The notes under the pieces were generated by a model that was not told where the DNA came from, did not search any database, and worked only from the letters and a program-made list of their open reading frames with translations. The position numbers and the translations under genes were made by a program. A stretch of DNA of 52,728 nt from an uncultured Eubacteriales bacterium (GTDB taxonomy: Bacteria; Bacillota; Clostridia; Peptostreptococcales; Anaerovoracaceae), in NCBI GenBank assembly GCA_902779185.1, contig CACZAM010000008.1, positions 1 through 52,728 of the forward strand, read 5' to 3'. Positions 1-52,728 of the stretch are shown here, piece after piece (the first letter of the stretch is position 1; each line of letters opens with the position of its first letter).

Positions 1-39
1 GGGCAAACGGCATTTTCAGGCTGATTTTGAAGAAAAGGA

Positions 40-78
40 AAATCCCCAACCGCTTGCAATCACTGAGGTTGGGGATTT
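40..78 (-). terminator. Original tRNA-Lys terminator, now outside attL
   Basis: On the minus strand a 12-bp perfect stem (67-78 with 40-51) is followed by a T-rich tail (TTTTCCTTTTCTTC). It lies 5 bp beyond the 23-bp att copy, where the tRNA-Lys transcript would have ended before the element inserted. It is now 20.6 kb away from its tRNA. Confidence 0.75.
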
Positions 79-82
79 GGTC

Positions 83-105
83 TGGTGGATGATCAGGGGC
101 TCGAA
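83..105. repeat. attL, 23-bp att core copy
   Basis: This sequence is identical to 20660-20682, the CCA end, acceptor arm and T-arm 3' half of tRNA-Lys. Bases on either side differ between the two copies, so the identity stops exactly here. No other tRNA sequence is present at this end. Confidence 0.9.
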
Positions 106-168
106 TTGCGTATACTTTTTTAGACGAAACGCTGTAAGCGTTGAAAAGAAAGGAGTTGGCATCGTCTA

Positions 169-185
169 AGGACGCGATTTTTCTG
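169..185 (+). repeat. 17-bp terminal inverted repeat, left copy
   Basis: The sequence aggacgcgatttttctg is the exact reverse complement of 20541-20557. Both copies lie roughly 80-120 bp inside the att cores, as expected for arm-type sites of a tyrosine recombinase. The role is inferred. Confidence 0.65.
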
Positions 186-276
186 AAATGTACCCAAAAA
201 CGTACCCAAGAAAAAGGCATAATCCTGAGTGATATCGCATTGTTGACCTGATTTATTATTAGGTGTTTTTCATTGA

Positions 277-316
277 AGTATCCACAAAGCAAATTAAATT
301 GCGGATACTTTTTTTA
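277..316 (+). terminator. Hairpin terminator at left end
   Basis: The stem AGTATCCACAA pairs with TTGCGGATACT (10 of 11 pairs) and is followed by a run of T. The stem sequence recurs in a second hairpin at 4213-4250, so the pair brackets the XRE-ImmA/PIN and CBASS cassette. Confidence 0.65.
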
Positions 317-418
317 TAGGGGTAGTTAGGTGTTGATCGTATGATCATTTTAAAGATTTTATAATGGAATAATGTATAAACGAGAGTCCTTTCTATAAGA
401 TGGATAACTACCGCCATG

Positions 419-446
419 TTTACTTTTTGAAAAAAATAAGTATAAT
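419..446 (+). promoter_or_regulatory. Promoter of XRE-ImmA gene
   Basis: TTTACT (419-424), a 16-bp spacer and TATAAT (441-446) form a sigma-70/SigA-type promoter 22 bp before the ATG. A strong AAGGAGGG ribosome site follows at 453-460. Confidence 0.6.
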
Positions 447-467
447 ATAAACAAGGAGGGAAGTGAT

Positions 468-1508
468 ATGTTTGCTAAGAACCTGAAATACTATCGGCTG
501 AAGAATAATCTGTCAAAGAAAGATCTTGCTTCTATGGCAGGGATTTCTTCTATGGCGATAACTCATTATGAAAATGGGAACAGAAAACCTGAGATGGATG
601 TTATTAAAAAACTGGCATCCGTTCTAAATGTCAGTGTAGTGGATTTTATTGCTTCTAGAAATCAAAGCCTTGAGTTTTCACATGAAGAATTCAGGAAGAA
701 TAGCAAAATGAGTAAGAATAGACAGGAATACATCAGGGAATCTGTGGAAGAGTATTTCAGCAGATTTTATGATGCTGTTGAAATGCTTGGAGGAGAAGTA
801 CTTCCTGAAGCACCGGAAATCAGAAAAATCGCTTTAAGTGATGATGTTGAAGAGAATGGTCGGGCTTTACGTCGTTATCTAGGCATAGCAGAAAAAGGTC
901 CGGTAGGAAATCTTGTGGAAATAATTGAGAACAAAGGTGTCCTTTTGTATATGTTTGATCCAGACGAATCTGATTTCTCAGGGATAAACGGCACGGTTTG
1001 TGAAAGACCATATATTGTAGTAAATATGAAAATGACTGCTGAAAGGATACGTACTACCATTGGCCACGAGACTGCACATTTCGCATTTGATTGGCCTGAA
1101 GATATGGATGACAAAACTAAAGAGGATATGGCAACTGCTATAAGCGGAGCTTTTCTATTTCCAAAAGAGGATGCATTCAGAGAATTAGGTATTCGAAGAC
1201 GTGCTGTCACTACGGATATGTATATTGTTTGTAAGGAATATGGAATTGCCTTATCTATGCTTGTAGTTAGAGCACGTAAGTGCGGGATAATAAGTGAAAC
1301 GGTATTCAGGAATTATTTCATCTCTCGTAATAGAAATGGTGGAGCAAAAAAAGAAAGAAGTTTTATACAAGCAGAAGAGTCTCGCCTATTTGAACAGTTG
1401 GTATATAGAGCTATTAATGAGGAGGAAATCTCTATACACAAAGGTGCGGAACTCCTGAAAATGCCATATGACAAAGTCGAATTGAATTGTAGGTATGCCG
1501 AGGTGTGA
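468..1508 (+). CDS. XRE-family regulator fused to ImmA/IrrE metallopeptidase
   Basis: The N-terminal ~65 residues form an XRE helix-turn-helix (LSKKDLASMAGIS followed by ITHYENGNRKP). Residues ~110-280 carry an ImmA/IrrE (COG2856) zinc peptidase domain with HETAH at 200-204. Proteins of this build act as repressors or antitoxins, or cleave a partner repressor in mobile elements. The gene ends 3 bp before a PIN-domain gene, and XRE-COG2856/PIN neighbours are a known predicted toxin-antitoxin arrangement. It could instead be a general element regulator. A SigA promoter and an AAGGAGGG site with 7-bp spacing support the start. Confidence 0.85.
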   Translation: MFAKNLKYYRLKNNLSKKDLASMAGISSMAITHYENGNRKPEMDVIKKLASVLNVSVVDFIASRNQSLEFSHEEFRKNSKMSKNRQEYIRESVEEYFSRFYDAVEMLGGEVLPEAPEIRKIALSDDVEENGRALRRYLGIAEKGPVGNLVEIIENKGVLLYMFDPDESDFSGINGTVCERPYIVVNMKMTAERIRTTIGHETAHFAFDWPEDMDDKTKEDMATAISGAFLFPKEDAFRELGIRRRAVTTDMYIVCKEYGIALSMLVVRARKCGIISETVFRNYFISRNRNGGAKKERSFIQAEESRLFEQLVYRAINEEEISIHKGAELLKMPYDKVELNCRYAEV

Positions 1509-1511
1509 TGA

Positions 1512-2012
1512 ATGGAATTCATTAGCAGCGACACAAATGTCTGGATAGATTTTTTCTCAATAGAAAAACTAAAGCTGCCATTCAGACTGCCGTGTAAATA
1601 CATTATGTATGAGGTTACAGTTGAAGACGAGCTGATAAAGCCATCTGATCTTGGCAATCTTTTAAAAGAATGCGGTCTTGAAGGCATCGATATATCTAAT
1701 GAAGAATACTTTTTAGCGGAAAAATTCAATGCTGAGTATAAACAGACTTCAATACACGATTGCATTGCATTAGCCGTAGCGAAGTGCAGAAGTATAACTC
1801 TTCTGACTGGAGATAAACATCTTAGAATAGCCGCTGAAAAAGAAGGAGTTGTAGTTATAGGAACTATAGGGATTCTGGATCGACTGATTGCTGGAGAGTA
1901 TATAACAGTAGAGGAATACAGGGAGTGCCTGATTTTACTAGAACATTTAAACGGAGGGGTTGTCAGATTGCCTAAAAGTGCAATTAGAGAAAGATTAGAA
2001 AAGACAAAATAA
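1512..2012 (+). CDS. PIN-domain protein, probable toxin
   Basis: This 166-residue protein starts with SSDTNVWIDFF, the first acidic motif of a PIN nuclease. A central glutamate-rich part follows, then SIHDCIALAVAKC and LLTGDKHLRIAA carry the remaining acidic residues, which fits a metal-dependent RNase fold. It starts 3 bp after the XRE-ImmA stop, so the two are cotranscribed. By family knowledge it is probably an RNase toxin whose activity is held by the upstream protein. The target is unknown. It may belong to the COG3093/PIN-like variants paired with ImmA proteins. Assignment to PIN is good; the toxin role is inferred from context. Confidence 0.75.
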   Translation: MEFISSDTNVWIDFFSIEKLKLPFRLPCKYIMYEVTVEDELIKPSDLGNLLKECGLEGIDISNEEYFLAEKFNAEYKQTSIHDCIALAVAKCRSITLLTGDKHLRIAAEKEGVVVIGTIGILDRLIAGEYITVEEYRECLILLEHLNGGVVRLPKSAIRERLEKTK

Positions 2013-2061
2013 CTGAAAAACACAATATATTGTGCTCAAATTAAAATACAACAACAATATA

Positions 2062-2091
2062 TTGACATATCCGAGGAAGTGTTCCTATAAT
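2062..2091 (+). promoter_or_regulatory. Strong promoter for CBASS leader
   Basis: TTGACA (2062-2067), an 18-bp spacer and TATAAT (2086-2091) match both SigA consensus hexamers. It lies about 275 bp before the CD-NTase start, implying a long 5' leader. Confidence 0.75.
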
Positions 2092-2366
2092 AATTACGCA
2101 CATAAAACAAGAAGACAAAAGGCGGCAACCTCTTGTCTCCTGAGAAGCATATGTGAGCTAATGACAAACATACACTTTATAAGCAAATACAGTTTATCAT
2201 TGCCTCCTAGGTGTTTCAAGTTTTATGTGATGAACATCATAAAACAACTTTTTAGAAACATTGTGGGAGGTATTAATATGCGTGAAATATGAGACACTAT
2301 AGGATGAAATTAGAGAATAAGTTTTAAAGATATTGTTGAACATTGTTACGAAAGAAGGTAAAGAGA
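2092..2366 (+). other. CBASS 5' leader with hairpin and minicistron
   Basis: This untranslated region follows the promoter at 2062-2091. It has a hairpin with AGACAA (2113-2118) and TTGTCT (2133-2138), and a four-codon reading frame (see 2278-2292). A longer reading frame of 86 codons covers much of it, but its composition is not protein-like. A leader of this size before a toxic effector system could set expression level; this is inference. Confidence 0.45.
2278..2292 (+). CDS. Four-codon minicistron (M-R-E-I)
   Basis: ATG is preceded by GGGAGG with an ideal 7-bp spacing, then only CGT, GAA and ATA before TGA. The ribosome site is the best in the leader, yet translation would stop at once. 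It may be a leader peptide for the CBASS genes 75 bp downstream, or the start of a gene lost by mutation. Confidence 0.3.
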   Translation: MREI

Positions 2367-3266
2367 GTGAAATATTCAGAACAAACTCTTCAATTGTGGA
2401 CAGCACCGTTATCTCAGAGTGAAGAACAGCGAGCAGAAAACACTATAAAAATGATTCGTTCTGCGATTAACGATAATGATGAATTAAAAACAATGAATAT
2501 AGAAGTCTTCACGCAAGGATCGTTTGCAAACAATACTAATGTCCGCACAGAAAGTGATGTCGATGTATGTGTAATGCTGAAAGATACCTTTCACTGTGAA
2601 TATCCAGAAGGCGGTAAAGATGAAGACTATGGTTTTAAATCTTCGGATTATACATTTTATCAGTATCGTGATCATGTTAAAAAAGCATTACAGGATAAGT
2701 TCCACAGAGAACATATATCTGATGGCAATAAGTCTTTAAAGATTAATGAGAACACATATCATGTAAAGGCAGATGTGGTTCCAGCATTTCAGCTTCGGAA
2801 CTATTATTATAATAAAAGCAAGTCTGCAGATAATTATGTGGAAGGAACCTGGTTTGTTTCAAAGACTGGCCAAACCATTGCAAACTATCCGAAGATACAT
2901 ATTAGGAATGGAACCCTGAAGAACAATCGAACCAATTACAAATACAAAAAACTGGTTCGTATCATGAAACACATCAAGAATAATATGGTGGATGATAAAA
3001 AGACTGATGGCAATATAATTACATCTTTTCTTGTGGAGAGCCTCGTATGGAATCTTCCTGACAGTATAATCACTGGCTATTACTCTTGGACTGAAACTGT
3101 GAGGCAGGCAATCATATATCTGTACAACGCGATTAATGACAATAAGCATCTGGAGTGGGGAGAGGTCAGCGAAATGCTATATCTTTTCCGTGGCCGTAAA
3201 TGGACAGATCAAGATGCAAAACAATGGTTATATGATGCCTGGAATTATTTGGAGTACAACAAATGA
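2367..3266 (+). CDS. CD-NTase (cGAS/DncV-like nucleotidyltransferase), CBASS
   Basis: The 299-residue protein has the polymerase-beta-type motif GSF at 51-53, the acidic pair SDVDV at 63-67 and a third acidic residue at D136 (KADVV), as in CBASS cyclic oligonucleotide synthases. On phage infection such enzymes make a cyclic nucleotide that activates the effector encoded next to them. I place the start at GTG 2367, which has GAAGG about 9 bp upstream. A TTG at 2343 would add eight residues but has no ribosome site. Its stop overlaps the next start (ATGA, 3263-3266), so synthesis of the pair is coupled. The clade and nucleotide product cannot be told by eye. Confidence 0.85.
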   Translation: MKYSEQTLQLWTAPLSQSEEQRAENTIKMIRSAINDNDELKTMNIEVFTQGSFANNTNVRTESDVDVCVMLKDTFHCEYPEGGKDEDYGFKSSDYTFYQYRDHVKKALQDKFHREHISDGNKSLKINENTYHVKADVVPAFQLRNYYYNKSKSADNYVEGTWFVSKTGQTIANYPKIHIRNGTLKNNRTNYKYKKLVRIMKHIKNNMVDDKKTDGNIITSFLVESLVWNLPDSIITGYYSWTETVRQAIIYLYNAINDNKHLEWGEVSEMLYLFRGRKWTDQDAKQWLYDAWNYLEYNK

Positions 3267-3859
3267 TAGGAGCATCAAAAAAGTTCATAGAAATAAGCAT
3301 TTGGGTTGCCATCGCTTTGTTTGCATTACGGTGTTGGGTAGGTTGGGCTGACCTTAATGCAACGATTTCAGGAAAGACGATTATTGAGTTTTGTTATTTA
3401 ATGTTCGGTTACGCAGGCGAAGCAATTGGCATCGCAGCTCTGTTCATGGCCGTATTTAACAAATGGTTGTGGAGATGGAAACCGCTGAATTTACTTGCGG
3501 GAGGAAAACCGATTCTTTCCAAAAGGTATAAAGCAACATTAAGATTTAAAGAGGCTGATCAGGATCAGGTACGTGATTCTGAAATCAGTATTGAGCAGAC
3601 ATTTCTGAATGTTTCTGTGAAACTTGAAACGGATGAGAGTTTTAGCAACTCGATTACGGCGACAATCAAAGAAGAAAATGGGTCAAAAATGCTTATCTAC
3701 ACCTACTTGAACACACCGAGAGCTGAAATCCAAGATATGAGTGCAATTCACTATGGAACAGCTATGCTAGATGTTAATGATCCAAAGCATATTACTGGAA
3801 ATTATTACACAACAAGACTATCACGTGGATCGATGGAGTTAGAAGCAATAAAAAAGTAA
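3263..3859 (+). CDS. cap15: Cap15-type CBASS membrane effector
   Basis: The 198-residue protein has two hydrophobic segments (about 8-27 and 41-66) followed by a ~115-residue domain rich in alternating beta-strand patterns. This is the build of Cap15, whose soluble beta-barrel binds the cyclic nucleotide and whose membrane part then disrupts the inner membrane. It overlaps the CD-NTase gene by 4 bp and no ubiquitin-like cap2/cap3 genes follow, so this is a minimal type I CBASS. Naming rests on topology and neighbour, not on a motif I can match residue by residue. A different small membrane effector is the alternative. Confidence 0.7.
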   Translation: MIGASKKFIEISIWVAIALFALRCWVGWADLNATISGKTIIEFCYLMFGYAGEAIGIAALFMAVFNKWLWRWKPLNLLAGGKPILSKRYKATLRFKEADQDQVRDSEISIEQTFLNVSVKLETDESFSNSITATIKEENGSKMLIYTYLNTPRAEIQDMSAIHYGTAMLDVNDPKHITGNYYTTRLSRGSMELEAIKK

Positions 3860-4135
3860 GTGAATTTCAATAACCACAGTAAAAATGCTAGGAGGAAGCT
3901 AATTTTAACTTTCAAAACGTTGATTGAAAGATGATCTTTTCTTGTATTTAAGTTGTAAAAAAGATGTTAAAAAGATGTATCATTTTTGCTTCAAAGTGAT
4001 TCGTTTCTCTTTAGAAGTTAATTGCTGCAAAGGGGAGAACGAATCGTAATTCTTGACTAAGTCAACGTTGAAGATATTGCAATAGTGTCTTGTCATATCG
4101 AGCGTTGAATGTTTTACTAGTTGTTGGCAAACAAT

Positions 4136-4179
4136 AATCCAACACATCCAACGCGTTGGATGCGTTGGATTGCGTTGGG
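4136..4179. repeat. 36-bp palindrome with GCGTTGGA iterations
   Basis: The arms 4136-4153 and 4154-4171 match at 17 of 18 positions. The core catccaacgcgttggatg (4145-4162) is a perfect palindrome. GCGTTGGA or GCGTTGGG recurs at 4153, 4162 and 4172 with 9-10 bp phasing. It looks like a site for a dimeric or tetrameric DNA-binding protein; the protein is unknown. Confidence 0.6.
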
Positions 4180-4212
4180 AGATAGTGATCTGGTAATTGC
4201 TTATATATAGTC

Positions 4213-4250
4213 ATATCCGCAAATCTGTTAATTTTGCGGATATTTATTTA
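4213..4250 (+). terminator. Hairpin terminator after CBASS
   Basis: A perfect 11-bp stem (4213-4223/4233-4243) with a 9-nt loop is followed by an AT-rich, T-containing tail. The stem shares TATCCGCAA/TTGCGGATA with the hairpin at 277-316. Confidence 0.6.
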
Positions 4251-4500
4251 AATAATGTCATAATAGATACATAAAATAACAATTAAAAATGATATTTAAC
4301 GAAAAAGGTTATCTGAAATAGTAAATGCACATGTGAAGATGTAACCGCACTCTCCAACCAGAAATAATTGGTTTTGTGCAGTTACGACTTCGTAATTGCC
4401 GCAGTTGCAGTTGTTAGTGCTTCACTGTTTGGGATTTTCTGTTAGAATTGGTCCAGGAATTCGCACGTTAAAAGAGCGGGCTGCACAGGTCAAATAATTT

Positions 4501-5936
4501 TGCAGTTGAAAGTGCACTCCGTTTTCAGCAGTTATTGTGCGTATCCTGCCTGTCGTATATATAGTTTCAGCTTATTTCTTGAGAAGCTCCGGTTTCAGGC
4601 AGAGCTCTTTGAGTGGTATGTACTTCAGGCCGAGCCTGGCGGCAGTCTCTTTGCCATATTTGGCTGCAAACACCTCGTATGGGGACTTGGCATTGAGGCT
4701 GGCGCGAGGCAATGAATTGATGTGATTCATCATAAGAGTGACATCCTCCTGAGTAAGATCGTCAAAGCAGGATCCTTTAGGCAGAATGTATCTGATGAAT
4801 TCGTGGTTGCGCTCACAGCGGCTCTTCTGGTTGGTCTGCTGCGGATCACAGTAAAACACGCGGCACTGGAATTCACCGGTCTCCTGATCGATCTCAATTG
4901 AGGACGGATCAGTGAACTCAGTACCACGGTCAACTAAAATGACCTCAAATATGCGGGAAAACGAATCTCCCATCACTTCGCGAAGAAGCGCGTATGCAGC
5001 AGCAACCCCGGCTGCTGCTTTTGCGTCTCTTAGAAACATGAGCTGCACACTGCAGTCCCTGAAGAAGATAGTCAGTATGACTTTGCCGCCCTTGGTGCCC
5101 TCTACTGTATCCATTTCAGACACTTTTGCTCCGGGATGTTTCTCGAGATGATCCAGGAATTCCGCATAAGACCTCCCTACATGGCATTTCTTGTCGACAT
5201 GTAATTCAGGACCGCTCTTCTGTCTGGCGGGTTTCCTGCGGACCTTCCTGTGAAGATCCAGATTGTCGACATCAAAGGCTCCTTTGTCTATGTAATCGTA
5301 CAGAGTCCTTTCAGAGACAGGCATGCTGTCAGCGTATTCGGCATAAGCGACCGGCAGAGAAACTCCGTTTTTTATGAGAGGGATCACGGTTGCAGCTATG
5401 TATTCCATCTCAGACTCACTGAGTGAAATGCCGGCTCTGGACTCTGAAAGAACACGTTTATACGCCTTATGAGCATATTCAGCATCATAAAGCCTCTTAG
5501 CAAGAGGGCATGGTATCCGATCAGCACAGCCATTGCAGCAATAAGGCGGCTTAAGGAGCTTAGGGCAAATCTCGGGCTCATAACGATCACAGTACTTTGC
5601 ACACTGGGAGCATGCGATGTTACACATTTTCTTAGTACACACAGGTGCCGGACATTTGGATGTGTCTTCAAATATGCATTCATATCTGAACTTGCATTTG
5701 CTTCTGGCCGGTTTGCCTTCGCCTCGTACGTGAGCCTTTATTTCACGGCTTATGCTAGTACGGTTCTTACCTGTAGCATCAGCTATCCTGGAAAAACTCT
5801 GGCCAAGAGTAAGAGCTCTCTGGATGAGCAGTCTTTCGTCATATGTAAAGTGTTTCATGATGGATCCTTTCCGGCAGGATACAGGTGCAATTGTAGCTAA
5901 AACTTGGGCATGAAAAAACGTGAAGTTGAAACTGCA
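4501..5936. mobile_element. IS30-family insertion sequence
   Basis: The element holds one transposase gene on the minus strand. Its ends carry imperfect inverted repeats: 4501-4518 and the reverse complement of 5919-5936 agree at 13 of 18 positions and both begin TGCAGTT. No target duplication is obvious, so the exact ends are approximate. It lies in the cargo between CBASS and the restriction genes and appears intact. Confidence 0.7.
4572..5858 (-). CDS. IS30-family transposase
   Basis: The 428-residue protein begins with the IS30-type helix-turn-helix (YDERLLIQRALTLGQSFSRI and KNRTSISREI). A cysteine-rich insert at about 55-120 is probably zinc-binding. The DDE catalytic core has D250 (SEMDTVEG), D310 (LVDRGTEF) and E349 (CERNHEFIR, then LPKG). 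All three acidic residues are present and the frame is open, so the enzyme should be functional. It moves its own IS by cut or copy through a circular intermediate in this family. Length fits the longer IS30 branch found in Clostridia. Confidence 0.92.
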   Translation of the reverse strand: MKHFTYDERLLIQRALTLGQSFSRIADATGKNRTSISREIKAHVRGEGKPARSKCKFRYECIFEDTSKCPAPVCTKKMCNIACSQCAKYCDRYEPEICPKLLKPPYCCNGCADRIPCPLAKRLYDAEYAHKAYKRVLSESRAGISLSESEMEYIAATVIPLIKNGVSLPVAYAEYADSMPVSERTLYDYIDKGAFDVDNLDLHRKVRRKPARQKSGPELHVDKKCHVGRSYAEFLDHLEKHPGAKVSEMDTVEGTKGGKVILTIFFRDCSVQLMFLRDAKAAAGVAAAYALLREVMGDSFSRIFEVILVDRGTEFTDPSSIEIDQETGEFQCRVFYCDPQQTNQKSRCERNHEFIRYILPKGSCFDDLTQEDVTLMMNHINSLPRASLNAKSPYEVFAAKYGKETAARLGLKYIPLKELCLKPELLKK

Positions 5937-6072
5937 CTACAGCCAACTTCACGCCTCCGCGATCCGAAATGCACTTTTTATTTACATTTACTTATACAAT
6001 TAACCTATTTAACGAAAAACCGTCAAATATCATTTTAAACTGCTGAAATGGAACAATCAAAAGTATTTCCGG

Positions 6073-6105
6073 AGCGGGACGCAATGTAAGCGTCCTGCTT
6101 TTTTA
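6073..6105 (+). terminator. Intrinsic terminator right of IS30
   Basis: AGCGGGACGC (6073-6082) pairs with GCGTCCTGCT (6090-6099), with one G-T pair, and is followed by TTTTTT. No plus-strand gene ends here now, so its gene was probably displaced or cut by the IS insertion. Confidence 0.7.
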
Positions 6106-6318
6106 TGTCTTTTTTATGATTGCTGGGTGTCCATTTCCTATTTCTATTTCTTACTAGTGAGAGCTCTTCAATATTGCACCTCTTTGTACAAAATCAATCG
6201 GTCTGCGTCAGTCCGTACTTTTAGCAATCAAGTGTATAGAATCTACACATTAAAAGAACGAATATTTGTTCTTTTGAAAAAACAATTTTGAAATGGGTTA
6301 ATTTTTGCTCCTTTTTTT

Positions 6319-6705
6319 CCTAGGAGGAGTGAAAGGCTTTTTTATCCAAAGCCTTGTCAAGAGAAAAGCCAGTCAATTTTTGGAGCAAAAAGTCCCTGGA
6401 GAAGTGAGAGATCTTTTTCATAAGGTGCTCTGCCAATGAGCACACGCAAAATGATAGTCCAGTCCAAATAAGTGAAAGCATGATGTCGAGATAAAAAACA
6501 CTGACATATCACCTGCATTATTTGTGAAAGCTGTCCTTGGGAAAGTGAGAGGACTGAAACAGTATTTCTGATTTTGAGCATAGAAAAGCTTAATTATTGG
6601 GCTCTCTCGTGGCCCTATAGTGGAGGACTTAATTGTTCATTTTGAAAGACAGTTTGAAGAATGCCATATTTTTGCCCTTCCCGTGACCTAAAGGTGAAGA
6701 GCTGT
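6319..6705. repeat. Six diverged tandem units, about 70-78 bp period
   Basis: Core motifs start at 6319, 6394, 6464, 6535, 6613 and 6687, spaced 75, 70, 71, 78 and 74 bp. Each unit shows an AT-rich lead (like ATTTTTGG), about 20 bp, then the core. Some cores lie in short hairpins: AAAAAG/CTTTTT around 6389-6417 and GTCC/GGAC around 6533-6554. Units 5 and 6 match the core only weakly. I aligned these by eye. Confidence 0.45.
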
Positions 6706-7110
6706 TGAATGACAACTGAATAAAAGATCGATCAGGTACTTTCCCTGGGATATCGGCAAAAACCGTAAGCATGCAGGACCGGTGCGCCATGACCTCACCT
6801 AATGAGCGAGCGATAAAACTGAAGTTCCGAAAGGCAGCTTGGCAGCTGCAATGTGCGATGACAGTCTCAGGGTACAATGATACTTCCGTCCAGCCACAGA
6901 CATCGCAATGGGGGCGGCCACAGGAGAACCCTGCGGGAGCTGATGACTCATGAGAGAGATCGCCGTCTCTCTGCCTGCTAGATCCCAATCGATTATTTAT
7001 CCTAAGGGGGTACTTTCAAAAAACTGTCCGAAATAGGGGCAAAATAGTATCTTTCTCATGCTCTAGAGCTGCATTTTCATATTCGTTTTCGACAAAGGGA
7101 TATATCTATC

Positions 7111-7147
7111 AAGCCGCTGTTTTATGCATTTCAAAAGGCGGCTTTTG
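7111..7147 (+). terminator. Hairpin before restriction operon
   Basis: AAGCCGC (7111-7117) pairs with GCGGCTT (7138-7144), followed by only a short T run. It lies 30 bp before the first gene of the restriction cluster and may be an attenuator or weak terminator. Confidence 0.4.
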
Positions 7148-7174
7148 ACTTGGAAAAATGAGGAGGGTTCTCAA

Positions 7175-7471
7175 ATGGCAAAAAGAAATGTAACGAAAGT
7201 GGAACGCGAGACAATCGTGAACTTCAATGAGGCTGAAGATACAGCTATCATCTACACATTCAACAATGACCTGAAAAAAAGACTGGCTGTATTTGCAAAA
7301 AAATATCCGGATCTTTGTAGGCTGACCGTTGACGATGCTGATTTCGGCAGCGTGACATATGAGATCCAGAAAGCCAGAGTTTCTATCCGGTTGGTAGCTC
7401 CTTATAGCGAAGAACGCAGGAAAGCAGCGAGCGAGTATGCAAAAAAGAATGGTATCAATAATAGAAAATAG
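7175..7471 (+). CDS. Conserved small protein of restriction loci, function unknown
   Basis: I place the start at ATG 7175, 7 bp after AGGAGGG, giving 98 residues that begin MAKRNVTKVERETIVNFNE. An upstream ATG at 7124 is less likely. The protein is charged, without a signal peptide or membrane segment. It has an N-terminal strand-rich part and a C-terminal helix with SEERRKAASEYAKKNG. Proteins like this occur widely in mobile elements of Clostridia, but I know no tested function. It stands first in a series leading into hsdM, so it may regulate or accompany restriction. Confidence 0.6.
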   Translation: MAKRNVTKVERETIVNFNEAEDTAIIYTFNNDLKKRLAVFAKKYPDLCRLTVDDADFGSVTYEIQKARVSIRLVAPYSEERRKAASEYAKKNGINNRK

Positions 7472-7544
7472 CAAGTTGAATCAAGTAGTTATCCGTGGTA
7501 TTTTAAAGATGATAATCATTGGAATTACAGCAGGAGAAAGCATT

Positions 7545-7742
7545 ATGGCTAGACCAAAGAAAAATGGCACTTATCTGAATGTCTGCATTGAAACTCCTAT
7601 CTATGAAAGATTGGAAGCTCTTTGTGATGACGCAGGACAGACGAAGACTGTTGCTGTTGAGAGAGCATTGACAGCATATCTTGATAATTACGAAGAAAAA
7701 CAAAAGATACTTAAAGAGCTGGAAAGCAGCTCCATGAAATAA
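7545..7742 (+). CDS. Ribbon-helix-helix-like small protein
   Basis: The start is ATG 7545 with AGGAG 9 bp upstream, giving 65 residues. A frame open from 7437 is not needed. LNVCIETPIYERLEALCDDAG looks like the strand and first helix of a CopG/Arc ribbon-helix-helix protein, followed by KTVAVERALTAYLDNY as the second helix. It lies 17 bp before hsdM and probably binds DNA as a dimer to regulate the restriction operon. That role is inferred. Confidence 0.6.
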   Translation: MARPKKNGTYLNVCIETPIYERLEALCDDAGQTKTVAVERALTAYLDNYEEKQKILKELESSSMK

Positions 7743-7759
7743 AGAAAGGGGCTGTGATA

Positions 7760-9328
7760 ATGGCTGATATCAAGAAGGAACAAGAACGTGATGAACTGCA
7801 TCGCGCAATTTGGGCAATCGCTGATGATCTTCGCGGGTCGGTAGACGGATGGGATTTCAAGAGTTATGTACTTGGAACCATGTTCTACCGTTACATATCA
7901 GAAAACCTTGCAGGTTACATAAATCAAGGCGAATGGGATGCCGGGAATACCGAATTTGATTATGCAAAGATGTCTGACTCAGAGGCAGAGGAGGCCAGAG
8001 CGGGCTTGATTGAAGAAAAAGGTTTCTTCATCCTTCCTTCGGAGCTTTTCTGTAATGTCAGAAAGAGAGCGCCGTATGATGAGAATCTGAATATGACTCT
8101 GGAGACTGTCTTTAATCATATCGAAGATTCAGCAAAAGGTAGCGTTTCAGAAAACAGCTTTGCAGGACTGTTTGATGATTTTGATGTAAATAGCAATAAG
8201 CTTGGTGCTACAGTAGCAAAGCGCAATGAAAAGCTGGTCAAACTGCTGAATGGTGTCGGAGATATGAATCTCGGAGATGTTAAGGGCCACGACATCGATG
8301 CTTTCGGCGATGCTTATGAATATCTGATGACCATGTATGCATCTAACGCGGGTAAATCCGGCGGTGAGTTTTTCACACCTGCAGATGTATCCGAACTACT
8401 TACAAGGCTTGGAACTGTCGGTAAGAAAGAGGTCAATAAGGTATATGACCCGGCCTGCGGGTCGGGATCTCTTCTGCTGAAAGCAGAGAAAGTCCTTGGT
8501 CGTGATGGTGTCCGTAACGGATTCTTTGGCCAGGAAATCAATATAACGACCTACAACCTTTGCCGCATTAACATGTTCTTGCATGACATTGGGTTTGATC
8601 ATTTTGATATAGCATGTGAAGATACTTTGACTAGTCCTCAGCATTGGGATGACGAGCCTTTTGAACTCATCGTCTCAAATCCACCGTATTCTATCAAGTG
8701 GGCTGGGGATGATAATCCTTTGTTGATTAATGACCCGCGTTTTTCACCAGCAGGAGTGCTTGCACCAAAGAGCAAGGCTGATCTTGCGTTTATCATGCAC
8801 AGTCTTTCTTGGTTAGCTCCTAATGGTGTGGCAGCTATTGTTTGCTTCCCGGGCATCATGTATCGCGGCGGAGCCGAGCAAAAGATTCGAAAATACTTAA
8901 TTGACAACAATTTTATTGACTGCGTTATTCAGCTCCCAAGCAATCTTTTCTTTGGAACATCTATTGCTACTTGCATAATGGTTCTCAAAAAAAGCAAGTC
9001 CGATAATAAGGTGTTGTTTATTGATGCTACTAACGAGTGTATCAAAGTGACAAACAACAATAAGCTTACTCAGGCAAACATGGATCGAATTGTGGCGATA
9101 TATGCCGATCATCTGGAGGATGCACATTTTTCACATTTGGCCGGTTATGATGAAATAAAAGAGAATAAATACAACCTTTCTGTATCTACATACGTTGAAG
9201 CAGCTGATACCAGAGAAAAGATCGATATTATTAAACTTAATGCTGAGATTGAGGAGATTGTCGCCCGTGAGGAGTCCCTTCGTAAAGAAATTGCTGCTAT
9301 CATAAAGGAAATTGAGGTGGCAGAATGA
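7760..9328 (+). CDS. hsdM: Type I restriction-modification methyltransferase subunit M
   Basis: The 522-residue protein has the N-terminal HsdM helical domain (WDFKSYVLGTMFYRYISENL) and an N6-adenine methyltransferase core. S-adenosylmethionine motif I is DPACGSGSLLL at 230-240 and the catalytic motif is NPPY at 307-310. With HsdS it methylates adenine in a bipartite target, and with HsdR it forms the restriction complex. The start is ATG 7760 after AAGGGG; a GTG two codons upstream is possible. Its end overlaps hsdS by 4 bp (ATGA). Both key motifs are intact, so activity is likely. Confidence 0.95.
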   Translation: MADIKKEQERDELHRAIWAIADDLRGSVDGWDFKSYVLGTMFYRYISENLAGYINQGEWDAGNTEFDYAKMSDSEAEEARAGLIEEKGFFILPSELFCNVRKRAPYDENLNMTLETVFNHIEDSAKGSVSENSFAGLFDDFDVNSNKLGATVAKRNEKLVKLLNGVGDMNLGDVKGHDIDAFGDAYEYLMTMYASNAGKSGGEFFTPADVSELLTRLGTVGKKEVNKVYDPACGSGSLLLKAEKVLGRDGVRNGFFGQEINITTYNLCRINMFLHDIGFDHFDIACEDTLTSPQHWDDEPFELIVSNPPYSIKWAGDDNPLLINDPRFSPAGVLAPKSKADLAFIMHSLSWLAPNGVAAIVCFPGIMYRGGAEQKIRKYLIDNNFIDCVIQLPSNLFFGTSIATCIMVLKKSKSDNKVLFIDATNECIKVTNNNKLTQANMDRIVAIYADHLEDAHFSHLAGYDEIKENKYNLSVSTYVEAADTREKIDIIKLNAEIEEIVAREESLRKEIAAIIKEIEVAE

Positions 9329-10497
9329 GCAGAATTGATGAATTAATTAAAAAAAGGAGTAAAGAAGAAGTCCAGATAAAACCTTTATGGGAACTGACAA
9401 TTTGGGACAAAAAGTTTAATTCCGTAGACAGATCCTGTCAGACGAAGATTAATCCACATAATTATTTGCTCGCCGCGGAGTTAAGATCCCTGGAGGTTGA
9501 AGGTGGGAATGTAAAATTATTAACCACAAGTATTAGCGAGATATATACAACTGAGGGACTTGCGGGTGATAACCTTAAAGAAGGAGAAATTGTATCAATT
9601 CCTTGGGGTGGGAATGCTATTGTTCAGTATTATAAAGGCAAATATGTTACTGCAGACAATAGAATCGCAACCTCGGTAGATACATCAATACTGGACAACA
9701 AATTTCTGTATTATCTTTTGAGCAATAGACAAGACGAGATTGCGTCCTTCTATAGAGGCTCAGGAATTAAGCATCCTGATATGTCTAAGGTGCTAAACAT
9801 GCAAATCCCTGTACCTCCTCTGGAGGTACAACGTGAAATCGTCCGTGTGATGGACCATTTCACGTTACTTTCAGCGGAGCTTTCAGCGGAGCTGAAAGCC
9901 CGTAAAAAGCAGTATGAGTATTATCGGGAGGAATTGCTCAAATTTGATAGCGATGCTGATATATATGAAATAGGTGAGATTTGCACATTATCTGCTGGTG
10001 GCGATGTTCCGAAAGATGCTTTAAGTGGAGCGCAGACTGAAGAATACCCAATTCCTATCATTAGCAATGGCATAGGGGAAAAAGGCTTTTATGGATATAC
10101 AAATACTGCTCGTGTTAATGAACCATGTGTAACCGTTGCAGCTAGAGGAGCAGGTGTAGGGCATGTGACTTATCGTGATTATCCTTTTTTCCCGATTATA
10201 CGTTTGGTTTCTGTTATACCAAACGAAAAAATCAATCCAAAGTTTCTCTACTATACAATGCAGAGACTGAAATTTGAGCCGACACAAGGTGGAATCCCCC
10301 AGTTGACCGTTCCTATGATTTCAAAATATAAGATTTCTGTGCCATCAATGGATAAGCAGATGAAAATTGTAAATGTGTTGGATAATTTTGAGTCAATCTG
10401 TTCTGACCTAAGTATTGGTTTGCCAGCTGAGATTGAAGCAAGACAAAAGCAGTATGAGTACTACAGAGATAAACTGTTGTCATTTAAGGAGGCTTAA
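9325..10497 (+). CDS. hsdS: Type I restriction specificity subunit S
   Basis: The 390-residue protein has two target-recognition halves, each ending in a conserved helix: KARKKQYEYYREELLKF near 191-207 and EARQKQYEYYRDKLLSF near 371-387. The DNA for these helices shares 16 identical bases (aaaagcagtatgagta at 9905-9920 and 10445-10460). The halves set the two parts of the recognition sequence, and the helices set the spacing. The 16-bp repeat is a possible crossover site for swapping halves, though no second hsdS or recombinase lies beside it. It overlaps hsdM by 4 bp. Confidence 0.93.
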   Translation: MSRIDELIKKRSKEEVQIKPLWELTIWDKKFNSVDRSCQTKINPHNYLLAAELRSLEVEGGNVKLLTTSISEIYTTEGLAGDNLKEGEIVSIPWGGNAIVQYYKGKYVTADNRIATSVDTSILDNKFLYYLLSNRQDEIASFYRGSGIKHPDMSKVLNMQIPVPPLEVQREIVRVMDHFTLLSAELSAELKARKKQYEYYREELLKFDSDADIYEIGEICTLSAGGDVPKDALSGAQTEEYPIPIISNGIGEKGFYGYTNTARVNEPCVTVAARGAGVGHVTYRDYPFFPIIRLVSVIPNEKINPKFLYYTMQRLKFEPTQGGIPQLTVPMISKYKISVPSMDKQMKIVNVLDNFESICSDLSIGLPAEIEARQKQYEYYRDKLLSFKEA

Positions 10498-10498
10498 C

Positions 10499-10942
10499 AT
10501 GAAAACGATAGCGTTGCGATTTGGAGAGCATTTCTCCCCAGAATGCGGTACTATTGCAGCCCATCAGCAACTGATTGATAAGCTGGGATATGTTTGGTAT
10601 GGAAAAATGGGAAACCCTATTGCGACACGAATTATCGGAGAACTTAAATCATTAGATGACACAAGAATCCTCCTCATAAACAGTGGAAAAGCAGATAGGT
10701 ATTGGGCACATGTTACAGAGATACAGAAAGAGGTCCCAGACAAGGATGGAATTCCTGAATACTATAGAGATATAACAGATAGATTTAAAACATGGTTTAA
10801 AGTAACAAGCTTTGAGAAAGCACCAAAAGATATCATGTCAAAGTGCTATGTTGCTTCATCTGGCTCGCCTTTAGGCTCTGTTTCAAAATTAAGTATGAGT
10901 CCATACTTCATTATCAAGTATGAGGAGAATGAGGATAAGTAA
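10499..10942 (+). CDS. Uncharacterised protein between hsdS and hsdR
   Basis: ATG 10499 follows AAGGAGG and starts 1 bp after the hsdS stop, giving 147 residues. A longer frame from 10415 would run through hsdS and is rejected. The protein is soluble. It starts MKTIALRFGEHFSPECGTI and contains LIDKLGYVWYGKMGNPI, NSGKADRYWAHVTEIQKE and WFKVTSFEKAP. The pattern of short strands with aromatic residues suggests a PUA/EVE/ASCH-like fold, which can bind modified bases or RNA, but I cannot prove it. It ends 2 bp before hsdR and so belongs to the operon. It may adjust restriction or sense modification. Confidence 0.7.
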   Translation: MKTIALRFGEHFSPECGTIAAHQQLIDKLGYVWYGKMGNPIATRIIGELKSLDDTRILLINSGKADRYWAHVTEIQKEVPDKDGIPEYYRDITDRFKTWFKVTSFEKAPKDIMSKCYVASSGSPLGSVSKLSMSPYFIIKYEENEDK

Positions 10943-10944
10943 TA

Positions 10945-13900
10945 ATGTCATATTTCAACATTGTCGCACAAACAACGGAGAACACAGTTGTTACAGAATA
11001 TGAGTCAGTAAAAAAACGTTCCGATGGTTACCAGAGTGAGGCTGAACTAGAAAAGGACTTTATTCGCATACTTACAGAACAAGGGTATGAATACCTTCCA
11101 ATTCATACCGAGGCTGAACTTCTGCAGAATCTTCGCATGCAACTAGAGAAGCTGAACAGCTACCAGTTCTCAGATAAGGAATGGAGCCGCTTTCTCTCTG
11201 ACAATGTAGCCAATCCAAATGAACATATTGTCGAGAAGACGAGGAAGATTCAGGAAGATTATGTTCAAGTTCTAAAGCGTGATGATGGAACTAGCAAGAA
11301 CATAAAGTTGATAGACAAGACTAACGTACACAACAATTATTTACAGGTCATCAATCAGTATGTTATCAGCCAGGGCCAGGGTGCAAAGCATGACAATCGC
11401 TACGATGCTACTGTATTGGTCAATGGCCTGCCATTGGTTCATATTGAACTTAAGCGTCGTGGAGTTGCTATCAGAGAGGCGTTCAATCAAATCAACCGTT
11501 ACCAGAGAGATTCGTTCTGGGCAGGCTGCGGTCTGTTTGAGTACGTACAGATATTCGTTATAAGCAATGGTACAAATACCAAGTACTATTCAAACAGCAC
11601 AAGGTTCAATGCCATCAAGGATCACAAATCAGCGACGGGAAAGAAGGAAAAGACGTCCAATAGTTTTGAGTTCACTTCATACTGGGCGGATGCTAACAAT
11701 GTTATTATTCCGGACTTGATCGATTTTACGAGGACTTTCTTTGCTCGCCATACGATTCTTAATGTGCTTACCAAGTATTGCATATTTACGTCTGAAGATA
11801 TGTTAATGGTTATGAGGCCATATCAGATAACAGCTACAGAGCGCATTTTGAATCGTATTGAAATAGCCAATAATTATAAAAAGTACGGCAGTGTTGCAGG
11901 TGGAGGATATATCTGGCATACGACTGGTTCTGGTAAGACACTGACTTCCTTCAAAGCGGCAAGATTGGCCTCAAATCTTCCATATATCGATAAGGTGCTG
12001 TTTGTTGTCGACCGTAAGGATCTGGACTACCAGACCATGAAGGAATACGACCGATTCGAGAAAGGAGCGGCTAACAGCAATACTTCAACAGCTGTTCTGA
12101 AAAAGCAGCTTGAAAAAGATGATTGCAGGATCATCATCACAACGATCCAAAAGTTATCAACTTTTGTGAAAAAGAATCCAGGTCATGATGTCTATCAGAA
12201 GCATGTTGTCATTATCTTTGATGAATGTCACAGATCACAATTTGGGGACATGCATACTGCCATAGTCAGGAACTTCAAGAAGTATCATCTGTTTGGATTC
12301 ACTGGCACGCCGATATTTGCGGCAAATGCCGGTGCTGTACGCAATCCGCAGTTTTTCACCACAGAGCAGACATTCGGAGATCAGCTCCACACATACACTA
12401 TCGTAGATGCTATTAATGACAAGAACGTTCTACCATTCCGTGTGGATTATATAAAAACTATGGATACTGATCCTGATATTGATGACGAAGAAGTCTGGGA
12501 TATCGATCGTGAAAAAGCCTTTATGGCGCCAGAAAGAATCAGGCTTGTCACCAAGTACATCCTTGATCATTTTGACCAGAAGACCTACCGAGGAGACAAG
12601 ACATATATATTCAATGTGCTGACTAACATTTCTGATGTGGCATCTGCAAATAAGGGTGCTATAGAAGAGGTAAAGCAGAAGCAGCGCGTCAGCGGATTCA
12701 ATTCGATATTATGTGTGGCTTCCGTCCCAATGGCGAAGCTGTACTACCAGGAGTTCAAGAAACAGATAGCTACCGATCCGACTAAGTCGCTCAGGATCGC
12801 CACGATATACAGCTATGGAGCTAATGAGGCTGAAGCAGATGGGGTCCTTGATGAAGAGAATTCAGAGGACACATCGGCACTAGATCAGTCTTCGCGCGAC
12901 TTCCTTGATGCTGCTATTAGGGACTACAACGAAATGTTCCACACCAATTATTCGACAGACGGAGATAAATTCCAGAACTATTACAAGGATGTTTCTCTTC
13001 GTATGAAGAATAAGGAGCTGGATATACTGATCGTTGTCAATATGTTCTTGACTGGCTTTGATGCGACTACACTTAATACACTGTGGGTCGATAAGAACCT
13101 GAAGATGCATGGTCTGATCCAGGCGTTCAGCCGTACAAACCGTATTTTGAACAGCATCAAAACCTTTGGGAACATAATCTGCTTCAGGAATCTTCAGAAA
13201 CGAGTCGATGACGCAATTGCTCTCTTTGGCGACAAAAATGCTTCAGGAATAGTTCTTTTGAAGACATTCAACGATTACTACAACGGATACCTGGATGATA
13301 CTGGTGAGAAACATCCGGGATATGTCGATCTCATGAATGAACTGGAGGTAAAGTTCCCACTATCGCAGCCGCAGATCATAGGAGAACAGAATCAGAAGGA
13401 TTTTATTTCACTGTTCGGTGCAATCCTTCGTATGAGAAATCTTCTGTCATCATTCGATGAATTTGCTGGTAGAGAACTCATCTCAGAGCGAGATCTTCAG
13501 GATTACCTCAGCCGCTATCAGGATCTGCGCGATGAATGGAGAAAGAAGCATGAGGGCGGAGAAAAGGAAGATATCACTGATGATATTATCTTCGAAACTG
13601 AATTGATCCGTCAGATTGAGATAAATATCGACTACATTCTGCTGCTGGTCAAGAAGTATCATGACAGCCATTGCCAGGACAATGAAGTCCTCATAACGAT
13701 ACAGAAGGCTGTAGATGCATCGCCTGAACTGAGGAGCAAGAAAGCGCTAATCGAAACCTTCATTGCCGGAATCAACGATGTTGATGACGTTATGACGGAA
13801 TGGCGTTCTTACGTTTCAGAAGAGCGCGAAAGACAGCTCATGCAGATCATAACAGAGGAAAAACTGAACGAAGCAGAGACAAGACGCTTCCTGGAGGACT

Positions 13901-14151
13901 CCTTCCGCAACGGTGAAGTAAAGACTACAGGGACTGACATTGATAAGCTCATGCCACCGGTTTCTCGCTTTGGTGGGGGCAACAGGGCAGCCAGGAAACA
14001 GACAATAATAGATAAGCTTAAGGCATTTTTCGAAAGATTCTTTGGCATTGGTGATTCCACATTCACAAAAATTGAGGAGGTTAATAAAACATACAAGTTT
14101 GATCAGGAAACTTTGCCGATGGTAGCAGAGGAATCGGACAAATACGATTAG
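10945..14151 (+). CDS. hsdR: Type I restriction endonuclease subunit R
   Basis: The 1068-residue motor and nuclease subunit has an N-terminal PD-(D/E)xK nuclease site (D154 and E168-L-K170 in YDATVLVNGLPLVHIELK). A superfamily 2 helicase follows, with Walker A TGSGKT at about 327-332, Walker B DECH at 426-429 and motif III GFTGTP. The C-terminal ~350 residues are helical and bind the M2S core. It translocates unmodified DNA and cuts it far from the recognition site. Length is normal and no key residue is missing. It starts 2 bp after the small gene at 10499-10942 and is last in the operon. Confidence 0.95.
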   Translation: MSYFNIVAQTTENTVVTEYESVKKRSDGYQSEAELEKDFIRILTEQGYEYLPIHTEAELLQNLRMQLEKLNSYQFSDKEWSRFLSDNVANPNEHIVEKTRKIQEDYVQVLKRDDGTSKNIKLIDKTNVHNNYLQVINQYVISQGQGAKHDNRYDATVLVNGLPLVHIELKRRGVAIREAFNQINRYQRDSFWAGCGLFEYVQIFVISNGTNTKYYSNSTRFNAIKDHKSATGKKEKTSNSFEFTSYWADANNVIIPDLIDFTRTFFARHTILNVLTKYCIFTSEDMLMVMRPYQITATERILNRIEIANNYKKYGSVAGGGYIWHTTGSGKTLTSFKAARLASNLPYIDKVLFVVDRKDLDYQTMKEYDRFEKGAANSNTSTAVLKKQLEKDDCRIIITTIQKLSTFVKKNPGHDVYQKHVVIIFDECHRSQFGDMHTAIVRNFKKYHLFGFTGTPIFAANAGAVRNPQFFTTEQTFGDQLHTYTIVDAINDKNVLPFRVDYIKTMDTDPDIDDEEVWDIDREKAFMAPERIRLVTKYILDHFDQKTYRGDKTYIFNVLTNISDVASANKGAIEEVKQKQRVSGFNSILCVASVPMAKLYYQEFKKQIATDPTKSLRIATIYSYGANEAEADGVLDEENSEDTSALDQSSRDFLDAAIRDYNEMFHTNYSTDGDKFQNYYKDVSLRMKNKELDILIVVNMFLTGFDATTLNTLWVDKNLKMHGLIQAFSRTNRILNSIKTFGNIICFRNLQKRVDDAIALFGDKNASGIVLLKTFNDYYNGYLDDTGEKHPGYVDLMNELEVKFPLSQPQIIGEQNQKDFISLFGAILRMRNLLSSFDEFAGRELISERDLQDYLSRYQDLRDEWRKKHEGGEKEDITDDIIFETELIRQIEINIDYILLLVKKYHDSHCQDNEVLITIQKAVDASPELRSKKALIETFIAGINDVDDVMTEWRSYVSEERERQLMQIITEEKLNEAETRRFLEDSFRNGEVKTTGTDIDKLMPPVSRFGGGNRAARKQTIIDKLKAFFERFFGIGDSTFTKIEEVNKTYKFDQETLPMVAEESDKYD

Positions 14152-14181
14152 AAAAGAGGAAAGAATAAAAACAATCTTCAT

Positions 14182-14215
14182 GCTCTCAACCGTAAAAGTT
14201 GAGGGCTTTTTTATT
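14182..14215 (+). terminator. Terminator of restriction operon
   Basis: GCTCTCAAC (14182-14190) pairs with GTTGAGGGC (14198-14206), with one G-T pair, followed by TTTTTT. It lies 30 bp after the hsdR stop and directly before the ATPase gene's ribosome site. Confidence 0.85.
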
Positions 14216-14244
14216 ACACATATACAGGATGGAGGTGATAATAA

Positions 14245-15300
14245 ATGTCAGAAAACAATAACATAATACGAGCTCCGCTTGAGATGTACACCGCGGCGGA
14301 TGTCGAACCGAAGGAGGTACAGTGGCTCTGGAAGCCATATATTCCATTCGGGAAGGTGACGGCCATTCAGGGGGATTCCGGCGATGGTAAGAGCACTTTC
14401 GCTCTCAACCTCGCGGCGCTCCTTACCCGGGGTGACGCTCTTCCGTTCACAGAGGAGTCAAATGGCCCAATGAGGGTGATTTATCTCAATGCAGAAGATG
14501 ATGCAGACGATACCGTAGTGCCGCGCTTCATGAAAGCCGGAGGCATACGCGATCGTCTCGTTTTTATTTCCGAAAAGAAACAGAGGCTCAACTTCGCAGA
14601 CAACAGGATCAGAGAAGCAATCGAGAGAACCGGAGCTAAAGCCTGCATCATTGATCCGGTCGCAGCGTATCTCGGTTCGGATGTCTCAATGAATCTTGCT
14701 AATGAGGTGAGACCTCGTTATGAGTCGCTGATTGAATTCAGCCGTGATACAGGCTGCGCAATCATTCCGATAGCGCACATGAACAAGGCTGAGGGCATGA
14801 AAGCGAATGCGAGAATGAATGGCTCGGTCGACTTCGTGGCGGCGCCAAGAAGCGTGCTGACCATCGGGAGGCCGCCTGATGATGAAGATCCCGATCACAG
14901 AGTCATGGCACACAGCAAATGCAACCTGGCGCGTCTCGGTCCATCGATCCTCTTCTCGGTCAGTGATGGAGTCGTGGAGTTCATCGACACAGTCGACATC
15001 ACAGCCGATCAGCTTGTTGGCGCGTACGGAGCGGCAAAGGCGAGGGAGACCAAGCAAGCTGTCGCAAGGCGCGAGCTCTTCGATATACTCTCCAGAGGGC
15101 CGATGCCCCAGAAGGAGATCATGGCGAGGATGAGTGAGCTGGGCATCAGCCAGCGCACTTGCGAATTGGCCAAGGGTACGCTGCCGATAGAAAGTGTCCG
15201 TGAAGGCGGATGCTTTGTATGGCGGCTTGCCAGCAGGCCGGATGGCAACAATGCAACAATGCAGGGCGATACCCCTTTTACGCTATTGCACTGCATGTAA
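14245..15300 (+). CDS. RepA-like AAA (RecA-fold) ATPase
   Basis: The 351-residue protein has a Walker A GDSGDGKST near residues 40-48 and a NAEDDADDTV segment, a hallmark of AAA_25 / RSF1010 RepA-like hexameric helicases. Walker B-like ACIIDPVAAYLGSD and a sensor histidine in IPIAHMNK follow. The C-terminal ~90 residues look like a winged helix. Such genes sit beside relaxase genes in mobilizable elements and probably aid replication or strand unwinding of the excised circle. It is preceded by GGAGGTG. It lies before the oriT-like site and the MobV gene. Confidence 0.85.
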   Translation: MSENNNIIRAPLEMYTAADVEPKEVQWLWKPYIPFGKVTAIQGDSGDGKSTFALNLAALLTRGDALPFTEESNGPMRVIYLNAEDDADDTVVPRFMKAGGIRDRLVFISEKKQRLNFADNRIREAIERTGAKACIIDPVAAYLGSDVSMNLANEVRPRYESLIEFSRDTGCAIIPIAHMNKAEGMKANARMNGSVDFVAAPRSVLTIGRPPDDEDPDHRVMAHSKCNLARLGPSILFSVSDGVVEFIDTVDITADQLVGAYGAAKARETKQAVARRELFDILSRGPMPQKEIMARMSELGISQRTCELAKGTLPIESVREGGCFVWRLASRPDGNNATMQGDTPFTLLHCM

Positions 15301-15344
15301 GTGTTGCCACAGGGAGTCCAGAGGGAACATCTGGCCCACGTATC

Positions 15345-15383
15345 TTGCTTGCAAGGTGTAGTGGGTTACACTGCATCGGATGC
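15345..15383 (+). other. Predicted MobV-type oriT
   Basis: TAGTGGGTTACACT (15359-15372) resembles the pMV158-family nick region TAGTGTGTTATACTT. It is flanked by small inverted repeats CTTGCTTGCAAG (before) and TGCATCGGATGCA (after). The relaxase gene starts about 235 bp downstream. The match is by eye to a remembered consensus. Confidence 0.55.
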
Positions 15384-15439
15384 AGACATGCTCCGCAATA
15401 TGCTCCTCGTTGGAGGAGGAACATATTCGGTGCATGTCT
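15384..15439. repeat. 56-nt imperfect hairpin next to oriT
   Basis: AGACATGC (15384-15391) pairs with GCATGTCT (15432-15439), an inner CTCCTC pairs with GAGGAG around the loop GTTG, and further pairs lie between. There is no T tail. It may be a lagging-strand start site, a relaxosome structure or a regulator of mobV translation. Confidence 0.45.
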
Positions 15440-15618
15440 TTACGCAGTGGCGATCATCGTTTTGAATTGGTCGCCGCGAGGACTGCAGCATCCGGGGCAG
15501 TGTATTTTTCGTTCTCTCGCACAACAGATATTCAACAGATGGTTCGCAAAGACATCGCAAAAGGGTATCACAGTGCATTGTTGCGGTGTTATTACGCGGA
15601 AGAAAGGAGAACATTTTT

Positions 15619-16587
15619 ATGGCGAGTTTTGCAATATTACGGATTGAAAAACGCAAGCTTGGGAGCGTGACTCAGCTCAATAATCATCATGAAAGACTCA
15701 AAGAAAAGTATAAAAGCAATGAAGATATTGATCCGGAGAGAACGCATCTCAACTATCATCTCGTCAAACCTGATGGTAAATACAGACAAAAAATATTAGC
15801 CAGGATAAAAGAAGTCGGAGCGAAAAGAAGGAAGGACAGCGTGGTGATGCAGGATGTTTTGATCACTGCATCGCCTGACTGGATCGATGCGAAGACGTAT
15901 GAGGAACAGGTCGAATACTTCAATCACGCTTTCGATTTCATTGCTGATAGGTACGGCAGAGACAACGTTTTATCAGCAGTAGTACACATGGATGAAGCGC
16001 ATCCGCATATGCATCTGGTGTTCGTGCCGATCACTCCTGAAAGAAGACTTTCATCTAAAACTCTGATGGGCGGACCGAAGGGAATGGAAAAACTTCAGGA
16101 CGATTTTCACGAACACATGGTGAAAAAGTATCCGGATCTCACACGCGGGATCTCAAAGAAGATCACAAAGCGCAGACATATTTCATCACAGATGTATAAA
16201 AAGGCCGCAACCTTATACGGGCATTACGATGAGATTGTAAGTGCTATCGATGATATTGGCATGATCGGAAACATGAAAGCAAAGGAAGAGGCAAAAGAAA
16301 AGCTTGCCAAGTATGCGCCGGAACTCGCTACAGTGAAGGCTGACCTCGAGTCAACTCAGAAATATATCCAGACACTCGAGAACAGATTGAGCAGTAGTGA
16401 TGCGGTGATCGAGGGCAAGAATGCTGAACTGAACGCAAAGGATATTGCTCTTTATGAGGAAAGAAGTAAAGTGATACAGCTTGAATATCAGCAGAAGAAA
16501 CTGATCCAACTGCTCGAAAGAATCCCGCCGGAGATTAGAGATGATCTTATGAACGGAAAGAAACCAAAAGGGCGTGACGCGAGGTGA
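15619..16587 (+). CDS. mobV: MobV/Pre-family relaxase
   Basis: I place the start at ATG 15619 (MASFAILRIEKRKLGS) after AAAGGAG, giving 322 residues. The N-terminal MobV signature is clear: HHER with H24 in the place of the catalytic His of MobM, then DIDPERTHLNY at about 37-47, and the metal-binding motif HMDEAHPHMH at 123-132. The C-terminal ~100 residues form a coiled coil. It nicks oriT and leads the strand into a recipient using a helper's secretion channel. Together with the upstream oriT-like site it makes the element mobilizable. Confidence 0.93.
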   Translation: MASFAILRIEKRKLGSVTQLNNHHERLKEKYKSNEDIDPERTHLNYHLVKPDGKYRQKILARIKEVGAKRRKDSVVMQDVLITASPDWIDAKTYEEQVEYFNHAFDFIADRYGRDNVLSAVVHMDEAHPHMHLVFVPITPERRLSSKTLMGGPKGMEKLQDDFHEHMVKKYPDLTRGISKKITKRRHISSQMYKKAATLYGHYDEIVSAIDDIGMIGNMKAKEEAKEKLAKYAPELATVKADLESTQKYIQTLENRLSSSDAVIEGKNAELNAKDIALYEERSKVIQLEYQQKKLIQLLERIPPEIRDDLMNGKKPKGRDAR

Positions 16588-16732
16588 AGTCAATACAGAT
16601 AAAGCCTTAGGATGGTTGATAAGAGGCAGATAAAAACTGTTAAATACAGAAAAATACGGAATTTCTGTGGTATCATAAATGTGTTAAATTTCTTTAAAAC
16701 CAATTTGACGAATAATCAACAAGAGGTGAAAT

Positions 16733-17284
16733 ATGGGTATATTCACACCACCGGCAGGTGAAAAAACTATCCTCGAAAACGATTATGTTTCTTTAAATGG
16801 AACTAATGGTTCGGCGGTTCTTACGGATCAGCATATTTATCACATTACAACAGGTTTCTTTGGAGGTATAAAAGATGTCAACAAGTTGCCTTTGCGTCAG
16901 ATTCAAATCGAAAATGGAAAGGCTCAGGTTACTGTAAAGTTTGCTGTTCTTGAGGGTTCGAAACTGGTAGTTCGCGCAAACAACAGAACATATACCTACG
17001 CATTCACAAATACTCTGACAAATGAAGCGAAAAAATGGGGGGATTATATTACCCAAAAGCTTACAGGGTACACTGCAGATGTTGAACAGACAGGAGAGAT
17101 CGCAGAGGTAGCTTCACAGATCAAAGGAACCATTGATGCATTCAAGGGTGCTTTTGGAGTAAAATCTATGCTTAGCTCAAATGAGAAAGTCAACGGGAAG
17201 TGCAATGCGTGTAGAGCTCCTATCTCAGGCAATAAAGGTTCAGTCGTTCGTTGCCCTTACTGCGATACCGAGCAGAAGTTATAA
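16733..17284 (+). CDS. PH-like domain protein with C-terminal zinc ribbon
   Basis: The 183-residue protein has an N-terminal beta-rich domain (about 15-115) resembling bacterial PH domains (SAVLTDQHIYHI, FFGGIKDVNKLPLRQIQ), a linker, and a C-terminal zinc ribbon with CNAC and CPYC pairs. No membrane segment is seen. It starts a three-gene set with 9- and 18-bp gaps and has AGAGGTG before the ATG. It resembles YdjH/YdjG-type companions of SPFH proteins in Firmicutes envelope-stress loci. The exact role is unknown; membrane or protein recruitment is inferred. Confidence 0.65.
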   Translation: MGIFTPPAGEKTILENDYVSLNGTNGSAVLTDQHIYHITTGFFGGIKDVNKLPLRQIQIENGKAQVTVKFAVLEGSKLVVRANNRTYTYAFTNTLTNEAKKWGDYITQKLTGYTADVEQTGEIAEVASQIKGTIDAFKGAFGVKSMLSSNEKVNGKCNACRAPISGNKGSVVRCPYCDTEQKL

Positions 17285-17293
17285 GGAGGAAAA

Positions 17294-18403
17294 ATGGGAA
17301 TTGTAAAAGCTTTTACAGATTCTGTCAGCGGCTCTATAGCTGATCAGTGGATCGAGATTATAACTGCAGGTCAGTTCGATGAACGTACAGCTGTGACACC
17401 TGGCATTCTAATGAACAGAAATAACGGCAAAGGCGTTAACACGAACGGGTCTGAAGGTGTTATCACTAATGGTTCGAAGATATATGTACCGGAGAATACT
17501 GCGGCATTTATTTTTAGTGAATCTGCAATCGAGGAGATTCTAACTGAAGCAGGTGGATATGAGTATATAAATGGCGAGGAATCTGTTTTCAATACAGGCT
17601 CAGCATCCACTATAGTTGATCAGATTGCAAATAGATTTCAATATGGCGGTGTTTCTTCAAGCCAGAAGAGAATCGCCTTTGTAAACCTCAGAGAACTGCG
17701 TAATATACGCTTTGGAACCAAAGGCCCACAAGTGTATCATGACACATTCTATGGTGTGGATTTGGACATTTATGCATATGGGAATTTCTCAATAAAAGTC
17801 GTTGATCCGGTCAGATTCATCAGAAACTTCGTTCCGGCAAATGTGAGCTACTACTCATTCGATGATTTAAGAGTTAGGTCGCAGATAGTGGCTGAGTTCC
17901 TTCAGTCTTTCCTCGTTTCTTTAAATGTGCTGTCAAATCAGTATCGTCTTGCCCAACTTCCTTCTCATGCAAACGAGATCGTACAGGCAATAAAAAACGA
18001 TCCATACAACGCTGGCTCATGGAAGGAACGATTTGGTTTCGAGATTGGAAATGTAGCAATCGAAAACATCGAATTCTCTGATTCTGCTAGACAGCTTGTA
18101 AACAAATACGCATCGAAGAAGATGGATGTTAAGGCATATGAAGATGTTTCGCAGAAAGCTTCAAATATTGCTGCGCAGCAGAAAATTGCTGAAGGCATCC
18201 AGAACAATGGTTTCGGAGACGTTGGCGGAATGTTTGTTGGAATGAATATGGCACAGTCTGTAGGGGCAAATGCGGCTCCACAGCAAATCGTGTCATTTGA
18301 TCAACAGATTGAAATGCTAAAGAAGATGAAGGACCTTCTCGATGCTGGTATACTGACACAGGAAGAGTTTGATGCTAAGAAAAAAGAAATAATGGGTCTA
18401 TAG
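17294..18403 (+). CDS. SPFH-domain (YdjI/virion core-like) protein with SHOCT tail
   Basis: The 369-residue protein belongs to the COG4260 SPFH (stomatin/prohibitin) branch: it has DLDIYAYGNFSIKVVDPVRF and a long middle helix. A C-terminal SHOCT motif at about 336-369 (LKKMKDLLDAGILTQEEFDA) is a short oligomerization module. B. subtilis YdjI, a relative, assembles at the membrane with YdjF/G/H during envelope stress. There is no signal peptide. A strong AAGGAGG precedes it and the PH-like gene ends 9 bp upstream. Presence on a defence-rich element suggests a role in membrane protection, possibly against phage; that is inference. Confidence 0.75.
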   Translation: MGIVKAFTDSVSGSIADQWIEIITAGQFDERTAVTPGILMNRNNGKGVNTNGSEGVITNGSKIYVPENTAAFIFSESAIEEILTEAGGYEYINGEESVFNTGSASTIVDQIANRFQYGGVSSSQKRIAFVNLRELRNIRFGTKGPQVYHDTFYGVDLDIYAYGNFSIKVVDPVRFIRNFVPANVSYYSFDDLRVRSQIVAEFLQSFLVSLNVLSNQYRLAQLPSHANEIVQAIKNDPYNAGSWKERFGFEIGNVAIENIEFSDSARQLVNKYASKKMDVKAYEDVSQKASNIAAQQKIAEGIQNNGFGDVGGMFVGMNMAQSVGANAAPQQIVSFDQQIEMLKKMKDLLDAGILTQEEFDAKKKEIMGL

Positions 18404-18421
18404 TAAAGGAATAACTGATAT

Positions 18422-19129
18422 ATGAAACTCGTTAAAGTTGAATGTCCGAATTGTCATGCTAGTGTAGACTTTGACCTTGATAATCTCAAAACCACCTGTC
18501 CCTATTGTGATAGCAATCTTATTGTTGACTTCGATGCCGATCGTTATCTTGAAAACAAAGAAGAAACTATTCGTGAAAACAATAGACTGAAAGAATCCAC
18601 GATTCAAAAGGAGCAGGCGTATAAATATTTAGAGCGCACAAAAAAAGCGGACATAAGGCGTCAGAAACAGGCAGCTAAACAAAGAAAAGCTGAACTCAAG
18701 TATGAAGACAGAAAAAATAGGAGAGCTAGTATTAGCCCCGATGACAGATCTTTCTTAATAATATTTTTTTCTATGATGCTTATGGCCGCTGTATGCTTCG
18801 GGGTAGGACTTTTGAGTGACTTTTCAAACAATTTAGCACATCATGAGCAAGAAGACATTCAGCTTCCGGTGTCTTCGGAACAAATAAAGGAAGAAAAATA
18901 CACTTATCAGGAAGTCCAAGAAATATTTGAGACAGCAGGTTTTAATAATATCGTGCTCGAAAAAGATGAGGATGTAAAGATTGGAGTCTTAAAGAAGGAA
19001 GGCCTTGTTAAGAAAGTTACAGTGAACGGAGAAAAGAAGTTTGATAAAGGCTCATGGAGGGCGAAGGATGCCCGAATTGTAATAACCTATCATGCAAAAA
19101 AAGAGAAGAAATCAAAAAAGAAGAATTAA
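18422..19129 (+). CDS. Zinc ribbon, membrane segment and PASTA-like domain protein
   Basis: The 235-residue protein has an N-terminal zinc ribbon (C8, C11, C26, C29), a charged coiled coil (about 40-100), one membrane helix (110-131) and an outer domain (about 162-225). The outer domain, with YQEVQEIFETAGFNNI and a strand-ending ITYH, resembles PASTA modules of cell-wall sensors. The topology suggests a link between a cytosolic complex and the wall. It is the last gene of the SPFH module and is followed by a terminator. The family resembles YdjG. Function is not known to me. Confidence 0.65.
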   Translation: MKLVKVECPNCHASVDFDLDNLKTTCPYCDSNLIVDFDADRYLENKEETIRENNRLKESTIQKEQAYKYLERTKKADIRRQKQAAKQRKAELKYEDRKNRRASISPDDRSFLIIFFSMMLMAAVCFGVGLLSDFSNNLAHHEQEDIQLPVSSEQIKEEKYTYQEVQEIFETAGFNNIVLEKDEDVKIGVLKKEGLVKKVTVNGEKKFDKGSWRAKDARIVITYHAKKEKKSKKKN

Positions 19130-19157
19130 ATAACTAATAGTATTATTTATGGAAATG

Positions 19158-19184
19158 ACGGAGGTGTTTGACACCTCCGTTTTG
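19158..19184 (+). terminator. Terminator after envelope module
   Basis: A perfect 10-bp stem (19158-19167/19171-19180) with a 3-nt loop is followed by TTTG. It lies just before the integrase ribosome site and separates the two transcripts. Confidence 0.75.
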
Positions 19185-19207
19185 TTATGAAGAAAGGAGG
19201 TGCCGGT

Positions 19208-20497
19208 ATGGCAAACAAGATGAACAGCAGTGCCATTCTGGCATCTCTGTCACCGCAAGAAATCTTGGACTTCCAGGTCCGCAATGGTATGATTGACCTA
19301 GACGATGTCAGAGCGTCAATAGTGGACACAGAAAGGAAGAAAATACTTAAAGCACACCCATACGCGATCAGTCACGGCAAGGATGGCAGATGGCGCACAT
19401 GGGTGCCGGACAAAAATGCGAAAGACGGTCGCAAGAAAATCGCAAAATCTACAAAAGAAAAGATCGAAGAAGCAGTCGTCTGTTACTATCTGGAGAACGA
19501 TGAAGAGCTCAGGCGTAAGAGGATGACTCTGAGGGATCTGTACCCGGAATGGCTGGAGTATAAGAAGCTCCATTCCTCAGAGACGACTATCCCTAGAGTC
19601 GAGTCAGACTGGAAGAAGTATTATGAGAACGAGCCTAGTAGTGTTCCTATCATCGATAAAAGAGTCAGAGAGCTTACAAAGATCGAACTCGATGAGTGGA
19701 TTCACAAGCTGATACGTAAGTATGATATGACAAAGGTCAAGTATTACAACGCGTCGCTCATAATCAGACAGATACTTGATTATGCCGTAGAACTGGAGAT
19801 CGTGGAGGAGAATCTGTTCCGTAAGGTCAATGTCGACAGCAAGAGGATGTTTCGCAAGGTCCAGAAGAAGAAGGACTGCACACAGGTATATACGAAAGAA
19901 GAAGAGATCCTCATCTTTCGGGAAGCCTGGAACGACTTCAAGAACAGCAAGCGACTCGTGTACAGACTGGCTCCTTTGGCAGTGATGTTCCAGTTCCTGA
20001 CGGGAGTTCGTATCGGGGAACTGTGCGCACTCAAATTCGATGATGTTGAGAACGGAGTCCTTCATGTCGTCAGGATGCTGCAGAGAGATTCTGATAAGGT
20101 CGTGGAGCATACCAAAAGCCATGAGGACAGAGATGTGCTGCTGACCGATGCAGCTCTTGATATCATAGAGGTTGCGAGAGCGTATCAGGAGGAGCATGGC
20201 TGCATGGGCGAGTATATATTCTCTACCACAGAGGAAGCACTCAGTTACGCAGAAACCAACATTCTTTTGAAGAAGTATTGTAAAAGGCTAAACATCCTTT
20301 ACAGATCGTCGCATAAATCGCGTAAAACTTATATCTCATCGCTGATAGATGCCGGGATTAACATCAATACGATCCGTTCATATGCCGGCCATGCGGATGA
20401 GAGAACTACTTATTTCAACTATTGCTTTGACAGGGCGCCAGATGCAGAAAAGAAGAAACTTCTTGAAAAGGCTCTGGAGACACCTCTCCAGGGCTAG
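19208..20497 (+). CDS. int: Tyrosine recombinase integrase
   Basis: The start is ATG 19208, 7 bp after AAAGGAGG, giving 429 residues; an ATG at 19187 lacks a site. It has an N-terminal arm-binding part (DGRWRTWVPDK, Tn916/AP2-like), a core-binding SAM-like domain (about 105-205) and the catalytic domain. Catalytic residues are R268 (TGVRIGEL), K303 (HTKSHEDR), H369-xx-R372 (SSHKSRK), H395 (AGHADERTT) and Y405. All are present, so it should integrate and excise the element at the tRNA-Lys site. It lies beside attR, the usual layout. Confidence 0.95.
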   Translation: MANKMNSSAILASLSPQEILDFQVRNGMIDLDDVRASIVDTERKKILKAHPYAISHGKDGRWRTWVPDKNAKDGRKKIAKSTKEKIEEAVVCYYLENDEELRRKRMTLRDLYPEWLEYKKLHSSETTIPRVESDWKKYYENEPSSVPIIDKRVRELTKIELDEWIHKLIRKYDMTKVKYYNASLIIRQILDYAVELEIVEENLFRKVNVDSKRMFRKVQKKKDCTQVYTKEEEILIFREAWNDFKNSKRLVYRLAPLAVMFQFLTGVRIGELCALKFDDVENGVLHVVRMLQRDSDKVVEHTKSHEDRDVLLTDAALDIIEVARAYQEEHGCMGEYIFSTTEEALSYAETNILLKKYCKRLNILYRSSHKSRKTYISSLIDAGININTIRSYAGHADERTTYFNYCFDRAPDAEKKKLLEKALETPLQG

Positions 20498-20636
20498 GGC
20501 CTGTACCCAGCATATGTACCCAAAATCGCCTTTTTGTACCCAGAAAAATCGCGTCCTATCTATGCAGTTTTTCGTCTTAAAAGTGAATCAAACCAGCCTC
20601 AAACATTTGAAATTTCAACAGCCCGACAAAAGAAAA
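20498..20636. other. Right-end recombination region
   Basis: No gene is seen. Three GTACCCA motifs (from about 20502 to 20542), the 17-bp inverted repeat copy (20541-20557) and TTTCGTCT (20570-20577, matching the inverse of 122-129) fit recombinase and excisionase arm sites between the integrase gene and attR. Confidence 0.55.
20541..20557 (-). repeat. 17-bp terminal inverted repeat, right copy
   Basis: The sequence cagaaaaatcgcgtcct is the exact reverse complement of 169-185 near attL. It directly follows a GTACC motif. Confidence 0.65.
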
Positions 20637-20656
20637 ACCTCCGATTTCTCGGAGGT
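20628..20656 (-). terminator. Element-supplied terminator for tRNA-Lys
   Basis: On the minus strand an 8-bp stem (20649-20656/20637-20644) with a 4-nt loop is followed by TTTTTCTTTT. It starts 4 bp after the encoded CCA and lies inside the element, so the element replaces the terminator it displaced to 40-78. Confidence 0.8.
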
Positions 20657-20659
20657 CTG

Positions 20660-20682
20660 TGGTGGATGATCAGGGGCTCGAA
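20660..20682. repeat. attR, 23-bp att core copy within tRNA-Lys
   Basis: This copy is identical to 83-105. It forms the CCA, acceptor 3' strand and T-arm 3' half of the tRNA gene, so the tRNA stays whole after integration. Confidence 0.9.
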
Positions 20683-20735
20683 CCCTGGACACCCTGATTA
20701 AGAGTCAGGTGCTCTGCCAGCTGAGCTAATCATCC
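20660..20735 (-). tRNA. tRNA-Lys(CUU)
   Basis: The 76-nt sequence folds into a full cloverleaf: acceptor GGATGAT/ATCATCC, D-stem GCTC/GAGC, anticodon stem CCTGA/TCAGG with loop CTCTTAA (anticodon CUU, reading AAG) and T-stem CAGGG/CCCTG. The discriminator is A and CCA is encoded. Its 3' end is the integration site of the element, which restores it. Confidence 0.96.
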
Positions 20736-20782
20736 ATATTCACTTTCTGCGCTCGCAAGTTATTTTCGCGAGCCGCTTGATG

Positions 20783-20811
20783 ATATTACCACCCAAGCCG
20801 CTGCAAGTCAA
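20783..20811 (-). promoter_or_regulatory. Promoter of tRNA-Lys
   Basis: On the minus strand TTGACT (20806-20811), a 17-bp spacer and TAATAT (20783-20788) lie about 48 bp upstream of the tRNA 5' end. Confidence 0.75.
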
Positions 20812-20861
20812 TAGTAAAAATCCTAAAATTTCTTATAATCCATACATATTAAATCAAATCA

Positions 20862-20890
20862 TTGAAATGTTAACAAATATATAGTAGTAT
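20862..20890 (+). promoter_or_regulatory. Promoter of zinc-ribbon acidic protein gene
   Basis: TTGAAA (20862-20867), a 17-bp spacer and TAGTAT (20885-20890) lie 90 bp before the start codon. Confidence 0.5.
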
Positions 20891-20979
20891 TTCACTGAAT
20901 AATTATGAAAAGGCACGTTTTATGTGCAAAAAAAGCTAAAACTGCCAAAAAGGGCAATAGACTATACGGAGGAAATTAA

Positions 20980-23900
20980 ATGTTCTGTACAAATTGTGGA
21001 AGCAAACTCGTGGATGGCGCTAAGTTCTGCAGCGAATGCGGAGCCAGGGTCGTCAGACCGGAGGAGCCGGTTTTCAGAACAAACCCGGATATTCAGTTTG
21101 AGGAGCCGCAGGTCGAAGCACCTGTAATCGAAACACCTGTGTATGACGAGACTCCTGAAAGACCGGTAAGAGAAAAGGTGTCTTTCGACTGGAGTAACGT
21201 GGTTGATGAGCCGCAGAAGAGAGACTTAAGTGACATTAAGTCGCCTTGGGGCACTACAGGCGGAATCGATGAGAAAGCTATTTATGCTGAGATGACTCCT
21301 TCTACTGAGAAGAGCCGTACGATGAGTTTCATCGATATTCTCAAGGCAGAGAAAGAAGAGAAGGAAAAGGCAGCTGCTGACAAGGCGATCGAGTACACTG
21401 AAGTTCTTAACTTCGATCCTGACCTTACGGCGTTTGAGGAACCGCCTCAGCTTCATTATGCTCCGCTTTATGAGGACGTCGATGAACCAGTCAAGACTCC
21501 TTTCGATATTCCTGAAGATGAGGAAACCGAAACAGACTTTTCAGATGAGGCTTTGTTTGACGAACCTCAGTTTGATGAGCCTGCAGTTGAGGAACCAAAG
21601 CTTGACGAGGAAGTGTTTGCTGAGCCTCAGTTTGATGAGGCTGACTTTGGCGAGCCTGAGATCGAAGAGCCGGTATTTGAAGAACCTCTGTATGAAGAGC
21701 CTCAAAGAATGGCTGAAGCAGCCGAGGAACCTGAGCTTCAGGTTTCAAGAGAAACTATTGCCCAGTTCGATGAATATGTAAAGAGCTTTGAGAAGGAAGC
21801 AGGAATTATCAGTGAGCCTGAGTTTGAGGAACTGGTAATTGAGGAGCCGGCCGAAGAGGAACCTGAGTTTGAAGAGCCGGTCATCGAGGAACCTGCTCTG
21901 GAGGAGCCTGTAGCTGAGGAGCCTGCCGTTGAGGCAGCTGTATATGAAGCTCCTAAGTTTGAACTTCCGGATTTCCTTAAGAAGGTGACCGAATTCGCAT
22001 CCAGAAAGAATGAGCCTGTATTTGAGGCACCTGTGATCGAAGAGCCTGCCATTGAGGAGCCGGTAGCCGAGGAACCTGAGAATGAAGAGCCGGCTGCAGA
22101 GGAACTTGTATTTGAAGAGCTGGTTGTTGAAGAACCTGTTGCGGAGGAACCTGTAGCTGAGGAGCCGGCTTTTGAGGAACCTGTAGCTGAAGAGCCTGTT
22201 TTCCTGGAGCCGTTCGAACCTGAAATAACTTCGGATATCGACGAACTCTTTGCCAGCCTTACACCTGCCAGCCAGGCAGCTGCAGAAGAGCCGGTTGCTG
22301 AAGAGGAAGTTGCGATTGAGGAAGTCGCAGAAGCCGAGCCTGAAGTTACTGAAGAGCCAGCGGAAACTTTCGAGGAGCCTAAGTATGAAGAAATTGAGTA
22401 CAAGGAGCCTGAGGAAGCTGAAGTGACTTTGGAAGACCTCTATCTTGACTTCGAGTCAGCTGCTCCATCGGGTCGCACGATGCGCTTTGATGCAAGCTTA
22501 TATGACGAAATCGAAGACGACGATGACGACGATTTCGATGACGATGACGACGATAAGAAAGCAGAGGAGCCTTCCGAAGCAGTATTCGAAGAGCCTGCTA
22601 CTGTAGAAGAAGATGATATAGACGATGATGATGAGGGTATTGATGAGGAAGAGCTCTTCAGGGAGATGGAAGAGACTAAGCCTGAGATGCCTGAAATGAC
22701 AATAGCACCGCCTGCAGACAAGCAGGAGGAGATTGAAGCCCTCAGAAAGAGACTGGCAGAGCTCACGGGTATTGACCTGTATCAGGTTGCGGATCTCAAC
22801 GCAGCCATGAACCTTGATGAACTCGAGGAAAATGAAGAGTCTGAAGAATTAACTGTCACTGAAGAAGCAGAAGAGGACAATGGTGACGAGCTTTTTGAGG
22901 AACCCTCGGACGATCTGTTCGAGGTAGAAACAACAAAGGATATCGATGAACTCTTCAATGAACTGACTCCGGCCAGCGCTATGTTTGAGCCTGAGTATGA
23001 GCCTGAATTTGGGGTTGAAGAAACTATTGAAGAGCCTGAAGCGGAAGCTTTTGAATTTGAGCCTGAGGTAACACCGGATATCGATGAACTGTTTGCAAGC
23101 CTGGCGCCTGCAAGCGCTCCGGCTGAGCCGGTCATCGAAGAAGTGACTGAGCCGGTCATCGAAGAGGTGGTCGAGGAAGTCCCAGTGGCTGAACCAGTCA
23201 TCGAAGAAGTAGCTGAGCCGGTCATCGAAGAGGTGGTCGAGGAAGTCGCAGAGGTTGAACCAGTCATCGAAGAAGTAGCTGAGCCAATCGTAGAAGAGAT
23301 TGAGGAAGTCCCAGTGGCTGAACCGGTCATCGAAGAGGTGGTTGAGGAAGCCGCAGTGGCTGAACCGGCAGTCGAAGAATCCGTGGAAGACATCTATCTG
23401 CAGGATTTTGAGCCGTTCGAAAGAGCTCCTAGAGAACATAAAGAAGAGCCGGTTTTCGAAGAAGAGTTTGAGGAATCCGTAGAAGAAGTTGCTCCTGTTG
23501 CAGAGGCTGTTGAAGAGCCGGTCTTTGAGGACGTGCTCGAAGTGGTCGCTGAAGAGCCGGCTCCTGTTGTAGAAGTTATTGAAGAACCAGTAGCTGAGCC
23601 GGTCGCTGAGGAAGTGATCGAAGAGGCTGCTGAAGAGGCAGCTCCTGTCGAGGAAATTGTTGAAGAGCCATCAGTTAAGGAAACAGATGCTCTTTCACTC
23701 GAAGAACTTGAGAAAGATCTGTTCGGAGTCAATCTGGAAGAAGAAACAGAAGCTGAAGAGACAAAGAAGATCGATAAGTTCTATACACTTTACCGCAAGA
23801 ACGAGGAATTCCAGAGACTCCTCGACGAGGAATATGAAAAACTCAAACACGGCGGCGGACTGACAGAAGAAGAGAAAGCTGCTGTTGATGCCGTTCCTAG

Positions 23901-24378
23901 GATGGCAGACGTTGAAGCAGCAAAGGCTGCCGCGGCTGCTGCACCTGTTGCGGCTGCAACCGGAGCTGTCGCTGCTGATGCGATTCCGGTTGAGAACAAG
24001 AAGGCATACAGACAGGTAGAGGATGAGACCATCTACATGTCGAAAGAGGAGCTTGACGCAAAGCTGAAAGCTGAGGCTGCTGCTATTGCTGCGGCAAAGA
24101 CTCCTGTTGAAGTTCCTGACGACAAGGCTGCAAAGAAGAAAGAAAAGAAAGCTAAGAAGAAAGTTGAAGTCGAGTACGAAGACGTTGAATCCGGAAGCAA
24201 GTTCCTGACTGTGCTCGCTGTGATCATCGCTCTTATTCTCATCATTCTTCTTGCGGTGATCCTGGTTCTCCAGATCGCTCCTGACAGCAGTATTGCTGCA
24301 TGGATCGATTCTCTCATTGAGAATATAACCTCGAGAGTCGGCCTGATAGAGCCGTTCACGGGGCAGTTCCTGCTATAA
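20980..24378 (+). CDS. Zinc-ribbon, acidic Glu/Pro repeat, single-pass membrane protein
   Basis: The 1132-residue protein starts with a zinc ribbon (C3, C6, C17, C20) and ends with one membrane helix at about 1075-1099 and a short tail. Between them lies about 900 residues of low-complexity acidic sequence built from EEPV/EEPA-type units. Two or three copies of a longer unit, like TxDIDELFASLTPAS, recur in it, and one Asp tract is near 22510-22555. This part is probably disordered and strongly negative, perhaps a cytosolic tether or spacer. A basic KKKEKKAKKK stretch precedes the helix. GGAGG lies 8 bp before ATG. Function is unknown. It heads a likely operon with UPF0182. Confidence 0.75.
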   Translation: MFCTNCGSKLVDGAKFCSECGARVVRPEEPVFRTNPDIQFEEPQVEAPVIETPVYDETPERPVREKVSFDWSNVVDEPQKRDLSDIKSPWGTTGGIDEKAIYAEMTPSTEKSRTMSFIDILKAEKEEKEKAAADKAIEYTEVLNFDPDLTAFEEPPQLHYAPLYEDVDEPVKTPFDIPEDEETETDFSDEALFDEPQFDEPAVEEPKLDEEVFAEPQFDEADFGEPEIEEPVFEEPLYEEPQRMAEAAEEPELQVSRETIAQFDEYVKSFEKEAGIISEPEFEELVIEEPAEEEPEFEEPVIEEPALEEPVAEEPAVEAAVYEAPKFELPDFLKKVTEFASRKNEPVFEAPVIEEPAIEEPVAEEPENEEPAAEELVFEELVVEEPVAEEPVAEEPAFEEPVAEEPVFLEPFEPEITSDIDELFASLTPASQAAAEEPVAEEEVAIEEVAEAEPEVTEEPAETFEEPKYEEIEYKEPEEAEVTLEDLYLDFESAAPSGRTMRFDASLYDEIEDDDDDDFDDDDDDKKAEEPSEAVFEEPATVEEDDIDDDDEGIDEEELFREMEETKPEMPEMTIAPPADKQEEIEALRKRLAELTGIDLYQVADLNAAMNLDELEENEESEELTVTEEAEEDNGDELFEEPSDDLFEVETTKDIDELFNELTPASAMFEPEYEPEFGVEETIEEPEAEAFEFEPEVTPDIDELFASLAPASAPAEPVIEEVTEPVIEEVVEEVPVAEPVIEEVAEPVIEEVVEEVAEVEPVIEEVAEPIVEEIEEVPVAEPVIEEVVEEAAVAEPAVEESVEDIYLQDFEPFERAPREHKEEPVFEEEFEESVEEVAPVAEAVEEPVFEDVLEVVAEEPAPVVEVIEEPVAEPVAEEVIEEAAEEAAPVEEIVEEPSVKETDALSLEELEKDLFGVNLEEETEAEETKKIDKFYTLYRKNEEFQRLLDEEYEKLKHGGGLTEEEKAAVDAVPRMADVEAAKAAAAAAPVAAATGAVAADAIPVENKKAYRQVEDETIYMSKEELDAKLKAEAAAIAAAKTPVEVPDDKAAKKKEKKAKKKVEVEYEDVESGSKFLTVLAVIIALILIILLAVILVLQIAPDSSIAAWIDSLIENITSRVGLIEPFTGQFLL

Positions 24379-24473
24379 GGCAGCAAGTAAAAACATAATC
24401 AAACCTGCAGCGGCAGCCAGACGCTGTCGCTGTAATTATTTTCACCAGTGCATCATACAGGGAGGAAAAAACA

Positions 24474-27400
24474 TTGGCAGAATATACTGATGGAAAAAGA
24501 CCAAAGAGACAAAGAAGGAAAAGACAGGTTGACCCTGAGACTCGCGCCAGACGCAGAAGAGGCCGCAGGGGATTTTCCGTGGCCATAATGCTCATAGCCC
24601 TTGTGCTGGCGTTACTCGTCATGTTCGTCGGATTCATAACCGACTGGATGTGGTTCAAGGATCTCGGCTACACCAGCGTATTCTGGAAGAGGCTGCTGAC
24701 GCAGCTCGAGCTGGGAGTACCGGTGTTCGTTGTAGTCACGCTTCTTGCGAGGTTCTATCTGCAAACCCTCAAGAACGGATATTTCAAGAAAGTTGAATCA
24801 CATGAGATCCCGAATCTCAAAAGGATAAACTCAGCGTCGTGGACGTTATCGCTGTTGTTCGGTCTGGGAATCGGCTTATATACATCCTCAGGCACATGGC
24901 TCACGTTCCTCAAATCGAAGTATTCAAGCGACTTCGGCCTGAAGGATCCTCTGTTCAATCTTGACATAGGATTCTACATCTTTAATCTGGACTGGCTCGA
25001 TAAGGTAAACGAGATCATACTCGTTTCAGTCATCGGCCTCGTGGTTGTCACGGTTGTCTACTATATGTTCCTGCTTTCTGTAAGGACGCCGGATATCTTT
25101 GATCACGAGGACGAAGAAATACCGCCGGAGCCGGAGTTTGTTGAAGAGGAAGAGGACGAGGAGCCGAAGGTCATCTACCGCACGCCTATCGATCACTCCG
25201 TGATCGGCAGAATGGCGAGGGCTGGCAGGAAGGCTGTAGAAGCCGCGTTTGACCCTAACAGAAAGAAGAAGAGAGGCCATACGACCGACATCAACAACAA
25301 CAATGTTGAGAACCTGATGAACATTGCCAGCGGCAAGCTCATCATTCTCGGAGTAATTTTCTATCTCATGCTTGCTGTTGATTTCTTCCTGAAGCAGTTC
25401 GACCTGCTGCATACCCACACGGGTGCAGTTTACGGAGCCGGATTTGTTGATGTAAATATCACTCTCTGGGTATACCGCATCATCATGCTGCTCTGCCTTG
25501 TCGGAGCTGTGACTCTTGCGATACATATCAAGAAGGGGGAGATCACAAAGCTTCTCAAGATGCCTGTGATCATGGTACTCGTATTCGCGCTGGGCGTCGG
25601 GGCAGCCAACCTTGTGCAGTCGCTTATCGTAAGCCCGGACGAAATCAACAAAGAGTCCAAATACCTCGAAAACAACATCGAATATACAAGACATGCTTAC
25701 GGTATAGATGATGTCAGAGTAGCGAACTTTGCTGCCGATGATTCGCTCACTGCTGAAACGATCAGCGAAAACGATGAAACTATCGGCAATATCCGTATCA
25801 ACGATTACGGTCCGGTAGAGGATTTCTACAACCAGACTCAGAGTATCCGTCAGTACTACAGATTCAACGATGTAGATATTGACAGATATGATATCGACGG
25901 AAGTATCACGCAGACCTACCTCTCTGCAAGAGAGATCGACGAGGAAAAGATTTCCAATACATGGATCAACAAGCACCTCAAGTATACTCACGGCTATGGC
26001 GCCGCAGTATCGATGGTAGATACAGTAACTTCTTCGGGTCAGCCTGATGTTATCGAGGGCAATATCCCGCCGGAGACCAACGTCGCTGAGCTCAAGATCG
26101 ACAGACCTGAGATATACTTTGGCGAGCTTTCAAAGGATTATGTAATTGTCAATACAAAGGAAGCTGAGTTCGACTATCCTGACGGAAGTGAGAACAAGTA
26201 TACCGAGTACGAGGGAAATACAGGTATAAAGCTGAATCTCTTCAACAGAATCCTGTTTGCTCTGAGAGAGGGCAATGTAAACATCCTCGTATCGTCGAAC
26301 ATAACTTCCAAGTCGAAGATACTGTTCGTCAGAGACGTTGTCCACAGAGTCGAAAAGATCATGCCATATCTCGCATATGAGGAAGATCCGTACATGACCA
26401 TTGTTGACGGTAAGCTCTACTGGATTCTCGATGCGTATACAACAAGCAGCAAGTATCCATACTCTGAGCCATATAACACCGATCCGAACGCGATCAATCC
26501 TACCAACTACATCAGAAACTCCATCAAGGTGGTAGTTGACGCATACGACGGAAGCACAAACTTCTACATCGTTGATGAAGAGGATCCGATCGCAAAGACA
26601 TATCAGAAGATCTATCCGAAGCTGTTCAAGTCCAGCAGTGAGATCTCTGAGGAGCTTAAACCTCACCTGAGATACCCGAACGCGATGTTCAAGATCCAGG
26701 CATATGTATATTCCAAGTACCACATGGACGAGGTCAAAGTCTTCTACCAGAAGGAGGACCTCTGGGATATCGCTCATCAGATCTACGGAACAGAAGATGT
26801 CGAGATGGATCCGAGCTACTACGTATTCAACCTGCCTGACACTGAGGAGGGCGCCGAGTTCATCAACATGGTGCCGTTCACACCGAAGTCGAAGCAGAAC
26901 ATGACCGCTATCATGATGGGACGTAATGACGGTGACAACTACGGCCAGCTGATCGTATACACGATGCCGAAGAACAAGACCATCTACGGCCCGATGCAGA
27001 TAGAGGCACAGATCGACCAGAACACTGAGATCTCCAAGGAGTTCTCACTGTGGAAACAGTCCGGATCGACCTACAAGAGAGGAGACCTCTTTGTAATACC
27101 TATCGGAACATCGCTTCTGTATGTTGAGCCGGTTTACCTCGAGGCTACAAATCAGGCTATCCCTGAAGTCAAGAGAGTAATCGTGGCTTATCAGGACAAG
27201 ATCGCTTACGAGCCTACTCTCAGCGAAGCACTGCTGAGCCTGTTCGGAGGAGATGCAGGTGACACCGGCAAGGATGTTGACGGACTTGATGGCGGAGACG
27301 CGGACGAGGATGTCAGATCACTCATCATGAAGGCGCAGAACGCATACGACAAGGCGATCGAGTGCCAGAAGAACGGTGACTGGGAAGGTTACGGTAAGTA

Positions 27401-27548
27401 CATCAGGCAGCTTGAGAACTACCTGACCAAGCTCGCTAATGAGAGCGGAACAAAGGCAGAGGCAGAGCCTGCCGCGCCGGCAGAAGAGACTGCTGCCGCA
27501 CCTGCGGAGGAGGAGCCGGCTGCTGAGACCGAAAATGAAGCGGCATAG
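24474..27548 (+). CDS. UPF0182 (COG1615) integral membrane protein
   Basis: The 1024-residue protein has a basic N-terminus (KRPKRQRRKR), about seven membrane helices in the first ~390 residues (e.g. VAIMLIALVLALLVMFVGF) and a ~550-residue outer domain. WMWFKDLGYTSVFWKRLL is the family signature. The C-terminal helical repeat (AYDKAIECQKNGDWEGYGKY) and an Ala/Glu tail also fit. The start is TTG 24474, 8 bp after GGAGG; no nearby ATG is in frame. Function of the family is unknown. It lies between the acidic zinc-ribbon protein and glutamine synthetase genes with short gaps (95 and 21 bp). Confidence 0.9.
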   Translation: MAEYTDGKRPKRQRRKRQVDPETRARRRRGRRGFSVAIMLIALVLALLVMFVGFITDWMWFKDLGYTSVFWKRLLTQLELGVPVFVVVTLLARFYLQTLKNGYFKKVESHEIPNLKRINSASWTLSLLFGLGIGLYTSSGTWLTFLKSKYSSDFGLKDPLFNLDIGFYIFNLDWLDKVNEIILVSVIGLVVVTVVYYMFLLSVRTPDIFDHEDEEIPPEPEFVEEEEDEEPKVIYRTPIDHSVIGRMARAGRKAVEAAFDPNRKKKRGHTTDINNNNVENLMNIASGKLIILGVIFYLMLAVDFFLKQFDLLHTHTGAVYGAGFVDVNITLWVYRIIMLLCLVGAVTLAIHIKKGEITKLLKMPVIMVLVFALGVGAANLVQSLIVSPDEINKESKYLENNIEYTRHAYGIDDVRVANFAADDSLTAETISENDETIGNIRINDYGPVEDFYNQTQSIRQYYRFNDVDIDRYDIDGSITQTYLSAREIDEEKISNTWINKHLKYTHGYGAAVSMVDTVTSSGQPDVIEGNIPPETNVAELKIDRPEIYFGELSKDYVIVNTKEAEFDYPDGSENKYTEYEGNTGIKLNLFNRILFALREGNVNILVSSNITSKSKILFVRDVVHRVEKIMPYLAYEEDPYMTIVDGKLYWILDAYTTSSKYPYSEPYNTDPNAINPTNYIRNSIKVVVDAYDGSTNFYIVDEEDPIAKTYQKIYPKLFKSSSEISEELKPHLRYPNAMFKIQAYVYSKYHMDEVKVFYQKEDLWDIAHQIYGTEDVEMDPSYYVFNLPDTEEGAEFINMVPFTPKSKQNMTAIMMGRNDGDNYGQLIVYTMPKNKTIYGPMQIEAQIDQNTEISKEFSLWKQSGSTYKRGDLFVIPIGTSLLYVEPVYLEATNQAIPEVKRVIVAYQDKIAYEPTLSEALLSLFGGDAGDTGKDVDGLDGGDADEDVRSLIMKAQNAYDKAIECQKNGDWEGYGKYIRQLENYLTKLANESGTKAEAEPAAPAEETAAAPAEEEPAAETENEAA

Positions 27549-27569
27549 CCAGATTGAAAGGGTTTAGAG

Positions 27570-30787
<3,218 letters not shown>

Positions 30788-30816
30788 CGGCTCGCCAATT
30801 TGCGCATGACTTTGTC

Positions 30817-30876
30817 AGAGGCCACTCTCGTGTACTCACTTACGTTCAGTAAGCTCCGTTCACTCGAGTGGCCTCT
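30817..30876. terminator. Terminator between convergent serS and decarboxylase
   Basis: An 11-bp stem AGAGGCCACTC/GAGTGGCCTCT (30817-30827/30866-30876) encloses a second small stem CTTAC/GTAAG. It lies between two convergent genes and can serve both, although T tracts are short. Confidence 0.65.
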
Positions 30877-30911
30877 TTCGCGTCCTGCATCAAATTGTCT
30901 TCGCCGTCTGT

Positions 30912-32423
30912 TTAATAGCCTGTTCCTACTTTGATCATGCCCTCATCATCGACTCCGGTTATGGTTTCGCCGGACTCAAGGATGGCTGAAATGTGACTTA
31001 TGACTTCCATCGAAAGGATCTCACCCGGGCAGGCGATAGGCGTGCCCGGCGGGTAGGTGACTATAGGATCGTAGAGGACTCGTCCGACCGCTTCATAAAG
31101 CGGCACGTATTCGCCTTCGACAGGGACGTTTGCGTAATCCAGCACTATGTCGTCGAAGGAGCGAGGGGTGCGGTCGATGCGCGTGCCTACGCCATATCCC
31201 GAAGCGATGTCCTGCAATGCTGCAAGCAGCCGTTCGTAGTCGCTCCTGGTGTTGCCCGCTCCGGTCATCAGAAGCACGTATTCTCCATGTATCATTTCCG
31301 AAATGATGCCCCTGTATCTCAGTTCCTTATCGAGACGCTCGCCCGAGAGACCGAGCTCCGACATGCTGAGGTTGATCTTGGAAGGGTCAGGACCTTCTCT
31401 GTACCGGTAAAGCGCGAAGACATCCTCGTCCTGCGAACCGGATCCCTTTACGCCGCTGCCTTTAACTATGGTAAGGCCGTTTATGCGTGAGGCCCCTTTA
31501 TAGAAACCGCGAAGGTCTTCTTTCCACGAGCCGATGATATCGCGCCATTTGCTGCGCATGATCTTTTCATTTATATCCAGGCTTGCCATCAGAAGATAGG
31601 AAGGACTCGTTGTCTGCACCATACGGAGAGCTTCGCTGACAGCATCGATGTCTACGGAATCACCGCAGATGTTGAGAATGCCGCTTCCCGTAAAGCTCAG
31701 AAGAGTCTTGTGCGTGCTGTTTACCACGATGTCGGCTCCGAGGGATTCGGCGGCGTGCTTTGGATGAGGCACATACAGACCGTCTTCTCTGGCGCTTGCG
31801 GCATCGTAGTCGAAGAACTTCAGATGTGCGCCGTGCGCCTGGTCGACTATGAGCAGCATGCCGTGCTCGTGCGCGATATCCGCGAGCACAGAGATGTCGC
31901 TGAGCATTCCGCAGTAGTTGGGGCTCGTAATGAGAACGGCGGAAGCATCGGGATTCGCGTCGCAGGCTTCCTCGAGCTCATAAGGCGATATCCCGGCTGC
32001 TATATTGTAATTCGGGTCCGTCTCGGGACGGATGTAAACCGGATTGATGCCGCCAAGCCTTAGAGCGCTGAAGGCGGCGTGGTGTGAATTGCGGCTCAGT
32101 ATAAGTTTGCCGCCGACCGGAACGCTCGAAATGATGGCGGCCAGCAGGCCCGCGCTGGAGCCGTTTACCAGCAGCTCCGTATGGCGTACGCCATACAGCT
32201 CTGCGTAATTGTCCATGACATTACGCAGAGCGCCGCGCGGGCAGAACAGCGAATCCGCCCCCGGTATCTCCGTAATGTCATAAGCGGCGGCGTTTTTCAG
32301 CAGCTGGCCGTAGCCCGCCTCATCAAAAAGCGTGCTCCGACCCTTATGCCCGGGCATGTGGAAAGACACATTGTCCGCCGCAGCGTTCTTTTTCAGAAAA
32401 TCCGCGATCGTATACTCTTTCAT
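30912..32423 (-). CDS. Orn/Lys/Arg decarboxylase (SpeA-like, PLP)
   Basis: The 503-residue fold-type I PLP enzyme has the family start FHMPGHKGR (22-30), the PLP-stacking region NGSSAG (88-92), D194 in IVDQAHGAH and the Schiff-base lysine K239 in STHKTLLSF. It matches the Bacillus-type arginine decarboxylase / YaaO-like branch of about 480-500 residues, without the N-terminal wing of E. coli enzymes. The product is probably agmatine or cadaverine, which is not decidable by eye. The start has AGGTG 6 bp upstream and a promoter at 32471-32499. It faces the rnf operon divergently. Confidence 0.88.
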   Translation of the reverse strand: MKEYTIADFLKKNAAADNVSFHMPGHKGRSTLFDEAGYGQLLKNAAAYDITEIPGADSLFCPRGALRNVMDNYAELYGVRHTELLVNGSSAGLLAAIISSVPVGGKLILSRNSHHAAFSALRLGGINPVYIRPETDPNYNIAAGISPYELEEACDANPDASAVLITSPNYCGMLSDISVLADIAHEHGMLLIVDQAHGAHLKFFDYDAASAREDGLYVPHPKHAAESLGADIVVNSTHKTLLSFTGSGILNICGDSVDIDAVSEALRMVQTTSPSYLLMASLDINEKIMRSKWRDIIGSWKEDLRGFYKGASRINGLTIVKGSGVKGSGSQDEDVFALYRYREGPDPSKINLSMSELGLSGERLDKELRYRGIISEMIHGEYVLLMTGAGNTRSDYERLLAALQDIASGYGVGTRIDRTPRSFDDIVLDYANVPVEGEYVPLYEAVGRVLYDPIVTYPPGTPIACPGEILSMEVISHISAILESGETITGVDDEGMIKVGTGY

Positions 32424-32470
32424 AACGGCACCTGTAGAATGGTTCCTTATGTTAACAATTATTATATTAG

Positions 32471-32499
32471 ATTATAGCATGGCACCGACTATTACCCAA
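32471..32499 (-). promoter_or_regulatory. Promoter of decarboxylase gene
   Basis: On the minus strand TTGGGT (32494-32499), a 17-bp spacer and TATAAT (32471-32476), with an extended TGC just before the -10, lie about 48 bp upstream of the start codon. Confidence 0.6.
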
Positions 32500-32558
32500 A
32501 TAAGCGGGGACAACATGCCGACGCGAGCGTTGTGTAGGCGCGAGCATAATCAAAATCA

Positions 32559-32619
32559 GCAGAGAAAAGTGCCGGATGCGAGACTCCCGAGGGCCCGAGC
32601 AGCCGGTACTTTTCTCTGC
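32559..32619. repeat. Long imperfect hairpin
   Basis: GCAGAGAAAAGT (32559-32570) pairs with ACTTTTCTCTGC (32608-32619), and inner CCGG pairs with CCGG. The loop is GC-rich. T tracts on both sides are weak, so it may be a terminator, a dispersed palindrome or an RNA element. Confidence 0.5.
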
Positions 32620-32828
32620 CTTGCATTTTAAAATGAACAGTCCTGTACTGTTATGTTTTTGGCAATTATTTCTTTTCTGCTTTTTTGGTATATAATTATA
32701 AGGCTGAAGACAGCGCTCTTCTTTTGTTGTGCAAAAGAATGGGCCATTTGGTTCAGAAGCGCTGAAAAACACATTAAGCACTAGTTACCGTAGAAAAAGA
32801 TATTATGTGAAAGGAGTTTTCTAAAGGG

Positions 32829-34139
32829 ATGAGCCAAAGGAAACATTTGCCAAGCATCCACGTACCGCATCACAAGAATACGGCCGCATGCGAGACCGTA
32901 ACGATGCCTATACCGGATGAGGTAAGCATCAGCATGTCCCAGAACATCGGCGCTCCTTGTCAGCCTCTCGTAGAGAAGGGTGATTATGTGAAGGTAGGAC
33001 AGAGGATCGGAGACGTACAGGCCTTTGTCAGCGCACCTATCTTCTCGAGCGTCAGCGGAACTGTCAAGTCCATCGACAAGGTCCGCGGTTCAATGGGCGG
33101 CTTTGAGACTCACATAGTTATCGAGCCTGACAAGAAGCAGGAGGTCAGCGAAGAAGTCCAGGTACCTGTCGTAAACAGCTTTGAGGATTTCGTCAAAGCT
33201 GCGAGAGACAGCGGCATGGTAGGTCTGGGAGGAGCTTCCTTCCCGACTCACGTAAAGCTGAATCCTAAGAACCTCGATGAGTGTGAGTATCTGGTGGTCA
33301 ACGCAGCAGAGTGCGAGCCGTTTATCACCACAGACAACAGAGAAATGGTAGAGAACGGTCAGGATGTTCTCGACGGCATGAAGCTTATCATGCAGTGGCT
33401 GAATCTCAAAAAAGGATTCATCGGCATCGAGACAAACAAGCCTGACGCGATCGCCAATCTCAAGAGACTGATCGAACAGAACGAGATCAATGACATCGAG
33501 ATCGTACCGCTTCCGTCCAGCTATCCGAAGGGAGCTGAGCGTGTACTCGTTTACGAGGTCACGGGAAAGACGATGAACGCGGGCGTGCTCCCTGCACAGC
33601 TCGGAGTTATTCTCGACAACGTTTCGACTGTGGGTGTTCTGGGTGAATTCTTCAAGACCGGAATGCCTATTGTCAGAAGAAGAGTAACGGTCGACGGCGA
33701 TGCTGTTGCTGAGCCTAAGAACGTATATGTTCCGATCGGTACAAGGATCGCAGACCTGGTAGAGTTCTGCGGCGGCTACAAGAAAGAGCCTCGCAAGATC
33801 ATCATGGGCGGACCTATGATGGGAAGAGCTACCAAGTCAGATGAATCCCCGACAATGAAGAATACATCTGCTGTTCTTTGCTTCAGCCAGGATATGGCAG
33901 AAGTCAAGGAAGAGACAGCATGCCTCAACTGCCAGCGCTGCCACACAGCCTGCCCGTTCGGCCTTATGCCTAGCATCTTCGCTGACGCCTATGAGGCAAA
34001 GGATGTAGACAAACTCAACAGATTCAACGTTATGCAGTGCATGGAGTGCGGCAGCTGCTCGTACACATGCCCGGCAAGACGCCCGCTTGCCCTTACTAAC
34101 AAGCTGGCAAAGATGATGGTAAAGGAGGCATCGAAGTAA
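32829..34139 (+). CDS. rnfC: Rnf complex subunit C
   Basis: The 436-residue peripheral subunit of the ferredoxin:NAD+ oxidoreductase takes electrons to or from NAD(H). The NADH/FMN-binding region (GLGGASFPTHVKL, VNAAECEPF) is like that of NuoF. Two [4Fe-4S] motifs follow near the C-terminus (CLNCQRCHTACPFG and CMECGSCSYTCPARR). It is the first gene of rnfCDGEAB and lies 1 bp before rnfD. The nearest ribosome site, AAGGAG, is 12 bp upstream. Confidence 0.95.
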   Translation: MSQRKHLPSIHVPHHKNTAACETVTMPIPDEVSISMSQNIGAPCQPLVEKGDYVKVGQRIGDVQAFVSAPIFSSVSGTVKSIDKVRGSMGGFETHIVIEPDKKQEVSEEVQVPVVNSFEDFVKAARDSGMVGLGGASFPTHVKLNPKNLDECEYLVVNAAECEPFITTDNREMVENGQDVLDGMKLIMQWLNLKKGFIGIETNKPDAIANLKRLIEQNEINDIEIVPLPSSYPKGAERVLVYEVTGKTMNAGVLPAQLGVILDNVSTVGVLGEFFKTGMPIVRRRVTVDGDAVAEPKNVYVPIGTRIADLVEFCGGYKKEPRKIIMGGPMMGRATKSDESPTMKNTSAVLCFSQDMAEVKEETACLNCQRCHTACPFGLMPSIFADAYEAKDVDKLNRFNVMQCMECGSCSYTCPARRPLALTNKLAKMMVKEASK

Positions 34140-34140
34140 T

Positions 34141-35112
34141 ATGGATAAAAAGTTTCATACTAATTTGATCGTATCCTCCTCACCGCATATCGTAACGGAA
34201 TCGGATACCACAAGGCTGATGGGATCGGTGCTTCTGGCACTCGCTCCTGCATGGATCGCCAGCATCTACATCTTTGGCCTCAGGGCCCTGCTGCTGTCGG
34301 TCGTGTGCGTTGCAGCCAGCGTACTCTTCGAGTACATTTTCAACGCAATCGTTCATAAAAAACAGACGGTCGGAGATCTTTCCGCTGCTCTGACAGGACT
34401 GCTGATCGCGTTCAACGTGCCGGCAAGCTTCCCGTTCTGGCAGGCTATCATCGGATGCCTCTTCGCCATCGTAGTAGTCAAGGGACTCTTCGGCGGAATC
34501 GGAAAGAACTTCTCGAACCCTGCTATTACAGCACGTATCTTCCTGTTCATCTCGTTCTCGGCCAACATGTCAACATGGCCTCTGACGAGACTTGCAGAAA
34601 CCACTGACGCGGTAACAGGCCCTACACCTCTTGCTCTCTATGCAGAGGGAAACATGGATCAGATCCCTGGACTCATGCAGCTTCTGCTCGGATTCCACGG
34701 CGGTTCGACCGGTGAGGTCTGCGCGCTCGCACTGCTGATCGGCGGCATCTACCTGATCGCCCGCAAGGTCATCAGCCCGGTCATCCCTTGTGCTTTCATT
34801 GGCACCGTGTTCGTATTCGGACTGATCGCAACAGGAAGCCCATACTGGGCACTCTTCCACGTGCTGTCCGGCGGCGTCATGCTCGGAGCTTTCTTCATGG
34901 CTACCGACTATGTAACATCGCCGAAGCTGCCGCTCGGCCAGCTGATCTTCGGCATCGGCTGCGGCATCATCACAATGAGCATCAGACTCTTCGGCTCGTA
35001 TCCTGAAGGCGTATCCTTCTCGATCCTGCTGATGAACATCTGCACACCGCTGCTCAACAACCTGTCCTACAAGTTCTACCTGAAGGAGGGAGGTGCTAAG
35101 AATGGAAAATAA
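34141..35112 (+). CDS. rnfD: Rnf complex subunit D
   Basis: The 323-residue membrane subunit has about nine hydrophobic segments. It contains GNFSNPAIT-type (KNFSNPAITARIF) and FMATDYVTSP segments, conserved in RnfD/NqrB and close to the covalent FMN site. It forms part of the ion-conducting core with RnfA and RnfE. Its stop overlaps the rnfG start by 11 bp, so the two are translationally coupled. Confidence 0.95.
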   Translation: MDKKFHTNLIVSSSPHIVTESDTTRLMGSVLLALAPAWIASIYIFGLRALLLSVVCVAASVLFEYIFNAIVHKKQTVGDLSAALTGLLIAFNVPASFPFWQAIIGCLFAIVVVKGLFGGIGKNFSNPAITARIFLFISFSANMSTWPLTRLAETTDAVTGPTPLALYAEGNMDQIPGLMQLLLGFHGGSTGEVCALALLIGGIYLIARKVISPVIPCAFIGTVFVFGLIATGSPYWALFHVLSGGVMLGAFFMATDYVTSPKLPLGQLIFGIGCGIITMSIRLFGSYPEGVSFSILLMNICTPLLNNLSYKFYLKEGGAKNGK

Positions 35113-35677
35113 AAACAGCGCATTCAAGGAATTCATCTCGCCTATCCTCGTACTTGTAGTGATATGCTTCGTGACGACATTCCTGCTGGCATTCACATAC
35201 GGCGTAACAGCACCGATCATTGCGGAGAATACCGCAAAGGCCGCAAGCGAAGCCCGTATGGAACTCCTGCCTGACGCAGACAACTTCAGCCCTTCGGACG
35301 CCAACCCATATATCCTCGAGGATGGCAAGGTATACGTCGAGGACTGCTACGTTGCAGACAACGGCGCCGGCATGGTAGTCACAGTAAAGACCAACTCCTA
35401 CGGCGGAATGCTTACCGCAATGGTCGGCATCGACAAGGACGGAGCCATAACAGGCGTAAAGGTCACAGATCATGCTGACACACCGGGCGTTGGTACTAAG
35501 GCGCATGATGCCGGTCACCTTTCGCAGTACGTCGGACTCACAGAGCTCACAAGCGACCAGGTCAAGTCTGATACATCCGTTCAGCACGTGACCGGAGCTT
35601 CCGTATCCTCGGGAGCTGTACACAAGGCTGTATACTGCGCACTTGCTCAGTTTGACGCGATGGGAGGTGTTAAGTAA
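35102..35677 (+). CDS. rnfG: Rnf complex subunit G (FMN-binding)
   Basis: I place the start at ATG 35102 (MENKNSAFKEF), 9 bp after GGAGG, giving 191 residues. One N-terminal membrane helix anchors an extracellular FMN-binding domain. HVTGASVSS near residue 165 holds the threonine that carries covalent FMN, attached by a flavin transferase (ApbE) not found in this window. It overlaps rnfD by 11 bp and rnfE by 1 bp. Confidence 0.94.
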   Translation: MENKNSAFKEFISPILVLVVICFVTTFLLAFTYGVTAPIIAENTAKAASEARMELLPDADNFSPSDANPYILEDGKVYVEDCYVADNGAGMVVTVKTNSYGGMLTAMVGIDKDGAITGVKVTDHADTPGVGTKAHDAGHLSQYVGLTELTSDQVKSDTSVQHVTGASVSSGAVHKAVYCALAQFDAMGGVK

Positions 35678-36381
35678 TGGAAAAGAAAAGTAAGCTCTCG
35701 ATACTGACAAACGGTATCATCAAGGAGAACCCTACGCTGGTGCTCCTGCTCGGAACTTGCCCGTTCCTCGCTACATCTTCATCGCTGATCAATGCGCTCG
35801 GAATGGGACTTTCGGCAACAGCCGTACTGATCTGTTCCAACATCGTTATTTCGATGCTGCGTAAAGTGATCCCTGACAAGGTCAGGATCCCTTGCTACAT
35901 CGTAGTAATCGCCGGTTTCGTAACACTGGTGCAGTTCGTGCTCCAGGCATACGCTCCGGACATCAATAAGGCACTGGGAGTATTTATCCCTCTGATCGTA
36001 GTAAACTGCATCATCCTCGGCCGTGCTGAGGCGTTTGCGAACAAGAACTCCGTGATCGATTCCGCGCTTGACGGTATCGGAATGGGTATCGGTTTCACAC
36101 TCGCTCTCGCAGCCATGGGAGCTATCAGAGAACTTCTGGGAACCGGCTGCCTCCTGGGCTTCACGATCATCCCTAACTTCTCGATCGGCTTCTTCAATCT
36201 CCCTCCTGGCGGATTCTTCGTATTCGGAGTGCTGATCGCGATAATGCAGGCTGCTACAAAGGGCAAGGCTCTCAAGGCAAAGGGATTCAGCTGCGGACTC
36301 TGCCCGATGTACAATTCGTGCAATACAGCTGAAGCCAATGAGGAAGTCGCAGCTGAGAAAAAGGCTGCTGCAGCAGTATAG
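35677..36381 (+). CDS. rnfE: Rnf complex subunit E
   Basis: The 234-residue membrane subunit has six helices. The signatures NPTLVLLLGTCPFLA and NCIILGRAEAFA match RnfE/NqrD. With RnfA it forms the antiparallel pair that holds a membrane [2Fe-2S] centre. It shares one base with the rnfG stop (TAATG). The C-terminus has a cysteine-bearing tail (CGLCPMYNSC) that is typical of clostridial RnfE. Confidence 0.95.
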   Translation: MEKKSKLSILTNGIIKENPTLVLLLGTCPFLATSSSLINALGMGLSATAVLICSNIVISMLRKVIPDKVRIPCYIVVIAGFVTLVQFVLQAYAPDINKALGVFIPLIVVNCIILGRAEAFANKNSVIDSALDGIGMGIGFTLALAAMGAIRELLGTGCLLGFTIIPNFSIGFFNLPPGGFFVFGVLIAIMQAATKGKALKAKGFSCGLCPMYNSCNTAEANEEVAAEKKAAAAV

Positions 36382-36395
36382 GAAGGAGGACAGAC

Positions 36396-36980
36396 ATGAT
36401 AGTAAACCTTATAGTCATCTTCATGGGAATAGTCCTCGTTAACAACTTCGTACTGTCCCAGTTCCTTGGAATCTGCTCTTTCCTCGGAGTATCAAACAAG
36501 ATGAGCTCATCCGTCGGAATGGGCGGCGCGGTAGTCTTCGTAATGGTTATCGCCGAACTCGTTACCTGGCCGGTAATGCAGCTCCTCAACAAATTCGAGA
36601 TCGGATATCTGCAGACTGTAGTATTCATTCTCGTAATCGCCGCCCTCGTACAGTTCGTTGAGATGTTCATGAAGAAGTACCTGCCTGCTCTTCAGAAGGC
36701 ACTCGGAATCTTCCTCCCGCTCATCACGACAAACTGCGCTATTCTCGGTGCAACGATCAATGCAATAAGTTATGGTTATTCCTACGTTGAGTCCGTAGTA
36801 TACGCTTTCGGAGCGGGCGTTGGCTACATGGTAGCGATGGTCCTCTTCGCAGGCATCCGTGAGGAGAAGCTGGCAAACATGGACGCTATCCCGACACCTT
36901 TCAAGGGCGTTGGAATCATCCTTGTTTCGGCTTCCATCATGGCGCTGTCATTCATGGGCTTCACCGGGATGTTCCAGTAA
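36396..36980 (+). CDS. rnfA: Rnf complex subunit A
   Basis: The 194-residue membrane subunit has six helices. FVLSQFLGICSFLGVS and TNCAILG, each with the cysteine that binds the shared intramembrane [2Fe-2S] cluster, match RnfA/NqrE. GGAGG lies 7 bp before the ATG. It follows rnfE by 14 bp. Confidence 0.95.
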   Translation: MIVNLIVIFMGIVLVNNFVLSQFLGICSFLGVSNKMSSSVGMGGAVVFVMVIAELVTWPVMQLLNKFEIGYLQTVVFILVIAALVQFVEMFMKKYLPALQKALGIFLPLITTNCAILGATINAISYGYSYVESVVYAFGAGVGYMVAMVLFAGIREEKLANMDAIPTPFKGVGIILVSASIMALSFMGFTGMFQ

Positions 36981-36992
36981 GGAGGTAAAAAG

Positions 36993-37889
36993 ATGAGTGG
37001 AGTAATGACACCAGTACTGTTAGTAGCAGTCATCGGTCTCGTCTGTTCCGGCCTTCTGGTATTCGCATCCAAGGTATTCCATGTAGCGGTAGACGAGAGA
37101 GTAACCCAGGTCAGAGAGGTGCTGCCTGGCGCCAACTGCGGCGGCTGCGGATTCGCAGGCTGCGACGACTATGCGGCAAACCTCGTAGCTGACGCAGAAC
37201 TGCCTTGCACAAAGTGCTCCCCGGGCGGAGCTGCAGTTGCGGCACAGATCGCCGAGATCCTCGGAAGATCGGCCGGAGCTACAGAGCCTCAGGTAGCGCA
37301 GGTCATGTGCAATGGTACATGCGAAGCATCCCGCACTGTACTCGAATGGCAGGGCATGCAGTCCTGCAAGGGAGCAAAGGGATGGTTTTCATCACCGAAC
37401 GCCTGCATGTTCGGATGCATCGGACTCGGCGACTGCGCAAATGCATGCCAGTTTGACGCTATCGGTGTTGTCGACGGTGTTGCGAAGGTCAACAGAGAAA
37501 ACTGCGTGGCTTGCGGCGCGTGCGTAGGCGTTTGCCCGCAGAAGATAATCAGGCTCGTACCGGAGAAGAATCAGGTACACGTTCTGTGCTCATCCACAGA
37601 CAAGGGCGCTGTTGCCCGCAAGAACTGCGACAATGCATGCATCGGCTGCATGAAGTGCACCACAGTCTGCAACTTCGACGCGATCCATGTTGAAGACAAC
37701 CTCGCGAGGATCGACGAAAGCAAGTGCAAGAGCTGCGGACTTTGCGCAGCTATCTGCCCTACAGGCGCGATCAACAGCTTCAAAAAGCTTCCTAAGAAGG
37801 AGCAGGCGGAGAAGGTCGCTGCCGCTAAGAAGGCAAAGGCCGCTGCCGCTAAGGAAGCGGAGAAAGCAAAGGCTGCTGCAAAGGCATAA
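36993..37889 (+). CDS. rnfB: Rnf complex subunit B (ferredoxin-like)
   Basis: The 298-residue subunit receives electrons from reduced ferredoxin. One N-terminal membrane helix is followed by the 4Fe domain ANCGGCGFAGCDDYA and several [4Fe-4S] ferredoxin motifs (CVACGACVGVCP, CIGCMKCTTVC, CKSCGLCAAICP). The C-terminus is a lysine/alanine-rich tail (AKKAKAAAAKEAEK), which varies among species. It ends the operon; a terminator follows 18 bp later. Confidence 0.95.
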   Translation: MSGVMTPVLLVAVIGLVCSGLLVFASKVFHVAVDERVTQVREVLPGANCGGCGFAGCDDYAANLVADAELPCTKCSPGGAAVAAQIAEILGRSAGATEPQVAQVMCNGTCEASRTVLEWQGMQSCKGAKGWFSSPNACMFGCIGLGDCANACQFDAIGVVDGVAKVNRENCVACGACVGVCPQKIIRLVPEKNQVHVLCSSTDKGAVARKNCDNACIGCMKCTTVCNFDAIHVEDNLARIDESKCKSCGLCAAICPTGAINSFKKLPKKEQAEKVAAAKKAKAAAAKEAEKAKAAAKA

Positions 37890-37906
37890 TGCAATAATGA
37901 TTCGTA

Positions 37907-37937
37907 AAAGCCTCGATCGAAGGATCGGGGCTTTTGT
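37907..37937 (+). terminator. Terminator of rnf operon
   Basis: A 12-bp stem (37907-37918/37923-37934, with G-T pairs) with loop GAAG ends in TTTTG. The -10-like TATAAT at 37947-37952 for the next gene follows directly. Confidence 0.8.
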
Positions 37938-38004
37938 AATTTGTAGTATAATATATCAAGACAGAGATCGGTGATAACTATAAAGGATCGTGGGAGGCTA
38001 AGAA

Positions 38005-39588
38005 ATGAAACGGTGTATCAGAAGGCTGCTGTCACTGATGATAATTTGTTCAATGACATTTGTTACACTTGGATTCGCCGCGTTCGCGTGGCCGGTCAGC
38101 GCTGCGTCAAAGCCTGCGCTTTCCAAGAAAACCGTGACTTTAAAAAAGGGTAAAACCACAACTATCAAGTTGAAAAATGCCAGGAAAAAGGTGGTCTGGA
38201 AGAGCAGCAACAGCAAGGTCGTAAAGGTGGTAAAGAAGAAAGGTAAATACCGCAGTACCGTTACGATCAAAGGCCTGAAGAAAGGTAAAGCAACTATCAC
38301 CGCAAAGTGCGGAAAAAAGACATATAAATGCAGGGTCACTGTTAAGTATACAAAGCCAAAGCCGGAGCCGCATCCGTCCCCTGAACCGGAGCCGGAGGAA
38401 AACATAGAAATACTTCCTCTGAGCGAATCATCGGAGGATCTGACGGCAAACTATACGCGGAACCCGGCGGGCAACAGTACTCCGGACGAAGCATTCTGCA
38501 GCGCGGTCACGGATTTCTCGATAGATCTGTTCAAAAGTATATCCGCCGCCACAGGCAGCAATGGCAGCATTCTTGTATCCCCTGATTCCGTTGAGACCGC
38601 ACTTGCCATGCTTGAGACCGGAGCGGCCGGAGACACTAAGACGGAAATGGAGGCAGTGCTGGGTGGGGGTATGGACCACGCCGAATTCTGCAGCTATCTT
38701 GCAGGGATGAATGACAGGCTTGCAAATTCGGATAAGATCATCTTTCAGCAGTCGAATTCCTTATGGGCAAGGAAAGGCCTGATGGATGTAAGCAACAGCT
38801 TTATTCAGCAGAATAAGGACTGGTTCGATTCCTGCTTCTATGTTGCTCCTTTCAACAATGAAACTGTAGGTGACATGAACAACTGGGTCTACAACAACAC
38901 CCGCAACATGATACGCAGTGTTATAGACCAGCTGTATGATGATGATCGGATGGTGCTGATAAATACAACGGTGTTCGAAGGGAAATGGGAAGTTCCGTTT
39001 GAATCCGTAACTGACGAAACATTTATCAACGCCGCAGGCACTAAAGAGAAGGCATCGATGCTCAACGAGCTTGGTTCCTGCAATTATTTTGAAATGAACG
39101 GCGCCAGATGCTTTGAACGCAGGTATAAAGGCGGTGAAATATCGTTTGTAGGAATCCTGCCTCCTGAGAATACGACGGCAGACGCGTTTGTTCAGGATAT
39201 GAGCGGGAGCGGATTCAGATCAGCGTGGAACAGCAGGACGCAGGAGCATGTTATGCTGACCATGCCTGAGTTCACATATGATTACGGCACGGAGCTCGGG
39301 CCGGTGCTGCAGGTTATGGGCATGAACAAAGCCTTTTCCACAGCGGCGGATTTCTCCGGGATGGGCAAGCCTTCAGTGATGGTTGACAGAGTCATTCATA
39401 AGACACACATTGAACTTGACAGGAACGGAACAAAGGCAGCGGCAGCAACTGCTGTGATCTCCAAGGCAAGCAGCGTATATATTGAGGCGCCGATAGAAAT
39501 CAGGATGGACAGACCGTTTGTCTACGCCTTAGTAGATACAGAAACAGGCATACCGCTGTTTATAGGTACCGTCAGAACGTTGAATTAA
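38005..39588 (+). CDS. Secreted serpin with N-terminal BIG2-like domain
   Basis: The 527-residue protein has a signal peptide (about 1-33), a lysine-rich BIG2-like immunoglobulin domain (about 37-112), a Pro/Glu linker (EPHPSPEPEPEE) and a complete serpin fold (about 160-527). The reactive loop hinge is NGTKAAAATAV near 474-484, followed by the loop and the serpin signature DRPFVYALVD. Serpins trap serine or cysteine proteases irreversibly. K takes the place of the usual Glu in the hinge, but the small residues needed for loop insertion are present, so it should be inhibitory. The target may be a host or neighbour protease. GGGAGG precedes the ATG. Confidence 0.92.
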   Translation: MKRCIRRLLSLMIICSMTFVTLGFAAFAWPVSAASKPALSKKTVTLKKGKTTTIKLKNARKKVVWKSSNSKVVKVVKKKGKYRSTVTIKGLKKGKATITAKCGKKTYKCRVTVKYTKPKPEPHPSPEPEPEENIEILPLSESSEDLTANYTRNPAGNSTPDEAFCSAVTDFSIDLFKSISAATGSNGSILVSPDSVETALAMLETGAAGDTKTEMEAVLGGGMDHAEFCSYLAGMNDRLANSDKIIFQQSNSLWARKGLMDVSNSFIQQNKDWFDSCFYVAPFNNETVGDMNNWVYNNTRNMIRSVIDQLYDDDRMVLINTTVFEGKWEVPFESVTDETFINAAGTKEKASMLNELGSCNYFEMNGARCFERRYKGGEISFVGILPPENTTADAFVQDMSGSGFRSAWNSRTQEHVMLTMPEFTYDYGTELGPVLQVMGMNKAFSTAADFSGMGKPSVMVDRVIHKTHIELDRNGTKAAAATAVISKASSVYIEAPIEIRMDRPFVYALVDTETGIPLFIGTVRTLN

Positions 39589-39643
39589 CAAGTCCTGAAA
39601 AAATAAACCAGGATCCGTATCCCGGGGAAATGACATACTCCCT

Positions 39644-40588
39644 TCAGCATACATTGCATCCGCAGGCAGGAATCACTCCTCCGTAACTTACACGGCAAAG
39701 CTTGCCTGACTTGCAGATATACAGATCATCGGACAGGATCTCATTTTCAGCGACTACCTCGCGGTTAGCGGAACGTACAAGATCTGCCAGCTGCTGAGGA
39801 TCCTGATCTTCGACTGCCATGATTATCAGCTCATGAACAGAAGACGGCAATACATAGAAGTCTCCGCCAAGCAGCTCATGTATGCGTTCGATTACACCGG
39901 GATAGAATATGGCGCCGGCACCCCAGAAGAATCTGGAGTTGGTGAGCACGAATGCCGGAACGGCACCCGCCGGCGTCCAGGAGGCCTTCGGATCAAGCAG
40001 ATTATTGCATTCCTCCGGCCGGCCGCATGCCGACTCAGCCAGATCCTGCAGGACTGCAGGAAAATTCTCTGCGGTATTCCTTATAGCTTTATCAAAGAGC
40101 TCATCCCTTGTCATTTCATAATCCTCCATAAGAGCATCAGTGATAACTGCACCGTATTCGCCGCTCCCCATTTCCGCAATATACACAAAGCCACAGCCTA
40201 ACTCTCTGTATGGAATGCCCTTCAGATAGCCCTTGTTCCTTCCCATGCTAAGCATACGAACTCTTAAGTTGCCCGGGTCCCTGAGCATATCAGAGGATTT
40301 CCTTGCGAGCCGGCGCGCCATGTCCATGCTGCGGACCGCTGCATCTACAGCATCGCGAGAGAGATCAGTGATCGGGGTTCCGTCTCTGTAGGCTTTATAA
40401 AAATCCTCAACATAGAATGTCGGTGCGCATCCCAGTCCGTCTTTTTTGAAAAGAACTCCATTCAGCATTCCCCGCTGAGCCTTATTTACCTTACGCTCCT
40501 CTATTTTCATGTCTTCCGCTCCGAATTCACACAGCGTATTCCGGCATTGGGTTACGAATTCTTTTTTAAAACTTTTAAGATCAAGCAT
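39644..40588 (-). CDS. DUF5688 family protein
   Basis: The 314-residue soluble protein has the features of DUF5688, common in Lachnospiraceae and related Clostridia: an N-terminal helical part, a middle with VRMLSMGRNKGYL and IPYRELGCGFVYI, and GAGAIFYPGVIERI then FYVLPSSVHELIIM. The C-terminus has a cysteine pair (CGCNVC). No function is known to me. AAGGAG lies before the ATG. It converges on the serpin gene. Confidence 0.75.
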   Translation of the reverse strand: MLDLKSFKKEFVTQCRNTLCEFGAEDMKIEERKVNKAQRGMLNGVLFKKDGLGCAPTFYVEDFYKAYRDGTPITDLSRDAVDAAVRSMDMARRLARKSSDMLRDPGNLRVRMLSMGRNKGYLKGIPYRELGCGFVYIAEMGSGEYGAVITDALMEDYEMTRDELFDKAIRNTAENFPAVLQDLAESACGRPEECNNLLDPKASWTPAGAVPAFVLTNSRFFWGAGAIFYPGVIERIHELLGGDFYVLPSSVHELIIMAVEDQDPQQLADLVRSANREVVAENEILSDDLYICKSGKLCRVSYGGVIPACGCNVC

Positions 40589-40876
40589 GTTATTACTCCT
40601 TTCCGATTATCCTGGTTTGATCCTGTGTTGTGCGCTCACAGTAGCCCTTAAGGGGCCTTAGTGTCAAATTGCAGAAAAGAACAGGTTTTAGCCGCTGACT
40701 GCAAGGTGTTGAAGCTGTTTTCGAACAGGAGCCGTGGGATTTATGCCGAAAATAAAGCTTAATATGTCGAAAAAAGATGCCGGAAATGGCCGGAGGACGA
40801 TGGAAGCCGTGCTTGAAGAAGGAAGCCTTTGTTTGTACAATATGAAACGAAGACTAACGCAAAGGAGATCTGTTTT
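40589..40876. other. Divergent intergenic region
   Basis: No gene is seen in these 288 bp between the DUF5688 gene and the ParB-like/PnrA-like gene. A plus-strand promoter lies at 40813-40841. A frame open from 40829 is an extension without a ribosome site. Confidence 0.5.
40813..40841 (+). promoter_or_regulatory. Promoter of ParB-like/PnrA-like fusion gene
   Basis: TTGAAG (40813-40818), a 17-bp spacer and TACAAT (40836-40841) lie 35 bp before the start codon. AAAGGAG follows at about 40860. Confidence 0.6.
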
Positions 40877-42934
40877 ATGATCGACGAATATATAAAGGCT
40901 CTTAAGGCCGGAGAAAAAGAGTATAAGGCAAGACTTGCAGCAGGTGAGTATCCCTATTTGCCTGCTCTTGATGACATCTGCCCTGATCACGAGACCATGC
41001 CTCAGAGAAATATGGGACTGTTTGAGATACCGGTAAATCTGATCAGAGGCACAAAGACCCGTGCAAGACAGAATTCATTTTCGCCTGATTTCATGCCGAT
41101 GCTAGACCCGGACTCAGAGTTTGCGGCTAAGTGGAGCAACCTTTACCAGGCACAGCTTAACGAGGGTTTCAACAGCCCCATCAAAGCATACGAATACCTG
41201 CACAGTTTTTATGTGCAGGAGGGAAACAAGCGTGTGTCAGTCAGCAGATTCCTTGACATGCCTTCAATAATGGCGGATGTTATCAGGATTGTTCCGCCGG
41301 CCGATGTAATGGCGAAGAATCCTGTTTATTCGGAATTCCTTGATTTTTACAGAGTTGCTCCGATATATGAGATCGTCTGTGAAGAACCCGGGTCTTACGC
41401 TGAAATCGCGGAGCTTCTGGGCAGAAGTATCGATGCGGACGCGGAGCCATGGCCTGATGAGCTCGTCCGTGAATTGAGATCTGCATACTGGCGTTTCTCC
41501 AAGGCGATCGGGACTCTGCAGGGAAAGATGCCGCCTATGGCTCTTGGCGATGCTTTTCTGGTATATTTGCGCGTTTTCACTGATGACGCGATGGCTGACC
41601 AGTCTGAAAAGGAAATAGAAAAGAAGCTCAGACGGATCCGCAGTGAGCTGGTGATCACGCATAACAAGGATAAGGTGTCACTTGTGGAATCATCAGAAGA
41701 AGCTGTAAATGCGGGAAGTCTTATAACGAAAGCTGAAAAACTCGTGACCGGGCCGGAATCACTGCTGAGCAAAGTGCTGCCGGCAGTGACCTATTCAAGG
41801 AAGAATCCACTGAAAGCTGCGTTTGTTTATGACAAGTGGCCTGAGAGCTCAAACTGGTTTTTTGATCACGAAGAGGGCCGTCGCTATCTTGAAAAAACAT
41901 ACGATGGAATAGTTGAAACAGAAATGTTTGTAATAGCCGAAGATGATCCGAAGGGCAGAGGCAGGATCTATGCTTCTTTCGATGACGCGGCAGAAGCGGC
42001 TGTTTTGTGGGGAGCAGATGTAGTGTTTACACCTTCGGTAAGGCAGGCGAACGATACACTGCGCGCGGCCATCAAATATGACAATGTCAAATTCCTCAAC
42101 TGCTCGATCAATCTGGCGCATCAGTCAGTGCGCACATACTTCGCGAAGCTCTACGAGGCTAAATTCCTGGCGGGCGTGGTGGCGGGTACGGCAGCAGCTG
42201 CTGACGGCTCACACAGGATCGGCTACTGCTCAGGAATGCCGGTTTACGGTACCATAGCCTGTATCAATGCTTTCGCTATCGGTGCCGCAATGGCCGACCC
42301 TAAAGTGAAGATCTACCTTGACTGGTCCACTAAGCAGGATGCCAACTGGTGGTGGGACATGGTGGATTCGGGGCTCCACGTGCTATCCGCCTTTGATTCA
42401 CTGCACAACACCGACGGAAGCAGCGCTTACGGAGTGTGTACTGTTGAAAGATGCGAACCTGGGCAGGGCAATGATCTGTCCGGCACATGCCTGATAACAA
42501 ATCTCGCCGCGCCTGTCTACAAATGGGGCAAGCTGTACGAGATCATCATCAGGACAATTATGGAGGGCACATACAGCTCCAGCGCGGTCGATAAAAAGGA
42601 CCGTGCAACAAACTATTGGTGGGGCATGATTTCGGGTGTAGTAGATATCGAATTGTCTGACGCCATTTCTCCTTACACGAAGAAACTGGTAGAAATACTG
42701 CGCCGCGATATTATCGGCGGCAATATCAATCCGTTTGACGGGGAACTCCGCAGCCAGGAGGGCGTGATAAGAAGAGAGGATGAAGCGCCTCTTACCAGCA
42801 TGGATGTGATCACGATGGACTGGCTGAACGAGAATGTCATCGGAGAGATCCCAAAGATAGACATACTGGATGATGAAGCCAGGGCGACTGTGAAATACAG
42901 CGGAGTGGAAAAATCGAAGACCGGAGCCAGGTAA
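40877..42934 (+). CDS. Cytosolic ParB-like / BMP (PnrA-like) fusion protein
   Basis: I place the start at ATG 40877 (MIDEYIKALKAGEKEY), 10 bp after AAAGGAG, giving 685 residues. Residues ~45-140 resemble a ParB/sulfiredoxin nucleotide-binding domain (IPVNLIRGTKTRAR, then EGNKRVSV at 115-122). A helical middle follows. Residues ~313-600 match the BMP/PnrA purine-nucleoside-binding fold (KAAFVYDKWP, AKFLAGVVAGTAAA, GYCSGMPVYG). Classic BMP proteins are exported lipoproteins, but this one has no signal peptide or lipobox, so it should sense a nucleoside-like ligand in the cytosol. It is followed 24 bp later by a metallophosphoesterase gene. Confidence 0.75.
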   Translation: MIDEYIKALKAGEKEYKARLAAGEYPYLPALDDICPDHETMPQRNMGLFEIPVNLIRGTKTRARQNSFSPDFMPMLDPDSEFAAKWSNLYQAQLNEGFNSPIKAYEYLHSFYVQEGNKRVSVSRFLDMPSIMADVIRIVPPADVMAKNPVYSEFLDFYRVAPIYEIVCEEPGSYAEIAELLGRSIDADAEPWPDELVRELRSAYWRFSKAIGTLQGKMPPMALGDAFLVYLRVFTDDAMADQSEKEIEKKLRRIRSELVITHNKDKVSLVESSEEAVNAGSLITKAEKLVTGPESLLSKVLPAVTYSRKNPLKAAFVYDKWPESSNWFFDHEEGRRYLEKTYDGIVETEMFVIAEDDPKGRGRIYASFDDAAEAAVLWGADVVFTPSVRQANDTLRAAIKYDNVKFLNCSINLAHQSVRTYFAKLYEAKFLAGVVAGTAAAADGSHRIGYCSGMPVYGTIACINAFAIGAAMADPKVKIYLDWSTKQDANWWWDMVDSGLHVLSAFDSLHNTDGSSAYGVCTVERCEPGQGNDLSGTCLITNLAAPVYKWGKLYEIIIRTIMEGTYSSSAVDKKDRATNYWWGMISGVVDIELSDAISPYTKKLVEILRRDIIGGNINPFDGELRSQEGVIRREDEAPLTSMDVITMDWLNENVIGEIPKIDILDDEARATVKYSGVEKSKTGAR

Positions 42935-42958
42935 CTGACGGCACATCATAACGACAGG

Positions 42959-43660
42959 ATGAAGATACTGCTTATCTCTGACACAGAAGAAAGATCCCTG
43001 TGGGACGACTGGACGGAAGCGACTGCCAGAAACCTGGCGGACGTCGAGCTTATACTGTCCGCAGGAGATCTGAAAGCTGAATACCTCGAATTTCTGGTAA
43101 CAATGCTCAATGTACCGCTCGTTTACGTACGCGGCAACCATGACGGGCGCTATGATGAAAGGCCACCGGAGGGCTGCGAAAATGCAGATGGAACAGTCGT
43201 AGAAATCGAGTGCGGAAGGGGATCCTCAGGGCAGAGGATACGGATACTCGGGCTCGGCGGTTCAATGCGCTATAACAGTGAGTCACCGGATATGTACACA
43301 GAGAATGAGATGGCGGAGCGCATCATAAAGGCAGAGCGAATCATCAGAAAGCGCAGGCTGGCCGGAGTGATAAAAAACATGGTGAAACCTGCTGCCGGCG
43401 ATATCAATAAAAAAAGAAACCCTGACTTTGACATCCTCCTGACACATGCGCCGTGCCGGGGCTATGGGGATATGGAAGACCTGCCTCACCGGGGTTTCGA
43501 ATGCTTTAATGATCTTCTGAATAAATACAGCCCGCAGCTTCATTGCTACGGGCATGTTCATCAGGAATACGGGCGAATAGACAGGCATCTCAGGCATCCG
43601 TCGGGTACGCTTCTCGTAAACGGCAGCGGCCATCAGATCATCGATTTCGGGAAGCCTTGA
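42959..43660 (+). CDS. Calcineurin-like metallophosphoesterase
   Basis: The 233-residue enzyme has most binuclear metal motifs: SDTEE at 7-11 (D in place, but E where His is usual), GD (AGDLK), GNHD (VRGNHDGRYD), THAP and GHVH. It likely cleaves a phosphoester or cyclic nucleotide; the substrate is unknown. It starts 24 bp after the BMP-like fusion gene, so the two may share a nucleotide-linked function. Its 3' end overlaps the convergent smpB gene by 23 bp. Confidence 0.85.
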   Translation: MKILLISDTEERSLWDDWTEATARNLADVELILSAGDLKAEYLEFLVTMLNVPLVYVRGNHDGRYDERPPEGCENADGTVVEIECGRGSSGQRIRILGLGGSMRYNSESPDMYTENEMAERIIKAERIIRKRRLAGVIKNMVKPAAGDINKKRNPDFDILLTHAPCRGYGDMEDLPHRGFECFNDLLNKYSPQLHCYGHVHQEYGRIDRHLRHPSGTLLVNGSGHQIIDFGKP

Positions 43661-44114
43661 TGGCTTTGTCCATCTTGCGCTCGGCATCGCGTTTAGCCTG
43701 GGCTTCGCGCTTGTCGTAATTCTTTTTGCCGCGAGCCAGTCCCAGCTCTATTTTGCACCTTCCGTTTTCATCGAGATAGACAGACAGCGGTATCAGGGTC
43801 AGTCCCTGCTGGGTCTTGACAATGCCGTACAGCTTGTTTATCTCTTTTTTGTGCATCAGAAGAGTGCGGACCCTGAGAGGGTCTACGTTATAGCGGTTCC
43901 CCTGTTCATAGGGCGCGATATGCATTCCTGTCAGCACAAGCTCGCCTTTGCTCGTGATCTTGGCGTAGCTCTCCTTGATGCTGCAGGAGCCCTTGCGTAT
44001 CGACTTTATCTCGGTACCGGTCAGCACGATTCCCGCCTCAAAGCGATCCTCAATGATATAATCGTGAAACGCTTTCTTGTTATTAGCTACTACTTTGCGT
44101 GAACGTTTTGCCAA
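43638..44114 (-). CDS. smpB: SsrA-binding protein SmpB
   Basis: The 158-residue protein binds tmRNA and brings it to stalled ribosomes. Family blocks are clear: NKKAFHDYIIEDRFEAGIVLTGTEIKSIR, SIKESYAKI, MHIAPYEQGN, and the basic C-terminal tail after KIELGLARGKKNYDKR. The start is TTG 44114, preceded by AAAGAG. It is last in a minus-strand run of pseudouridine synthase, signal peptidase I and smpB. The matching tmRNA gene starts at 52650. Confidence 0.97.
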   Translation of the reverse strand: MAKRSRKVVANNKKAFHDYIIEDRFEAGIVLTGTEIKSIRKGSCSIKESYAKITSKGELVLTGMHIAPYEQGNRYNVDPLRVRTLLMHKKEINKLYGIVKTQQGLTLIPLSVYLDENGRCKIELGLARGKKNYDKREAQAKRDAERKMDKAIKASRNR

Positions 44115-44132
44115 TTTTACTCTTTTCTGCCT

Positions 44133-44795
44133 TTAAAACTTCTTGATTTTGTTGAATGGGAACAGTCTTACAACGACTTTGCCCTTTATGTTCTCCGCCG
44201 GGACAACGCCGACTTCGCTTCTTCTCGAGTCTATGCTGCCCACGCGGTTGTCTCCCATGCAGAAGTACGTACCGTCAGGTACTTTGTAAGTTTCTCCTTC
44301 AGGCGGTATCTCAAACGCCGGAGTATAACCGTCCTTTAGATAGTCTTCGTAATAAGCTTCTCCGTTGATATACAGCTGATCGTCTTTGATCATTATTTCG
44401 TCGCCGGGAAGCCCTATCGCACGCTTGATGAGCAGTTTATCCTTGCCGTTGTCCTCGTTCACGAGTCCGCTCTGGAAGATTATGATATCACCGCGCTGAG
44501 GTGTGTTTTTCTTATACGCGAGTCTGTACATTATCATGTAGTCATTCTCGTGGAGAGTGTCTTCCATTGAAGTCTGTTTAACTATGGTAGGCCTTATGAA
44601 ATAGAGCACAGCGCCTGCCAGGCAGACGGCGATGATAACATCGACAAAAAGGCTCTTGATAAAGGTGCCGGCCTTCTGTCCTGTGGACTGCTCCACAGCA
44701 TGCTCTCCCTGTGCGGCACCGCTCCAGAAATCCTTGCGCTCTTCCTCACTGGTCCCTGACTTCAGATTGCTTGTCTTGTATCTGTCTGATCTCAT
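44133..44795 (-). CDS. lepB: Signal peptidase I
   Basis: The 220-residue enzyme removes signal peptides from exported proteins. One membrane helix (about 48-67) is followed by the catalytic Ser76 (QTSMEDTL), the general base Lys124 (LLIKRAIGLPGD) and the family box YFCMGDNRVGSIDSR. It has the single-helix SipS build of Gram-positive enzymes. It lies 18 bp before smpB. This window encodes several exported proteins that need it. Confidence 0.95.
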   Translation of the reverse strand: MRSDRYKTSNLKSGTSEEERKDFWSGAAQGEHAVEQSTGQKAGTFIKSLFVDVIIAVCLAGAVLYFIRPTIVKQTSMEDTLHENDYMIMYRLAYKKNTPQRGDIIIFQSGLVNEDNGKDKLLIKRAIGLPGDEIMIKDDQLYINGEAYYEDYLKDGYTPAFEIPPEGETYKVPDGTYFCMGDNRVGSIDSRRSEVGVVPAENIKGKVVVRLFPFNKIKKF

Positions 44796-44836
44796 ATCTT
44801 CTCTTTTCCTTTTTTATCAATTTGCGGGTGAGGCTT

Positions 44837-45856
44837 TTATTTACCTCCCAGACCGCTTAGTATCTCGTTGAATCTTGCCGGCAGCTCCGCTTCGAATGAT
44901 TTCCCTGCCAGATATCCCAGGACCTCAGATTCAGCTGCGGTCTCCGGAAACTCAATGCGGCAGGCGTGCAGAAGCTGTGTCGTAAGTCCGAAATGCTCGC
45001 GCATGTACCTGTTAACTGAAGCTGCTCCGCGTACTGCGTATTTGCTGTCGCCTATCAGTGGATGACCTGTACAGGCGAGGTGAGCTCTGATCTGATGAGA
45101 ACGTCCGGTCACGAGCTCAACTTCACAGAGAGTTGCCTTAAGCCCGTTCCCGAAGGAAAGAACCTTAAGCGGACGCACTATGGTCTCGATATCCTTACCG
45201 CCTTCGTCCAGTATCTTCACTTTGTTTGAGGACTCATCCTTAACGAGTGAACCCCCAAGATCCATTACATGCCTGATTTCCCCACAGGCTATGGTAAGGT
45301 AGAACTTGCGTATCTCATCATCTCTTATCATTCCCGCCAGCTCGCGCATCGATGCGGCGGTCTTGCCGAACAGAACGATGCCGGTGGTGTTGCGGTCGAG
45401 CCTGTTTACAGGTGCCGGCACAAAGACCTTTTCGCTTCGCGGATCATAGGAGCCGGATGCGATAAGGTAGTCCTTGACCTGGTTGGCCAGATGATCTTTC
45501 TTTTCATGCGAATCGCCGTGTGTCAGAAGACCGTATGGTTTGCTCACGATCAGCAATTCGTCATCCTCATAAACGATCCTGAAAGTACGTCTGGCTTTAG
45601 CGGAACTCTTTCCGGATCCCGCGCCAAAACCGCCCCTGCCGCGCGAAAATTTATCAAAAGCTTCGTCGGACATATAGAGCGTAAGGACTTCTCCCTCATT
45701 CAGTATGTATGACTCGTTCCTTCGCCTTGAATCGACCTTTGCATCCTTGCGAATGATTTTGTAGATCTCGCTGAGAGACGCTCCGGGGAGATACTTACGC
45801 AGGAATCTGTCGAGTCTTCGCCCGGCATCATTCGCGGTGATATGTATTTCTCTCAT
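44837..45856 (-). CDS. RluA-family pseudouridine synthase with S4 domain
   Basis: I place the start at ATG 45856 (MREIHITANDAGRRLDRFL), giving 339 residues; a TTG at 45895 would add 13 but has no ribosome site. An N-terminal S4 RNA-binding domain (about 1-60) is followed by a glycine/serine-rich linker and the RluA catalytic domain. The catalytic Asp is in NRLDRNTTGIVLFGKT. ELVTGRSHQIRAHLACTGHPLIGDSKY is the downstream family block. It converts uridine to pseudouridine, probably in 23S rRNA (RluC/RluD type). It heads the minus-strand cluster. Confidence 0.9.
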   Translation of the reverse strand: MREIHITANDAGRRLDRFLRKYLPGASLSEIYKIIRKDAKVDSRRRNESYILNEGEVLTLYMSDEAFDKFSRGRGGFGAGSGKSSAKARRTFRIVYEDDELLIVSKPYGLLTHGDSHEKKDHLANQVKDYLIASGSYDPRSEKVFVPAPVNRLDRNTTGIVLFGKTAASMRELAGMIRDDEIRKFYLTIACGEIRHVMDLGGSLVKDESSNKVKILDEGGKDIETIVRPLKVLSFGNGLKATLCEVELVTGRSHQIRAHLACTGHPLIGDSKYAVRGAASVNRYMREHFGLTTQLLHACRIEFPETAAESEVLGYLAGKSFEAELPARFNEILSGLGGK

Positions 45857-45905
45857 AACAGCACTTATTCTACCACGCGAGAGGCTTATCCTCAATATTG
45901 ACAGA

Positions 45906-45934
45906 TTGCAAATGCCTCTGCTGCAAATTATAAT
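45906..45934 (+). promoter_or_regulatory. Promoter of pncB
   Basis: TTGCAA (45906-45911), a 17-bp spacer and TATAAT (45929-45934) lie about 95 bp before the start. The minus strand also reads TATAAT at 45927-45932, a possible -10 for the divergent pseudouridine synthase cluster. Confidence 0.6.
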
Positions 45935-46029
45935 AATATTAATAATTATTAATATGCGTTAAATTGTGCTGTTTATTTCGTTTGACCGGAAGGTGACGGA
46001 ATGCGCAGACAGATCATAAGGAGAGCAAT

Positions 46030-47469
46030 ATGCTTAACGATTATAACCTTACTATGCTGACGGATTTCTATGAGATCACGATGGCAAACGGATATTTCAA
46101 TTCAGACATAAAGGACGCAGAAGCATGCTTCGATGTGTTCTTCAGACGTGTGCCTGACGGCGGCGGATTTGCCATTATGGCAGGTCTTGAGCAGATCATT
46201 GCTTACATGAAGCGTCTCAGCTTTACCGAGGAGGACACAGATTACCTCAGGAGCAAAAACTGCTTCAGCGAGGAGTTCCTTGATTTCCTCAGGGATTTCA
46301 AGTTCACATGTGACGTGTGGGCGGTTCCTGAAGGTTATCCGATATTCCCTCACGAGCCGGTCATGATAGTCAAAGGACCTCTGATCCAGGCTCAGTTCGT
46401 TGAGACATTCATACTGATGCAGTTCAACCACCAGAGTCTTGTGGCTACCAAGTCAAACCGCATCGTAAGGTCAGCACAGGGCAGGCCGGTAATGGAGTTT
46501 GGTACGAGACGCGCGCATGGAGCTGATGCTGCTGTCTACGGCGCGAGAGCATCATACATCGCCGGCTGTGTGGGTACGGCGTGCACGATCGCCGACAGAA
46601 ACCACCATGTTCCGGCTCTGGGCACAATGGCTCACAGCTGGGTGCAGAGCTTCGACACTGAGTATGAGGCATTCTACAAATATACAGAGCTCTATCCTCA
46701 GAACGCGACTCTGCTGATCGACACATACAACGTTCTCAAGTCGGGACTGCCTAACGCCATAAAGGTGTTCAAGGAGCTCAAACCTGAGAAGATGGGCATC
46801 CGTATTGATTCCGGAGATATCACATACCTGACGAGAGAGTGCCGCAAGGTGCTCGATGCGGAGGGACTCACAGACTGCAAGATCGTCATCAGCAACTCCC
46901 TTGATGAGTACATCATCAGAGATGTTATCCTTGAGGGTGCAAAGATCGACTCCTTCGGTGTCGGCGAGAGACTTATCACTGCAAGATCCGAACCGGTATT
47001 CGGCGGCGTTTATAAGCTGTCCGGCATCTGGAAAGACGGCACCATGGTGCCTAAGATGAAGATCTCCGAGAATATAGAGAAGATCACCAATCCGGGATTC
47101 AAGAAAGTCGTCAGATTCTACGGAAATGATCACGGCAAGGCAATAGCAGACCTTATCATGCTGAGAGATGAACCTATCCCTGACGGCAAACCATTCGAAA
47201 TTTTCGACCCTAACGCTGTCTGGAAACGCAAAGTGGTATATGATTACACAGCCGTCGAACTGCTCGTGCCTATCTTTGAGAAGGGCAAGCTGGTATATGA
47301 TGAACCGGACATCGATCAGATCAAAGCGACATGCACCGAGCAGGTGGATAAGCTCTGGGGAGAATGCCTGAGATTTGAAAATCCTCAGACATACTATGTC
47401 GACCTCAGCAAGCCGCTCTGGAATCTCAAGCACGATCTGCTCAATAAATACGGCTCGGCAAACCTTTAA
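46030..47469 (+). CDS. pncB: Nicotinate phosphoribosyltransferase
   Basis: The 479-residue enzyme joins nicotinate to PRPP in NAD salvage. The N-terminal signature LTDFYEITMANGYF, the active-site region FGTRRAHGADAA, TMAHSWVQSF and the C-terminal phosphate-binding IRIDSGDITYL fit PncB of Firmicutes. Length is usual. AAGGAGAG lies before the ATG and a terminator follows. Confidence 0.95.
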   Translation: MLNDYNLTMLTDFYEITMANGYFNSDIKDAEACFDVFFRRVPDGGGFAIMAGLEQIIAYMKRLSFTEEDTDYLRSKNCFSEEFLDFLRDFKFTCDVWAVPEGYPIFPHEPVMIVKGPLIQAQFVETFILMQFNHQSLVATKSNRIVRSAQGRPVMEFGTRRAHGADAAVYGARASYIAGCVGTACTIADRNHHVPALGTMAHSWVQSFDTEYEAFYKYTELYPQNATLLIDTYNVLKSGLPNAIKVFKELKPEKMGIRIDSGDITYLTRECRKVLDAEGLTDCKIVISNSLDEYIIRDVILEGAKIDSFGVGERLITARSEPVFGGVYKLSGIWKDGTMVPKMKISENIEKITNPGFKKVVRFYGNDHGKAIADLIMLRDEPIPDGKPFEIFDPNAVWKRKVVYDYTAVELLVPIFEKGKLVYDEPDIDQIKATCTEQVDKLWGECLRFENPQTYYVDLSKPLWNLKHDLLNKYGSANL

Positions 47470-47485
47470 TCAGATAAATCTGCAT

Positions 47486-47518
47486 AAAGGTCTCTTTGTT
47501 TCAGAGAGACCTTTTTAT
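47486..47518 (+). terminator. Terminator of pncB
   Basis: AAAGGTCTCT (47486-47495) pairs with AGAGACCTTT (ending about 47514) in a strong stem with a short loop, followed by TTTTAT. Confidence 0.85.
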
Positions 47519-47565
47519 GTATACAGGAAGATCAGTTGGCAATAGTAGATGAAAGGACAGGGTAT

Positions 47566-49998
47566 ATGAAGAGATATAAAGAAAAGATCCGCAGACTCTG
47601 CACTGTGCTTCTGGCTCTGATTATGTGCATGACGTTCATGCCTGCAGGCGCCTTCGCGGAAGACGAGCCTGACGTGCAGAATGGCGATGAAACCGTTGTG
47701 GAGCAGGCACCGGCACTTGAGGCACTTGAGGCAGAAGAGCCTGCAGCGGACGCATCTGCTGCAGGGGCGGATACTGCACCGGATGCTTCGACAGATGCTG
47801 CGGAGCCGTCCGAAGAACCTGTGGAGTGCACGCATACTTCTCTTAAGAAGATTCCTGCAGTCAAGGCGAAATGCAACAAAGAGGGTGTTGCAGAACACTA
47901 TCAGTGTGTTGAGTGCGGCAAGAAGTTTCTCGACGCGGAATGCACACAGGAAGTGACCGACGACAGCCAGATCGTTATTCCTGCTGATCCTGAAGCTCAC
48001 ATATGGGGAGAGTGGGAAGTAACAAAGGAAGCAACCGCTGAGCATCAGGGTGAGTCCTCAAGGATCTGCGCGGTCTGCGGAACGACAGAAACAGAACCGT
48101 TCGATTATATAGAGCCGGTAGTAGATGATGGCAGTCTGGTCAAAAAAATCAAATTCAACGACTTTGAAATGCGGTTCAATGAACCTGTTTACGAGAAGCC
48201 TGATGCAAAGCTCAATAACAGCAGAACAGGTCGTGTATGGATCAAGGGCTATAAACTGAGCATTAAGGTCAACTGGGAGAATCCGGAGGATGTGACTCCT
48301 ATAGACGGAGTTATCATTCTCAAGGGCGCAGGGAAAGACCCTACAGTGTTCAGGGAAGTAAAAAGGGTAAAGTTCAAGACATACCCGGGTGGTGTAGAAA
48401 CAATTAAGCCTAAAACATCTTTCACGGATAAAACGGTCAAGAGCAATAAAACTACATACACCTACAGAATAGTGAGTTATGTTACTCTGAGCGACGTCAC
48501 ATACATATCGCGACCTGTCAATAATGACTGGGCATCAGGCCGCATGAGCACAAGCAAACTCAAAAATGTGTATTCCGGGTCTATAAATAAGAAAAGCGTG
48601 AAGCTTCAGTCAAAGGATACAACGAAGCTAAAGGTGACTGTTTCAAAGCCTAAGACCAAACTCATGCCGGATAGCCGCCGCTGGTCTTCAAGCGACAAAA
48701 GCATTGCCACAGTCAGCAAAAGCGGTAAGGTGACCGCGAAGGCTCCGGGAACAGCTACAATCAGCTGCAGGCTGGCAAGCGGAGCTGTTGTCACGTCAAA
48801 AATCAATGTAGTCGGAGCATTCACGCCGGGAACGCCGGAGCTGAAAGTCGACTACGCAACCACGAGCAGTATTACTCTTATCTGGAATAAGGTAAAAAAT
48901 GCTACTTCATATGACATTTACAAATCCAATGACGGACTGCACTGGGAAAAGCAGCCAAGAAATACCAAAAAGACAACATACACATTCGGTAATCTGACAA
49001 AGAATCACAGGTATACTTTTTATCTGATCGCACGTAATGATCACGAGGGAGTGGATGAGTATGGAGACGCTACGACTTATACGGCTTTCAGCGACAATTC
49101 CAATGTCCTGAATCAGAAGGCAGTCGTCAAGAGAAGACCGATGACGCTGACAGGCTTCCCTACATCGACATCTCCGTATTCAGGATCATCTCTGTCATAT
49201 ACGATCAAGGTCAATCCGCCTCTGGGCAGAACGGCAAGCCTGCAGATGAGAAGCGGCAGAAAGTGGGTGACCAAAAAGATCATCAGACTTCCGGGCGGAT
49301 CATCCCAGAAATCCGTGAATATTTCGTTCACGAACGACTGGTGGGGAAAGACGACATCGTGGAGGCTTGTAATACCGCCAACGGTTACCACTTCCGGCTA
49401 CACCAGCAAGACATTAAAGATCACTGCCAGGAGGAGATATCAGAATCCTTCCTCCTATGTACAGATCAGTGACACAATAGGCAAGCACGGATACAGTCAT
49501 TATGTATCACCTGTTCTTGTTAACGGTACAAGCAGCAGGAGTGACCATGTAGAGGCACTTATAAGAACTGCCAGAAAGTATCTTGGAGACGGTTACGTGC
49601 AGAGCAGGTCCGGCGCGCCGGGCAAAGGTATCGATGAATCCGGACTGGTCATACAGGCATGCTACGGAGCAGGAGTTGATCTCTGGCCGATAAGCCCGTC
49701 AACCAGACCGTACAACTGTATTCCTAATATCATGAAATCAAAGCTCAAAGCGATTAATTATGTACCGGCAGCTGAGGGCAGCAACGATTATACTACCATG
49801 ATCCGCGGCGATCTGATCTTCTTCTCGACAAGCGAGAATGGTACCCCTATTCATATGGCGATCTATACAGGCCTTGGAGGACTCATTCAGGCAGATCCGA
49901 TCGATGGCAGAGTAAATACATCGACTATCAGAACACTTGAGGATCCGGAAGGTTCCTATAAGTACTATGTTGTCGGTGTAAGAAGAATCTTCAACTGA
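47566..49998 (+). CDS. Secreted BIG2 / FnIII / inactive NlpC-P60-like protein
   Basis: I place the start at ATG 47566 (MKRYKEKIRRLCTV), 8 bp after AAAGGA, giving 810 residues. A signal peptide ends at AFAEDE. An acidic stretch, a cysteine-pair domain (CTHTS, CVECG, CAVCG), a BIG2 domain (about 345-420), an FnIII domain (about 425-515) and a beta-rich part follow. The C-terminal ~130 residues have the NlpC/P60 fold, where DCSG is expected but GIDESG is found, so Glu691 replaces the nucleophile Cys; His763 (PIHMAIY) is kept. It is probably a cell-wall-binding rather than hydrolytic protein. Confidence 0.82.
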   Translation: MKRYKEKIRRLCTVLLALIMCMTFMPAGAFAEDEPDVQNGDETVVEQAPALEALEAEEPAADASAAGADTAPDASTDAAEPSEEPVECTHTSLKKIPAVKAKCNKEGVAEHYQCVECGKKFLDAECTQEVTDDSQIVIPADPEAHIWGEWEVTKEATAEHQGESSRICAVCGTTETEPFDYIEPVVDDGSLVKKIKFNDFEMRFNEPVYEKPDAKLNNSRTGRVWIKGYKLSIKVNWENPEDVTPIDGVIILKGAGKDPTVFREVKRVKFKTYPGGVETIKPKTSFTDKTVKSNKTTYTYRIVSYVTLSDVTYISRPVNNDWASGRMSTSKLKNVYSGSINKKSVKLQSKDTTKLKVTVSKPKTKLMPDSRRWSSSDKSIATVSKSGKVTAKAPGTATISCRLASGAVVTSKINVVGAFTPGTPELKVDYATTSSITLIWNKVKNATSYDIYKSNDGLHWEKQPRNTKKTTYTFGNLTKNHRYTFYLIARNDHEGVDEYGDATTYTAFSDNSNVLNQKAVVKRRPMTLTGFPTSTSPYSGSSLSYTIKVNPPLGRTASLQMRSGRKWVTKKIIRLPGGSSQKSVNISFTNDWWGKTTSWRLVIPPTVTTSGYTSKTLKITARRRYQNPSSYVQISDTIGKHGYSHYVSPVLVNGTSSRSDHVEALIRTARKYLGDGYVQSRSGAPGKGIDESGLVIQACYGAGVDLWPISPSTRPYNCIPNIMKSKLKAINYVPAAEGSNDYTTMIRGDLIFFSTSENGTPIHMAIYTGLGGLIQADPIDGRVNTSTIRTLEDPEGSYKYYVVGVRRIFN

Positions 49999-50032
49999 TT
50001 GTCGCTGAGATGACGGAAAGGTGGTAAAAGCT

Positions 50033-51526
50033 ATGAAAATAAAAAGAAGATTATGGGTGCTTTTGCTGTCAGCGGCAATGATAATAACATGCCTGCCTGC
50101 TGCGGTATTTGCTGAAGATCTGGCCCCGGACTCCGGTAATCAGGTGGCCGGGGAAACACAGGTTTATGAACCTAAACTGGTCGAATATGAAGGCCCGCCC
50201 CTTCGAGGTGTTCTGGGAACTGATAAACTGTTAAATCTTGAGACAGAGGATGTATCCCGCTTCATCGTAACATTCACCGGCGATATTAAAAAAACGTTTA
50301 CATATGTCAAAAAAGAATATAAGGATGAAAGCGGTAAATTTACTTCAGGAGCCTTTATAGATGTTGATTCCGAAAATGATCCGTTAACGGCAACAACGTG
50401 GCTGGATGCTGAGGTGAAACAGAATGACAAAACTCCGGTCTCCTTCAAAAAGGAAATAAATGATAATGTTGAACTGCAGGTAGTTGTGCATTATATGCAG
50501 GATGGAAAGCTTAAAGCAAAGACCCTTTCTGCATATGCTGATGTGCTTTGTGCGCCGGATGCCTATCCGACAGCAGTAGAGTTTATTCCTGCTGAAGGGT
50601 TCGTTGTTGGATGCACTGCGGGCTTCAACTATCTGACCGAGGAAGCTTTTTACGGAGAAGGCAATAAATTCAAGGTCAGCTATGTTGGCTGGACGGTAGG
50701 AGATCCCGAGAAGGGCATAGAGGAAGGCCTTGAAAAATACACAACAACGTATTACTACACTAAAGGCGTGGATCCGGATGGCGAAGAAGTCCAGGGCTTC
50801 TTTGTAAGCGGAAATGTAAACAGAAAGCGCTTTATACTTGATGAAGGCTCATACTGCGATCTCAAATTCGGTAAAGAAGCAGAAGTAAAATTCACTTATA
50901 CTGAATATGTTGAAGACTATGATGAGGATGTATCCGTAGATTTCAAAGTACCTGTAAAGGCAAACAAATATACATTCACTGCGGACAATCCGATCTTTGC
51001 ATATACGGGCAAAACGATTACGGTAACAAGCAAGAAGATCAAGGTATATGATGCGAACGGAAAGAGGATACCATCTGAAGCCTATGATGTTAAGGCAGAC
51101 AAAAAATCAAAGATGGGCTGGTATACTGCGACGATCACTCTCAACAGCAAATTCGCAGCCAGGGATAAGTACATTGACTCCATCAACACATCCTACGGTA
51201 TAGGACCTAATGCTCCGACGATACTGAAGCCTGTGGCCGGCAAAAAGAAGCTGACTGTAAAATGGAAGAAACCGAGTGCCACCCAGCTCAAGCGTATTGA
51301 CGGGTACTATATTGAGCTTTCGACAGACAAGTACTTCATGGGTAACTACAAGAGGGTCCGTGTGAGCAAAAGTGATGTCAGGAAAGGAAAGAAACTCGTT
51401 AAAAACCTCAGGAAGGGCAAAAAATACTACGTAAGATTATACGCTTACAAGACTGTCACACAGGATGGCGAGAAGTTCAAAATGGGATCCGGCTACAGCA
51501 AGGTAAAGACCATAAAGGTAAAATAA
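50033..51526 (+). CDS. Secreted protein with C-terminal FnIII-like domain
   Basis: I place the start at ATG 50033 (MKIKRRLWVLLLSAAMI), 9 bp after GGTGG, giving 497 residues with a signal peptide ending near AVFAED. The middle (~80-390) is beta-rich and not recognised by me. The last ~105 residues form a fibronectin type III-like domain (NAPTILKPVAGKKKLTVKW, then YYVRLYAYK). There is no LPXTG or membrane anchor. It lies 34 bp after the BIG2/NlpC-like gene and is probably part of the same surface-protein transcript. Confidence 0.7.
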   Translation: MKIKRRLWVLLLSAAMIITCLPAAVFAEDLAPDSGNQVAGETQVYEPKLVEYEGPPLRGVLGTDKLLNLETEDVSRFIVTFTGDIKKTFTYVKKEYKDESGKFTSGAFIDVDSENDPLTATTWLDAEVKQNDKTPVSFKKEINDNVELQVVVHYMQDGKLKAKTLSAYADVLCAPDAYPTAVEFIPAEGFVVGCTAGFNYLTEEAFYGEGNKFKVSYVGWTVGDPEKGIEEGLEKYTTTYYYTKGVDPDGEEVQGFFVSGNVNRKRFILDEGSYCDLKFGKEAEVKFTYTEYVEDYDEDVSVDFKVPVKANKYTFTADNPIFAYTGKTITVTSKKIKVYDANGKRIPSEAYDVKADKKSKMGWYTATITLNSKFAARDKYIDSINTSYGIGPNAPTILKPVAGKKKLTVKWKKPSATQLKRIDGYYIELSTDKYFMGNYKRVRVSKSDVRKGKKLVKNLRKGKKYYVRLYAYKTVTQDGEKFKMGSGYSKVKTIKVK

Positions 51527-51529
51527 AGT

Positions 51530-52570
51530 ATGTTGAAGAAAACAGGTATGGGAGCAGTCAGGGTATACGGAACCATCGGCCCCGCATGCAGGGATAAGGA
51601 AACCCTGAGGCAGATGTTTCAGGAGGGAATGGATGGAGTCCGGCTCAATCTTTCCCATACTTCGCTTGAGGAGGCGTCAGCTCTGATCGAAAGCCTGCAT
51701 GAGGCAGCCCGCGAATGCGGAGTAAGTCCGGAGCTGCTTATAGACATGCAGGGACCCGAGCTCCGGATCGGATACCTGAAAGCGCCTGTCATGCTGGCAG
51801 AAGGAGAACTGATCGAAGTCGAAGATATTCCATTCCCTGAAGCAGTAAAGAAATGTCTCAGAGAATCCGGGACAGGACAGGAAGTCTTGCTGGATGACGG
51901 TAAGATATTGCTCAGGACTGAGCATTCATCAAAGCTGCAGGGGAACAGATTGCGTGTTTCCCGCGGAGGGTTTCTGGGGAGCAGAAAAAGCGTGGCTCTT
52001 CCGGGTTGCAGTTTCCGGACTCCGGCTATGACGGAAAACGACAGGGATCAGCTGAAAAGAGCAAAAGCCTACGGCGTGACTGCTGTCATGCAGCCATTTG
52101 TGCGCAGCAGGGAAGACCTGATCGAAGTTCGCAATGTGCTGGATGAATCGGGCTGTAAAAGTGTACGTTTGCTGGCAAAGATCGAGAACCGGGATGGGAT
52201 AACCAGACTACGAGAACTTATTCCGCACTGCGATGAAATAGTGATAGCCCGGGGAGACCTCGGAAATGCTATGGATCTGTGGGAGCTCCCGGCAGCTCAG
52301 AAGTATATTTCCGCGGTATGCCGCGAGGAGGGCCGGGCCTTCATGGTAGTGACTCAGATGCTCGACTCAATGATGCACAGGCAGGTCCCGACAAGAGCGG
52401 AAGTCAGTGATATTTTCAATGCGGTTGCTGATGGAGCTTCTTCGGTCATGGTCACAGGAGAGACAGCTGCAGGGGATTATCCGGCTCTTGCCATCCGCTA
52501 CCTTTACAGAACAGTGAGGGAGGCAGAAAGATACAGATCAGAGTCGCTCGCACAGATTTTATCCGACTAA
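51530..52570 (+). CDS. Short pyruvate kinase-like protein
   Basis: The 346-residue protein has the pyruvate kinase barrel motifs: GTIGPAC at the N-terminus, RLNLSHT, LAKIENRDGI with the catalytic lysine region, EIVIARGDLG and VTQMLDSM, then PTRAEVSDIFNAVADGASSVMVTGETAAGDYP. It ends right after the barrel, so the C-terminal regulatory domain (about 120 or more residues) is missing; common enzymes are about 470-590 residues. It may be an unregulated enzyme or a divergent paralogue with another substrate. It starts 3 bp after the secreted protein gene, and the start ATG has weak ribosome-site support. Confidence 0.8.
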   Translation: MLKKTGMGAVRVYGTIGPACRDKETLRQMFQEGMDGVRLNLSHTSLEEASALIESLHEAARECGVSPELLIDMQGPELRIGYLKAPVMLAEGELIEVEDIPFPEAVKKCLRESGTGQEVLLDDGKILLRTEHSSKLQGNRLRVSRGGFLGSRKSVALPGCSFRTPAMTENDRDQLKRAKAYGVTAVMQPFVRSREDLIEVRNVLDESGCKSVRLLAKIENRDGITRLRELIPHCDEIVIARGDLGNAMDLWELPAAQKYISAVCREEGRAFMVVTQMLDSMMHRQVPTRAEVSDIFNAVADGASSVMVTGETAAGDYPALAIRYLYRTVREAERYRSESLAQILSD

Positions 52571-52582
52571 AGTATCAGTTTA

Positions 52583-52610
52583 TTGACACGTGAAGAATAA
52601 TAATTATAAT
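52583..52610 (+). promoter_or_regulatory. Promoter of ssrA
   Basis: TTGACA (52583-52588), a 16-bp spacer and TATAAT (52605-52610) are both perfect consensus hexamers. They lie 40 bp before the mature tmRNA 5' end and imply strong constitutive expression. Confidence 0.85.
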
Positions 52611-52611
52611 A

Positions 52612-52639
52612 AAGAGCGGCATATTTATCTGCCGCTCTT
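52612..52639 (+). other. Hairpin at start of tmRNA precursor
   Basis: A 10-bp perfect stem AAGAGCGGCA/TGCCGCTCTT (52612-52621/52630-52639) lacks a T tail. It overlaps the expected transcription start, so it could end the pyruvate kinase transcript or form part of the tmRNA 5' leader. Confidence 0.45.
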
Positions 52640-52649
52640 CATCACTTGT

Positions 52650-52728
52650 GGGGGTGTAAAGGTTTCGACAGGTGTGTGGAACAAGGATAAGCGAGCCGTG
52701 GCGGTGATCCACGTAAAAAGTACCCGTT
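52650..52728 (+). ncRNA. ssrA: tmRNA (ssrA), 5' part, cut by window edge
   Basis: The sequence GGGGGTGTAAAGGTTTCGAC is the typical 5' end of bacterial tmRNA, covering the alanyl-acceptor strand and D-loop-like part. Only 79 nt are inside the window; the tag reading frame and 3' half lie beyond it. It works with SmpB, encoded at 43638-44114, to rescue stalled ribosomes. Confidence 0.92.

Follow-up and report, generated by a model that had tools for sequence, protein, structure and literature searches.

Genes and features of the locus

The window, that is, the whole stretch of 52,728 nucleotides that was analysed, contains at 83-20682 a 20.6-kb element lying between two 23-bp attachment-site (att) copies. 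In steps of 2.5 kb along the window, GC content stays at 0.36-0.46 for the first 20 kb and then rises to 0.47-0.55. The first genes, on the plus strand, encode an XRE and ImmA-protease protein (468-1508) that resembles the RmrA antitoxin of RosmerTA (PADLOC RmrA 1.6e-41; HTH_3 6.9e-15), with a Peptidase_M78 match of 21.6 bits just below the cut-off of 22, and an adjacent PIN-domain protein (1512-2012, plus strand) that is the likely toxin partner on a weak match to PF01850 (1.8e-05). They are followed on the same strand by a CBASS operon, in which the frame of a CdnE-type CD-NTase, the synthase (2343-3266; EfCdnE 7x4c 6.3e-87, PADLOC Cyclase 1.4e-111, SMODS 2.8e-07), overlaps that of a Cap15 membrane effector (3263-3859; PF18153, Cap15_CD_rec, 9e-20; PADLOC 2TM effector 5.6e-66; Cap15 structure 7n34 4.4e-05). 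Further downstream, again on the plus strand, lies a complete type I restriction-modification system consisting of the methyltransferase gene hsdM (7754-9328; N6_Mtase 6.1e-112), hsdS with two target-recognition domains (9325-10497; Methylase_S 1.9e-42 in two stretches) and the restriction subunit gene hsdR (10945-14151; HSDR_N, SWI2_SNF2 and EcoR124_C; PADLOC REase_I 1143.9 bits), with a gene for a PUA-like protein (10493-10942, its reading frame open from 10415; PF24405 4.8e-16) between hsdS and hsdR.

A fourth group (16733-19129, plus strand), recognised by Pfam and inserted between mob and int, two genes that are adjacent in G023, G016:C5 and G020, encodes a zinc-ribbon protein (16733-17284; Pfam match below cut-off), an SPFH-SHOCT protein (17294-18403; Band_7_1 plus SHOCT) and a zinc-ribbon transmembrane protein (18422-19129; zinc-ribbon Pfam match below cut-off). 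PADLOC gave no match for the two of its three proteins that were scanned, NCBIfam none for any of the three, and a sequence search at E 0.01 found no solved relative of the SPFH protein. The three-gene group is not shared by the loci of five distant homologues, three of which have short zinc-ribbon matches (33-42 aa) to the third protein. The initial annotation had counted four candidate defence or stress systems, and the CBASS and type I restriction assignments were borne out by Pfam and PADLOC, the XRE-ImmA/PIN one with less firm matches; since the SPFH group matches no described defence model in PADLOC (two of its three proteins) or NCBIfam (all three), the wording "four defence systems" is too strong and this group is unsupported as a defence system. 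By sequence comparison, three of the four cargo groups thus match described defence families, the ImmA/PIN pair least firmly, and this cargo (RosmerTA-like pair, CdnE-Cap15 CBASS and type I system) likely serves both to protect the host and to stabilise the element.

An IS30-family insertion (4307-6005, minus strand; transposase 4572-5858, NF033563 3.8e-29) sits between 14-bp direct repeats at 4293-4306 and 6006-6019, next to a conserved non-coding stretch (4122-4306) with a palindrome at 4136-4171, which recurs in G013:C57 (80% identity over 185 bp) and in G026:C21 (88% over 93 bp). Some functions of the element may be decayed because of this insertion, the main frames being still open. A pemK RNA motif (RF02913; 6874-6953, plus strand) scored 45.1 bits against a gathering threshold of 34.8, and the plus strand also encodes a 115-aa hypothetical protein (7124-7471) and a ribbon-helix-helix-like protein (7437-7742; RHH_1 20.4 bits, cut-off 20.5). 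The IS30-family transposase, the pemK RNA and the PUA-like gene are additions to the gene list of the initial annotation.

Mobilization and integration functions

The relaxase gene (15619-16587, plus strand) belongs to the MobV (Mob_Pre) family (PF01076 1.6e-58; MobM structure 4lvi 1.6e-23), and its product, when aligned to 4lvi, retains H, ER and the HxDE..PHMH motif; which H of the MobV relaxase is catalytic is an assignment that we assume. It is preceded by a gene for a RepA-like AAA_25 ATPase (14245-15300, plus strand; PF13481 1.7e-26) that also adjoins mob in four relatives at 70-85% identity (G011, G023, G016:C5 and G020) and, at 49% identity, in G004. Two of the four lie next to tRNA-Ser(CGA), and their integrase shows about 43% identity. 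Between repA and mob in the window a putative oriT is predicted from a pMV158-like motif and the fold (15335-15371, plus strand), comprising a hairpin at 15335-15365 and a nick site at 15365^15366, in the context TAGTGGG/TTACAC as compared with TAGTGTG/TTATAC in pMV158. The nick motif was rejected as significant on its own, with 0.64 expected by chance per window; the fold of 15240-15620 (z -6.1) contains the predicted hairpin, and the core TAGTGNGTTAC stands upstream of mob in seven of eight aligned regions, the window included, the eighth (G016:C40) starting at a contig end. Known RNA families were considered for 15240-15620 and rejected, the four Rfam matches all having E values of 2.3-4.6, and in an RNAalifold analysis of five sequences 14 of 101 pairs had two-sided changes with a covariation term of just 0.04, for which reason no RNA family is proposed; the link of the region to mob in relatives prompted the oriT reading.

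The tyrosine integrase gene (19187-20497, plus strand; Phage_integrase, PF00589, 3.3e-18) has a 96% identical copy beside tRNA-Lys in G011. Candidate integrase arm sites, identified by counting a GTACCCA motif that was picked post hoc, number two at the left end (190 and 202; 190-208) and three at the right (20503, 20516 and 20536; 20503-20542), all on the plus strand, with none on either strand in the 20-kb middle, while the related integrase-bearing unit in G013:C57 has the motif at its left end alone (2 vs 0). A repeat search also found a 17-bp sequence at 169-185 (plus strand) with an inverted copy at 20541-20557. No family of type IV secretion or coupling proteins was found among the 17 element proteins scanned with Pfam (smaller frames were left out), and within these 17 the element encodes no mating-pore protein. 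Of 47 congeneric genomes, 25 have PF02534 coupling proteins; the genome to which the window belongs, which is 79% complete, has no such match. Integrase, MobV relaxase, RepA-like ATPase and the lack of conjugation genes had all been claimed from the sequence beforehand, and each of these claims withstood the profile searches, the last of them within the 17 proteins scanned.

Boundaries and the tRNA-Lys target

The left att copy (83-105, plus strand) and the right one (20660-20682, plus strand) form an exact direct repeat of 23/23 bp, whereas 200 two-base-block shuffles of the first 23 kb gave direct repeats of at most 17 bp at spacings above 15 kb. The right copy forms the 3' end of a tRNA-Lys(CTT) gene (20660-20735, minus strand), the integration target, and an element-borne terminator hairpin (20631-20656, minus strand; right-end survey) lies directly after the tRNA 3' end. 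Positions 1-105 are 98-99% identical in G065:C11, G013:C37 and G003:C17, where the sequence of 1-82 joins tRNA-Lys directly via one 23-bp copy, and junction alignment showed that identity of these three congeners to the window is lost at 83-105 and 20660-20682, which shows the 20.6-kb unit to be an integrated element. The initial annotation had correctly placed the repeat and the tRNA-Lys site, and the breaks in identity that it required at 83 and 20682 are present; its proposed check, a search for an empty tRNA-Lys site with one 23-bp copy, was passed, as the single copy was found in three congeners that lack the element at this junction, although the site is not wholly empty there, since a different element stands upstream of it.

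A chromosomal origin of the leftmost 82 bp was considered and rejected, since in other genomes a tyrosine integrase gene is followed by this very sequence (positions 1-105 are 98-99% identical to such DNA in G065, G013:C37, G003 and G026). With a terminator hairpin at about 41-78, the segment 1-82 is, as judged from these matches, the right end of a second integrated element, which adjoins the first and is truncated at the edge of the contig.

The tRNA-Lys array in the host genus

The host is a relative of known gut bacteria. Among the papers listed by a literature search, none dealt with islands and integrases in its group. The congeneric genomes are draft assemblies, mostly labelled MAG or isolate bins among those checked. 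A total of 57 att copies were found in 23 of 47 genomes of the genus, as against none of a reversed-letter control. They delimit 20 complete att-to-att units, of which 13 lack an integrase by HMM (12 of 17 when identical or near-identical units are counted once), with sulfite-reductase and beta-galactosidase operons among the integrase-less ones. Several units, some without integrase, thus stand between copies of one att, as in tandem accretion and CIMEs, and these counts make tRNA-Lys a hotspot of accretion in the genus, which is Mogibacterium-like. Across the family the pattern was found in 7 of 247 genomes, 4 of them in the genus, a figure that says little on the arrays of other genera because the tRNA-Lys end may differ there.

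An integrase-bearing unit of another type at tRNA-Lys (8,839 bp) is 99.9-100% identical in three genomes, and on the same contigs the longest matches between flanks show 69-86% identity. One genome, G013, has a pair of tRNA-Lys loci, and a flank of one of them shares 99.96% identity with that of G005, suggesting mixed bins. A terminator hairpin lies against the att copy in 45 of 48 distinct right ends (nulls 4.5% and 3.6%), and no report of terminators beside tRNA att copies was found in titles and abstract openings, a search that covered few subscription journals. This near-constant feature suggests a constraint, in that tRNA-targeting elements must replace the terminator as well as the 3' end.

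Nature of the element and alternative readings

Integrase, relaxase and predicted oriT are present and secretion genes are absent among the 17 scanned proteins, so the unit is read as an integrative mobilizable element (IME), and the claim of a mobilizable element is upheld; its own recombinase with att repeats at one target and the three junctions with one att copy each in relatives agree with this. The coupling proteins of congeners and the near-identical 8,839-bp unit also speak for it, and the missing PF02534 match in the window's genome, the chance expectation of the nick motif, the post hoc choice of the arm motif and the IS30-family insertion speak against it. We give a probability of about 0.9 to a defence-carrying IME at tRNA-Lys(CTT), accreted site-specifically into a tandem tRNA-Lys array. 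Recombination between the 23-bp att and the tRNA gene would be catalysed by the integrase, which probably binds the arm-type GTACCCA sites inside both ends, and insertion would restore the tRNA and bring a new terminator. After excision, the RepA-like ATPase could maintain the circle, MobV could nick it at the predicted oriT that precedes mob, and a co-resident conjugative element could provide the pore for its transfer; the IME would have entered the array by site-specific accretion.

It is conceivable, if doubtful, that the 23-bp copies form a cassette array, tRNA-Lys(CTT) being an integron-like platform without IntI or attC whose tandem-stored operons are moved in trans by resident IME integrases, that of the present element among them. 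The units would then be self-contained operons (regulator, genes and terminator) bounded by the 23-bp tRNA end, each having to supply a terminator if the tRNA transcript is still to end correctly. The abundance of integrase-less units speaks for such movement, as do two distinct ones with one arm motif at both ends that integrase-bearing units have as well, and a sulfite-reductase unit with 98.6% identity between G015 and G026, two genomes in which the longest match of the tRNA flanks is 82%. This unit may however be misbinned, because its contigs have no tRNA-Lys or chromosomal flank in the stretches examined. Moreover, of the 12 units that lack an integrase and measure 700 bp or more, six have none of three motifs at either end, two have a left-end motif alone and one has different motifs at its two ends (a configuration found in the 8.4-kb unit of G024:C17). 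Decay, or cis-mobilisation with a neighbour (CIME), gives the same pattern, and decay is common at the array, as two of seven unit integrases are broken or partial (G013:C57 and G015:C48). The array does not qualify as an integron proper: its junctions are tRNA-Lys ends, and the integrase of the window scores 48.5 bits against a cut-off of 220 with the NCBIfam model that names integron integrases.

A little less probable is that a former IME has become a fixed defence island, its mobility lost to cargo inserts and the insertion sequence. The IS30-family insertion between its 14-bp repeats, cargo insertions that, by comparison with relatives, occupy more than one place and the failure to find a helper coupling protein in the same genome are in keeping with this, but integrase, relaxase, both ends, arm motif and predicted oriT are all present, and a sister IME in G011, with integrase 96% and relaxase 94% identical, carries other cargo between mob and int. 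That the islands are unrelated and their 23-bp repeats due to chance or to homologous recombination between tRNA fragments is very improbable, for although recombination between direct repeats could remove or add units, it is disfavoured by the junction alignments, the excess of att copies over the control, the recurrence of left-end families and the terminators at junctions.

Phage-defence genes and metabolic operons are thus found at a single tRNA integration site in a genus that has been little studied; the uptake of defences and changes of niche may accordingly rely on shared carriers, and the array of transferable units at tRNA-Lys may act as a parking place for mobile genes.

Comparison with known systems

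IMEs, tandem accretion and integrase-less units are already known from other systems, and the present locus is one more case. As far as the consulted parts of the accounts go, MobV IMEs such as IMESag-rpsI are alike in their integrase, MobV-type relaxase with upstream oriT, lack of a T4SS and targeting of a gene's 3' end, and IMEs with restriction-modification or toxin-antitoxin cargo have been described (PMC5090054, PMC5704250); the present element differs in a host group that those parts do not name, in the tRNA-Lys(CTT) target, in carrying three recognisable defence systems together and in the RepA-like AAA_25 ATPase. The putative HTH-bearing ImmA-protease antitoxin, encoded next to a PIN-domain protein, recalls RosmerTA as outlined in PMC10440598; the pair in the window is a candidate, and its PIN match is weak. 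The predicted oriT resembles that of pMV158/MobM, in the portion of the source used here (PMC5863519), in a hairpin with the nick at the end of its 3' arm, the TAGTGNG/TTA context, a right-arm bulge and a location on the coding strand ahead of mob. It differs in a GC-rich basal stem, in having a 1x2 internal loop in place of a 3-nt bulge, and in a large structured region that follows the nick. A further comparison is with the additive flexible genomic islands of Methylophilaceae, which belong to another phylum; the part of that account covered here does not mention terminators (PMC10872708). In Dehalococcoides, according to sections of PMC3146451, tandem islands at ssrA are likewise separated by RNA-gene 3'-end repeats, and 15 islands without integration module, with 38 rdhA genes, are possibly cis-mobilizable elements; there a serine recombinase and ssrA are involved, whereas the genus studied here has several tyrosine integrases and tRNA-Lys.

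Element ends and insertion site

The 23-bp direct repeat at tRNA-Lys reported in the initial annotation is an exact match between 83-105 and 20660-20682, and its right copy coincides with the 3' end of the minus-strand tRNA-Lys(CTT) gene. In 200 shuffles, the longest direct repeat at a spacing above 15 kb reached 17 bp. The window is the entire contig C8 of genome G000, which is 79% complete. Window 1-105 is matched at 98-99% in three other loci (genome:contig G065:C11, G013:C37 and G003:C17), where this flank runs straight into the tRNA gene with a single copy of the repeat (att copy); matching to the window stops at 105, resumes at 20660 and is absent between them, so that both a site lacking the window element and having one 23-bp copy and the identity break at each end, anticipated in that annotation, were found. 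One att position is T in these three sites versus C in both window copies. GC content rises from 0.36-0.46 in the first 20 kb to 0.47-0.55 in the rest of the window. Just past the tRNA, the chromosome encodes a 1132-aa protein (20980-24378) with a long Glu/Pro-rich repeat region and an N-terminus that, judged by eye, is zinc-ribbon-like.

Inspection of the DNA upstream of the left flank in six loci showed that each has a frame encoding a tyrosine integrase (458-489 aa), the 82-bp flank itself being 98-99% identical in four and present as a diverged version in two (G005 and G013:C42); in G003 this integrase closes a 14.3-kb unit bounded by a further att copy. Since the flank follows integrase frames in six loci, the window element has a second element on one side and the tRNA on the other. 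The G013 assembly contains two tRNA-Lys loci (C37 and C42), one with a flank 99.96% identical to that of G005 over 2.3 kb, and is probably a mixed bin.

In G011, tRNA-Lys adjoins a relative of the window integrase at 96% identity, and the 10 named loci with integrase relatives belong to Mogibacterium sp., Candidatus Crickella caballi and unclassified Clostridiales or Bacillota, with sheep colon and goat ileum given as origin for one each. The motif GTACCCA, picked after the fact, has two copies close to the left end and three close to the right, with none in the 20-kb middle, and may represent arm-type integrase sites; the related integrase-bearing unit G013:C57 has two copies at its left end and none at its right.

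Mobilization core and predicted oriT

The MobV relaxase and RepA-like ATPase previously assigned to the element are upheld, the relaxase aligning with MobM (4lvi, 1.6e-23). The two genes lie side by side in G011, G023, G016:C5 and G020, and also in G004 at about 50% identity. G016:C5 and G020 adjoin tRNA-Ser(CGA), with integrases at about 43% identity, indicating that one mobilization core has been combined with different integrases. MobV relatives in plasmids (2037 records) are all less than 60% identical.

The stretch 15240-15620, upstream of mob, has a much more stable predicted fold than 100 shuffled versions (z -6.1) and includes a predicted oriT hairpin (15335-15365) that terminates in GTAGTGGG, followed by TTACAC; one extra G-U pair in the fold spans the predicted nick. 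In pMV158 (PMC5863519) the nick, TGTG/TTATAC, lies at the 3' end of a hairpin; both hairpins have a 12-bp stem and a 4-nt loop, although the window stem is in two parts with a 1x2 internal loop whereas the right arm in pMV158 carries a bulge of 3 nt. The sequence TAGTGNGTTAC is conserved in 7/8 aligned mob upstream regions, window included, the eighth starting at its contig end. The nick motif by itself is not significant (0.64 expected), and the oriT is therefore a prediction. Past the predicted nick, a large structured stretch (15366-15505) ends in a T-run, with hairpin sequences that differ among relatives; this stretch may act as a terminator or a single-strand origin, or may be an RNA.

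PF02534 coupling proteins are present in 25 of the 47 genomes of the genus, with no match in the window's own 79% complete genome; a helper may plausibly reside elsewhere in the same community.

Cargo

Slot 1 (209-4121) encodes an XRE-ImmA protein, a putative PIN protein, CdnE and Cap15. In the proposed XRE-ImmA/PIN pair the first member is RmrA-like (PADLOC 1.6e-41), the PIN match being weak (1.8e-05); RosmerTA-like systems, as described in PMC10440598, pair ImmA antitoxins with PIN partners. CBASS was borne out by a match of CdnE to EfCdnE (6.3e-87), followed by the Cap15 gene. The slot 1 flanks lie close together in the small units G013:C57 and G026:C21, and slot 1 is therefore an insert. 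A near-perfect 36-bp palindrome (4136-4171) lies in a conserved non-coding stretch common to small units. Within the element, an IS30-family insertion (4307-6005) is flanked by 14-bp direct repeats (4293-6019 with both repeats), an unusually long target repeat for this family.

Slot 2 holds a pemK RNA, two small genes and hsdM-hsdS-PUA-hsdR, in agreement with the type I restriction system initially annotated. The PUA-like gene inside this operon (10493-10942) partially matches the N-terminal part of an anti-phage phosphoesterase model in NCBIfam, at 48.4 bits against a cut-off of 420. The pemK RNA (RF02913; 6874-6953 in the window, and L077:2065-2141, L078:8422-8498 and L119:11615-11695 at other loci) is found in IMEs of three different types within the genus, and its position about 370 nt ahead of the repA match in G023 suggests a leader of the replication/mobilization operon.

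Slot 3, between mob and int, is the three-gene SPFH group; G011 has two other genes in this interval, and about 310-350 bp separate the matches to mob and int in G023, G016:C5 and G020. SPFH relatives (31-36%) occur in 5 other genomes of 47, in which the gene group is not shared around them.

Arrays of att copies in the genus

Searching the 47 congeneric genomes for the att pattern, with C or T allowed at one position, gave 57 copies in 23 of them (21 at tRNA-Lys, 36 elsewhere), while a reversed-letter control gave none. In G160, of another genus, two copies lie 2.3 kb apart (C31:220549-222905). Among 20 complete units between consecutive copies, an integrase was called by iterated HMM (frames of at least 60 aa) in 7, three of which are the same 8,839-bp unit and two of which (G013:C57, G015:C48) have broken or partial integrases; none was detected in 13, two being the same sulfite-reductase unit. 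No recombinase or relaxase was found among 50 proteins scanned from integrase-less units (40 against Pfam at E 1e-8, 10 against NCBIfam at 1e-15; several further frames, G033:C9, a 232-bp unit and the G015 sulfite-reductase copy were left out). Among the contents of these units are anaerobic sulfite reductase AsrABC with siroheme enzymes (11.5-11.7 kb), beta-galactosidase with an MFS transporter and AraC regulator (6.3 kb), two HGD-D dehydratase genes with nitroreductase and LysR (8.7 kb), FMN reductase with HxlR (1.4 kb), Fic proteins, and AAA_21 with RloB (3.9 kb).

The RloB unit (G026:C21) and the window element have 126 bp in common at their left ends (97.6%) and 172 bp at their right ends (94.2%, att included). 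G015 and G026 hold copies of the sulfite-reductase unit with 98.6% identity, versus 82% over 896 bp for their longest tRNA-flank match, no tRNA-Lys or chromosomal flank being seen on the unit's own contigs; copies of the integrase-bearing 8,839-bp unit in G005, G024 and G026 match at 99.9-100%, versus 69-86% for their chromosomal flanks (longest match per pair, on the contigs holding it). Three arm motifs were tallied across the 12 units of 700 bp or more that lack an integrase, the 232-bp unit being too short: the same motif stands at both ends in three (two distinct), different motifs in one, a left-end motif only in two, and none of the three at either end in six. The integrase-less G024:C17:2512-10880 (L076) has TTCCTCAA twice at its left end and GTACTCAAA three times at its right, as if two elements had been fused by deletion.

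Excluding one att copy with a short flank, 56 copies provided 48 distinct upstream 70-mers; these right ends are not independent, because many are homologous. By our own scoring rule (hairpin start up to 18 nt from att), 45 of the 48 score as having a terminator, a hairpin plus T-run that begins within 0-8 nt of the att copy when read in the tRNA sense, with several different stem sequences, versus 87/1920 shuffles and 108/3000 random places; G033:C170, G021:C47 and G066:C56 were not scored as having one.

Comparison with known elements

The possible reading that integrase-less units would be moved in trans by resident IME integrases, as on a platform, and the terminator rule are the parts that specialists might want to test. 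IMEs, accretion and CIMEs, which are mobilized in cis with a neighbour, are described in PMC5704250, tandem islands at an RNA gene, 15 without an integration module, in PMC3146451, additive islands with tRNA-Lys(ctt) repeats in PMC10872708 and an IME with MobV in PMC5090054; the window element is thus of a known kind.
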